A stretch of 64,000 bases of DNA from NCBI GenBank assembly GCA_947034885.2, contig OX344750.2, forward strand, positions 1,488,001 through 1,552,000, read 5' to 3'. The stretch's first letter is position 1. Each line of letters starts with the position of its first letter. A program made the position numbers and the translations under genes. Below, in pieces: positions 1-64,000 of this stretch. Below the pieces are notes generated by a model, which saw only the letters and a list, made by a program, of their open reading frames with translations, made no database searches and was not told where the DNA came from. Source of the DNA: Thuidium tamariscinum. Taxonomy: Eukaryota; Streptophyta; Bryopsida; Hypnales; Thuidiaceae.

Positions 1-611
1 GTAAAAAAGACCCTAAAAAACAATTGACAAGGGGTTCATCCAACCCTCTTTTAATGTCACAATTCCAAGTATCATTCACACCTTTGGTTCTCTTATAAAT
101 TCTCAATAGCCTTCATGACACCTAGTCATTACATTGAATCTCCATTTTCCACTTGGCTACTCATGAAGTATTTCTAGATGTAGTGCAAAATATTCTACAC
201 CATTTACCTCAAAGACAAATTGGTGACAATGCATGATACAAAATATTATGTGTAGAATGGATGTATCAAATTCAATAACCTACTTTTTCAATCCTTACGT
301 CTCAAAAAATCACATATAAATGCATAATTAAAAAAATTTACAAGTAGAAAAGGGATTTTGAACCATATTTCTTGTAAGTAATCATCATGTGTTTTTTGAA
401 TCAAGATATTTTATATGTAACATTATATTTCAAATACAAATTCTTATAATTGCGAGCATATTGAACTCAAAAACTTCCATTTTATTAGTTCAAACCTTGT
501 TTTGCATCTTTTCACTTGTTCAATGATTTTCATTTTTTGATTCTAGATGAACATTCTACACCTTTTAGTAGCATGTAAGGTCATTATACTTGAAAAGTTT
601 TGATTTAGCAT

Positions 612-2596
612 TTAATCCCTGTAGGACTAGGGTTGTTTTTCAAGAAAAATTATCAAAAAATTGTCATTTTTCAATGCATTGCTTTAAAATGAGATTAAAA
701 CCTTTTTTTAACTTCAACCATACAAATTATAGAAATACCACTTTAGAAATGTGTTGAAAAATTTCATGCCATTTGACCAAGTGGAATGAAAGATTATAAC
801 CTTTGAAGTGAAAAACAATTTTTTTTCTTATTACAAAAAGTGATCAATAAACTTTTGAGCCCCTTTCATTACAAAAAGAATGACTCATGCTAAACGCCAC
901 TTATAGACAACGGAGAACAATGGCCCTTCATAAAGACCAAAAAAAATTGAAAAAAAACTTTTTTTATTGAAATGATTAGGAACTTTGCCACATGAGAAAC
1001 CTAATGTGGCACTATCAATGCCATGTCAAATAATATTTTTTAATTAATATTTAAATTTATTATATATATATTATTATTACATTTTTATTATTTGAAACTT
1101 TAACCAAGATTGTATTGGATCATAGCTCATGAACAACCTTGAATTGGCCCTTTTATGACTTCATTTTTTTCCTAATGCGAATAATGTTTGTTCCAGAAGA
1201 ATTTAAAATTTTCCACTATTGAATTTTTAATCTTATTAAGTATGCTTGTATAAGTTTCCACAAACAAATATAAAGTCATACTTATTGCAAACCATTGTGC
1301 AATGCAATTAAGTTAATCCATAAAGGACTGTATGTCCATTGAATGTATGCAAGAAATCTTGGGTAGGTTCCTAAGTGATTGCAAGAAACACTTGTCCTAT
1401 TTTTTGTCCCCTTGGCCTTGGACAAGTGTTTTTTTACTCATAACTTTTGCGTTGTTTTTCCAATTCACACAAAACTTGAACTGAAGGTACACATAAAAGT
1501 TCTAGACATAATATAATTTTTTGAATTTTCTTAAAATTATTTTACTATTTTTAAACAACCCTTGATTGAATGTCTACCTTGGCCATTTTGGAGTTTTTTA
1601 GTCCTATTTTTGATCCCAAAATGAAAATTTTGAGATCAAAATTGGCTTGCACAAACATTTGCTAAAGTTACACAAGATCATCAAGAAATTTTCTAAAAAT
1701 AGTAAATTGTCCACCTTCCACATGTACTTAAAGTGTAGTACCAAGGTACACTTGTAGAGAACACCAAATATTTTTCTCAAAGATAAAAATATTTGAAGAA
1801 AACACCTTAAAGTTAGAAAAAATGTATTTATGACATTTATTTTTAAATTTATTTTACTATTTTAAAAGAATCAAACATCAAAATGTCTATTTTCAATGTA
1901 TTTTTCATTGTGCTTTTTTCATACATAACTTTTGGAGTTAAATTTTTGTAGGTTTAAATTTTAAAAGACACAATATTCTCATTTTTTATTTTATTTTTAA
2001 AAAATGTATTCCAAAAGTCACAGGACTCATTGAAATAGGCCATTTTGAGACAAAATTGGTAACTATTTCTTGCAACGACCCTCCTACAAAGTCATTTTGG
2101 ATTGGATATTCTTGAAATTTGAACACAATGTGTAAACATTTACCTTCTTCATAAAAATCTAATTGTTTTCCAATTGAATGCCCAAATCAAAAGTTATGTT
2201 GTCCTAAACTTTTTGAGCAACTCCAATAGCTTCAGGTTCACTTTTGCAAAACTCCTTCATTACTTCTAGAATCTGGTAGGTATCTAATTTACATGATGTA
2301 AGATGAAAACGTCAAAGAAAATAACATATGTAGTGTAAAAATATCATTCTAGAAGGAGTTAAAGGTTGTTGTCCCTATCCCAAAAAGAAAGTCTAACTTT
2401 AAATATTATAATCTTTAATTTGTGCGGTCAAAGTTTCTAAATTTTTTTCCATTCATTCTTATAGTAGGCTAGTTCAAATTTATATGGTTTTATCTTGAAA
2501 AAAAAACAACCCTTTTTTCATTTTTTTCATTGCCTTGGATAGTGGCAATTTTTTACAATTTTTGTGTGAAATGTGCCTTGGTCCTATAGGGGTTAA
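612..2596 (+). mobile_element. Family P element P1 (TTAA-flanked), split by A1
   Basis: The left end is TTAA at 612 followed by a degenerate TCCCTGTAGGACTAGG; the right end is TTGGTCCTATAGGGG followed by TTAA at 2593-2596. There is no coding capacity. Removing the nested family A element at 1373-2081 leaves about 1.27 kb. The right 320 bp recur at 9757-10049, which supports this as a repeat family. Confidence 0.6.
1373..2081 (+). mobile_element. Family A foldback-type element A1, TSD TCCT
   Basis: The left end AAGTGATTGCAAGAAACAC (first two bases changed from GG) and the right end TTCTTGCAACGACCC form the family A inverted termini. A 4-bp duplication TCCT lies at 1369-1372 and 2082-2085. It is 709 bp long with no ORF, and it sits inside P1. 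Its closest relative in the window is A8 at 61479. Confidence 0.8.
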
Positions 2597-3580
2597 GCAA
2601 ATTGGCAATACACTAGCCATTTTTGATGATTTTTTGTACAATGAAGAAATTTTTTAATTTCAAATTTACATAGTAAAAAAATAAAGACAAACATTTGGAA
2701 TATTTAGGAATTTTTGTGACCAATTCAACAAAGCCAACAAAATTTGACTCCTCTTAGAATGTGATTTGACATCTTAAATTTGATTCTCTTTGTATAATAT
2801 TATGGAATATTTTAAAGTTTATATTTGTACCAAGTTTTGAAATTTAAGGAGGGACTTATCTAGAAATGCACCCAAGATGCCTAAACTACCTATATTTTTT
2901 TTGGATAGTATACTGATTTTTGATCCAAGCACCTAGTTAGAAAAAATATATTTTTTCCATCTTAGTAGAAATGTGTTTATACCTTGTATCAAACTTTTGT
3001 AAATATATGGCAAAATATTTGACTTTGTGTGACATTATCTAAATTCTCAAGTATCCATTTAGTAGACTCTTGGTCTTTTAAGGTTTAAAAATATTTCTAT
3101 TATTTCATTATCTAAATTTCATTCCAGTACATATTGAAAATTACAAAAAGATTATCGGTTCTATTGGCATAATTATATTGTTTCCATGCTATATAAATGA
3201 ATTATCAATTTTCAAAGTATTGATAGTAGGTGCATCAAAAATCAACCCAAGGTTCACAAGTTCAAGATGTATAAAAGAATCTATAGAGGTTATTTTGTGC
3301 ACAATACAATCACATGTAAGTGTAAAGTAGCTAGGAAGGCCCAAATGTTGCAAGGGACTAGGAATGCCCATGTCCATTAGAGTTTGTGATGCAATGAACA
3401 TTGAAAGACCAATCTTGAATTGTTGAGGCTTAGACTATGAGATGAATAGTGAGCATGATTAAAGTTTTGAGTGTTAATAATAGAAGGGATCTATTACCAC
3501 AATTAGAACTTCCACATTTGTAGATAAAATTATCACAAAATATGACTATTTTAATGATATGAGTAGTGTCCCTTTAAAGA
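2597..3580. other. Non-coding AT-rich repeat remnants
   Basis: No supportable gene. A right-end-like motif CTTGGTCTTTTAAGG near 3070 suggests a further worn family P copy. The 70-codon minus ORF at 3189-3401 has no recognisable features. Confidence 0.4.
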
Positions 3581-4525
3581 AATTGTTGTTGGTACAATAA
3601 GTAGTGTCATCTTCTTTGGAGATAAATTAGACTTTAGGTAGATATCTATAGCCTCAATTTTTGACATGATTTTTTGAAACTTTCTCAAAAGATAGAAAAA
3701 AATGATTAGCTTTTTTGGAATATGGAATTTTGTCAATTGGTGCCGAAAAGCAAGAATCATGCCAAATAAGCTCAAATAAAAGATACGAGGTACTAGACGA
3801 GGTAGGAAAAAGAATTTACAAAAATTTAAATTTTTTGTTATTTTTTTGTTATGAATTACATTTTTGTCTACACTGAAAACTTTGATGTCTTTTGTTTGGA
3901 TATATAAGTGATGCAAAAGTTATGGAGCATCTTGTTTTTAGGATAGTTATAGCTACTTCTTAATTAAATAATGCATTAGATTTGTTTTTAAACTCAAATT
4001 TCATAATTTTTTCAAAAAAGAAATTTCATATGGTTTAGTTTGCTTGCTAGAAAAATTTTACCATCGGAATTTGTGTGTTTCAATTCCATCTTAGAGATAT
4101 TAACAATTCAGATTTTTATTTTGTCTCATACCTACTACTTAACAATTTTTTAAGAATGAAAATAAGGTTTTTTTTATTGAATTTTTTTTTGAGAGTCTCA
4201 AAAATTTTCACAATAAATGTTTAAACTTCTTAACTTTGAAGTGCAAATAATCTCACTTATGAAGGTTCAAAGTTAGATAATCTAGCCATATATACAAGTT
4301 GCAAAATAAATTATTTTCTTCACTTTAAACACAAATATGTTGAAATTTTTATTGCCAAAATTCCTAAAATTTATTGTTTCAAACATTCTTATACTAGTAA
4401 GGTGTATGAACTTACAATTAGATGTGCAAAAAAATAAATTCAAAGCTTTTTTAATCTTTATGATAGAAATGGCAATTTTGATTGCTTTATGGCAAAAAAA
4501 AGGCCTTGATCCATTTGGGGGTTAA
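3580..4525 (-). mobile_element. Family P element P10, left end worn
   Basis: The right end is CCATTTGGGGG plus TTAA (4522-4525). The body matches P3 (28701-29629) in inverse orientation, including the motif around 3650-3680 (CCTCAATTTTTGACATG...). The left terminus is no longer clear, so the start given is approximate. The short ORFs inside are accidental. Confidence 0.45.
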
Positions 4526-5889
4526 ATTACTATTGTCACTGTTAAAGACACACCATATGTTGGTTTGGGAAGTTCAATGACTTATTTGAACAATGGCAAA
4601 CAAATGTGAAACATTTTCATTTAAACAACCTTACCATAAACATCAGTGGACAAAGTCCAAAGTAGAGATTCAAAGTTGTAGTTATACCATATTACAAATT
4701 ACTATGGAAGTTTGAAGGAAAAATTGGTCATTACTTGAAAGAAAATTAATTTCAAAGTTAGCTATGTCTAAAACTTGGTTTTGTGAAAATTTTCTTAGAA
4801 CTCCAATAAGACTTTTTATACCTTGGTATGTTGGTACATACACCATTTCAAATTTTTGAACACAAAAAATGAAGGAGGTTAACATTTATAGAATTCAAAA
4901 TATCAACAATTTGACAAACATGCAAATGATTTTGGTCCTTGCAATATTTGAGTTCTTGTGGAATTGAGAGCATGGGGTAACATTAGCCATTTTAGAGAAA
5001 ACATAAGTTGCAATATGGACAATTATTACATGTAAGCCCTTGCATTCAAAATATTTGTTGAATTGGACAATGCATTCAATTTATAGTTTATAGCCCTAGA
5101 ATGCATTTTTAGGGTCATTCCTTTTGTCCAAGGACTGTAGTTCATGATGCACATAATTGATTCTAAAAATGTAAAAATAATGAAATTATCATTGTTAATA
5201 TCATCAAAGCAAATTGTCAATTTTATGAAGGTCATTGTAATTTCTTACAAGTTACAACTTTTTGATGATATTGGGAATAATAATTTAATTTTTTTTAAAC
5301 CAACAAAATATTCTCATTTCTTATTAGACCAATCCTTAAATTGAAAGTAACAATTCTCAATTTCTTGTAGAAATTATTAGTGGTTTACCTTTTTCTTTAA
5401 TCACCTTTAGTTGCATTCTATGATGTTTCTGAAGATGATTATGAAACGTTTTTTGCTACATTATTTTGTGTGTATCTACAATCTATTTTTCAACATATTG
5501 ACAAAAATGCACAAGTTATAGGACATACATGTTATTTTTTCTAAACAATATGAAAGACCAAACTTTACCTTTTGAAAGTCTAGAAAAGTCACTTGAAGTT
5601 AAGGCACATTGAACATGTAGTTGATGGTTGTATTCATTCTAAAATTTCAATAAGAGGATGTACTTGAACAAGTTAACCTCATAAAGATAATGAGGTCTAG
5701 AGTGGTTTATTGGATGATAAAGTATACCCTTCTATATAAGATAAAAGTGCATATATTCATCCTCAAAGTTTTTTGCTAAAAGGGGAGGTCTTACCATACT
5801 AATTCTGCTTGCAATGAGTGCTCTTGGATTTTCTTTTTTGAAGCAATTAATTCACACTGTACCCAAAAGGATAATTTTCAAAGTGACTA
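4526..5889. other. Non-coding AT-rich stretch
   Basis: No gene or clear element ends seen. The short ORFs (60-70 codons) are antisense to one another and lack any motif. Confidence 0.4.
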
Positions 5890-6574
5890 CACTAAAGATG
5901 ATATTTAGTGTTTAGTGACATTTAGTGTTTTTACCCCCCTACTAGCTACAACACTAAATCTAAACTTATCCACAATTAGTGTTAGACTTGAATGTGCCGC
6001 CTTCTCCTTCCCTGGAATTGCTTGGGTTCAGTTCATCCGAGTTCTTCACATAAGAGGATTTCTGGGCCCCCAAAAGACCGTTTCAGGGGTGTTCCCCGAA
6101 ATTGTTCCCACTGCTGCAGACCAGCCCCCTGCTGGTCTAAATTTTTGAATTTTGAAAAAAAAAATTAAAATTTTTTTTTTCAAAAAACTTCAGAATGTAT
6201 TAAAGAGAAAAAAAATGATTTAAAAATACTTTTTTTTTCAAAAAAATATTTTAAAAATATTTAATTAAAATTAAAATTAATAAAAAATTATTATTTTCTG
6301 ACGTGGCAGTCGCTTGACCACATCAGCATCACGTGCCCAGCGTTCCCAATGCGTTCCTAGTGTTTGGGAACTCGCAGTCTTGTACAGCAGCTGAAAATCC
6401 TCTTATGGTTCTTCCGAGTTCATTTCAGTTCAGCCCGAGTTCAGATTTCAGATCTTGAGTGTTCACATTTAGTGTTTGAATTGACATTTAATGTTACTTA
6501 CTTTCATAGGGTAATTGGCTTTTAGTGTATGACTTCGTATTTAGTGTACAAGACACTAAATATCATCATTAGTG
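5890..6574. mobile_element. Family F inverted-repeat element (CACTAAAG ends), host of B1
   Basis: The left terminus CACTAAAGATGATATTTAGTG and the right terminus CACTAAATATCATCATTAGTG are inverted copies with one indel-like difference. Both are bounded by TA. Several TTAGTGT words lie just inside each end. Without the nested B1 it is about 320 bp. The CACTA start and sub-terminal repeats hint at the CACTA superfamily, while the TA flank would fit Tc1/mariner; I cannot decide. Confidence 0.65.
6049..6407 (+). mobile_element. Family B element B1, TSD GTTCTTCM
   Basis: Perfect termini CATAAGAGGATTT and AAATCCTCTTATG, 359 bp, with no ORF of its own. Flanks GTTCTTCA (6041-6048) and GTTCTTCC (6408-6415) look like an 8-bp duplication with one mismatch. 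The interior has a GC-rich left part (CTGCTGCAGACCAGC), an A/T-rich middle, and a right part with GACGTGGCAGTCGCTTGACC. The 8-bp duplication fits hAT-like elements by general knowledge. Confidence 0.85.
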
Positions 6575-6708
6575 TAATCCATCCTTACAAGCTTAACCAA
6601 AGGATCTTATGGTTGAATTTGTTAGAAAACAAACAAATATAAAGATTTTGCCTTGGTTTGGGACAATTTTGAAGCCATTTGAGACCTCTAAACATGAAAG
6701 GATTATGT

Positions 6709-7039
6709 GGGTTCAACATTTGCATATTTGTATCAACAAGGTATTAAGGTAGGTACACCCAAAAGTGCCCTGTTCCTAAAAGCGCCATCTACAGTGCACA
6801 TACATTTCCGAAATCAGTCATGTTCACAGACTGTAGATGGCGCTTTCAGAAACAGACTTTGACTGTTAATAACTTTTGCATACGGTATCCAAATCCTACA
6901 TTCTTTGGTGCGTTGGAACATGCTTTCACTTGCCAACAAGACTACATAAAAATTTGAACTCATTAATAGCAGGAACTAGGCTCAGTATGAATAAGTGGCG
7001 CTTTTGGGTGTACCTACCTTATATGCAAATGTTGAACCC
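6709..7039. mobile_element. Family E element with three nested inverted repeats
   Basis: Outer arms 6709-6727 and 7021-7039 are exact 19-bp inverted copies (GGGTTCAACATTTGCATAT). Middle arms 6746-6766 and 7000-7020 begin and end with AAGGTAGGTACACCCAAAAG and its complement. Inner arms 6781-6795 and 6830-6844 are exact 15-bp inverted copies (AGCGCCATCTACAGT). No transposase. The middle pair looks like transposon termini; the outer pair is more unusual. Confidence 0.7.
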
Positions 7040-7199
7040 GCAGATGCAAATCATGAAGCATACTGTAGACAGTGCACAAAATACTCCACTTTTACCCAGA
7101 GAACCTAAAATCCACCCTGCTGGGCCCACCTTCACTGATAGGATTTAATGTCCTGCATGATATTCTGTTTCATTTGTTTAAAAAAATTTAATTTTAAAT

Positions 7200-7400
7200 T
7201 TTCTTAAATGATAATAATCAGTTGTGCAGCTTTCAGGGGCACAACAATTGTATGGCACCAGGGCTTTTTTTTCTGGCGAAATTTCGCCAGATTGTCAGAA
7301 TTCTGACCACTACTGGTTAGTCCCTCCAAAATTTGGCCACTGTAGTGAGGCCAGCAGGGGGGACACTGGTCCAAAAAAAAAGCCCTGTATGGCACTATCC
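7200..7400. repeat. Compound palindrome around 7272-7291
   Basis: A perfect 20-bp palindrome TCTGGCGAAATTTCGCCAGA at 7272-7291 sits between GGGCTTTTTTTT (7261 onward) and AAAAAAAAAGCCC (about 7374-7386), which are themselves inverted copies. It is probably a miniature element with terminal repeats. No coding function seen. Confidence 0.45.
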
Positions 7401-9177
7401 ACGCCTTGAGCTCTAAAAATAAAGGACAGCCCATGGAACTCAGTTTTATGAACCTGTGGATTGGCAAGTTAAGGTAGAAGGCTCAGAAATGGAGCATCTA
7501 AGGGCTAATCTGCTTTTTTCATGTAATTAAACGAATGGAAATATTTCTAGCCCATTTTTCAGAGGAAGAAAAACAGATGAGGAATCTAACACAAGTGATT
7601 TCATATTTTTTGGAGCATTTTTGAATTAGTTATGAATTTTCAAACAAAATGTGTTGTAGGTCCCTATTTATGTCCCTAGATCCTCCATGAATGGTTCACA
7701 TGCAACTTCAAAGAAAAGATGGAAAAGCAAGGAGAATGATTGACTCTCACTATTCCCGATGCATCTTTCTTTGGTTCATTCAATGAATGTGAAGGTCCAT
7801 TTAAGAACCACATATTGTCCATTTCAATGCCTTTTATAGGTTCCATTCTTAATGCACGCTCTATTTTAGAGCCTCCTACCTTATTATTAATGTTGAGGCC
7901 TCAACATGATGCAAATCATTGATAAAGGGTTTGTATTCTTGGAATTCACATTATCCAACATATGCAAATCATTGACAAAGGATTTGTTTTCTTGGAATTC
8001 ATATCAAAGCACCTCAAAATTCGAAAAATTGTTTGTTCTCCGTTCTCGTTAGGCATGTTGGGGTGGGGGAAATTTATTTAGCCAGGCCCAGGCTTCCTCA
8101 ATAGCTCCCCAAGCATCCCTTGACCAAGCTGTTAGGGTAAGAGAGTTCTTGCTAAGGGAAACCGCAAGGATCCTAGCTACAACTAGAATGGATTGAGACC
8201 AATGAAAAATCTAGAAATAAATATTCACACAAATATTCATAGCAAACAAACACTATATACAATTTCCATAGAAAACTCCAAATATTTTATAGCAAAATTT
8301 GTTTTTTACAACACATAATGATCCTCTCTATTCTCTTATGTATCCTAAACATAAGTTTTTCCACCTCATTATAAGGAGGAAGAAGACCTTTAACTACCAC
8401 TTCCACCTTATCCCCATGTTTTCTATCAAAGTAAAAGAACTTAACTCCTAGTAAGTCATTAAGACTTTAACTCAACTAAAAGCCAAATCTTATCATCTTA
8501 TCTTTAACTCCTATGTAGCTTTCTAATCTAATCTTATAGAAATAAACAAACTAAAGCCAAATAATTTTCTGGTAGAGGTCAAAAAAGTAAGAGCCTACTC
8601 TATAAGGTTGAATTAGGTTCTCCAAAAAACCCTCTACTTCAACAATAAACATAAAGTTCTACATAGTGAAAGATTTTACAACACGACATCACCTCTCTCA
8701 TGTACAACTCATGGGGATGCTTTCATACCATTAAATGGCAAAAGAATTAATTGTTGCTCCCATTCAAATCCCGTCTGATGGAAGTTGACATGGGAACAAG
8801 CATGCAATGGGAAGAAGCTTGCCCGCATTGCAAACTCCACACTAATTTACAGGTCCACAGATGTTGGGCGGGTAGCCGTGGTTGATTCCATGGCAGTGAC
8901 TCTGGATCAGAATAAAAAATTCTGGTATTGGTCGTATCTTAGCGTGTGTTTGCGACACTTCTGACAAACACCCAACTAAGCTTACGACAAGGTACCCTAC
9001 CTTTGGGGATGGTAGGGGTACCTATAAGGTGGAGCCACCTATAATTGATCACTTAACCTTTAGAAGACAATTGTCCATTGAACAAACAAATAGAAATCCA
9101 GATTTGAAGTCCATTTTGGTCGATGTTCACCAAAATATGGATAAAAGATGTAAACATAAGTATCCCCTTTGTAGGAA
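7401..9177. other. Non-coding stretch, unassigned
   Basis: No gene supported. It includes a duplicated phrase (GATGCAAATCATTGA/ATATGCAAATCATTGA... near 7908 and 7960) and a slightly GC-richer part at 8040-8160 and 8760-9020. The latter may be retroelement debris, but no LTR ends or PBS were found. Confidence 0.3.
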
Positions 9178-9530
9178 TATATATATATATATATATATGG
9201 TGTTGGTTGTTACAACCACTTCATAGTGCATAGTAAAACTATACACCATGATTGCAATTTTTTTTAATTATAATTAAAAATAAAATTTTAAACCCCCACC
9301 CCCTCTCTTCTTATAATTTTGGGAGGGTGGAATTGCAAACCATCAATATGGGATAATCCCATAATTACCATGGTATTCATATCTATATGCCATCGTCCGT
9401 ATGTCATATATTGTAGTTGTATCCCAAGTATACATATACATATGCCCATATATGGTATCATTGTATCCAAATTGTTATTGGTATCCGTACCATATCCATA
9501 TTTCGTGTGTACATCCGATGGTTGTTGACT
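9178..9530. repeat. Family D repeat with (TA)n
   Basis: A (TA)n run at about 9178-9198, then a stretch rich in short words of the ATATCCGTAT/CATATG type, with GGGAGGGTGGAATTGC near 9321. Similar words recur near 39240, 43330 and 63750, so this is a dispersed repeat. The overlapping short ORFs are by-products of the repeat. Confidence 0.4.
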
Positions 9531-9756
9531 TTTCTTGGAAGGGTGTGTAGGAATTTATTGGAAATGAATTTGATGGCTCTGGATTTTCTGAAGGGGGGGA
9601 GGTCAAGCAATCAAAACATATGAAAAGCACTTTAGGGTGCAGAGTGGGATTATAATTTTTATTTTGATAAGGTGTTTGGACCAAAAGTGATATTGCCTTA
9701 AACGATTTTTTATTAGGGAACTTTTGCAAAATTCTTGGTTTACTTCTTGAATTTGG

Positions 9757-10049
9757 TAGGCACGCAACTCACATTATATAAGATGCAAATGTCAAAAAAA
9801 AAATTAACCATGCTTAGCGTAAAAATATCACTCGAGGAGTTAAAATCTATTGGCCTTGTTGGGCAAGGTATAAGGAAACTCTTTTCTTCCAACTTCAAAT
9901 GTTATAAATCTTTCAATTTATGTGATTAAAGTTTAGGAAATTTTTTCCACAAATTCTCATAATAGCCTACTACAATTTGTTTATTTCTTTTTATTTGCCC
10001 TAAAAGTGGTAGTTTCTTACAAAATGTGCTTTTGTACTATAGAAATTAA
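9757..10049 (+). repeat. Truncated family P right half
   Basis: Matches 2277-2596 (right part of P1) in the same orientation, for example GTAAAAATATCACTCGAGGAGTTAAA against GTAAAAATATCATTCTAGAAGGAGTTAAA in P1. It ends with a worn terminus (TACTATAGAAA) and TTAA at 10046-10049. The left half is missing. Confidence 0.5.
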
Positions 10050-10077
10050 ATGAATCTGCTCGTGATCTAAAGCACTT

Positions 10078-10320
10078 TTAACCCCTAAGTACTCGAGTGA
10101 CCATTTTATGGTCACTACCCTACTTAGTCAGGCTGCCCAGGGCAGGGAAATGAAAAATTTTGCACCCTATTTTTTTTGGTGGGTGGTTAGGTAGAATTAC
10201 TATGAAGTTCCACAAATATGCAATGGAAAAAAGGTTAAAATGTTTAGGGATTTTTTTCCTAAGTTGGAAGGTCAAGTTTGGGCTCAGGGGAATGTAAAAG
10301 TTGTAACCTTGGACCACTGA
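10078..10320 (+). repeat. Possible left terminus of a family P element
   Basis: TTAA at 10078-10081 is followed by CCCCTAAGTACTCGAGTG, a left terminus of the family P type. No matching right end with the same inner sequence was found, so it could be an orphan end or the far left end of a large element that includes the transposase. The TIR similarity to the end at 20152 is limited to the first 7 bases. Confidence 0.3.
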
Positions 10321-10732
10321 TCATGTGCCATGTGTCATTTTTGAACAATTGCCCTTGCCTTGGAAGAAGGCCTCTAGGCTTGCACCCATCATCTTAGCAA
10401 TGGAACTAGTCTGAGAGCACAGGGTTGTCAGACCCAAAATCTGGAAAACAAGATTCATAGTACAGAGGCGTTGCTGCAAGTGGTGGTTGGCAACCTTGTT
10501 CGGCTGAAAGGGGCCTGTTCAACTGCTCGGACATTCTGAAGAAATTCAAAGCACAAGCATAGAAGAAAGCACCCCCAAAAAATTCCAAGTGTGCAAGCAT
10601 AACTGCAAGCACTATATTTTCACACTTGAAAGCCTTTCTGAGTGTTTATGATTTGAAAAATTCCTATTCCTAACATTCTACTCCAACAGCCAAAAATGAG
10701 ATGCCCTCACTCATTGATATGTGGGGCTGTGG

Positions 10733-11095
10733 CATAAGAGGATTTTCAGCTGCAGTAAGAGACTGCGAGTTCCCAGACGCTGGGAACGCATTGGGAACGC
10801 TGGGAACGCGATGCTGATGTGGTCGAGCGACTGCCACGTCAGAAAAAAATAGTTTTTTATTAATTTTAATTAAATATTAAATATTTTTAAAATATTTTTT
10901 TGAAAAAAAAAATATTTTTTTAAATCATTTTTTCTCTCTTTAATACATTCTGAAGTTTTTTGAAAAAAAAAAATTTTAATTTTTTTTTTGCAAAGTTCAA
11001 AAATTCAGACCAGCAGGGTGCTGGTCTGCAGCAGTGGGAACAATTTCGGGGAACACCCTGAAACGGTCTCTTGGGGGCCCAGAAATCCTCTTATG
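10733..11095 (-). mobile_element. Family B element B2 (inverse orientation)
   Basis: CATAAGAGGATTTTCAG at the left and AAATCCTCTTATG at the right; 363 bp, the reverse orientation of B1 and B3. The flanks (GGCTGTGG and GTATTCAC) do not form a duplication, so the insertion site has changed or recombined. Confidence 0.85.
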
Positions 11096-11552
11096 GTATT
11101 CACTCCTGTGACTTTACAACATCCATGTCATAAGATACGAAGTCACGTGGAGATAAATGGAAGATATTCGCATTCACCTTCTTATGTACTGTTATTTTTT
11201 TCTAAAAACATTTCTGAAATTCAAAAACACCAAAATCCACTTGACATTCCTATTCCACATGCTTGCATTCACATGTCCTCACTTACATTGGGAACATTGC
11301 AAATCACTGCAAATTCCACTACCTCATGGCTAAATGAAGATGCTCTCATTGATGGACAAGAACTACAGAGATCTCTCGAGATTCTTCTTCAATGACCCCT
11401 CTCCATTTCTCCTCAACCATTGACTGCAGAAGCTACACTACAGATGAGAGAAGTCAAACTCAAATGAAGGCACCTTGCTTTCCATAGATTCCATATGGTC
11501 ATAAAGGATTCAAAGAATTCAAGCAACTATCACATCACAGCACTACCTTCAA

Positions 11553-12065
11553 ATGGAAACGGCTCTTACCATGGATTCTTCCTCTCCTTTTACTGGTCCT
11601 TCCATTCCAGCTTCTCTTGCTGCTAGTGCTCAAGTGATTAGACAATGGGCAGTTCAAGATCATGGAGCCTCTGAGGCTCAAGTTCACCTTCTTGTTGCAT
11701 GTATGAACAAGGAATTCCTAGTTGGTAGACCCAGATTGGCAAAAAGTAGAGTTCTACCAACACAACCGTCTAATAGGAACTACCGCCAACTTTACTATCG
11801 GAATGCAGTTGCGATTTTGGATTGGGGACCATCTCGCCGTTTAGAAGGCAAAGGACAAGGGTTTAACAGCGAGGTCTACTTCCACCTCTGCATTGTGATT
11901 TTCCCAGATGCAACCAACCCTGCAGACGGCAGTGGAGATATGAATGGCGACAGAACAACACAACATCGGCAAGGATAGATAGAGGAAGACAACGGCAACA
12001 CATTCAACGGCATTCAAGAGAGACAAAGGGAGCAGCAACGACCACGGCAAAACAACAGGTTGTAA
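11553..12065 (+). pseudogene. Decayed ORF with one in-frame TAG, unknown product
   Basis: Open from ATG 11553 to TAG 11976-11978, then still open in the same frame to TAA at 12063-12065. The first 142 codons have mixed composition; the part after TAG is rich in Gln, Arg, Asn and Glu (QERQREQQRPRQNN). I do not recognise the product. Together with 12670-13401 it suggests a decayed mobile element or a captured host gene. GC content is above that of the surroundings, as expected of former coding sequence. Confidence 0.35.
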
Positions 12066-12455
12066 GCGTAAACTTCTTTTAGTGGGTGAATTTCGCAATA
12101 CTGTTACTAATTGTGAGTGCTAACCATAAGCATGTGCTGCAGATCACCAAGCCAACAGCAGTAACGGCAGTCTTCCAATCGGCAAACTGAAGCGCCGAGT
12201 AAGCAAGGACGACGACCTCCTGCCGAACCTCCTAGGTGAGTCCGTATGCCGAACCCCTCATCCTTGTCTTTTCCTGCAGTTTCACATTCATTTATTGACG
12301 ATTCAATTTGTTGCAAGAACGGGAGGGAATCCGAAGGACAATGGAAAAGACAACTCAAAACAGCAAGGACTCGCGACCGGAAGCAACATCCGGCCCAACA
12401 GTATTGCAGGTTCAACCCTGAACCCTATCTCTCTTCTGCATTTTTTTGTTTCAGC

Positions 12456-12467
12456 TGGTATAAGAGT
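12456..12467 (+). promoter_or_regulatory. Weak primer-binding-site-like motif
   Basis: TGGTATAAGAGT matches 10 of 12 bases of the initiator-Met tRNA primer site TGGTATCAGAGC. It lies 203 bp before the broken ORF at 12670. The bases before it (TTTTTTTGTTTCAG) could equally be an intron acceptor. No LTR pair was identified. Confidence 0.25.
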
Positions 12468-12669
12468 TAGCTTTTATCTGATGCTTTCTTTTTGTAGCCC
12501 TGGAATTGGGCTCAGGTAGCAAACGCGCGATCAGACCCCTCGATAGCGAGCAGTAAGACTTCGCAGTTAAGTTCGGGGTTGCACATCCGAAGCGTACGAC
12601 GAAAATTGCACAAACTAGAGAACTTGCCGCCGCAGGAACTGAATAGGGATCCCTCTCAGCGTTGCAACA

Positions 12670-13401
12670 ATGGAATGCTACTACAACAATTTCCTAACAA
12701 ATTGAGACGCAATTGACGATGAAGAAGGCTGCCTGGAAAACGAATGCCAAGCTCCATCGTTGATGTTCCCAATGCCGGTGAGGGTGCCCTATTGCTACTT
12801 GGAAGAAGAAAACAAATGCCACGACCAATAGTTAGATGACGAGCAATGTGGTTTTAGCGTAGGGTTGGCTACGTACTCCTATGGCAATGAAGTATCAAAG
12901 AAAGAGATGTACTTCATAGTTTTGAAAAATAAAACTACGATTGCTTTGGCGAAATCAGTTGTGCATGAAAGTTTATTGTGTGAAGACCATGCAACCTCCA
13001 ATTCAAGTACTGACACTTCAGATTGCGAGGGCTGCCAAGACTCGTCCTGTGATAGTGAGGAAGATGGCACCCAAGAGTCCTCCACCTCCGAATCAAATAG
13101 CAGCGAAACCTATGAGAGCATCGATTATCCTGCAAACGACGAAGAAAACTACGTCGATGACGATGGAGACGACCCCTACACGGATTGGGAGACTCAATCT
13201 CCACTTGAACCAGATTCATAGACTGGCTTCACCGTCGTCGCCTTTGCAACACAACAGCGGACGCGACCACTAACAAGGGCCGCATTGAGGGAGGAGCAGC
13301 AGCGTGTTGAAGAATCAATGCACAACTCTACGACGTACGCGAAGACAAGCAAGCGGAAGGTGCCTCCGCTTCACGGCGAAGAGGGCTATGAGCGCTCCTA
13401 A
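12670..13401 (+). pseudogene. Broken acidic ORF with three in-frame stops, unknown product
   Basis: One reading frame from ATG 12670 to TAA at 13399-13401 is interrupted by TGA 12703-12705, TAG 12829-12831 and TAG 13219-13221. All three stops can arise from CGA or CAG by a single C-to-T change, but each is only a guess. Residues about 115-180 are strongly acidic and Ser-rich (EEDGTQESSTSESNSSE, DEENYVDDDGDD). After the last stop comes a basic stretch (RTRPLTRAALREEQQR). I do not recognise the family. A polyadenylation-like AATAAA follows at about 13475. A gag-like or transposon-accessory protein is possible but unproven. Confidence 0.4.
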
Positions 13402-13676
13402 CTCCACCCTCGAGTTGGAAGTTTGTCACACGGGTCCTGTGTCTAATTGAGCTTTCTTTCTAATTGGGTATTAAAATAAAGCCTTCCAAGCAATGAACTC
13501 TTTTAGTCACGTTTTGAATGTTTCTAATCTAATGTTATGGTCAAAGTTCAACTATCCTACTCTATCCTATTCTATTTTATTGGTTGAAATTGTATCTAGT
13601 TCTAGTTCCAAGCATTCGGTAAAAAGAAACTTAACAGTAAAACAACGAGAATGAAAATCAAATGGAAGCAGTTTAC

Positions 13677-13811
13677 CTCCTCTGCGTAAATCTCCATAGT
13701 CCCGTCATCGAACATCATCATGTGTAAATACTCCCCCACAACCTTGCCATCAAAATCATCCCGGCTCTCCATCTAATCCATAATAATTCTCATGTTGTTG
13801 GTCAATTCAGT
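13677..13811 (-). pseudogene. Exon-like fragment (45 codons, one stop)
   Basis: On the minus strand a 135-nt segment is bounded by an acceptor-like GGATAG and a donor-like GTAAAC. It reads through in one frame except for TAG at codon 13. The second half reads MESRDDFDGKVVGEYLHMMM and continues FDDGTMEIYAEE, which looks like real coding sequence. Family unknown. It could be an exon captured by a transposon or a leftover of a deleted gene. Confidence 0.35.
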
Positions 13812-13813
13812 CT

Positions 13814-16800
13814 ATCCTGGTTAAAAAGAAACTACGGGTTATGTAGTGCTAATTCAATTGCGTAATTTTTTTAATTCCTAAATCCCCGGTAATTAGAAAA
13901 TACGGCAATTCAAATTAGTCCACCTATTTTGTTAATGTTTTATTCCAAAGAAATCAACGGAAATCTAATAGTTATCTATTTGTTGTTTTTAGTTTTTATT
14001 TTAATTCTAAATTGATATTATAAAATCCCAAAAAATTCAAATCGAATTAAATGAGTTTGGATGGGAAATTATCTTCAAATCTTTTCAAATCCAATTAATT
14101 TTTGAGATTATTTTAAATCCTTAAAGAAATTAGTTGTCAATTTGTCCCTTCCCCCTTGTCTTATTGGAATATTTTAAATCAACAACTATCATCAAATCTC
14201 TTCAAATCTAATTAATTTTGAAATTGCGTTAATTCGTAAAGAAATTGGTTGTCAATTTGTTTGTTTCCCTTTTGGCTTATTAGGCCTAATAAAACAAAAC
14301 CACAAAATCCAAACCTTCTAAGAATCTAATTAATGACTAACAAAGAATGTAGAACATTCTTAAGAACAAGAACCAAATCTATAGTAAGATTCTTTGAATA
14401 TTAGTTTTTAAATCCAAAGGTCAAAGAATGATACCAATTCAATAGTAATGTTCCCCCAAATATTAATTGTTTATTGTTAATTCCCTCACGTAGGTGCTTC
14501 TCCTTCAACCTTAATTCTCTCTTAACTTCTCCCGTGTACCTCACTCTTGCAATTGAGGTTGTTGCAACAAGATTTGGCTATGGAGGTTGAGTGATGAAGC
14601 TTAATTAGTGAAGGGTGGTGGATATCTCAAATATTAGATTTTTGATGCAAAAATCAAAATTATGAGTTTTGACTTTCCCTTGGAACTTTTTGTTTTTGGT
14701 CAAAAATCTAGTGTTTACAATATCCAATGTGAGAGTGGAGTGTTAGTGATTGTTTGCTTACTTGAGTGATAATGAACTTGTGTGTAAGTAGTGTTTGAAT
14801 GTCCAAAAAAGAGTTCCGAACTCCTTTCCCAGTCCCTGGACCGACCTTCTAGCCCCGGCCTGGCTCCTTCGAAGCCTGTTGATCGGAGCCTGCCCCTCGG
14901 CCACCTCACCGCCGCGGCCTGCCACGTGGCGGGGCGTGAGTGGCTGGGGGTCCGTCCGCCTTTGAGCTGGCCGCTGGTCTGTCTCCGGCCTTTGAGTCCA
15001 ACCTGGACTGGATCCTAACTGGATTTTTGGTTTTCTATTCTAAACTGGATTTTGGGTCTTATGTTTTAAACTAAAACAAACACAAAAAACTAAACTAAAC
15101 TAACTAACTAATTTTTTGGGATTTTGGATAAAAACGAAATTAAGACTCCAATAACTAAGGAAACACTCTACCAAATGAAAGTATTGTGGGTTGATCTTTC
15201 TAAGGCCAGAATGGGGTGGGCATGAATGAGAACCACCGAGGAGTGGTTGGTATTATACTTTCCTCACTCTTTTCGGATTCTTGGTGGTTTTGGGAATTAT
15301 CTTTATTCTCGTTTACCCAAATCCGTGACGTGGTTTGGAAATGATAAATCGGCTTGGTTCCCTAGTGCTTTTATTGTGATGAAATCAAGTTCAAAGCTTC
15401 GCCGTAGGGAATTTATCGGATGGTATTTTAAGAGCTTTATTTGCAAAAGGAGGTACACATGACAGTGTTTAACCGAACTTTCACTTTAAATTCTTAAAAT
15501 TTCTTAGTATTTTGGAATTTTGCAACCAAAGGAGGTACACATGACAGTGTTTAAACCGAACTTTGGCGCTCAATGCTCAAAATTTCTGTGAACTAGTGAC
15601 AAAGAAAGTGTTGAGGCCTTGCCTCTTGAGTATGTGTGACAAAAGAATAAAAATTGAAGGGGCTCTAAGCCTTCAAATTCAAAGAACTAAACGTAAACAA
15701 GACTTGGCCAAGATCTTTGGTCCAAGAGGTGCTCCGACCACACCGGTAGCACGGAAGAATAACAAGGTGTCGGTGCGAGAAATAAGGGTACTGGCAACCT
15801 CGAGGGGGGCCCTTATATACCCGTGGCCGGGCCCCTCTCAGTAATTGCCAATGAAAACACTTTGTTACTTCTTATCCTAAACTACCCTAATGTAATTCCA
15901 AAATATTAGTTGTTTAATGGTGAAAATTTCTAAAAACATCCCCATTTGGCTAACGAAATCTTGGCCAAATCAAATCCAAGATCTTAACCCAAAATATTTT
16001 AGAATTAATCCTAATTTACGTAGATATTTTGCAAATTAACCAAAAGTCGTTTTGAAAATTGTCTTTCTTTAGCCCAAAGATGGCTTTTTACGCAAGAAAG
16101 AGATCTTGACCAAATCCAATCTTTGATTTTCCAAGAGATATTTCCAAAATCACTTCTAATTAACCGCAATTAACGATTAAAAAGTCAAACTAAGAGCTGA
16201 CCCTCTCTATCTTTTAGGGAACAACTCGAAACGGAAAACCGTCTACGCCATTGTCTTCAGAAGACCCCAATTAGCCGAAGGGACCCCTTACCCCTCACTC
16301 CTAGGCCGTTTGCGCGCCCAAATTGGAATTACGGTAACTCCAATTAAAATTCAAAAATCTAACTTCTAGGATTTGCGCATTTTGATGAATCTGTCAGGCC
16401 AAGGTTGTTAGGAATGTCCGTGAGAGTAAGGAATGACTCCTTGTTTGCGACAATCGGACATCATTCGCTCTTGATACGCTGGTCAACCCGCCGCCAACTT
16501 GTAACTTCTAGTGAAATTCGATGTCGATGCCGGTTTTGATAGTTGGGAATGTTGGAATGTCTTCAAACTTGACCGGGCGCTTATTAAGCACACAAAAACC
16601 TATCCTAATTTTTAGTGAGATTTTACCGCATCATACGTAATTTCTATGAATTTACGAACATTTCTATGTGCGGTTGACTTCCCATGGAGTCAACGTGGAA
16701 TTTCGGAAAAATCCGAAATAATTTGGGTAACATCTAGGGCCCTCCTAGATTCTTGGTGTAAGTCCCACGCAACCTTGCACCTTTCTAATTTTAGTAATTT

Positions 16801-17302
16801 GGAATTACTTTGCCCAATTGGACAATTTAATTCCCGATGCTCGGGAATCTTGGACAATTGTTTGATTCTTGTTCGCTCCTGGCATGCTCCTACCCTTGGA
16901 ACACCTCTCTGTAGTCTTCAATCTCCATCCTCCATCTTTTGTCTCGTGAAGCTCAAATTCTCCAAGTCATTTGCAGTGGTTTTGCCTTTAAATCCAATTT
17001 GTTCCAATATTGGATTTAGGCCTTGGTAAATCTTCTAGGTTCGTAGTAGACTCTTTTGGCTTAGCCAGTATGTCATGTGCATCCTTAAAAGGTTGATTTT
17101 GCATAGATAGTCACTAGGACTGACTAACTCTCAATCCTTCAATTCTCTGAAAACTACTAAATCTTCACACAGACTTACTTTGGAGACTTAGAATGATTAA
17201 AATTTCTAGGATTAGGAATTCTCCACCTTTTAAGTTGGTTTTCCACCATTTTGGCATAGACTGACACCAAAACTCCTTCAACACCCTTTTTATGTCTTTT
17301 TC
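13814..17302. other. Mixed-composition region upstream of the transposase
   Basis: No intact gene. It contains a GC-rich patch at 14810-15020, a direct repeat at 15446-15575, a GC-rich patch at about 15720-15840, and a stretch at 16200-16560 of moderate GC. The 127-codon plus ORF at 16646-17029 shows no domain I recognise. Part of this may be the 5' half of a large transposon or of a retroelement. Confidence 0.35.
15446..15575 (+). repeat. Direct repeat pair, period 92 bp
   Basis: The phrase AAAGGAGGTACACATGACAG with the following GTGTTTAA(A)CCGAACTTT occurs at 15446 and again at 15538, about 36 bp each, almost identical. The intervening 55 bp are not repeated a third time. Confidence 0.8.
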
Positions 17303-19138
17303 TTGAATATTTTGGCTAATTTTCGCTATTTAATCGCGAAAAATGGACCTAGAGTCCTGAGTGCCATCTCGAGGGCTCATAAGAGCCTTGCAGCCGAAGG
17401 AAGCGGCGGAGACGACCGCCCCATGGCGTCAAGTGGACGAGGTCACGGCAGGGGACGCGATAGGGGGCGCGGCCATGGCACAGGCACTGTGAACTGCTCA
17501 TTGACTGAGCAGGCGCAAAATACAATCAAGGAAGAGTATGGTCCAAGGACTTGGGGCTACAGGTACATGAACTATAACCCCTCTGTAAAACCCTTTTTTG
17601 GCCCATCTCCTGGATTGATTGAAGAGTGGGATCGGGTCCCTTCTGTGCTTCAATTATTTGGGCTTTTCTGGTCAATTCAGACCTTGAGGCGTATATGTTC
17701 CAAAACAAATAGATATGCCACAGAAAAATTGCAGAGGATGAAGCGGGGGGTAGTGAATGCTACATGCCCTAGTGATTACAAGACATATACACGTGGGGGG
17801 ATTGGGTGGAAACCGGTGGATGTGGGTGAATTGAAGGCTTTTTTTGCTATCTCATTATACATGGGATTGAAGAAACTTTCCAACATCCGCATGTATTGGC
17901 AAAAATCACAACCCTTTCTTTATTGTCACATTATTTCCCAACTTCTATCCCGCAATCGTTATTTGCTTCTATCAAAGTGTCTTCACATTACCAACCCAAG
18001 TACTATATGTGCAGACCGTGCGTCACAAACCTATGACAAAGTAAACAAAGTGAGGTGGTTGCTAAATGAAATGAGGGATTGTTGCAAGGCCTTATGGAAC
18101 AATGGGGAGAAAATCACCATAGATGAGATGATGGTCCGTTATAAGGGTGTGTATTGCCCCGTGCGGCAATACATACCCAATAAACCCGAGAAATGGGGAC
18201 TAAAGATTTGGTGTTTGGCCGATTCCGTAGCCCGTTTTGTAAGCAACTTTGACGTTTATCGTGGGGCATCTATTGAAAGTGTAGGGGCCCCTAAGTCCAA
18301 GAAAGGTGAGCCTAAGATGGGGCAAAGGGTAGTAGAGTCATTGGTTGGTGGATTGCAAGGGCGGGGACATGTAGTAGTCATGGATAATTTCTTTACAAGT
18401 GTTGAATTATTCCGTGATTTAGAGTGGGGGGGAACCTATGCCACGGGCACTCTTTGAAGCAACCGTATAGGACTCCCACAATTTATGAAGGACCAAAAAG
18501 CATTCAAAAAAGCAACGCAAGGGAGTTTGGAATGGGCAATGCATAAATCCCGCAAAATGTGTGCGGTCATGTGGATGGATAAAAAACCGGTGCTTATATT
18601 GTCCACTAGTTCTTTGCCCCTATCTTTCCCTTGTGAAATAGTGGAAGTTCCTCGTCGCAAAGGGGGAAAAATTGATAAAATCAAGACATCACCGGTTCAC
18701 ATGGAATATACTACGTTCATGCGAGGGGTTGATGTGGTAGATCAACTATGTGGTTCTTATTCTTGCCAAGTGTGTTCTCACAAATGGTGGCACCGTCTTT
18801 TCTACTTCCTTATTGATACTACCGTTGTGAACTTGTGGATTATGCACAAGGAAATTCTGAGGAAAAAAGGCCGTAAGAAAGAGTCGTTGACACATTTCAA
18901 TTTTATTTTGGCCTTGTGCAAGGCTTTGACTAGAAGTTGGACTCGCCAAAAAGCTACCATATCTCTATTATTGGAAGACATGCCTCGAATTCATTACCTT
19001 CAAAGAAGTCATTTGCACCGACTATGTGTTGTTTGTAAGCGGAGGACGAATTCTTTTTGTGCATTGTGTTCATTCCAATGGGTGTGTTATAGTCGCGGAT
19101 GCTATATGAAAATGCACCATCTTAGTGGTACATTCTAG
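17303..19138 (+). pseudogene. piggyBac-type transposase (DDE_Tnp_1_7) with one in-frame TGA
   Basis: A cut-and-paste transposase that, by family knowledge, inserts at TTAA. The frame runs 611 codons plus stop and is broken only by TGA at 18455-18457; residues on both sides are in the same frame and fit the family without a gap. Domains in order: Arg/Gly-rich N-terminus (residues 45-60); RNase H-like core with acidic residues at D274 (in TIDEMMVRYKG), D361 (in VVMDNFFTSVELF) and D477 (in MRGVDVVDQ); C-terminal cysteine/histidine cluster starting CVVCKRR. The broken codon sits where the family normally has Arg before a conserved NRxGLP, so CGA to TGA by CpG deamination is the simple explanation. 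The start could be 17303 or Met41 at 17423. Recent decay or stop readthrough are both possible; decay is likelier. Confidence 0.9.
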
Positions 19139-20136
19139 GAGGAGGGTGGTAATGTTTCTCATCAAATCATGTGTTTTTGGGAATTGTTTGGCATTGATTC
19201 TAAATGTGCCCTTTTTTGGGTGCTTCAGACATTGAAACTTTACAGCATTTGTAGCTAGAAATGACAATCCATCCTTCTTAGATGAAGAATTATTATTTCA
19301 AATGTACTTCTATGCCTTTTCTTTCATCTTTGGAGTATTCTTTGACCCAATTTGAAAATACTGCACTACAGGGCAGGGATGGCAGTTAGTGGCCCCTCCT
19401 GGCCATAGAACCCTCAGGTAGGTCAAGCAAACAAGAAAGGGAGGGAAGCAAGGCAGGGTGGGGCGCGACAGGTGGCGGGAAGTGGGCGACAAATGGAGGT
19501 GTGCGGGAGGTGGGCGGCAGATGAAGGGAGTTGGACGGCAGGTGGAGAGAGCGCAGCCAATGAGGCAGAAGCGTAGTTTGAATTGGGTTTTCAAATCCCT
19601 ATGCACCCCTTATAATGGCAACGGCTCCCTGACATTGCAGGAAGGCAAAAGGGCAAGGAGGCCATTGCAGTCAGGGCCGGTTGCCTGCTGACATGCTGTG
19701 CACGGGCCCAATATAGGGGAGAGGGTGGTTTCTTTTTCTGAGAATTGTAACTGAAAGTTGAGTTCCAACTATTTGAAGCCCCATTTTGAATACAAATTTT
19801 GTTATCTCTTTTCAATTTTGTTTGTAGATGTTGTAAACTTTATGGCTAAAGTGTCTATAAAAAAATGCTAGGTGTTTAAAAAAATGGGAAAAAGTTATAG
19901 GCCTTCAAATGCAGGCTTCCCGGAAATATAGTGCAGTGAAATGGGTTGAAATTCAACTTCAAAACCATTTTCCCGAAAATCCGTGCGGTCAAATGACCTG
20001 AAATTTGCAGGGAATGATTAAAACTACTATATATACAAGATCCAACGGTTAAAATGTTGAAAAAACGTTTTGAAATTTTTGTGGATCCCTTACTATAAAA
20101 TTGCTATTTCAGGAAAGTTTTGAAGCACACACACAC
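19139..20136. other. Transposase 3' flank
   Basis: No further gene. Positions 19440-19560 form a purine-rich GGTGGGCGG/GGAGGTGGG stretch that gives several overlapping spurious ORFs. The last 250 bp are homologous to the inner right part of family P elements. Confidence 0.4.
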
Positions 20137-20156
20137 CTTGGGCGTTTAGGGGTTAA
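20137..20156 (+). repeat. Right terminus of a piggyBac-like (family P) element
   Basis: The sequence CTTGGGCGTTTAGGGG followed by TTAA (20153-20156) matches the right ends of family P elements. It lies about 1 kb downstream of the transposase. The preceding 200 bp resemble the sub-terminal region of the elements at 48242 and 21773. It may be the transposase element's own right end or that of a separate miniature copy; no matching left end is clear nearby. Confidence 0.5.
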
Positions 20157-20194
20157 GGTGATGGAAAAATGTTTATAAGTAGAAGAAATACAGT

Positions 20195-20419
20195 TGCTAG
20201 TATGTGAGCATAGAAAGTGAGAGCGTATGAGCTTAGAATTCTATACACCTATAGTTTAGGTGTCTATATAATAAACACCTCAATGGTTATAGTATATCTA
20301 TGTTCTAAACACCTATACTATAGGTGTTTATGTTATAAATACCTTAATGAGTGTAGGATACTTACTTATACTTAGGCTCAAGGCTTATAGGCTCACATTT
20401 CTATATTCACATACTAGCA
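20195..20419. mobile_element. Family G foldback element
   Basis: The left end TGCTAGTATGTGAGCATAGA and the right end, whose complement is TGCTAGTATGTGAATATAGA, are inverted for about 30 bp. Inside, ACACCTATAGTTTAGGTGT and ACACCTATACTATAGGTGT are hairpin units and are also related to each other. 225 bp, non-coding. No flanking duplication is clear. Confidence 0.65.
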
Positions 20420-20422
20420 TCA

Positions 20423-20745
20423 TTGGTAGAAAAAACCTTGGGGATTACAAATTTTTTTGGTAATTTTATTCCAAGAATTGAAATTACTCTGATTTTTGAA
20501 AGTCAAAAGTTGGTTCAAACTTATAACCAATGTTTAGATACTTCCATGAACATTCATTTAGAGATTACTTTGGTTCTTAAAACCAAGAATATATATGTCA
20601 TGACATTGATGACTAGAAGATGGTTTGAAACCAATAAATGATAGTAAGAAAAAAGTGTCACTCTCTATTGAATTTTCTAGTATCCTGTAGATTGTTGATG
20701 GGACCTTTGTTGGTAATAGGTGGTTCCACCTCATCCTTAGAGAAA
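20423..20745 (+). repeat. Dispersed repeat related to 34440-34755 and 63190-63500
   Basis: Shares phrases in the same order with the other two loci: TTGGTAATTTTATT..., ...GAATTTTGAAAG-like, and GATTGTTGATGGGACC followed by TTGGTAATAGG. At 34744 this module borders a tRNA primer site, so the family is probably LTR-retroelement internal sequence. The 72-codon ORF inside has no recognisable motif. Confidence 0.4.
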
Positions 20746-20859
20746 TTTTTTGGTAGGAGAGAAATACCATGCCAGTTTGTTTTTTGTAAATTGGAGTACA
20801 TTAACCTTGGGAAGAGAGGCTGATTTGTTTCAACACTCATTGTCCATCACTTTGTTTGT

Positions 20860-23100
20860 TTCCATTTTGCAAGTAGATATGAATGAAAATCTTTATATCT
20901 ATTTTTCAATGGTGAAATCATATATCTACTATAAGTCATAAAATTTTCAATTTTGGAGGGAAAAATTTGATGGGTCTATGAAATTTTTACAAAAAAATGA
21001 AGAATAGTCATATCAAATAGAGAATACACTTAGAAAATCTAAATTATTACTAGCAATGTATATTATAGTGTGCAACATCGTGGTATAAACCAAAATGACC
21101 ATATCACTCTAAATTTTTTTGAGCCCATAGTCATAGGGCAAAGGTTTATATTGCTATATGATATTAAAATTTTCAAAAAAAATTAAATTTACAATTGGAG
21201 TAGAAATTGAACTTAATAAGATTCATTTCATTAGTTGAATTCAAATTTTTAAGAAAATAAATTTTAAAACTAAAATTTGCATCAAAAAGAAATATCAAGA
21301 AATGGTCAAAGTAACCTACAAGGGTAATCCGTGGATGAAGTGTTTTGAGTTTTTTCTCTTGAAAAGTTGATATTACCATAACGAGGGAATTTACAATACC
21401 TGTCAATGAAAATGTACTCAAATAACTTTCACTTTAGGTGAAAAAATTCAATGAAATTTTTTTTTCCATTCTACAATCTTAGTTGAAGTCATCCAATTAA
21501 ATACACAGTATCCTCAATAATTTTACATGGTTCACTATCAAATGCAATTGAATTTGAAGATGTTTGGTATCTTTTGGATAACTCTAGAAATGGATGCAAG
21601 ATAGAAAAATGATTTTCACCCATTTTAAATAATAATGCATGAATACATTTTTACTCAATAGTATTGAATATTTTCTAATCATGGTACTATTGACTTTTAT
21701 AAAAGAAAAAGCGTTGAATCCACAAATTATCCTTGTACTTTATTTAATATATTCTTGCTTTAGATTCTTGATTTAACCCCTAAAGTCCTAACCTACGTTT
21801 TTTTGGCAACATAGCGATTTTAGGCAGCTCACTACAAATGGAGTTTTTATTTTTTTTCTTCCAAATTTTTGCACAACATGTGTCTGAGGAGTAGCTTCAA
21901 GTCCCAACAATTTTCATAACTTTTGACCACACGGTTAAAAAGTTATGGCATGATATGTTGTTTTGTTTGAATTGCGGGCACTCTGGGCAACAAAAAAATT
22001 ATTTAAAAATTATTTTTTGTAAAGATAAAAATTTGAATTTGGTTTATTAGATTTATATCTATGTGGAAATCTTTGATTCATTCCATTTTGATAAATGAGT
22101 CAAAAGTTATGAGGAATTTTAGTTTGGAGTAGTTTGTGGGTAGTTATAGAATCTTTACTCTACAAAAAAGTTTGAAATTCTGTATTTAATTCAATTTTTA
22201 ATATTTTTGAAAAAAAACTAAAAAATTGGGTTAAGATTGTTTATTAAAATATTTTAACGATTGGAATTGACATTTTTAGTTTTTATAAATAAATTGTTCA
22301 CAATTTAGTATTTTTAAGCATTTTCTACTTCTTTCTACTAATTATTTTTTTCCTATATGTTATACAATTCCAAGTGATTTGAAATTTTTTGAGCATATAG
22401 CTAACTTGCATTGTAAAATGAATTCAAAGAGTAACCATCACTTTTAGTATTTTTTTCATACAAATGTGACCTTGTAAAGAGCAGCTGCCCGGATTTTCGC
22501 AGGGTTAAAAAAAGGATTTTTGCTAGTTCAATTGTTAATATCTTGCAATCTGCATGGTGGAAATTTTTGGAATTTCTTACACATCTTTTCAAACCACCTA
22601 ACTACAAGATCCTACAATTAAATATGTCAAAAAATGTTTTTTTTCAAAAAAATTGCTTTTGTATTAGAAATCACAGTTTTGGAGTGATTTTGGTGGAAAC
22701 ATAGTCAAAATCCTTTAGGAGTTAAATCATAAAAATAATATATTTTTTTAATTGGAGTGGAAAAAAATTCCTAAAACTTAAAGTTTTATTGCAATTTGAA
22801 CTTCGGACTTATAAGCATGGTTTGTTTATTTTACTATTTCAGATGATACATTCATTTTGATTTATACAATAAATTCACTCTCTATAATAATACATATAGT
22901 GAAAATTTCAAATTTTTTGGGCATGTTTTGTATTTGATATGAGTTTCTTAAAAAATATTCTTAAGGAACTAACATTAATTTTGGATTTTCATCAAAGAAT
23001 CTAAATATTTATAATTCATAGAATATATGTATTTTTACCTCTAAGATATGAAAATAAAATTTTCTTTCATGTATAATTGCAAAAAGAAGCAAATAGAGTG
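20860..23100. repeat. Family H inverted repeat, copy 1, split by P2
   Basis: The left arm (about 20860-21470) and the right arm (about 21480-21772 plus 22726-23100) resemble each other as inverted copies. Both resemble 24940-26690. The arms meet near 21475. The right arm is interrupted by the TTAA element P2: the phrase around ATTCTTGATT before it and ATCATAAAAATAATAT after it join in the uninterrupted copy at 25150-25190. No ORFs of note. Confidence 0.45.
21773..22725 (+). mobile_element. Family P element P2
   Basis: TTAA 21773-21776, left end CCCCTAAAGTCCTAACC; right end AATCCTTTAGGAG with TTAA 22722-22725; 945 bp between. Same subfamily as P4 and P5. Contains the phrase GCAGCTGCCCGGATTTTCGC typical of that subfamily. 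Non-coding. Confidence 0.8.
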
Positions 23101-23718
23101 AAAATTGAACGACCCAATCCTTGACTATGGGCCTATCCTTTTAGGAATGAGAACATATTCATTCAAGCTCACACTTCAAAGCCCGCAAAGAAATGTAGTT
23201 AATACACTAACTACATATTTATTTTAGAAAAGTAGCTTTAAATGTTTTTTAAGGTTCGTGACCAAGGCTTTCTAAAGGCATTGGAAGACATGTTGGTTCT
23301 ATTGTAGGGGCAACTACATTAAATGTACATTTAATATTATATTGCAACATATTCTAATTAGTGAGGGTATTAAATTAGAGTCACCTACAAATTTATTTGG
23401 ATGAAAATTGGTACAAAACAATAATATTCCAACCTACATCAATTTTATTATTTCATAAATAGTGGAATTTTGATAAATTAGTATCATATATACTATAAGA
23501 TAAGTCCATGTACTTGAATGATTGATTTAAATGTGCTAATTACATTGAAACAATTTCAAGGAGGTTGTAAGTTACTTTGCAACTTCTAAAATGGTCAATG
23601 ATATGGTGTAATGTAGACAAAAATACAAATAATATATTTCCTTTATTCCTTTGTCTTTTCAATCTTTTTGTGCCAATCTTACACATATTATTGTATCCTT
23701 ATTTGTGTCTTCATTAAA

Positions 23719-24345
23719 TTAACCCCTTAAATGCCCAAGACACCATATTTGGTATTTACAAAACTTTGAAGTTCAATGAAGTCTAAACTAAATACTATTT
23801 TCTTTGTTGAATATCCATTAAAGTCACAAATATGATTAGAACAAAAAATGCTTAGGATTTTTCTACTGAAGATTTATACAATAGTGTCCATTGCAAATCT
23901 TAATTTTTTTCATATTAAAGGCTTCAAAGATATACCACAAGTACATAGGATCTTGAGAAGAGATTCACGTTATTATACAACTCATTTGAAAAATTGTAGA
24001 GTAGATTTTACAAAGATGTGTTTGCTTATTGTCATGTACATTATATCTTCTAACTTCATATTTTTTTTATGACCTCAATTTTAGATTTCTACTTATACAA
24101 AGAGGATTGAAAATCCTCAAATCACTTTTACAATTGTAACCCTCCTGATCAAACATTATAATCTTTCAATTCATAAGTAATATTATTATATTTGCTATTC
24201 TAATGTCATCCATAGTATGTCTAGTTTAAATTTGTAAGGTAACATTTATAAAAAAATGATATTAACTAACAAATTTTTATTTTTTAATTTAGTTTTGAGA
24301 AAAATCCAAAAGGTTCAAACAACAATTTAGGCATCGAGGAGTTAA
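23719..24345 (+). mobile_element. Family P element P8
   Basis: TTAA 23719-23722, left end CCCCTTAAATGCCCAAGAC; right end TTTAGGCATCGAGGAG with TTAA 24342-24345. 627 bp. Termini resemble those of P6 and P7. The 74-codon ORF inside is not considered a gene. Confidence 0.65.
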
Positions 24346-24939
24346 TTGGGGAGGTTCTGATCATTTTCTACTTGCCAGAAGATTAAGAATCTTAGTCATA
24401 ACATTTAGTAGCACTCTGCAGGACTGCCTTCCCAAGGACGGAATCGTGTAGAATATCCCACATCATTCCATCCAAAAGGATGAAATGGTGTGGAATATTC
24501 CACACCAAATTAGTAACTTTTATTCAGTAGCAAGGCAAAGAAGCAATGCGTCAGAGTTTCAGCTTGGAATTCATGGATGACTCTGCCTGCTTGGAAAAGG
24601 CAGAGTCTCTTCTTGCTACGGAATGTAATGGTTTTAAATGTCCACATTGAATTTAAAATTTACTTGAAGAATTAAAAATTGATTATTATATATACAATTT
24701 AAAATCAAAATTAAAATTTATTTATTTTATGCAACATGTTTTTAGGATGGCAATATACAAACTATAGTTTCTTCTTTTTATTGATATAGTCTATTACCGT
24801 TTCAAAAAATTATTAGGTAATTCATTTAAATCAACAATTTTTGAAGAATTCATCTTTGCTTAAAATCAATACTGAAAAATGTTATATATCTTTGGAATCA
24901 CTTTTTTTTTTCTTTCATTAACAAAAGCAAAATTTACCT

Positions 24940-26690
24940 TTAAACAATTCTAAGGATGTTTTGTATCTTCTAGATGCTTTCAAGAAGGGGAGAGGATGGA
25001 AAAGTGGTATTTTATCCACGTTCTTTTAGAGGCAGTTGCTTGTGTACATCTTCTTAATAATATTGAATATTCCTTCTTTATGATATTATTGATTTATCAG
25101 AAAAGAAATTGCTTAATCACCCTTTAATGTATTTTGACCTATTTTTGCCCTCATTCTTGATGTGAATTTCAACCATAAAAATGATATTTAAAAAAAATTA
25201 AAGTCCAACAATATAAATGAAGTTTTTTCAGGTTTATTTTTTATTCTAATTAGAAAATTTGATAAGTTTTCAAAATCCAAAAATTTATTGCAATTTAAGT
25301 TTTACACTTAAAATCATACTTTATTTATTTTATTATTTTAAAAAGATTCAATATCTTCAATGTAGAATATAATGGTATTGAACATTATAATACACATACA
25401 CAATGAAAAATTCAAAATTTTTAAGCACATTTCATATTAAATATGAACTTTCTTTACTTTCTCAATATTCCCTTAAAGAATTGATAAAATTTTCAAATAA
25501 TCACAAAAATTTGAGATAAAATTACTCATAGAATACATCTGATTTCATCTTTAAAATGAAATGTACATAAGATTTTTCATTCATACATACTTGCAAAATG
25601 GCAATAAATAGAGTGAGGCATTGTAGTTACAAGCTTGTCCTCCTTTCATTAGATGTTTATCCTGCAATTTAGAAGACTGCGAGTTATCAACTGTGGGAAC
25701 GCCGTGGGAAATGCCACATAAGCGATATGATGTGGTCGAGAGACTACCACATCATATAAAATTATTTAAAAAATAAAAATATTTTTTTAAATTTAAATTT
25801 TATTTTTTATTTTGACTGTTCATAGCCTTAGAAACGGGCCTGAAACAATCTTCTAAACCCTCAAAAAATGTCTAATGCAAGGTTAAATCAATACAAATGT
25901 TTTTGAAGGGAATATTAGGTATTTGACATTTTATACCCCTAAAAGATGATCTTATGTCTATGGATTTGAACTTTATAATTCTTCTTTCTGTTTGATGCCA
26001 TTTTGCAACTAAATATGACAAAAAAAATTTCTATTTATTTTTCAAACAAGAATCTTCACGTCTTCTATAATTTCTGTAAATTTCAGATTTTTTTGTCAAA
26101 ATTTGAAATTATTTTGAATCTTTCAAGGAAAAACTAAAGGACATTGATATCAAATACAAAATATGCTAAAAAAATCTGAAATTTTCACTATAGATATGTA
26201 TATTGTTCTATTGTAGTATACAACACTAAAATATAAACCAAAGTTATTGTGCCTTTTTTGATATAATAATATCAACATACCATTGTTATAGGCCCAAAGT
26301 TCAAATTGTAGTAAAACATTGGATTTAAAAAAAATTTAAAATTTTCATTTGAAAAAGTATTTAAATTTGATAGCTAAATTTAATTAGCTAGCTTCAAATT
26401 TAAAAAAAAATCATTTTTATGGCTAAAACTCACATCAAATGTAAAGAATAAGAATTGGCTAAAATACATTGTAAGGGTGATTTGTGGATTAAGTATCTTA
26501 GTCTTTAGAGAAGTCAACAATACCACAATGACAATGAAAAAATATGCAATGCTATGCACTATAAATGAATTCAAGCAACTCCCCTCCAAATTAGATAAAA
26601 GAATGTTTTTTTCCTTCCTATAGTCCCATTTGAAGTCATCCAAAGCACATAAAAATGTCTACAACTTCTTGAAGGAGCACTTGAAAAAGG
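24940..26690. repeat. Family H inverted repeat, copy 2, with a B-like insertion in the middle
   Basis: Positions 24940-25640 and 25900-26690 are related in inverse orientation. The first matches the right arm and the second the left arm of the H copy at 20860, so the order of arms is swapped. A family B-related element lies between them at 25664-25880. Confidence 0.4.
25664..25880 (+). mobile_element. Family B-related short element (B')
   Basis: Starts TTTAGAAGACTGCGAG and ends ATGTCTAATGCAA; the inner sequence GATGTGGTCGAGAGACTACC matches the family B interior GATGTGGTCGAGCGACTGCC. A second copy is at 40042-40322. TGCAA occurs at both flanks and may be a target duplication. Confidence 0.55.
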
Positions 26691-26719
26691 TTAGTTTCCA
26701 TAATGTCATTCACCATATT

Positions 26720-27915
26720 TGAACCCCCAAAAGACTATTGTCTTATGAGGGTACAAAATGGAAGTTTCTATAACCTCAACTTTTAGTGAGACTTTTTGAA
26801 ACTTTCCCATAAGAGAGATAAAATTTAATAACTTTGTAGAAATATAACTTTAAATTCAATAGGTGCTCAGAAATATAAGTTATACTACAAAAAACTCAAA
26901 TTTTCATTTGGCAGGTAGAATAATAAATCCATAAAAATTTGAAATTTAATTTAATTTAATTTTCTCTCATAGATTATATTTTTGTCTACATGTGAATCTA
27001 TTAATTATTCCATTTGGATTGGTGATGTGAAAGTTTTGAACAATCTTATTTTTTGGGCAATTATAGGACTTATTTTTTAATGCAATTTTCACAATTTTTC
27101 AAAAAATACTATTCAATAAGGTTAAGTTTGCTTGCTAAAACAATATCATCAATAAAATTATTGTGTTTCAATTCCATCTTGGAGCTAGAGTAAACCAGAC
27201 ACTAACACTGCTATTTATGGTAGAAGTATTGTTAATCATCATACACTAATTGAACAAGAAACTAGATCATTGTACAATCACCAGACACTATGCGGTGAAG
27301 GATTGCATTATTTTTTCTAAAAGATTTCATCCATGGTGCTTTCAAGTTGCAACAAAATTTGCAAGAAAAAAACTTTTTTTGTAATTTTTTTTGGACTAAA
27401 GCTTAACGTGGCATTGAACAATCATTCCAAATTTGATAGCTTGCAAGTGTCTATTGAGTTATAGAGTAGGATTTGAATTTGCTCTTTCTAGTGATTAGCA
27501 AGGTTACTCTACAAATGCTTTAGTTTTTCTTTTTATCTTGGACCTACTTCTATTTAACAATTTTTAAAGATTGAAAATCAAGTAGGTTTCTCTTTTTTAT
27601 ATTTTTTTTCCTAGACTGTCAGCTCAATTCTTTAATACAAAAATTTTAATTCAAAGTTTATATAGTACCAAATTTTTTCACAAATGGTGGTCAAAGTCAT
27701 TTCAAATTATAAGTGGGTGTTCAATTTTTTTCAATTTTGAATACTAAAATTTTCCAATACATATGGTCAAAATTCATGATATTTTCACCATGTGATCTAA
27801 AATAAGCAAATTACAAGATCCTATTGCTAAATTCTAAAAAAAATGTTTTTGGAAGGTGAGTGCATCAAAATTGGCAATTTTGAGTGGGTTTTGGCAAGAA
27901 AAATGGCTTTGATCC
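26720..27915 (-). mobile_element. Family P relative, worn, with a nested 340-bp element
   Basis: The sequence parallels P10 and P3 in order (for example CCTCAACTTTTAGTGAGAC near 26780, and GGCAATTTTGAGTGGGTTTT near 27870), but both TTAA ends are lost. Between 27186 and 27522 an insert with ends TAGAGTAAAC and GGTTACTCTA breaks a phrase that is continuous in P3. Confidence 0.4.
27186..27522. mobile_element. Small inverted-repeat insert
   Basis: Termini TAGAGTAAACC and AGGTTACTCTA are inverted with one mismatch. The flanks match neighbouring positions of P3 (29095-29150), which shows that this stretch is an insertion. 337 bp, non-coding. The superfamily is unknown. Confidence 0.4.
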
Positions 27916-28700
27916 TTTCATCCATATATATCTTCATCCAAATAAGGCTTTTTATTTATTTTTGCTTTTTTGTTATGGTGAGATCTCATGGGCTATCCCT
28001 TTTTGGTTTGGATTCATGGCACCATCAAAAAGTCCTCTATGAAGAGAGAGATGCATAAGCTTTGTTTCATGTTGTTTGGACCTTTTATTGTGAAAGTTAT
28101 AGACTTTTGAGTTGTTTTTGAATGAAAAAATTAGAAAATTATTTTTATTTTTATTTTGGCTATGGCACATGGCACATGGCACACTCCTTAGGAATTGAAT
28201 TAGTCTATTTGATCTGATTTTATTTTTTTATAGTAACCATGCATCCCTTAGTCATGCTCTTGGTATTGTTGAAAAACTCTTTATGAAGAAAGGTGCACAG
28301 ACTTTAACTCACAATGTTTGGACCTACAATGAAGAAGTTATTCAATTTCAATTTTTATTTATTGAATTATTAATATTAAATTAATTAATTTTTAAATTAC
28401 TTCTACTTTTATTTGGTCATGGCAATACAGCATAATGCATACTAACTTAGGGCTCCTATACACTAAGAGGCTAGGCTATTGAATCCTCACTTTTGATTGG
28501 TTAAAAGGCTAATATTAGCCCCAATCCCTTTACACCAAGAGGTTGAGCCAATTTGGAGGTCAAAATTTTCTATTCTAAAAAGAGATGATTTGATGTGGCT
28601 TGAGTATGGCCCAAGCTTGTTGAATTGGGTGTACCAAAAATAGGAGGCCAATTCTTGGCCTAGGGGCCAATGTCATATTTCAATTTAAAAAACTTGTCTC

Positions 28701-29629
28701 TTAACCCCTAAAGGACCAAGGCCTTTTTTATGTCAAAAAACTCTCAAAACTGCCAATTCTGTTGCATTCATCCAAGAAAACAAAATTTTTTTTTTTTAAG
28801 AATCTAACCGTAGGATCTTGTACTTAACTTGATTGAGATCAAGTGGTAAAAATTTCATGAAGTTTGACCGTACCGACTGGAAGATATGAGCATTCAAAGT
28901 TGGAAATACAAGTTTTTTTGAACTGTGGTTTGCAATTTTAGATGACTTTGACTGGAATTTGTATTAAAAAATTGCACTATAGACTTTGAATTTATAATTT
29001 TTTGTGTTAAGAAATTGAGTTGAGAGTCTAGGAAAAAAATTTCACACAAAAAACACTTGATTTTCATTCTTTAAAAAATTATTAAGTAGATGTAGGTCCA
29101 AGATTGAAAGAAAAACTAAATGGTTAATAACTCTAAGATGGGATTGAAATACAATAATCCCAATGGTGAGATTGTTTTAGAAAGTAAACATAACCTTGTC
29201 CAACAATTTTTTTTGAAAAATTGTGAAAATTGCATTTAAAAATGAATCCTATAAGTTATTTTTTCAAGAAATTGTTTAGATTGCCCGAAAAACAAGATTG
29301 TCCATAACTTTCTCACTATAAGTCCAAATAGAGTGAATCAAAGCTTCATATGTAGGCAAAAATATATTATTTTAGAAAAAAAATTAAAAAATTAAATTTT
29401 GACTTTTTGCAAAAAAAAATTTCTGCTTGCCGAATGAAAATTTGGGCTTTTTGTGGTATAACTTTTGCTCCCAGTCACCAATTGAAATAAAAATTACATT
29501 CCCATGAAGCTAATCAGTTTTCCTATCTTTTGAGAAACTTTCAAAAAGATTCATTAAAAATTGAGGTCTACGGAACCTGCCCGAACTCCAAATTGTCCCC
29601 CAAGGGGACAATGGTCCTTTAGGGGTTAA
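28701..29629 (+). mobile_element. Family P element P3
   Basis: TTAA 28701-28704 with CCCCTAAAGGACCAAGGCC; right end GACAATGGTCCTTTAGGGG with TTAA 29626-29629. The termini are inverted copies over about 14 bp. Non-coding. This is the best preserved copy of its subfamily. Confidence 0.85.
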
Positions 29630-31488
29630 AACATTATTTTTTTTATCAAATCTGATTTTTTGGATTGTACAATTGGCCTCAAGGAGGATTGGCCCGGCCT
29701 CTAAATGTAAAGTAGCCCTGAAATTTGAGCCTCTCTCTTCTTCTTTTTCAAGATTTTTCTGATTAAATCCAACTTCTTGGCCTCAAGGCCTTTACATATG
29801 GGAGAATCGGCCCTATTTATAATCTTATTATAACGACTTAGTTGAAGCCAACCTCTAGCCCAAAGGGGCTAAAATTTTGTGCAATCGGCTTGGATAGGAA
29901 CTGGCCTCTGGGTGGCCCTAATCTCATGATGGTCCTGCCTGCTCAAGTTTTAGTGGGCCACCACTGTGGGTCTCAATGAGCCATTTGCTCACGCAACTCA
30001 AACTCCATGACAACTACGTGAACTGAAGTTATCTTCTCCACACACTACGTGCGAAGATTGGTCTCCTGCAAATAAGCCAAGTGTTTTTCTCCGGCTTTCT
30101 CGTATTGATGTGAAGTCATTCTCACTGTTTCTGAATGACTGGGGACATGCCTGTGTTTAATAAGAGCTTCTCATAGTCATAGTGATAAAAGATCAGTTTC
30201 TGTGTACATTCTCCACACATGATTGGCATGAAATACGGAGCTGGAACAATATTTTTATTGTTGGCATGGAATGTTCAAAAATACCATTTGGCCACCTTGT
30301 GAATGATGATGATGTTATGATGTAAGTTACTGAATTCTGTGGGCCTTCTTCTGTCACCTTTGACCACCTCCCTGTGAAGATAAGAGAGTAAAATAATAAG
30401 AGTAATAAACAAGCACTTTTTGAGCACTTTTTGACATGGGCTGTGACTTGGTAGATGCTGGAAGGTAGATTTCCTGTGTGAAGAAACAAACTTGACATGC
30501 ATCTAAGATATGCAACGTGTGATCAACCATTAGAAAAAATTCCAGAAATTTGGTCCCTAAAATTGAGCTCCCCTATAACTTATTCACTGTTTGAATAGTC
30601 CTTGAAGATCTTTGGTCTTATATATATGATGATAAATGTGTTACTCTGTAAAAGACCAAAAAAACAACTCATTGGCAAACACTGGAAATCATATCAAGTG
30701 TATGGCCCTTGGACACATGGATGGGCAACCATTATAGAGCGGAAAGGAATTGGGTGACCAAGTCTGCAAACTTTCTTCAGTTTTCACGAACTGCTGATTT
30801 CAGTTGAATGATTGCTGCACAGAGAACAGAAAACAAGTGTGGATAGCTTGCAAAGTTATAGTTTAGAATATTTGGTAGGCAACATTCTAAGATTGCAGCT
30901 TACTGGCATTCTGAGCAAAACATCAGAAAAAATAGGTGAGAAACTATTGAACAAAACATTGACATTGACACAAATATTTTACACCATTGACATCACAGTA
31001 TTTAATCTCAGGCTCTTCCCTTTTGAGTATGGTGATCTTGAGTAGCAAAATGACCACAAAGTAAACAGCATAATCTGCACATGGTCAGCTAGGCACATCT
31101 CAAAACCACAACATCTTTCAGTTTAAGAACATGACCTTCCAAAACCATGTCACATTCTATCATAAATGATATCAACATTTCAAATTTGGTCATTTCCAGT
31201 CACTTTGCCCATCAAAATAGGAGCTAAATTGTACTCAGTTGCAACATCCTTGGAAGGGTCCATGCCTGCTGCTGGAAACTAGTGTAGAAGTTGCAAACTT
31301 TCAGAGAGTACTAAATGCTGTCTCTACTAATGAGAAACTAATAGCCACGTTGATCAGGAGTCCACTCGATCTGTGCTAAGTTTCTGAACTTTGGTTCTCG
31401 GAATGTGCACATAATTTGCGAGACATGCTAGTAAGATATCTGAACGCAGACAACTTGCTTGCTGGTTGCTTCACTTGAAAATTTCAGG
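29630..31488. other. Region downstream of the PAC1-like gene
   Basis: The 3' flank of the minus-strand gene. From about 29950 the base composition shifts to a more genic character. The ORFs at 30193-30502 (minus) and 30812-31045 (plus) show no domain. Some of this is probably 3' untranslated sequence. Confidence 0.4.
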
Positions 31489-34046
31489 TCACATGTAAAG
31501 CTCTGAATCTGCTTGTAATCTCTGTCCTGCAATTGACTTCCCTGCTGCAACAAAGTCTATGGCAACACAGTTCGGAATCGCTTGTTGACACACAGTTTTC
31601 AAAGCTGAAGCCAACTGATGGACTACAGACGTATCCACATTTGGCCAAGACATCAACAACTCCGCCTTTAAAGCTTGTAATTGGCACTGCAACAAGCATA
31701 CCAAGTCTTTTGGTAAGCATGTAGCATACCACAATACCATTCGGACATTGAAGGATTACAATTAAAAACTGCCAAAATTACTTACATGAGTGATGAGGGC
31801 AGCTGCAACACCATCGACTAAGCTTCCGGAAGGGTAGTAAGGCGCAACAGTTGCCTGGTCCTTCTTTGCTTTCTGCGAGGAGAAAAAAACCAAGCATATT
31901 CACATGTGACGTGGGGACAGATTCTAGTTCAAAAGAAGTGAATTCGATGAATCTCAAGGCAGCAATGAGATCCTAAACCACTCCAGTAGGTTGGCTACTG
32001 AGCTTTTACCCTTCAGTGTCCAAGTGGCTAAAAGAGGCTGGTTCTGTGTCATAGTTAAAATATATCATTAAGGAAGCTTCAGGCTACATGCGCAAGAAGA
32101 AAGGGGAACCACGCCCTACATTTTATAACAATAGAAACATGATTTGGAAGTTATCATAAAAGACTATTTAGTTTCCAAATTTTAAAATTGGACATCAAAG
32201 GTTAAAGATTTTGAATAGCAATTGCGTTAAATGGCAATTGCTCATCCACACGTAACTGATACTTCAGCACAAGTTATGCTAACACGTTCAGTGTGAATGA
32301 GGTAAATACTCTAAAGTAGCAGGCCCATATTGTCCACTTCGTGGAATGCAAGCCATAAAATGCAGTAAGGCAGAATATGTCCATCAAGATTAAAAATGAA
32401 AAGATTCAGCAAAAAAGTCATTCACTTACCTTGGATACACTACTCTCTAAAAGGAATAAAAGAGGCTCGTCAGCTGAAAGTTTCCCTCTAAAGTGAAGAC
32501 TCGAGATTGAGTCCGTGATTAGCACCCTGGAACCAGATTACCATCCACAGGCATCAATTGTTAGAAATCAACAATATATCCTCTCCGCATCAAATAAAAT
32601 ATTGCACGTATAGCAATTCATATGTGCTGCTCAAGGAATTGATTATCACACTTCAGTTACACAAACTTCAATAACAAATATCTGTCAGTCTCGAAGTTCT
32701 CAAAACCAAGCTATGCATGAAAGAGATCACTCAGGAACGGAAGTATGCCTGTCAGGCTGAATCGCTTGAAAAACTGTTTTCGTCCAGATGGTTACACTTT
32801 CCGGCGGAACTGCGTACTGAATGCATATGAACACAACTGAAGCCCGCGAATCAACCACATACAGGTAGCATTCTCTATTGCACGGATTCGGGTTTATTTT
32901 GTTATTCACCTGCACATAGGATACAATACAAATTATTAGAGCAAAAAAGTCATCTCCATCCATCTAGCACATATATGTTTGTATCCATGCCTAAAAAAGA
33001 GCACCGTCAATACAAAACAATGAAGGAAGGAATACAGCAAATAAAATGAGGTCAACATACCCTCTTCATTCAACACATTTTCAGTGAACGCTATCAACAA
33101 TGACTGTCTCGATGCATGAAACCCTAATTTAAGCAAAAAAAAGGAGGCAATAGGTGTGCAAGAAAAAAAGTCTAAGAAGTGCTAAAACATAAACATGACA
33201 CTCACCATGGAGATCTCGGGGATCACAATAGAACCAAGAATTCTCTTGTTAGGAATCTGGTGCAAAAGATGATTGCCAACATCGGAGACAGAAAACAGAG
33301 CAAGTTGCGGCCGCAACACACCTGATTGCAGAAGACTCTTGGCCCACGGAGCCCACTGCCAATCAATAACACTGCAATGAGTCAAGCTCATAGTAGTAAA
33401 TGCCGCTGAAAAACAACTCTGGCTTCTCCATTCACCAAATGCATCATCTAAATACACCGAAGTGTAAACGAATCTTACATCTTCGTAAACCCTATTGAAA
33501 CCTTAAAAGAACAAAAAAATGAACAGATCGGGACAATCGCACAATAGCTTCAAAACTCGAATTCACGTGACCGACCGTGATAAAGATTAGACAAAATTCC
33601 AGCTTCAAAAAGAGCCAGATTACGATCGAGGGGCGATCATCAGAATCCACCTCAAAATCAAAATCAAGAAACCATGAGAGCACTGAAAATGGCCCACTGT
33701 GACAAAGAATTTTTCCATCCTCATAAACCCTAATAAAACCCTAAAAGAACACAGGACGAAATAATCACACAAGAGCTTCAAAACTCGATTCCAGTGATGA
33801 ACCGTGATAAAGATTAGCCAAAATTCCAGCTCCAAAAAGAGCTCGATTACGATCGTGTGATAATCATCAGCATCCCAATTTAAAATCCAAATTCGGCAAC
33901 CATGGAAATGAAATGTCCAGAAAGAGACTAACAACGATGAGAGGCGGAGAGGGATCCACAGAATGGGCAGCAAAGCTGTCGAGATCGTCGGGGTCGAACC
34001 GAGAAGGCGGAGGAAGGTCCGTCAGGGGATCCGGCATGCCTGCCAT
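31489..34046 (-). CDS. Proteasome assembly chaperone 1 (PSMG1/PAC1-like), six exons
   Basis: PAC1 pairs with PAC2 and helps assemble the 20S proteasome alpha ring. Exons on the minus strand: 34046-33933 (38 codons, [17 protein letters not shown] start), an exon ending at 33206, then 32909-32749, 32526-32430, 31872-31786 and 31686-31489 (stop TGA). Recognition rests on plant-PAC1-like stretches as I know them: [57 protein letters not shown], and [20 protein letters not shown] followed by LLMSWPNVD. Joins of exons 2-3, 4-5 and 5-6 keep frame with GT-AG sites. Exon 3 ends GACAG before GCATAC, so intron 3 appears to be GC-AG. The start of exon 2 is not settled: the donor at 33932 is phase 0, and in-frame acceptors compete between about 33447 and 33345. 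The expected total is roughly 230-270 aa. Exons 3-6 are the most certain. Confidence 0.85.
32727..32909 (-). other. Apparent GC-AG intron donor after exon 3 of the PAC1-like gene
   Basis: Exon 3 (32909-32749) ends GACAG and the intron begins GCATAC. The next exon starts GGTGCTAATC after TTCCAG at 32526. This junction makes an Arg codon and the expected ...PDRVLITDS... A GT donor in frame within 25 bp is not seen. GC-AG introns are a known minor class. Confidence 0.6.
33478..33935 (-). repeat. Tandem duplication in intron 1 of the PAC1-like gene
   Basis: Two copies of about 235 bp (about 33478-33710 and 33715-33935) share ordered phrases such as GAGCTTCAAAACTCGA..., CCGTGATAAAGATTAG, AAAATTCCAGCT and GATTACGATCG. 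The second copy ends at the exon 1 boundary. Because it keeps exon-like composition, it may include duplicated 5' gene sequence. Confidence 0.7.
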
Positions 34047-34439
34047 GGTACCTCTTCACAATGAAACAACAAATTGAGTCGTCGAACAAGGAGAAAAGCG
34101 GAAACAAACTAGGGCAACGTCCTCGAGGACTCTTGGAAGATGTCAAGGATTGATAAGAGCTACAACCACCATAGCTCGCAGGAAGACCAAAGCTCCCCAA
34201 AACACACAGACACGGAGATGAACCGTTCCTCCTCGTTGGAATTCAACCATTTTTCATTCATTCGAGCAAGCAACGAGGTAGCTACTCCTAAATGCGTCCC
34301 AATAAGCAATTCGGAGCATAGTTCCTATTGTGGTAGAGGGACCCATAACTGATAAAATAAGCAATAAGCGCATTTGGACATGACCTAGGATAGTGCAAGG
34401 CAAAGCAAATATTTTAGAGATGTATTGGCAGAAATAATG

Positions 34440-34930
34440 CGGATTGCAAAAAATTTGGTAATTTTATTTCTTGAATTGAAATTATTATGAATTTTGAAAG
34501 GCAAAAGCTAGGCATGACCCATGATAAACTTTTAGAGTCATCCAACTTAAATGATTCAAGAGTTACTTTCCTACTCATTGCTTCATGCCTTCTTGCTCAC
34601 TTATGTGTCATTAACTTATTGGTCCAAACCTTGAAAAAATATGAAAATACACATTCCAAGGAGAAAATGAAAATTTGTTTCAACCTTGGTTGGAAATATG
34701 GTACCCTATTAATTGTTGATAGGGCGTTGGTTAGTAATGGGTCGCTCTGATACCAAAAATTAGTGTCTATTTTCGGAAGGAAAGAGTAGTCTTGCATCAA
34801 TGGCCCTTGATCCTGTGGACATTGGCTCATTGTCATGACGAACAGACACTTTATTCACGCCGGACTACTTTTAGTTGACCGAAGTTTCTATATATATGGG
34901 TCTCTCTACTATACCCTAAGCACTATATTG
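34440..34930 (-). mobile_element. Degraded LTR retrotransposon 5' part
   Basis: On the minus strand, from about 34930 downward, come CATATATATAGAAAC (TATA-like), AATAAAG, then the primer site at 34755-34744, and then internal sequence shared with 20423-20745 and 63190-63500. No gag or pol is recognisable, so it is truncated or non-autonomous. The outer LTR limit was not found. Confidence 0.5.
34744..34755 (-). promoter_or_regulatory. tRNA-Met primer-binding site of an LTR retrotransposon
   Basis: The minus strand reads TGGTATCAGAGC exactly, followed by GACCC. By family knowledge this is the standard plant LTR-retrotransposon minus-strand primer site. The 5' LTR should therefore lie at higher coordinates and the internal region at lower ones. 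Confidence 0.7.
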
Positions 34931-35343
34931 CCTAATATTTCTTGTTGCATCTTATATAAAGTCAAGAAAAGATCATAATGTCTCTTTTTGTGAATTTTTT
35001 GACTATCTATGATTACACTATGAATTTTTATTAAAAAATATTGAAAACAAGGATATCTAGAAGTGACTATATTGTAGATCCTTATGAATAGTGGCAATAC
35101 ATTGTAGGCAAGAATTTGTAAAAGTAGGTTTTAGAAAGGAGTGACAATTAGGTGCCATTATCTTAATGCTTGTTAAAGTGATTCTTGTTCATCAAAATAA
35201 AGAAGAGATATTTACTAGCACTTGATCAAAAGGTAGGGGGCTTTACATTGGATAGAAGCTAGTATTAGGTGAAGAGTAACTTTGCTTCTAATTAATCAAA
35301 AAATCAAATGGCAAATTTTTTTGCTAACTCTTAGAATAGCTAG

Positions 35344-36435
35344 GGGTGAATGCACGAAACACCTGTACTATTTGTTGCGTTTTTTTGGATTGACCACTTT
35401 AAGATGGCTCTAACTTTTGAATAAAAAACTAAATGCCCAAAATAAAAATAAAACTTCCTAGATATCTTGACTCACATTATTATCCTTATTTTTTACAAAT
35501 TTAAAAAAATCATTTGATATTTAAAATTCAATTTTGTTAATTTGTCACACTTTGACATTGTGGGGTTTTTAGTACTATTTAGAACACAAAAAACCGAATT
35601 TTGAGCTGAATATTTGAGTGGATATTCTATTAGTAGACTTATAGCTTATCTCCAAAGGAATTTTAAAAATAGTCATTTTTTTGATGTGTAGAAGTCCACA
35701 AAGAGACCTTCTTTCTACTTGATTTTTGAAACATATAAAACATTCTTTTGGTGATTTTCTTGGTCAGGCCTTATCACAAAAAAGTCTTCTCAAATGGCCA
35801 ATTTTTAGATTTCATTAAATTTGTTTTTTCTATTTTTTACAAATTAAAATGTTAAAGTTGTATTTTTCTTCACTAGAATTTTGGACATAGAACACATAGA
35901 ATTCCGGTGAAGAAAATATATACTTCAATGTTTTAATTAATAAAAAATAAAAAACATTTTTTAAAATAAAAATAAAAATTGGCCATCTGAAAAGACTTTT
36001 TAGTGATAAGGCTGGACCAAGAAAATCACCAAAAAAATGTTTTACACGTTTCAAAAAGCAAGCAGAAAAAAGGTCTCTTTGTAGACTTCTACACCACATG
36101 AAAATGACTATTTTTGAAATTACTTTTGAGATAAGCTATAATTCTACTAAGAAAACATCCTCTCAAAATTTCAGCTCAAAATTCATTTTTTTGGGTTCTA
36201 AATAGTACTAAAAACCCCTAAATTGGAATGTGTGACAAAAAATCGGGGGCTATTTAAAAATTGTAAAATATTTTTTTTAAATCCTCAAAAATTCTGAATG
36301 ATGTATAATAGTTATGAGTACCCATTTAAAAAAAATTGAATCATTTGGAGCTAAGAAACAAAAGTTATGGCTAAAAAACTAGTCACCACAAAACATGATG
36401 CAACACAGCAGTACAAGTCTTTCATGCAATTGCCC
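35344..36435. mobile_element. Family A foldback element A2, TSD CTAG
   Basis: The termini GGGTGAATGCACGAAACAC and (complement) GGGCAATTGCATGAAAG are inverted. CTAG at 35340-35343 and 36436-36439 is the target duplication. Almost the whole 1,092 bp folds on itself: for instance GGTGATTTTCTTGGTCAGGC in the left half pairs with GCTGGACCAAGAAAATCACC in the right half. The centre lies near 35890. The 89-codon ORF inside is an accident of the repeat. Confidence 0.85.
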
Positions 36436-36439
36436 CTAG

Positions 36440-37808
36440 TCAAATTTTTTAAGTGTAGAAATGATTTGCCAAAAATATAGAAAAATCATTGAAAATCCTA
36501 TGAGTCAAGTTTCTATTTGTCTTTTGACCACCTACCATCAAGAAATCTTTTGATGACAAAGTGAAGGGAATACTTCATTTATATTCTATTCAAATGAAGA
36601 GTACAAAGGGCATATTTATAAGGAAATCCATTACTCATTATGAATCTTCAATAAATATGGGATAATTTAAAGATGAGAGCTTGAAAGCTCATTGTCAAAG
36701 CGTAAGAATTGTGTTTGAAGTAGGATTTCATACCTCATTTATATAAAGTAAAGTAACTTTTCCAAAAAATGTAAACCAAAAAAAGTTAGAAAATCAAGCT
36801 AAATTTTTTTCAAAAATCTACTTTGTGATTTTGAGTCTTTAAGAAAAGTTATGGGTAGAATTTAGAAGGGGTGTTTGAAAATGTAAAAAAATGTTCCTTT
36901 CAACCCTTCCATGAGGTTTGAAATCTCAAACAAATTTTTGGAGATGTATTCAAAAAGTTGAATTTATCCAAAAAATTTGGAGATGTATCTAAAAGTTAAA
37001 TTTCAAAAGATATTTTTTTGGGGTAGCAAACATTGGATTATCAAATTAATTAATTGTTTCCTTGGGCAATGGTGAAGCTACCTTCAACTTTTAGGACATG
37101 TGAGAAAATTTGAGTGGGAACTTAGATGAATAGCTATCTAGTGCTACGTGGATAGAGCTTATTATAGAAGATGATGTTTATTCAAATGCAAATCTCTCTA
37201 CTAGCTTATCTAATGATTTCTAATAACTTCATTATTGATTGAAAAATGTATTGCTATGAAGCAATTTTCTGCAAAATTGCTAAAAACATGATGACAATAA
37301 GCTTTTATCTTGATTTTTCAGACATCCTAAAGACTATGACATTTTACATATTTTACATATTTTGTTTCAAAATGAATTAGAATCACAATTAAAATATCAT
37401 TGCTTTGGTAAACAAAATGAGTGTTATTTTGAAGGAGAGTGCTACATGTTACATATTTTTTTATTTAAAAATCTACAAGAAAAAAACTTTATATTACACA
37501 AAATCATTCACTTTCAACAAGTTTTCTACATGGAATTGTTTTTTTGTCCCTTTTTCCACCTCTCAAACCATAACCTCTTAAAAATCAAGAATACTATTAG
37601 CAAATTGCATAGACAATTTAAATTAGACTTTTTAGGTCAAACTACTAATGCAAAATTTTTATTATAATTTAGGCTTATGGGGGTCTAAATTAGGAGTACA
37701 TACAACTTGTTAGTTTGCTATATAATCTGTGATATGTCAAATTATATCCATAATCTAAATTTTGTATATGCAATATTTAGTTATCCTGTATATATATTAT
37801 ATATTATA
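36440..37808. other. Non-coding AT-rich stretch
   Basis: No gene supported. The 101-codon ORF at 37362-37667 is Phe/Leu/Lys-rich, as expected from AT-rich DNA, and shows no motif. Confidence 0.35.
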
Positions 37809-38029
37809 ATGGCAAATTTCATTAAAATGGAAAAATTCCATTATTTCAATGACACTTTTTACAGTTCAGACCACGCAGTCTCAAATCTAAATCTATCTTA
37901 GATTTTTGAAATCTATATGGATCATAGATGTATGAAAATCTATATTAGTCCTAGATGTTAGCTTTCAGTTCAAATGCATGGATTGAAAAATGGCATATGA
38001 AATACCACCATTTTAACAAAATTTTCCAT
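37809..38029. mobile_element. Family C element C1
   Basis: Left end ATGGCAAATTTCATTAAAAT; right end complement ATGGAAAATTTTGTTAAAAT. 221 bp. Inside are TAGATTTTTGAAATCTA hairpins. The flanks TATA and AATA may be a 4-bp duplication with one change. Confidence 0.7.
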
Positions 38030-38559
38030 AATACTAAAATATATTTTGTATAAAAAATTTTAAGGTTTAAGTTCAATGTCATTTTTAAATTGTTTTTTTG
38101 ATGATTGGTGAAAAGTAAACTTTTCAATTTAGTTTTATATCCTACACATGGGCCAAAGTGCATATAAATATTATTTCATTTTATTTTAACTTTAACTTTT
38201 ATATTCAATGTACATGATCATGTGTAACTTCTATGTGTTGGTGTTTGGCACAAGTTTAAATTAAACTGAATGTACTCAGTTGATAAAAGTTTGATAGTAT
38301 CATCCAACTTTAAAAGAAATTTCTTAAAACTTATAAATAAATGTATGAGACTTTTTACTCATTGAATCATTGTCCTTGTATATGAGGGTTGTATTTCATG
38401 AAAAAGATGTACCAAAATTAAATTATTAGGTGTAATTTAGAAATGTCTATGTCATCCTAATCCATCACCATCCTAAAATAATTTGTAGTACTTTATGACA
38501 AAAATTACCTAGTATTTGCCAATTTCATGACTATGACTATGATCCCAAAAGAGATGTCA

Positions 38560-39470
38560 CACTTTTGTCTCCCCCCTCCCCCTCCCTTCCCTTGACATGG
38601 AAAAAAGACAACCATTGATTAATTTTGGAAAAAACAAGAACTCTTTCTCTTGTCGTTGGTCAAAATATAATATGTACATTACATATGAACACGTAGATAG
38701 AGATACAAATATGGACATACATATATACATATGATTACAACTATGGATATTGAAAAATATGATACGGCTACAATTACGAGTATCAAAATATGATAAGTAT
38801 ACAAAAGCATTAACCCATATTGTTTGGTCTTGTGATTTTTTTTTGAAACTACATAAGGGGATTGGAATCTCTAAGGAATTAATTTGTTTTTTGTAAATTG
38901 GTTATGGTTTTGAATGCATTGTTTTACAATGCACTCTCAGAATTGACAGCAACTGCCATTTTCAATAACTTTGCTCTCATATAGGGTATGGAAAGTTGAT
39001 AGTGTGTATGGAAGATCTAATTGTAGGAAAAATTTACAAGTAATTGTACCATAAATGGAAGGACAATTTTTACAATGTGACGAAAAGTGGCTTACCACCT
39101 AGGTCAATTAATTAGCCCCCCTCCCCTCCTCTCTCAAAAAATTTACAAGCCATTGATTTTAAAAAAAAGCTTACCTTTGTAATCACCATTGATTTTTCAA
39201 AAATTTCGAAGCCATTGATCATGTAAGATTTAATTTGAACCGTTCAAATACGGATATGGATACGGATACTCTATATATACTATACGGATTATATGGATAT
39301 GGTCTAGATATGGTCCAGATTTAATACAGATACAAATACAGATATGAATACAAATACAAATACTATGATCATTTGTCCTATAATATTTGTCAATCAGTTG
39401 GTTTCAAAAAATTACAAGAGGAGAGGGGGGGGGGAGGGAAATGAAGATCTAAAAATTTGAAAATTTAAAT
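38560..39470. repeat. Family D repeat with ATACGGATAC-type words
   Basis: Contains C-rich runs (38569-38592; 39116-39130), the phrases AAATTTACAAGCCATTGATT, GAAGCCATTGATCATG and TTTAATTTGAACCG, then clustered ATACGGATATGGATACGGAT words at about 39245-39365 and a G-run at 39425. Parallel phrases occur at 41960-42110 and 63620-63740. Non-coding. Confidence 0.4.
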
Positions 39471-39607
39471 TTTTTTTGGGTGCATAGTGATTGTGCACCA
39501 AAAGAAATTTAAATTTTAAATTTTTAAATTTTTTGGCCTGTAAAAATATGCCAAGTGTACTAAACCTAAAGTAAAATTAAAAAAATTTAGAATTGGTAGT
39601 TATTGCC

Positions 39608-39643
39608 ACTTTTTAGTACATTGTTCACAATGTACCAAAAAGT
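39608..39643. repeat. Hairpin of 17-bp arms
   Basis: ACTTTTTAGTACATTGT and ACAATGTACCAAAAAGT pair with one G-T-type mismatch around a two-base loop. It could form a cruciform. It lies inside the family D-like region. Confidence 0.6.
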
Positions 39644-40041
39644 AGCAGTATTGCCAATCCTATACAATTTTCACAATGGTCAACTCTCGAGCCTTTTCAC
39701 TTCAACAATATAGATTCTTCACTTATAAGGTAATTACATATATATGATTCCAACTCCTTTCTAAGATTGATCCTTAGAGATTATTGCCTAAAACCTACTT
39801 CCACTATTCAAAAGACTCTAGGATCAATTTTAGAACACCTATTTTCAACTCTTTGTTAATATTTGTAATTTATTCATACGCTATCCAAAAAATACATTTG
39901 GAGAAAATTTTGAATCTCTTTCTGACTACCAACAAAAGTTCACAATGCAATAATGGGAATCATGTTGAATCACTTATTTGATTGATTTTAAGTGAAGTTC
40001 ATTTCAGTTGGTTTGGTTAAGCATTAAATGTTTTTTAGGCA

Positions 40042-40322
40042 TTTAGAAGACTGCGAGTTCTTGCCTCTAGAAATGCCGCCATAGAGTGAGGCTGATGTGG
40101 TTAAGAGATTGCCACATCAGATTTTATAATTTTTACAATTAATTTACTGAACATTTTGAAAATTAAAAAAAACTTCTTATAATCAATTTTCAAATTTTTT
40201 ATACGTTTTTTAATAATTTTTTTTCCAAATATTCAGACCAACAATTGCTAGTATACTACTCAAGGAACAGTTTTAGGAAACAACTTGAAACAATCTCCTA
40301 CAAGGTTGAAAAACATCTAATG
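40042..40322 (+). mobile_element. Family B-related short element (B'), copy 2
   Basis: Starts TTTAGAAGACTGCGAG, has inner GATGTGGTTAAGAGATTGCC and ends AAACATCTAATG, matching 25664-25880 throughout. About 280 bp, non-coding. Confidence 0.55.
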
Positions 40323-40512
40323 TTGTAGTGCTACAATCACAATTTTAGGTTAATGAGTGACATTGCTGATCATTTCTCCAAGCTTTGAATGCTTCACATT
40401 AGTAAGTATTTTCTTGCCAAATGCAAATGTCAGCAATGTTCAAAACACTAGAAGATTTGAGTAAACCCCCAAAGGTTCAAGGTCTTCCAATGGGTTGCAA
40501 CTCCCTAAATGC

Positions 40513-41173
40513 TTAACCCCTAAATGCCAAAGCCTTTTTTTGAGCTTCTTGGAATTTGTTCTAAATTGAACAAAAAGCCAAAATTCTTATATGCATTTTC
40601 AATTTTCTTAAAATTATAACCATACAAATTCAAACTAGACATGTTAGAAATCACGTAGGAAGTGAAGACACAAAATTATCACTTATGGATTGTAAGATTG
40701 TAATGTTTGATCATGAGGGTGCGTGTGAAAATTGCAAAAGTTAGTGACTTGAAGTCTTTCGATCCTATTTTCATGTGTCAAATCTAAAAAGTTGGTCAAT
40801 TAAAAAAATATGAGGTTGAAGGGCCTAATACGCATAACCCCAATCAATTTATAGCTTTCAAAATCTGCTTTACAAATTTCTTAAATGAATTTCTAATGTG
40901 ATTTTGTATCCAAGATCTAGTGTATTTGAGGCTCATTTCCAAGAGCCCTGCAGACTATCAAACGTCAAGATTGCAATGGGTACCCTTGCACAAAATCTTG
41001 AATAGAAAATTCATAACCAATTGTTTTCATGATTGGGTTTTTGATGCATAAACTAGATTAAAAAAAATAATTCAAAAATATAAACTACTAAAAATAGCAA
41101 CTTGGTTAGGTTTCATTTAGCTTCAAAGTTTTTGAAACACCAAATTCTTGTGCCTTGGGCATTTAGAGGTTAA
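40513..41173 (+). mobile_element. Family P element P6
   Basis: TTAA 40513-40516 with CCCCTAAATGCCAAAGCC; right end GCCTTGGGCATTTAGAGG with TTAA 41170-41173. 661 bp and closely similar to P7 over its whole length. Non-coding. Confidence 0.85.
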
Positions 41174-44100
41174 GATGATGAAACTTATCAAAACTTTGAC
41201 TTTTTGTTTAAAATTTAGCACAAATTTTAATATTTAGAGAAAGTGTCTTTTTTGAGTAATTGTAAGTAAATATAGATTTAATTGAAATCAAATGTTTTTA
41301 ACAAGTGTATTATAGTTATAGTGTGAAACATCATGGTGTGAAGCAAATTTTTGTGATATGATAGCTATGACTAAAAATTTAGTTGCACTAGTCATTATAG
41401 GTCCAAAGTTTAAATTACAATAAATAATTTAATTTTAACTTTTTTCAAAATAGAGTGAAACCAAAATGTGATAAACTTGGATTCAAATTTTGAAAGAGAT
41501 TAGTTTTATTGCAAATATTCAAATCAAGAGCAAGCAATTGGAAGTTGTCAAATAGATTGCAAGGTGATCTATGGCATATTCATCAAGGTGCCCAAAAAAG
41601 AAGCAAGTTCCTTCCATAGTGAACTTCTTCTATGGATGGCAACAAGAAATAGCAATGAAAATCAATTTGGATGAAAAAAATTATTTTGCATCGTTTGACA
41701 TGCTTCTACTATCATCTGAGTTATGATTTGCTTCAAGAATTTTAGAGGTTAGTCCTTGAAAGACCAATTTTGGCCTCATGTTTTTTGAAGCCAATTTGAG
41801 TAGGTCATTTGTGAACTCTTTTTCATTTTTCATTGTTTGATTTATTTCTTCACCAACATATGTAATACTCTTTGCTGACCCTCATGACATTATGTATGAC
41901 CTCATGTGAATTATATTCTTCACAATGTGCCCAAAAGAAGTTCTCACCTCCTATCTCATTAGTTCTCCCCCCTCTCAAGAAAATCATGGGCCCTTGATTT
42001 AAGAATAAATAAGAATGCTTCCCTTCCAAAATATTGTTGAATTCTTAGAAAATCACAAGCTATTGATCTTTGTGAGATTTAATCTAAGCCATCCCCGGGG
42101 AGATTACTCCTTGTAATTTTAAACATACACCTGAGTTAAGAGGGTATTTAACATAGGGCTATTTACCTTCATTTTAGTAATTAAAATGACTGTACTTTTA
42201 CATATAAATTCAATCATTTGGTTTTTATAGTTAGGCTATCTTATATACAAAATTTATATGTCTAATTTTTTCATATCCAATTACAAGACACTATAAAAAT
42301 AGTGTCTTATATATACACTATTTTTTTAATATATATGCACTACTTGTATTGTAGTACAATTTCAAATGACAAATTAAAATATAAATTGCAACAATAGTTT
42401 TAAATATTCTAAATTCTATGCATATATTCTAAACAACCTAATATAGTGAATAATAAACATCATGGAAACATTAAATATAGTTATAATACTAAAACTAAGA
42501 AAAACACCAATATTAGTAATATAACATGAACAACATGAAAAATTGACACTCTAAAAACATTGTAGATTAACCCAAGAATATGACCTCTATTTTAATATAG
42601 AGATTATATATTTTATTTTTACATATGCATTTACAATGGTTTTGAATTTAGAATCAAAAAATAAAAGAGTGTTTATTAAACACTAGTAAAAAGAAGATGA
42701 TTCTAAACATTTACAAGTATATGTTCAAGTAGTTGAGGCAAATTTAGAGTTTGTAGTGTCAAAGTATAGAAAAGATTCCATGCAAATGTTACACACTCTA
42801 CACCAATTTCTTAATGGGTACTTTGTTTGAACACAAATCTCCATAGTACAACCTCATTGTAAATTTACAATTCAATTCTTTTGTCTTGGAACAATAGATT
42901 CTTACATGCTGTTACATAATTGGTATATTCAAGAAAAGATTTGTATGTACAGGCTAGAATTATTTGATGATAACAACAAATCTCCTAAAAAACACCCTTA
43001 AATTTACTAAATTGTGTAAGTTTTATCATTCAATTAAAAAAATTTGTTTACATCTATACTCATTGTACTACAAATTTTTTATATGAATCCTATTTGTAAA
43101 GGCTAATTTATTAATAAAAATTCCTACTAAATGATGTTTATACATAGCCTAATTTATTTATAATAGGATATGTGACATTTCAAGAACCCTATAGTAGTTC
43201 TATATATATATATATAAAATTTATCCCTTTTGAATTAAATAGACCCTATCTTTTAACTCACGTAGTTTTCTAAAAATTGCAAGTAATCTCCCCGTGAAGC
43301 CATCCAAATATAAATTAAAAATATATTACCAAATACAGATACAGATATTTGAATATGGATACGGATACTTAAATATTCAATATAGATATGCATACGACCT
43401 AGATGTATCTGATATGGATACGAAATATGGATACAGATGTACAAAATCCCATACTAAATACTAAATACGGATACAACATATGGGTATATGTCCTATAGTG
43501 ATGTATATGCCATACTAATTGTATGGAATCCCACCCTCTCAAAATTAGGGAGTCAGATATATATGTAAAATATATTTTAATAAAATTTTAATGACAAAAT
43601 TTTAACAATGAAATCAAATTTTTTAATTTTTAGATTTTAGAGCTCATTCAGTGACAGTTTGTCACACACAATGGGCAATGGGCTCAAAAGAAGTAGTAAT
43701 TGCCTACCTTGCACTATAATCAATATAATTGTAAATAACAGAAATTCACTCTTAAATTAAATAGTCATCTATAGATTGAAAAAAATCCATACACTTGTTA
43801 AGGGTCCAAGTTTTGCATCAAGGTATCTTAATTATGCCACATGATACCTTTGAATTCATACTAAAGTTCAAAATTTCTTGCACTTTATGCATTAGAGGGA
43901 TCAAATTATAAATTATATTTTGGTTGCGTTATGTGCAATTATATTATGAACTTTAAGTGTAAAACTTTTGCTCCTAAGTACTTATTTGAATTCAAATTAT
44001 ATTTTCACTTGTGACTTTTCTACCTTCAAAAAATTTCAAAAAATCATGCCAAAAATTAAAATCAAAGAAATTTGTTTGAATCTTCAAAAGTCTCTTGAGG

Positions 44101-44494
44101 ATATTGTCAGTCTCTTAGGGTTTAAGAAACAAGTTTGTTTGATGATTCTAAAATGTATTCCTAAGCATAATAGACTATTGTCACCTCTATAAGCTTGTAT
44201 CTCTAATCAATTCTAGCATTAGAGTCACATGACATTGTGCATCGGTATATAAAGGTTGGAATGTAAAAGTGAAGGTGGAACTCAAACTCTATTGAAACTA
44301 TTGCTTTGAGCATTGTATCATTAGTAAAATTCTTTAAGCTCAACTCAAAGATTTCTTTTGTATTTCTCTTCAACTTTCTACAAGTTAGTGTAATTGATAA
44401 TCACTGGAATAGATCGCCTATCATCTAAACTTCAATACTTCTTACTTCAATTGAATGTTCATTTAACTTTGCAAGCTTACAACTAATTTGATGG
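41174..44494. other. Non-coding repeats
   Basis: Positions 41200-41600 match the left arm of family H in the same orientation. Positions 41960-42110 and 43260-43560 are family D-like. A (TA)n tract lies at about 43202-43216. No gene is supported; the ORFs at 43253 (minus) and 43968 (plus) have no motif. Confidence 0.35.
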
Positions 44495-45201
44495 GGGTCA
44501 TTGCAAGAAACACTTGTTGATTTTGTTGCATTTTGTGAAGTACTCATGACCTTTTCTAAAGTACTTTAAAATAAGAAAACTATTTTTTTTAAAATTTTAA
44601 AAATATGACTTATGTATACACTTCTAAAATGAAGGTACCCAGAGAAGAAAATGCATAGAAATTTTTTCTAAGTAGGAAAACTTGAAAAAGTACCAAATCT
44701 CAAGAAAAGAGGTACTTTGATGTTTTAATTAAGGAAAAAAAGTTAAAAAAAGTAAATACAAAAAATAAAAAGTGGCCATTTGCAACAACTCTATAGAAAT
44801 GGTCATTCACCAAAAAACCCACCAAAATCATATTCTATATGTTTCAAAATACAAGTAGAAAGAAGCTCACTTTGTAGACTTCTACACCACATAAAATTAA
44901 CTATTCTCTTCCCTCAAGAGCTAGAAGTCTACTAGAAGACCATTTCATCCAAATTTTATCTCAAAATAATTAGAAAAAATACTCCTTAGTACTAAAAAAC
45001 CCTAAACTACAGAGAGTGACATTTAATTGGGGTCTATTTTTGGATAGTAAAATATTTTTGAAAACTATGAAAAAATTAAAGAAGGTGTATGATAGTTATG
45101 AGTACCTTCCCTATAAATCTTGAGTCATTTGGAGCTAAAACACATAAGTTATGGCCAAAAAACAGATCAACATGCAATGTGTGACATTCTTCCAATGACC
45201 C
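44495..45201. mobile_element. Family A element A3
   Basis: Left end GGGTCATTGCAAGAAACAC; right end complement GGGTCATTGGAAGAATGTC. 707 bp. The interior shows self-complementary blocks similar to A2. Flanking duplication not clear. Confidence 0.7.
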
Positions 45202-45303
45202 TATGATATGTTTCACTTTGCTATGATGTAACTTTCAATTGAACTTAAGTGAAGAATGTGTTTTTGGTCATCAATGGATAGACATTGAACATAATGTCGT
45301 AGA

Positions 45304-46590
45304 TTAACCCCTAAAGGTTTTTGACTATGTTTTCACTAAAACCACTTCAAAATTGTCATTTTTTAGACAACTATCAAATTTTTAGAAAAAAACATTTTTT
45401 GACAAAAGTAACCATAGGATCTTTTAGAGCACAAGTTTAAGAATATGTGGGAAAAATTTCATCAATTTTCGTTGTGTAGATTGCAAGATATTAGTGTTTG
45501 AAGTGACAAAAATCATTTTTTTACCAGTGCGAAAATCCGGGCAGCTGCACTTCAGAAAACCATGTTTGTGTGGAAAAATGTCCAAAATGATTGTAACTCC
45601 TTGGATTCATTTTTCAAGTGAAGTTGGCTACATGCTTGAAAATTTTCAGATCATTTGAAATTGTACATAAGAAAAAAATAGTAAGTAGACATAAGAGGAT
45701 TTTTGGCCCCCAAGAAGACTGTTTCAGGAGTGTTCCCAGAAACTGTTCCCACTGCTGCAGACCTGCCCCCTGCTGGTCTGAATTTTTGAATTTTGAAAAA
45801 AAAAAATTCAATTTTGAATTTTTTTTCAGAATGTTTAAAAAACAAAGAAAATGATTTAAAAAAAAATATTTTAAAAATATTAAATAATTAATTAAAATAA
45901 TTATTTAATTAGTATTTTTTGACGTGGCAATCGCTCGACCACATCAGCACTGCGTTCCCAACGTTCCTAATGCGTTCCCAGCATTTGGGAACTCGCAGCC
46001 TTGTGAACCAGTTGAAAATCCTCTTAAGAAAAAGTAGAAAATGAGCCAAAATATTAAATTATTAACAATTTATTTATAGAGTTAAAAGAAGACAATCCCA
46101 ATGGTTGTAATGTTGTGTTAAACAATATACACCCAACGTTTTTATTTTTTTTCAAAAATATTAAAAATTGAATTAAATAAAGAATTTCAAACTTTTTTTT
46201 TGTAGTATAGAGATTTTATAACTAGCCGAAACTACCTCAAACTAATAATCTTCATAAGTTTTGACTCATTAATCAAAATTAAATGATTTAAAGGTTTCCA
46301 CTTAGATAAAAATCAAAGAAACCAATTTCAAATTTTAATTTTTTTTAAAAGTAATTTTTGAAGAAGTTTTTTTGTTGCCTAGGTTGCCCGTCGAGTAGAA
46401 AAATTACATATCAGCCAATAACTTTTTCACTATGTAGTCAAAAGTTATGAAAATTGTTGGGCCTTAAAGATACTCCTCAGGCACAAGTTGTGTAAAAATT
46501 TCAAAGAAAAAAACCAAAAACTCCATCTGTAATCAGCTACCCAAAATCACTATGTTGCCAAAAAACACAGTTTGGTCCTTTATGGGTTAA
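45304..46590 (-). mobile_element. Family P element P4, split by B3
   Basis: TTAA 45304-45307 with CCCCTAAAGG; right end TTTGGTCCTTTATGGG with TTAA 46587-46590. Without B3 it is about 950 bp and matches P2 in inverse orientation, including GCAGCTGC... at 45540. Non-coding. Confidence 0.8.
45690..46026 (+). mobile_element. Family B element B3, inside P4
   Basis: Left end CATAAGAGGATTTTTGG; right end GAAAATCCTCTTA with the last bases changed. Its interior follows B1 closely. Short ORFs over it are by-products. The host phrase it breaks is continuous in P2. Confidence 0.8.
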
Positions 46591-46769
46591 AACCTTCACT
46601 TATTCTTCTGTAACCAAAGAAAACTTTGGCACGACACCTGGTCAACTTAGCATCATGGAATCCCATGAGACACATAAGAAGTTATGATGAAAAAATGCTC
46701 TCGACAGTAGGAGGTTCGAAATTCATAAGAGCTAAATAGTTGCAATTTCTCTTTTCAAGTTGTGAATTT

Positions 46770-47081
46770 ATGTCGAATTTTGTTAAAATGGTGGTATTCC
46801 ATTAGCTTGACACTTTTTATAGTTTAGATTGTGCAATCGGAAATCTGAATCTATTATAGATTTTTGAAATCTATAGTAGTCGAAGATGTCGGAATTCTAT
46901 ACCAGTCCAAGATGTTTTAGATTGCACGATTGGAAATCTAAATCTATCATAGGTGTTGGAAATCTACATGGGTCCTAGACGTTTGAAAATCTATACCTGT
47001 CCTAGATGTCAGTTTTCCGTTCAGACAGCGGGCTGAAAAATGGGGCATTTGAAATACCCCCATTTGAACGAAATTTGCCAT
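46770..47081. mobile_element. Family C element C2, TSD ATTT
   Basis: Left end ATGTCGAATTTTGTTAAAAT; right end complement ATGGCAAATTTCGTTCAAAT. ATTT at 46766-46769 and 47082-47085 is the duplication. 312 bp with two internal repeats of the type GGAAATCTAAATCTAT. Confidence 0.75.
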
Positions 47082-47085
47082 ATTT

Positions 47086-48241
47086 GTAGTTTCCTCATCC
47101 TTCGCTTCACATCAGAATCCCAAAAGACTAACAACTGCTAGTTAGGAGGGAAACTGCACAGACTCTTCTTTCCAGTTGACCTTTAGAACTAAACTGCTCA
47201 ATTTCGCAAATTAATAATCAGCAATTCACAAGTCCACTCATTGCTGGTATACCTGTAATCCAGGGGCCCACTGGCATGGAAAAGAGACCCTAAAGCAAGG
47301 ATGCGCATCACCCATTGTTTAATTCCGATCAAATTGTACTGCTTGCACACCACTCCTTCCAGTTATCAACGATCGATACACAGTTACCAACATAGCAAAC
47401 GTCGGTTTAGCCGAAATGCAACTTATTCTGGAAAGCCAGAATAAGATGTCGATCTTCAGTCGATCGGTTTGCTAGTAAACAGAGAGTGTTCCTTCGCTGT
47501 GTGGAGAGACGGAGGGCTGAGAGCCAGAGTTGCATTCAAGATCACTTCGATGAATGTCACAGTGCCGCTACTTCGGACTACAGTGGTCTCGACAGAGGCT
47601 CACTCACCAACACTCGGACTCGTTGAGATTTGTAGTGAAACTGGCGGAGACGAATGGAAAGCGTAGACGTGTAAGAATCGTCGTTCAAGAAAGAAATTAC
47701 ATAGGCACATTAGAAGAAAGTCTAAGAATCATGAAAGATTTTCACACTATATATACTGAATATGGGAAATGCTGCATTGTTAGTCTGGTTGCGCTTTAGA
47801 AGTATGCATGTGTAAGCTCAGAAATGTGAAAGAAAGAAAGTCGTTGAACACCGTAACATCATACACTTCAAATGTGTCAACTTTCAACTTCTTACGCACA
47901 TAGTGTGCAGCAACAACGATCATGAATGTCCTTTTCGTGCACTATCATGAAACTATATATAAAATCAATTGATATGTACAGTTCGATCAACGACGTCTTT
48001 CACTGACTAATTATGTAATATACTCAAATGAAAATATCCATTGATGACGACTAAATACAACCGGTTTTTGGAGCATCAGCAACGATGCACTATCAAGCAA
48101 TATGACTACAACAACAAAGTCTGAGCTTGAATAGGAACTACACCAACCACACAGTGAAATTCTGAATTGACAAAGCTCTCAGCTACTCAGCCCAATTCTC
48201 CCTATAAATTTGACAATCTCCGGGCACTCTCTTGTTAACCC
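47086..48241. other. Unassigned region with more genic composition
   Basis: No recognised gene. Contains overlapping ORFs at 47469-47666 and 47554-47799 without motifs, and a perfect hairpin at 47422-47445 (CTTATTCTGG, AAAG loop, CCAGAATAAG). It may hold an unidentified exon or a non-coding RNA, but nothing decisive is visible. Confidence 0.3.
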
Positions 48242-49173
48242 TTAACCCCTAAAGGACCAACATGCATTTTTTGGGTGTATAGAAATTTTGGGCAGGTACG
48301 TGTGATTGGAAATTTGAATATTTTGGGCTGAAATTTTAATAGAAGGTGAGGGCGAGGAATATCTTCATGTATACCAAATTTCATGACATTTGGAAATATG
48401 AGTCAAAAGTTACGGCCTAATATGTTGCTTTTTTTTGTAACTGGGCAGTCCGGGCAGATTAGAAAAAGTCACTTTTTTCAAAAATAAATTTTTTTAACTT
48501 GTTTTCTACATTTATATACAAGTGGAAAGCTTTGAATCATTTCATTTCAATCAAAGAGTCAAAAGTTATGAGTTTTTTTTGTTTGCGGGCAGTTATGGAT
48601 TCTCTACTATTAAAAAAACTTTGAAGTCATTTATTTCACTCAATTTTCAATATTTTTGGAAAAAAATAAAATCCTAGGATTGAGATTGATTGTTACAACA
48701 TTACAACCATTGGGATTGGCATTTTTTAATTCCACAATTAAATTCTTAACGATTTAGTGTTATGAATCATTCTCTACTTCTTTCTACTTACTATTTTTTT
48801 CCTATATGTTGTACAATTCCAAATGATGTGAAATTTTTTGAGCATATCCCCATCTTGTTTAGGAAACTGAATTAAAAGAAGCACCACCATTTTCAACATT
48901 TTTTCTTTGAGAAGTGAGCATGTGAAGTGCAGCTGCCCGGTTTTTTGCAGGATTGAAAAAATGGTTTTGGTGAATTTGAATGCTTATATCTTTTGATCCA
49001 CACGGTGGAATTTTCTGAAATTTTTACCACATGTTGTTTAGACATTATACTACGAGATCCTACGGTTACATATGTCAAAAATTGTTTTTTTGAAGAAAAT
49101 TGGTAGTTGTACTAGAAATGGCAGTTTTGGAGCATTTTTGGTGAATAGATAGTCATGGAACTTTAGGGGTTAA
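48242..49173 (+). mobile_element. Family P element P5
   Basis: TTAA 48242-48245 with CCCCTAAAGGACCAAC; right end GGAACTTTAGGGG with TTAA 49170-49173. 924 bp between. Same subfamily as P2 and P4, sharing GCAGCTGCCCGG at 48929. Non-coding. Confidence 0.85.
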
Positions 49174-49519
49174 ATAAACATTCCATGTTTCCATTTGGTC
49201 AAGGTTCATTCGTTTTCTATATTAAAATACACCTTTCTAAAATTTGGTATGTCTTGCATGTAGTCATACACACAATATCCAAAATTAAACTTCTTTTTAA
49301 CATAATTAAAACAATAATATGCAATTTATATGATTTTTTTGACATATTTTCTTTATAAAAATCATAGTAATTACAGAACATGTTTTAAATAGTATGAAAT
49401 TTTGATTGAAAATTTGGAAATGATAGTGATAAAAATGATGGTGTAATTGGTATATTCCTTGAGCACACCTTAAGAGGAATTCAACAAGTTCCAAAATGGT
49501 ATACTTTAAATTCTCAAGA

Positions 49520-50252
49520 GGGTCGTTGCAAGAAACACCATGCAAAAAGCGTAGCATTTTCAAATATAGTCTTTTTTTTTCCAAGAGTACTTTAAAATTA
49601 GAAAAAAAAGTTTTAAAAAAAGTGAAAAATATGTTTCGTGTATAAACCTTTAAGAAGAAGGTACCCTAGAAAGGAAAGGCATAGGAAAAATCTCTAAGTA
49701 GGAAATCCAGAAAAGTGCAAAATCTCATGAAAATTAGTACTTCCACATTTTAATTTGTAAGAAATAGGAAAATCAATTTTTAGAAAAACTAAAAATTGTC
49801 CATTTGAGGAAAGTTGATTTTGATGAAATTTGACCAAAAGAACGATCTTAGAACCATCATCAATGTTCAAAAATTGCGTGCCATAGGAAAAAATTTGTAC
49901 TCATGTGGAGGACATAAAAAAATATATTTTTGAATTTTTATTTGGAATTTATAGGTTTTACACCTATGCAAATAGACCATGAAAGTTTCGTCTTCAAATC
50001 ATTAAATTTAGACACTGCGAACGTAATGATAACCATAAACGTAATTTTGTGACACCTGAATAAAAATGTTTTTTAAATATAAAATGATTTTTTTTAATTT
50101 CTGAAAAATAAAGGATCTAATAAACTTCAAGTTAGGTATGTTCAATAAAAATTTCATGTTCATTGGACTTAATCTCCAAAAGTTATAGTGGAAAACAAAA
50201 AAGTGGTTCACGACGTGTTGCGAAATAGGTCCGGTGTTTCTTGCAATGACCC
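49520..50252. mobile_element. Family A element A4, TSD AAGA
   Basis: Left end GGGTCGTTGCAAGAAACAC; right end complement GGGTCATTGCAAGAAACAC. AAGA at 49516-49519 and 50253-50256. 733 bp. It is the closest relative of A6 (58232 onward). Non-coding. Confidence 0.9.
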
Positions 50253-50256
50253 AAGA

Positions 50257-51018
50257 CTTTACCAAACAACTCTTTTTTTCCAGCAGCATGGGGCTGAATC
50301 ACACCACTTCAAAATAAATGTCTTTTTTCCACTAGATAAAAGACATCTATTTTGGCCAGAAATTTACAATTCTCTTTAAATTATGGATGAAGTCATCAAA
50401 TTTGGATGAAGAAGTGTATGAATATGATGGAAAAGTGTTTTTAAGTTCAAAAGATTGAATGTAGAAATACAATGCTTCACCAAATTTGAAGTGATTGGCA
50501 TCTTGGCACTTTCTCAAAAAGTAAAAAAAAAAGGACTGCCTTCAAAGTGTTATACAATTTGATCAAATTTAAAAAAATAATAAAAAAGAGTAAAGAATAG
50601 ATTATTGGCACTCCACTTTCTTACTCAAGCTTCAAGACACTTAAAATCATGAAATTCAGGTTTATGACCCTAACATTATATTCCCTGGGCAGGTTTATCT
50701 CCTGTAAGGGTTCACCCTTCAGCATCACATGTTCTCCAGCTACACTGAAAAGGGCTTGACAAGACCTCGAAGAAATTCTGTTCAATGTATGTCAATGCCT
50801 ACCAAAGCCAACTCAAAGATTTTTGATGAGATGTTGCATTTCAATGATGCATACCCGTGTGTTTTCTGGCAATGACAATGCTCCAATATGCTGTTGTTGT
50901 GAAAATATTTGTGTCGCGAAGGCTTGTGAGGCGGAAATACCGGCTAGGACATGTGGTTGCAGCTCCCTAGCGGTGCTTGGAGTCGGCTGGTGGAGCCTGT
51001 GATCTGTCACTCCCTTCG
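50257..51018. other. 3' flank of the P450 gene
   Basis: No gene. The AT-rich part to about 50640 gives way to mixed composition; the final 200 bp before the P450 stop are probably 3' untranslated sequence of that minus-strand gene. Confidence 0.4.
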
Positions 51019-54000
51019 TTATCTTCTGGAACTGATGATGAGCTGCAAGCCATACTTGGGCTTGGTGAGCAGGCTATGGCATGGGTGGTGTTTGTAGTTG
51101 GGCGAGACTGCAAGGTGGAAGCGTCGGAGCGCCATGGCGATCACGACCTTCGCCTCCATGACGGCGAAGTCCTTGCCGATGCAGCTCTTGGGTCCGATGG
51201 CGAAGGGCATGAACGCCTGCGGAGGACTGCACGCGCCCGCCACGCCGTGCTCGAAGCGCTCCGGCTTGAATAGATGCACGTCGTCGCCCCAAATCGAAGC
51301 GTCCTGGTTCAACGCCGCCAGAGGGACCTCCATCACCAGGCCCTTCGGAATGAAAAGGTCGCCGATCTGCATGTCCGTGGTGGCCATTTTGGAAATGGAC
51401 GAAATCACGGGGAACACGCGCAGGGTTTCGTTCAGAATCATCCCCACCTGCAACGAAGTGAACGTACGTTAAATTCCAGCCAACATATGTTCACTTCATC
51501 GATCAGCTCTCCACTCAAGTATGAGCGCCTCCATGTGCACACTCTAACTTAAATAGCGATCAGAGAATTTCAAAGTCTGTACATTTGAAGGCAGAATGTT
51601 TAGCAATGAGTGCTTCCTTGAAGTTCCAACAAGAAAAGGATTAAGAAACTGCAAACACGGAACATGTAAATCAGCGAGGAGGTCCAGTGGTCCGCACTTT
51701 GTTGCCTTGGATGCATGCCAAGGACTCCTTATTCTATTTATATGTTAAAAGAGGTCACCTTTTCAAAAATTTCTAATCAGTACTTACAAACTGAACTTTG
51801 GCAGCATGAAGATGAGTCACCATTTAAAAAAAGTAATTTAGCTTTCAATGTCAAACCTGTAACCTATTTTCTTGAGGTAAGAACTTCGAAAATTGAAAGA
51901 GTTATGGCAAATGCATAACGTGGAAAATCAAGCTGTCCAACGGAGCGAGCCTCGAACAATTGGAAGAGCCTACTCTGAAACCTACTTTAGGTGAGCAGCT
52001 AATGCACTATTACAAGATGTCCGAATTCAAGGACCTCTACGTTAATTAGAGGGTTCGAGAAAACTTACAATTTTCAACCTGGATATGGCGTCGGCATCAA
52101 TGGTGTCCGACTCGCCGAGCACCTCCAGAACCTCTCGCCGAGCTTTGTCTTGCCAGTCCGGGTAGCGCGCGAGCTGCAGGAGCGTGAACGTGAGCGCGCT
52201 GGAGACGGTGTCTTGTCCAGCGAAGAAGAAGAGCTTGGTGTTGTTGAAAACCGAGGCGAGGTTGAACTCCGGAGCAGTTTCGTCCGTTCCGTCGGATGCA
52301 GCGGCCAGCATCATCCCCAGGAGGTCGTTCCCATAGGAACCCGCCTCGCCTCGCTTCAGCGCTTGCTGCCGGTCGAAGATCACCTCGTGCAGCAAATTGT
52401 CCATACGAGATTTCAGCTGCGCCATGGCTCTGTTCTTCTTCGTGGGCAGGTACCTGCACATTCAACTAGTTTCGGATGTCAATACAGATTCATGTACCTG
52501 CCGTGGCACCGAAACAATCCTAATCCCATGCCAACCCTAGTTCATAACCTCCTCTGTTTGGTACGCAACGTGGGCAACTGGGTTTCGTAATGGCATCTCT
52601 AGTAGGTAAAATCAAGAGTACTAGTAGAAAAAAATAGAATTTTAGGAGAGAGGGAATTTGGTTGAAGTGGTGTGATCCTACGACAGGATTTGTGACACAG
52701 ATCCACACGCAAAGCTCCAATAAAACCAGGCCAGGTCTAGATTTACATTTCAGGTCTCTTCGGCTGAAGGTGTCGACGTCGTGGAATACCGCCGATTTAT
52801 CGAAACTGACGTTTTAAGCAAAGTAAAAAATATGAGCGCTCTTGTTCTGAACGTAATTCATAACCAATGTTTTCAGAACCCCAAAGACAATGAGACATTA
52901 GTCACGGCTTAACGAAAACTCCTTCATTAAATTCTATAACTTTGGAACCCGAATTCTCTCTGGCAGGACCTGTTGCATTCAAATTAAAGTCTTCCTAGAC
53001 TCCATCCTAATTCGTAACCTGGTCATCAATCGTGAACCTAGGTTGGGTGGGGAAATTCGATCCGGTGATTCAGGTTGAGAAAAAGAGGAATGCCCTTACA
53101 CAAAGAAAGGTAAACAAGGAAAATTTTAAGCACAATAACTGACAACTAATTGATATCCAACGTCCTTATAACACAAGAAACTTAATTATTTCAACTTGAA
53201 CCTGTTCAGCAGCGTAAGACAAACTAAGATGCTTATTGCAGGTTTAGTCCAGCCTACTGTGGACTGAGGTAAGTGCGAGAGGTAAGAAAGAGACCAGATT
53301 GCTTGTGGTTCGATTACCTGAACCCTGGGATCCAGTAGAGGCCACTGTCCAGACGTTCGAACAGGAGCGCGACGAATTGCCGCTGCGTTCGAAAAATCTC
53401 CTTCGCCTTCTTGCGGTCCGTGCCGAACGCCGTGTGCGCGATGACATTGTTTGAAATCGCATTCAAGTCGTCCTCGACACTAATCTCCACGGAGCCTCCA
53501 GCTCCACACGCCTCTTCCCACTCATGCAACACGGAGTTCACACTGCTCACCATGCCGTCCACTAAAGCCTGCAATCCTCGCGACCGCCATCACGTCAAAC
53601 CAACTGAATTCATTCGATCGAGATATATTGAAGAACTGATAATCCAGCAATAGCGAGCTGGGAAGGTCAACTTTAAAGAATTAATGTTCAAAATTCGTGC
53701 AGCTACTGGAGTCGATGGAGTGTCGAGAGTGGTGTGATCTGGATGGTTCCCACGCGTACCTTCAAGACGTCCTGATAAAAGAAGGAGTTGAGAGTGCGTC
53801 GCTCGATGGCCCACTTCTCACCTGTTAAGTTATCCAAGCCCAAGCCCACAAAATCCCTGAGCATTGCGATATCATCCGGGTGGCGCTCGAAGAAGCCATA
53901 CTTGGACGACAGCACTTCCTTCGCGAACTGGTAATCTCGTGACACTAGCTTCACCTGGGGTCCACAGTAGTAGATGAAGCGCTTGCCTGCGCAGTCACAG

Positions 54001-54938
54001 ATCCAGTGCCCAACGACACCGACACCCCACTTACTTTCATTTTGGGATACCAATCCGATTTGAGCAGCTTGCCACTAGCACTTCTCGCTGTCGAGAAGAT
54101 TATAGCTATCCGGCTACCTTCACCTAGAAATTTGAATTTATTCTGACGCGGCTTCGTAACTCACGTTTAGTTATTACAATAACAGTAATAAGCACGTCTT
54201 GAATTCTGTGACCTAGATGAAATGACAGATTTCAGATGCCCCCCTCAAATCTCACAAGTCCTAGTTCTCAAAAGTAGCTCGGGGCACTACAGAACCCTCG
54301 TTTTCAGGACTCTGAGCACTAGATCGTTTAATTTAGCGCGCTCGGGGCGATTGAAAGTCTTAGTTTGCGGAATTCAATAGACTAAGAACTTGGAGTCAGG
54401 AAAGTCTAAATTCTGGACGATTCAAGGAATAGACCCATCTAAGTAGATTACAGGATCGGAAGGATCGATCATTGCAATATCAGAATCCATGTTTCCGACG
54501 GCAGCTAGTAAGGACTGCTCATGCAGTGTGGCAGCTGGAGAGCTTCCAAAACGGCGATGAATGGTCTCCTTGTACAGAACCGAGAGTTCACTCAAACTTA
54601 CCGAATCTCGGAAAGTAGAGACGGAATTGGGATTTAACAGTGGGCAGCAAGTCGTAGTGCTCATCGAGCGGCATCGACTCAGGAAACGATTTCTCGAACG
54701 CGGCCAACTCATGAACCGATCCCACGACGGGGATAAACGGGGGTCCTTGCACCCCTTGCTTCGCCAAAACGCGGCGGATCATCAGCGGGTCATACAAGTA
54801 GCATTTCAACAGTCTCACGACCGAGCTCAACACCACGCTCGCCACCCACGCCAACAGCAGCACCACCAGTCCATTGCGCAAGTCCGCCGCCGTCAGGCCC
54901 AATTCCCGCGCCACCACGACCAACGGTCGAACTCCCAT
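51019..54938 (-). CDS. Cytochrome P450, CYP72 clan (five exons, 542 aa)
   Basis: A haem-thiolate monooxygenase, probably anchored in the ER membrane; the substrate cannot be told from sequence. Exons on the minus strand: 54938-54602, 53986-53760, 53568-53318, 52453-52069, 51447-51019. All introns are GT-AG and phases agree (1, 0, 2, 0), giving 542 codons and a TGA stop. Seen in the protein: hydrophobic anchor about residues 22-40; proline-rich hinge GPPFIPVVG at 65-73; I-helix AGQDTVS at 350-356; K-helix ExxR E407-R410; PERF at 462-465; haem loop FAIGPKSCIG at 482-491 with Cys489 as ligand. The region FAKEVLSSKYGFFER and the C-terminal KPKYGLQLII are typical of the CYP72 clan (CYP709/714/734/735 relatives). 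The usual Arg two residues before the Cys is Lys487. Exon 1 is GC-rich against an AT-rich setting. The family assignment is firm; the subfamily is open. Confidence 0.95.
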
Positions 54939-55620
54939 TGCAATCCACCCTCGCCGTCAATCAGCAGCTCTTACTCTCCCCCCCCAAATCCCTCCCGAAT
55001 TTAAACCTCGTAGTTCACTTTACCCCTCACAGCCTCACTCTACTCGACCCAAGCTAGAGAATTCCGGATCAGATCGAAATAGTCGACCTACTTCGACAAA
55101 GCGAGCGACAGAGTACCATGATCGCTGTTATTTATCTTCCAGGCTAATTAATATTCTCTGACAACACGCATCAACCGACCACGCTTATCTGGAATTCTGC
55201 GCATGCACACAATCAATGGCCACATACCAGCTCAGGGTCAGCGCGCGCGCGCATGGCGAGCGACATTGACTGGAATTGAATGAATTGAACAACTTGGATC
55301 CCAACTTGATCCCTATCAAGTGGTTCAGCCATATCTGGAAACACGAAGATACAGAGCCGAGCTGGATAATTTATACTCCGGCATACTTGCTTCAAGAAGC
55401 CGAGCTGGGGGCAAGCCAGTGGGCTCGAATGCCCAGCGTCTTGGGCTCGCGATCCCTCTAGAAGTTCCGCGTCGAGTGAGCTACAGTAGCAATGCCCTGC
55501 TTCCGCGTTCTCCGGTGCCCGAGGGCCCGAGGTGGGGTTTGCGACGTGGCCCATTTTCAGCGTTTCGCCAAATGGCAAAACGATCCTACGCTGCCACGTG
55601 GCTCCCCGGCCGCGCCATGC
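54939..55620 (-). promoter_or_regulatory. P450 upstream region with a G-box
   Basis: The DNA before the P450 start is GC-richer than the background. A perfect G-box CCACGTGG lies at 55594-55601, about 660 bp upstream of the ATG. An AAGATAAATAAC stretch near 55130 on the minus strand is a weak TATA-like candidate. A near-palindrome CGTTTCGCCA/TGGCAAAACG lies at 55561-55582. A (GC)n tract is at about 55240-55250. The roles are inferred. Confidence 0.4.
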
Positions 55621-55868
55621 ACGGAATCTGCACTTCCGTCGTGGGCTGGAAGATCGAAGAACTGGCCGGGAGGTCCCGGAAGCTGCCGGAAGCTGCCTTC
55701 CATATCTCGGTCATCTGGAGATGCTGCTCGCAACTGAAAGCCGACAAAACTAGGAATCCTCGCTGGTCCGGCTTTCCGTCATTGAGCGTTTTGATTTCCA
55801 TTACTTTACTCCGAGGCATATCGAAATCGGGGCTGTGATTGGCTTCGACCCTTCCGGTTCCGATTATC

Positions 55869-56159
55869 TTATTGCTCCGGTACGATGGCCAGCTTTTGTC
55901 TAATGTTTCCAGCGTTTGGAAAGGCTGATTTGATTTCGTGGCTGGTCATCAGCTGAGGAGTGAGGACGGAGTCTTTTCCGTTTTCCTGGATTTCCGTTCC
56001 ACTTTCCACCGAACCTCCACTTGGGACTTCGGGGGCGTTCATGGGGGTGACGTGCAGGGGACGCACCGGTTGCATGGGAATGAGAATCTGTGCCTTGGGA
56101 AGTGATATCTCACTGAGATGAACGTCCCTGGAAGTTCCTGGAACTGAGCCCTGGGCCAC
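55869..56159 (-). CDS. Uncertain 96-codon ORF
   Basis: An ATG-to-stop frame on the minus strand, upstream of the P450. The composition is not the Phe/Lys/Asn type of random AT-rich ORFs (IRQKLAIVPEQ end), but there is no recognised domain. It may be an exon of an unidentified gene or chance. Low confidence. Confidence 0.2.
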   Translation of the reverse strand: MAQGSVPGTSRDVHLSEISLPKAQILIPMQPVRPLHVTPMNAPEVPSGGSVESGTEIQENGKDSVLTPQLMTSHEIKSAFPNAGNIRQKLAIVPEQ

Positions 56160-56199
56160 TGGCTTCAGTTCGCTGTTGGAGCGACACAGGTTCTCACCT

Positions 56200-57145
56200 T
56201 AAGTTAAGTTCCGCGAACTGCTTCACATGTTGCTCTCACTTGGTCAATTGGGCAGTACCAACGGGAGTACCAAAAGCTTGGCTCGGCTAGAGGCATATTT
56301 GGAAAGGGATAGTAGATCACAAAAGGTTTGCACTTTTGGACTACCAAAAGGGTCATACGGCCTCTTGTCATGGGAGTCAATTGGGCCAAAAAAAGCACTA
56401 GAAGACAAGAAGTGAACACCTGGAGTCTTGTTGGCCTTGGTGAGCACGGAGCAGAGAAGGAGGATTTCAATGTTTACTGAAATTGGTGGATAGGCTTGGT
56501 GGTGGAGATTGGTCAACTTGAAGGGAATCCCTACGTGTGGATTTTTTACTTGATCTTTCTCTACCCACTAGGTGTACGTGTCACTACAATTTCTCACTTG
56601 ACTATGTATTTACCATTGGGAACTTTGGCTCACATGGCAAGAGATCCTTACACACTACCAAGATGTATGGATCATCGCAAGGGCCCTTTTTAACCTTATA
56701 AGACAACAAGGACATTTTCAATTTTTTGTCTGATGAATGATAGAAAATCCTATTAGTAACATCCTTAGAATTTGTTGTGAAAAAGGGAAGGTCTTTAATC
56801 TAGTCTACACTCTTCAGTAGTTTGACCTCCAATAAGTGCTTTTGGAATTTTTTAAGCCAATGATTCACATGGTAACTAATGGGATGCTCTCTACACTCTA
56901 CAGTCACTAGCCCATCTAGTCACTAACCCATCCTTTGAGGCTTAATAGGTATCCTTCAATACCTTTATCGATCATATCTTATAAAGTTGATATAGGTTCA
57001 AAGTTAAAACAATCAAATGTCAGTTTATACAAACAATTTCATCCATTTGATACAAATTGTACCTACTTCAAGAATGAAAACTAATCAATTGACAAAAAAT
57101 GTACATTACGATTCATGAAGGATGAGCTCTTCCTAGTTACTATTA
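56200..57145. other. Unassigned stretch
   Basis: No supported gene. ORFs of 60-90 codons overlap on both strands at 56200-56700 without motifs. Confidence 0.3.
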
Positions 57146-58225
57146 GAGTAATTGCAAGAAACAATTAAAGTCTTTTGTCACATCCTAGCTTTGGATTTTC
57201 TTTTTGCCATAATTTTTGTGTTTTAGCTCCAAATGACTCAAAATTTATAGGAAAGCTACTTATAGCTATTATGTATCTATAATAAATTTTGGAGATTTTT
57301 CAAAAATAATTTATTACTTTTAAATAGCCCCGAAAATTTCTCACAATACTTGATTTAGGGGGGTTTAGTACCATTTATCCTCCAAAAATGAATTTTGACT
57401 TAAAATTTGGAAAAGGTGGTCTCTAAGTAGACTTGTAGCAACTGTGTAAGGTAACTCTAAAATTATTTTTATGTCTTGTAGAAGTCCACAAATAGAGCTT
57501 CATTCTGCATTTTTTTTTCAAAAGTATAAAACATTATTTTGGTGAGTTTTTTGGTCAAATCTCATAACCAAATTCTTTTTCAAATTTTTTATTTATATAT
57601 ATATATTTATTTAAATCCTGTTTTTTACAAAATAAAATGTCACAAGTTATATTTTCTTCACCAGATTTCTATGAGAATTCTATGTCCAAAGTTCCGGTGA
57701 AGAAAATACAACTTGTGACATTTTAATTTGTAAAAAATAGGATTTTTTAAAAATATATAAAAATATAAAATTTGAAAAAACTCTTTGGTTATAAGATTTG
57801 ACCAAAAAACTCACCAAAATAATGTTTTATACCTTTGGAAAAAAATGCAAAATGAAGCTCTCTTTGTAAACTTCTGCAACACATAAAAATAATTATTTTT
57901 AGAATTACTTTAGAAAGCAGCTACAAGTCTACTTAGAGACCATCCTCTCCAAAATTAGGTCAAAATTCATTTTTTTGGCAATAAACGATGCTAAAAAATC
58001 CTAAATCAAGTATTGTGAGAAAATTTTGGGGCTATTTAAAATGTTCAATAAATTATTTTTGAAAAATCTCCAAAATTCATTATAGATATATAATAGATAT
58101 GAGTATCTTCTCTATAAATTTTGAATCATTTAGAGCTACAACACCAAAAAATAGCTAAAAAAAATAAAAAAAACTCGGGTGTGACAAAACGCAACAAATG
58201 GTACAAGTGTTTCTTGCAATCACCC
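57146..58225. mobile_element. Family A foldback element A5 (about 1.08 kb palindrome)
   Basis: Left end GAGTAATTGCAAGAAACAA (worn); right end complement GGGTGATTGCAAGAAACAC. The body is one long palindrome centred near 57685: for example CACAAGTTATATTTTCTTCAC pairs with GTGAAGAAAATACAACTTGTG. It is related to A2 across its length. No clear duplication. Confidence 0.75.
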
Positions 58226-58231
58226 ACCACT

Positions 58232-59622
58232 GGGTCATTGTAAGAAACACCATGCAAAAAGCATAGTATTTTCAAAGTACTCTTTTTTTTAATTTAGGAT
58301 GGCTAGAAAGTAAAAGCATAGAAAAAATCTCTAAGTAGGAGAACTAGAAAAGTGCAAAACCTTATGAAAATTGGTACTTTCACATTTTAATTTGTAAAAA
58401 AAAGGAAAATCAATTTTTTTTAAAACTAAAAATTGGCCATTTAGGAAGAGTTGATTTTTATGAGGGTGATTGCAAGAAAGGTCGGTACTATTTTGCATCA
58501 CATTTTGAATTGCGAAGTTGTCATTGACTTATTGACTATATCTTTTAAAGAATAAACTAGATTAACTTGAAATTTTGATTGAAGATGTCCGATATGACAA
58601 GAATTAAGTTCATTAATTCTTAGAAATTTTCAAAAACCATTTTATAATTAAATTTCAATTAAGCTAATTTGTCACACTTTGTGGTTTAGGGTTTTTTAGT
58701 ACTCAGGAGCATCCAAAATTAATGATCTAAAGCTAACATTTTTGTGGTCTATTTCTATACTAGGTAGGCATGTTTCTACGAAAGGAAATTTCAAAAATCA
58801 TTATTCTCTTTCCTCTACATGTGTGCTAATAGGCCTCCCTTGTGCACGTACTTTTGAACATTTAAGATGGTTTTGAGATCATTCTTTTGGTGAAATATCT
58901 TCATCATAAAGTTCTCCCAAATTGCCAATTTTTAGTATTTTAAAATTATTTTTCCTATTTCTTATAAATTAAAATGTCAAAGTACCTATTTTCATGAAAA
59001 TTTGCACTTCTCTAATTCTCCTACTTAGAGAATTTTTCTATACTTTTTCTTCCTAGGGTACCTTCTTCTTAGAGGTACATATATATAACATATTTTTTAT
59101 ATTTTTATATTTTCTTAAATTATACAATATTCCCAATAAATTCAGTAGTACTGTAGAAAATGCTACCAAAACCAATCAGTCTTTCTTGCAATGACCCTGA
59201 GATTTCACCAAAAGAATGATCGTATAACCATCTTCAATGTTCAAAATTGTACGCAACATGATATAATTTGTACTCATGTGGAGAACATAAAATAACATAT
59301 TTTCAAATTTCATTTGAAAGTTATATATTTTATACCTATGCAAATAGACCATGAAAGTTTTGTCAACAAATCATTAAATTTGGGCACTCATAACATAGTG
59401 ATAACTATAAAATATACCTTGTGATACCTCAACAAAGATGGTTTTTAAATATAAAATGATTTTTATAATTTAAAAAAAACTAGGTATCAAATTACCTTCA
59501 AATTAGGTATATTCAACAAAAATTTAATATTCATTAGACTTTAGCGCTAAAAGTTGTAGTAGACAACAAAAAAGTGATTGATATTGTGATAAGAAATAAG
59601 GCAGTTATTTCTTGCAATGACT
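58232..59622. mobile_element. Family A element A6, split by A7
   Basis: Left end GGGTCATTGTAAGAAACACC; right end complement of about GAGTCATTGCAAGAAATAAC. Without A7 it is about 657 bp and matches A4 along its length. It begins 6 bp after A5 ends. Confidence 0.8.
58464..59197. mobile_element. Family A element A7, nested in A6
   Basis: Left end GGGTGATTGCAAGAAAGGTC; right end complement GGGTCATTGCAAGAAAGAC. It interrupts a phrase of A6 that is continuous in A4 (near 49825). TGA occurs at both borders (58461-58463 and 59198-59200), one base shorter than the usual 4-bp duplication. 734 bp. Confidence 0.85.
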
Positions 59623-61143
59623 CCAATTCTACTTAAGGTTAAATAGAAATTCAAATTTAATTTTGAATGCTCTTGAATCATAAATAACATTAGTACCTTT
59701 GTATGTTGAAACTAGCCATATATTCAAATATTATATCTATATTTGAAAAGCCTTCTAAACTGTAGAGCAAGCACATTATGGTGCATACCAAATATATTTC
59801 ATACATACCTAACCCTATAAGGTTGCAAAGGACAAAAAATTGGTGTATGAATTGTATTCAAGGATATATAAAGTAGAAAATGAAGAAATGAAGAATTTTA
59901 ACTTTTCATTCTATAATTTGTATTTTAGACTTTCTTGAGTGTATTCGAAATAGATGATCGTAGAAATTTATTCATTGAGATCATTTTGAGATTTTTTATA
60001 TGAAAAAATACTAATAAAATGTATCAGATGTTATGTTTTATAAAAGATTGTAGCCATTTGTACTTGTTTTTTTAAATATTAGCCAAAATTTTCTCTTTCT
60101 TGATTTTGAGACCAACTAATAATAATAAATTTATGAAGTTTTCTATTCCAATATTAAGAAATTTAAACCTTCTAAAATAACATATTTTATTCCAATTTTG
60201 AACTTTGGAATTGTAAAGACAATTGATTGTGTTTTTAGTCATAGAATGATGTAAAAATCTCCTTTATGTTATGACACTCTTAGTTAGGATATACACCTAT
60301 ACTAAAACTTTCATTTTTATGGGCTTAAGGTGTATTTGACCCGGGTATGCAACTCTTATATTGTATGCAAGGGTCATTGGCATTAAAATGGCTTAGAAGA
60401 TGGCTTTTGTTGAAATTGTATCAAATTAAAAAGACCAAAAAGTTAGGTGATTATGATGGACAAACTAAAAGAAAATTAATTGTAGAAAATATTGCATTGT
60501 ATACATTTTAGAACTAATTCACAATATAACATTAGTATAATCCAAATTTTGTCAACTTAATATTAGCGTTATGTTAGTAGGCTTGGCATTAAGTTGATAT
60601 GTCATTTTTGTTGCAAATCTTGGAATGAGATTGTCGAATGTGTGTGCAATTAAATAAAATTCAAAGGTTATGAAGAGTTGAAACACCTATGCTTACTTGC
60701 TTAGTTTTAAAAATCCATACTAGAAGTTCCCTCCAATTAAAATTTTATTAACTAGTCTCAAAATTTAAATAGCTTGGCCCATAATATAAACTAGTGTGCC
60801 GTGTGTTGTTGCCACAATCAAATCTAATTTTTGAATGCATAAAAACTTTGAAATTCAATAACTCTCACATTATATGTCCAAATGCCACAAAACAAAGTCC
60901 GTGCACCCTTCTTCACTAGGGGCTTTCTAATGGTACCAAGATTGCGACCAAAATATAAGTAAAAATAATTTTTTAATTTTTTAGAACAAAAATAACTAAA
61001 AATCCATAACTTTCTCACAAAATCAGCCCGTACACCCCTCCTTGCCGAGAGCTTTTTAATGGTACCAAGCACGCAATCAAGGGACACACGGTCCGGGAGA
61101 TCTCAACATGACAAATAAACAAAATAAGAAAGAATATAACAAG
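59623..61143. other. Non-coding AT-rich stretch
   Basis: No gene supported. The 87-codon minus ORF at 60824-61087 contains an internally repeated phrase (GTACCAAGATTGCGACCAAA and GTACCAAGCACGCAATCAAG), which suggests a short tandem duplication of about 140 bp. Confidence 0.35.
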
Positions 61144-61200
61144 ATGCCAAATTTCGGTGAAATGGCGGTATTCCATTAGTTTGACACTTTTGACACTTCA

Positions 61201-61480
61201 GACCGCGCTGTTTGAAATGTAAAACTATTATAGATTTTTGAAATCTATATGTATTATATATGTCTAAAATCTATACTTGTCCAAGATATTTTAGACCGCG
61301 CTGTTTGAAATGTAAAACTATCATAGATTTTTGAAATCTATATGTATTATATATGTCTAAAATCTATACTTGTCCAAGATATTTTAGACCGCACGGTCTG
61401 AAATCTAAATCTATAATAGATTTTGAAAATCTATAAGCATCCTAGGTTTTTGAAAATCTATATCAGTCCTAGATGTTAGG
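61201..61480 (+). repeat. Tandem repeat, 93-bp unit, three copies
   Basis: Units start at 61201, 61294 and 61387 with GACCGCGCTGTTTGAAATG (third unit GACCGCACGGTCTG). The first two are nearly identical. Each contains TAGATTTTTGAAATCTA, a short hairpin. The unit is part of family C3 and is found once or twice in C1 and C2. Confidence 0.85.
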
Positions 61481-62207
61481 GTCGTTGCAAGAAACACTTA
61501 CCGGTTTTGTCTCAAAATGGCTCAAAATCAATGAGTCCTGTGAGTCCTGTGACTCTTTGAAATAAATTTTTTTTAAATTGAAAAAAATATGGATAATTTG
61601 AAGAGCAATGAGAATATTATGTCTCTTGAAATTCAGACCTAAGAAATTTTTTCTCTAAATGTTATAGACAATGGAAAATACAATGAAAATAGCTCTTTTT
61701 TCACTAATTTGGTAAAAATAGTAAAAAAATTCAAAAAAAGAAAATGAAAAATCCTTTTTTTCTTCAAGTAAAGGTCTTTCTTTTCCGACAAATTTCATAT
61801 TTGGAAAAAATAAATTCTATTCTCTACACGTGCGCAAAGTCAGCCACTTTGACGACATGTGGAAGTTGGACAGTTTAATATTTTCAAAAATACTTTTTAG
61901 GGATTGTGTAAATATACTATATATCTAAGCATGCCAATTTTCAGCTCAAAATTTGCATTTTTAGATAAAAAAATAGGACTAAAAACCCCCAAAATGGCCA
62001 AGGTAGACAGCCAATTGGGGGCAGTTTAAAAATAGTAAACTAATTTTTAAAAAATTGAAAAAATTACACAACGTATAAAACTTTTGTGCTCACCTTCATT
62101 CCAAATTTCAAGTTGATAGGGCAAACTATGCAAAAGTTATAAGCAAAAAACTACCTGTTGGAGGTCAAGGGGACAAAAAATAGGACAAGTGTTTCTTGCA
62201 ATCACCC
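61479..62207. mobile_element. Family A element A8, TSD GTTA, nested in C3
   Basis: Left end GGGTCGTTGCAAGAAACAC; right end complement GGGTGATTGCAAGAAACAC. GTTA at 61475-61478 and 62208-62211; the uninterrupted phrase AGATGTTAG is seen in C1. 729 bp, related to A1. Confidence 0.9.
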
Positions 62208-62450
62208 GTTAGTATTAATTCAAACCGTGTGGTCTGAAAAATGACATTTGGAATACCATCATTTTAACGAAATTCGCCATCAAGCTTCCTTAATGTATAG
62301 ATATATATACATTAAAAAAAATCATATAACCAGGTTTAAGGTCCCGTGAGCATCCCTCAACTCCAAATATTGCTTCCTACAATCAAATTTTCTAGAAAAT
62401 GAACTCCAAAGATGGAGTGCACTAAGGTTGAGGCACTAGTCGCCGATCAC

Positions 62451-63123
62451 TTAACCTCTAAATGCCCAAAGCTTGTTTTGAGCTTCTTAGAATTTGCTCT
62501 AAGTTGAACAAAGTTCCAACATTTTGATAAGTTGTATTACTTTTTCTTAATTGTAACTATACAAATTCAAACTAAGATTGCATATGAAAAATAATAATAA
62601 TAATAAATAAATAAAAAAAATATATATATATATCACTTATGGAGTGAGATTATAATATTTTACCATAGGGGTCACTGTTAAAACTACAAAAGCGATGTAA
62701 ATTGTTTTTTTTCCACTTTTTGCAAGTCAAATATGAAAAGTTAGGGACCAAAAAAGTATGAGGTTAAAGGGCCTAAATGCATAACTCCAATCAATTTATG
62801 GTTTCTCAAAATCTACTCTACAATTTTGTAAATGAATTTTGAATGTGATTTTTACACCAAGATCTAGTGTATATGAGGCTCATTTTCAAGAGCTCTCAAC
62901 ACTACAGAAAGTCAAGATTGCAATGGGTACCCTTGCACAAAATATTGAATTGAAAAATCACTATCATTTTATTTTCCAAATTGGATTTTTGACACTAGAA
63001 CTAGACTTCTAAAAACAAATTCAAAAAATACAAACTACCAAAAATAATAATTTGGTTAGGTTTTATTTAACTTCAAAGTTTTACAAACACTAGATTCTAG
63101 TGCCTTGGGCATTTAGAGGTTAA
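62451..63123 (+). mobile_element. Family P element P7
   Basis: TTAA 62451-62454 with CCTCTAAATGCCCAAAGC; right end GCCTTGGGCATTTAGAGG with TTAA 63120-63123. It matches P6 over its full length. A (TA)n tract is expanded inside at about 62617-62632. Non-coding. Confidence 0.85.
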
Positions 63124-63189
63124 GCAATTTTAGAATGGATTTTGCACAATATGAAGTAGTGAGAATTTTTCCCATGTAGAAAAATAAGA

Positions 63190-63500
63190 AATATGGGGAT
63201 AGAAAAATTTTAGAATTCTATTTCCAAAATTGAATTTACAATGAATTTTAGGAAGCAAAAAGTACTTCAGACCAATAGCCAATGTTTAGAGTATACTAAT
63301 TTCGATAATGCCATAGCTACTTTCCATTCACTTCTTCCACTTACTAATTTGACACATGCCATTACATTTATTAGTCTTGGCTTCAAAAAGACTATAAACA
63401 CGCAATTCAAGGTCTGGTTGGAAATGTGTTTTGGCCTTGACCAGAAATAGGCACCCTAGCCTACATGTTGGCTACTAGGTGAGGTCAACAATTGATGCCT
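63190..63500 (+). repeat. Dispersed repeat related to 34440-34755
   Basis: Shares ordered phrases with the minus-strand LTR-retroelement interior near 34475 (GAATTTTAGGAAGCAAAAAGT against GAATTTTGAAAGGCAAAAGCT) and its continuation. The 69-codon ORF inside is not convincing. Confidence 0.4.
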
Positions 63501-63619
63501 CAACCTTACTAGGAAAAAAGTACATGGCAGAAAGGGAGTAGTGATGCCCTGGAGTGGGAGATTGTGCCATCGAAGTTACTATCCTCTAAAAAGATGTAGC
63601 CACCTTGGTTTGCATTTGG

Positions 63620-64000
63620 TTCCCTCTCCTCCCCTTCTCCAAAAATTTATAGGCCGTTGATAGCTTTTTTTTAAAATGATAACCTTCAAAATCACCGTTG
63701 ATTTCTCAAAAAATCACAAGCCATTGATCTTGTGAGATTTAATGTGAGCCGCCCAAATACAAATACAAATACAAAATATGGATACAAAATATAGATGCAA
63801 TACTAAAATATTGAAGGCAGATACATACATAGTATAGAATACATATACAATATTGAATATGTATATTGTATTGAATATATATATATATATATATATATTG
63901 TATTAAATATGTATACAATACTGAATATGTATATTGAATAAGGATACGAGTAAAATCCCATATTGATTGTCAATTACATTGCCTTTTGAAAATTATAAGA
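63620..64000. repeat. Family D repeat with (TA)n
   Basis: CCCTCTCCTCCCCTTCTCC, then AAATTTATAGGCCGTTGATAG, ATCACAAGCCATTGATC and TTTAATGTGAGCCGCCC, then ATATGGATACAAAATA-type words and a long AT run at about 63874-63898. Continues past the window edge. Confidence 0.45.

Follow-up and report, generated by a model that had tools for sequence, protein, structure and literature searches.

Target duplications are 8 bp long in hAT elements and 3 bp long in both CACTA and Harbinger elements. For other plant superfamilies the excerpted text of PMC10741241 gives 7-12 bp in Mutator, 2 bp (TA) in Tc1/Mariner, 4 bp in Sola and 4-6 bp in Ginger, and piggyBac elements duplicate TTAA, as stated in the extract of PMC5199201. 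The Repbase rule, in the form outlined in the excerpt of PMC4455052, matches the first 11 bases of an element together with its duplication length to a named superfamily. Among foldback-like elements of Drosophila, template switching in gap repair was proposed as the origin of the structural variety of Galileo (PMC4168063, in extract), and for two of the three complete copies of Tetris the tandem repeats inside the arms cluster with those of the same copy, for which homogenisation is named as possible (PMC4079207, in extract).

Here we present an analysis of eight related elements (family A, copies A1-A8) of Thuidium tamariscinum, located in one window of 64,000 nucleotides (contig OX344750.2), by which we mean the whole stretch of DNA that was analysed. 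Common inverted ends, target duplications, empty sites and mosaic interiors without a recognisable gene characterise these elements, which we read, with a probability of roughly 0.88, as an old family of DNA transposons that are non-autonomous, move by cut and paste, are for the most part as small as MITEs and duplicate 4 bp of their target. In kind the family is an ordinary one. The modular behaviour of its arms is new here and goes beyond the earlier, sequence-only reading of the same DNA.

Ends, target duplications and unoccupied sites

The family A end is about 20 bp long and reads GGGT(C/G)(A/G)TTGCAAGAAACAC. With up to three mismatches allowed, its 19-base form GGGTSRTTGCAAGAAACAC was found at 14 sites of the window, compared to 0.04 expected by shuffling, and none of 100 shuffled windows gave 14 matches. 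Raising the tolerance to five mismatches gave 19 sites, 16 of which, each at most four mismatches away from GGGTSRTTGCAAGAAACAC, pair as the inverted ends of eight elements, just as the sequence-only reading had proposed; columns 3, 8, 9, 11, 13, 14 and 15 are invariant in all 16 ends. The three unpaired sites (15767, 27886 and 33106) all carry five mismatches and were treated as chance. Six copies are shorter than 800 bp (A6 counted without the A7 inserted in it), and A2 and A5 reach about 1.1 kb.

Exact 4-bp duplications are present in four of the eight copies: TCCT flanks A1 (1373-2081, 709 bp) at 1369-1372 and 2082-2085, CTAG flanks A2 (35344-36435, 1092 bp) at 35340-35343 and 36436-36439, AAGA flanks A4 (49520-50252, 733 bp) at 49516-49519 and 50253-50256, and GTTA flanks A8 (61479-62207, 729 bp) at 61475-61478 and 62208-62211. 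These are the four listed previously, and all of them were recovered. Based on the random 4-mer match rate of 0.0066 in the window, the probability of at least four exact 4-bp matches among eight copies is 1.3e-7, with the copies assumed independent. At 2 bp and at 5-10 bp none of the eight copies has exactly matching flanks, and at 3 bp only A7 does (TGA).

The remaining copies are less regular. A7 (58464-59197, 734 bp) is nested inside A6 (58232-59623, 655 bp after subtraction of A7), and is followed on the right by TGAG and preceded on the left by TGA, then GGG, so that a 4-bp TGAG duplication with one G shared or lost describes it as well as TGA. The flanks of the outer element A6, CACT and CAAT, agree in three of four bases. 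Inspection of the flanks of A3 (44495-45201, 707 bp) and A5 (57146-58225, 1080 bp) revealed no convincing target duplication in either. Joining A5 and A6 into one composite element was considered and rejected, since the outer flanks mismatch. That this is a transposon family making 4-bp target duplications is well supported, the rule being derived from eight copies in a single window.

The joined flanks of all eight elements were compared with the window for unoccupied sites. On the forward strand the A8 site has two such relatives, one aligned at 37865-38029 (80% identity) and delimited at 37895-38031, with a single GTTA, and one aligned at 46862-47081 (78% identity) and delimited at 46945-47083, with GTCA at the target. 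In A4 the stretch corresponding to the A7 insertion point is unbroken (85% over 302 columns). When 3 bp are removed, the A7 join and A4 align with no gap where the flanks meet, and removal of 4 bp leaves the join one base short. Weaker rows spanning the same junction come from the right arm of A7 itself (77%) and from A5 (72%), as expected if the A7 right arm and A5 have that module in common. Insertion of both A8 and A7 is documented by these unoccupied relatives within the window. Junction-spanning rows of A5 and A6 represent the query matching its own neighbourhood, and the joined flanks of A1, A2, A3 and A4 gave no such row in the window.

Coding content and the choice of superfamily

No long copy with a transposase between family A ends was found in the window, where the 19 sites pair only into short elements. 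The Pfam scan covered 39 of the 87 stop-to-stop ORFs of at least 80 aa. Family A copies are touched by five of the 87 ORFs; all five were scanned and none passes the curated cut-off, the sole sub-threshold hit being DltX (16.4 bits against a cut-off of 25). Two protein families exceeded the cut-off among the scanned ORFs, both outside family A: DDE_Tnp_1_7, which marks a transposase of piggyBac type, and cytochrome P450. The P450 pieces have 53-59% G+C, compared to 34% in the window, and this, together with the character of the protein, would suggest a plant. Rfam and tRNA searches of the window found no features. An exact scan for family A sequence gave no match in viral contigs and two in genome contigs, one in a Spirochaetales MAG and one in a Woesearchaeota MAG, in sets which may omit records of the source genome; the two were rejected as copies and assigned to chance, as even at three mismatches each of them has a single match in the 8 kb of contig available.

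The piggyBac-type ORF (17234-19135, two pieces with E 5.2e-53 and 6.6e-14) raises the question of whether family A, along with the TTAA elements of the window, is mobilised by this transposase or by a related one that is less strict about its target. The ends of those TTAA elements read TTAACCYYTAAA or nearly so, as opposed to GGGT..TTGCAAG in family A, and no match at E 1e-8 joins the two groups. As TTAA is found among none of the four exact family A duplications and the ends differ, this protein is an unlikely mover, and we consider the whole proposal highly improbable. Inverted repeats at 45304-49173, examined as one large foldback, turned out to be two TTAA-flanked elements in opposite orientation.

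The sequence-only reading had also held that the family does not match the familiar plant families. For Mutator and mariner this agrees with published lengths, and for hAT, CACTA and Harbinger with lengths that are general background. Mutator (7-12 bp in the excerpt of PMC10741241) was rejected, none of the eight copies being duplicated at 7-10 bp, the lengths tested. Ginger was rejected as well: none of the 16 family A ends begins with TG, against the TGTNR rule given in the extract of PMC2836005.

Sola had been put forward by duplication length, as a lead only, and a lead it stays, though the foremost one. According to this explanation this genome has a Sola family whose non-autonomous members are the family A copies, with a Sola transposase as their mover. 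Besides making 4-bp duplications, Sola elements differ greatly in their ends, the inverted repeats being 11-1124 bp long, and are present in a moss, as described in the excerpted text of PMC10741241, and a table of repeats for the fern Ceratopteris includes Sola as well as piggyBac (PMC6890710, in extract). Against it, none of the 39 of 87 ORFs scanned encodes a Sola transposase, and the assignment is a tentative one.

Another explanation is a superfamily undescribed, or described but unrecognised in plants, with 4-bp duplications and GGGT...ACCC ends. Family A fits neither the Ginger rules (TGTNR ends, CCGG/CCGT target) nor the piggyBac rule (TTAA), as far as the published excerpts state them. 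A MITE survey of 207 plant genomes, as summarised in the extract of PMC12550479, sorts elements into five superfamilies plus Micron, so such a survey could overlook elements that duplicate 4 bp. This reading is, however, set apart by published rules only, which does not imply absence from Repbase, and it appears rather unlikely. None of the 7 papers in which the core TTGCAAGAAAC occurs deals with transposons, as judged on titles and the beginnings of abstracts, and on the same basis no family with these ends appears among the listed papers on 4-bp, foldback, Sola and Ginger families, which does not imply that it is unpublished. Whatever chance Sola and such a superfamily leave is spread over others. 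It is quite doubtful that the family stands for an unrecognised transposase superfamily of some land-plant lineage that has ends of the form GGGT...ACCC, duplicates 4 bp and has non-autonomous copies which repeatedly become hairpins, one arm being replaced by the other in inverted form.

Arms as modules and the two palindromes

Each element was halved at its middle and the resulting 16 arms were compared pairwise. The left arm of A1 corresponds to the right arm of A8 (79%) and the right arm of A1 to the left arm of A8 (68%), and A1 is colinear with inverted A8 (72%). Among the other copies, one type of arm links the left arm of A4 with the left arm of A6 (88%), the right arm of A7 (80%) and the left arm of A3 (73%), a second type links the right arm of A4 with the right arm of A6 (79%) and the left arm of A7 (65%), and a third comprises both arms of A2, both arms of A5 and the right arm of A3, with mutual identity of 68-84%. 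A3, in which no exact duplication was seen, therefore joins arms of two types, the left one in common with A4, A6 and A7 and the right one with A2 and A5.

In A5 a palindrome extends over nearly the complete element (57173-58189, 82.6% identity). The palindrome of A2 is an inner one (35541-36239, 82.3% over 705 columns, about 0.7 kb of the 1092 bp); the outer part of about 200 bp on each side is poorly complementary, with arm identity of 50% at alignment columns 101-200. Near-complete palindromes of about 1.1 kb had been claimed for both, which is right for A5 and overstated for A2. Likewise, the description of the family as foldback-type applies fully to A5, partly to A2 and not to the other six, and long inverted arms making up most of the element are not a property of the family as a whole. 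The six non-palindromic copies measure 0.65-0.73 kb and have unlike arms; when their own arms were compared at E 1e-3 only A4 gave a match, 95% over 20 bp, which is the end itself.

Predicted folding energies are -517.6 kcal/mol for A5 and -426.3 kcal/mol for A2, against -207.2 and -214.7 for two controls of similar length, so that per base the predicted RNAs are 2.0 to 2.5 times as stable as the controls. In the predicted fold of A5 all 459 of 459 pairs are arranged about the centre. A1, A3, A4, A7 and A8 gave -0.20 to -0.23 per base compared to -0.17 to -0.20 in four controls. The suggestion that transcripts would be long hairpins thus finds agreement in the modelled fold of A5 as one long hairpin and, for A2, over most of its length; if transcribed through, both copies would be predicted to form long hairpins.

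The arms of the two palindromes were further compared as a quartet. Pairing of arms within the same element is favoured by 48 sites, same-side pairing between elements by 4 and opposite-side pairing by 6. When the right arm of A3 was included, the tree united the two A5 arms with support of 100, and the two A2 arms, against the right arm of A3 and A5, with support of 96; a separate analysis of the same two groupings gave 0.999 and 0.906. Of the 28 within-element sites where it could be scored, the right arm of A3 shares 14 with A2 and 7 with A5, while 7 match neither, and it is therefore only weakly placed. Since the arms of A2, and likewise those of A5, are closest to each other, the two hairpins originated, or were made homogeneous again, independently of one another.

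Descent of A2 and A5 from one ancestral palindrome, whose arms diverged together, would account for the use of one arm type by both copies. It predicts best matches between same-side arms, and the 4 sites of this kind (6 crosswise) stand against 48 within elements, so it survives only with later conversion between arms; we regard it as unlikely. Between copies, corresponding arms reach an identity of only 65-88%, and for this reason late conversion and separate palindrome formation both fit. From comparison of the arms, each palindrome may represent either its own inverted duplication of an arm or arms later converted to each other.

For the non-autonomous cut-and-paste transposons that we take family A to be, the following course of events may be envisaged. 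A transposase encoded elsewhere would recognise the ends of about 20 bp, and the element would be cut out and joined to staggered breaks, giving rise to 4-bp duplications. Repair of the excision gap, with copying switched between arms or between copies, could replace arms. The same template switching in two copies may have produced an inverted duplicate of one arm, seen in A5 as the near-complete palindrome and in A2 as the inner one.

Comparison with known systems

If family A copies have their own transposase, plant MITE surveys could miss or misfile a family with 4-bp duplications. The window also offers a small and clean example of one family in which two copies acquired their foldback structure, or had it renewed, independently of each other, beside copies with unlike arms. 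The step from MITE to hairpin is traceable here, and the hairpin is a possible source of silencing RNA.

Plant MITEs resemble family A in being short and AT-rich, with no recognised gene, with inverted ends and with duplications, and one copy here is nested. To our knowledge, a 4-bp duplication marks none of the five superfamilies of the plant MITE survey. Sola, compared by description in excerpted sources, is alike in its 4-bp duplications, its long and variable inverted repeats and its reports from moss and fern, and differs in having a transposase in an autonomous partner, no Sola transposase having been found among the 39 of 87 ORFs scanned in this window. In the extracts, Ginger1 and Ginger2 also make 4-bp duplications; their ends are TGTNR and the Ginger1 targets CCGG/CCGT, whereas family A has GGGT ends and the targets TCCT, CTAG, AAGA and GTTA. 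Galileo and Tetris are similar to family A in variable modular structure and in long inverted arms of some copies, and by analogy with them template switching or homogenisation within a copy may have acted on family A as well. Galileo differs in belonging to the P superfamily and Tetris in its 8-10 bp duplication, and family A differs from both in being foldback-like in only two of eight copies.

TTAA elements and the piggyBac-type transposase

Six elements with TTAA at either end, followed by CCCCTAAA or a near variant, were recognised by a pattern search in which TTAA itself was part of the pattern, and the pairing of their ends into six elements is our own assignment. They are located at 21773-22725, 28701-29629, 40513-41173, 45304-46590, 48242-49173 and 62451-63123, and none of them contains an ORF of at least 100 aa. 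The piggyBac-type transposase of the same window (17234-19135) consists of two pieces in one frame, separated by a single stop and both assigned to DDE_Tnp_1_7 (Pfam, E 5.2e-53 and 6.6e-14); its first piece matches two solved structures, 9c0f, a piggyBat transposase, and 6x67, which bears the name Transposase. At 1 kb beyond this gene TTAACCCCTAAACGCC forms an end on the minus strand (20141-20156); the end-pattern search of the window recognised no left end. The six TTAA elements are probably non-autonomous partners of this transposase.

Other repeats and gene pieces

A little past the TTAA end at 20156 an imperfect tandem repeat is situated (20245-20344), with 3.2 copies of a 30-bp unit partly palindromic in itself. 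Another, of 93 bp in 2.5 copies (61200-61435), stops about 40 bases short of the family A transposon copy A8 and has relatives at about 46770-47082 and 37809-38030.

Three copies of a further repeat, roughly 0.35 kb long and 80-93% identical to one another, are located at 6048-6407, 10733-11095 and 45689-46026. Their inverted termini read CATAAGAGGATTT...AAATCCTCTTATG or near variants. The third copy lies within the TTAA element 45304-46590, whose relative at 21773-22725 is devoid of it.

On the minus strand, a Pfam scan revealed a cytochrome P450 gene in pieces (51022-54074): 51022-51468 (E 3.3e-30), 52045-52461 (E 2.7e-20) and, slightly below the cut-off (21.1 vs 22.8 bits), 53706-54074.

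piggyBac in plant repeat surveys

The word piggyBac is absent from one plant transposon review (PMC10741241), although piggyBac is present in the repeat table of a fern, Ceratopteris (PMC6890710).
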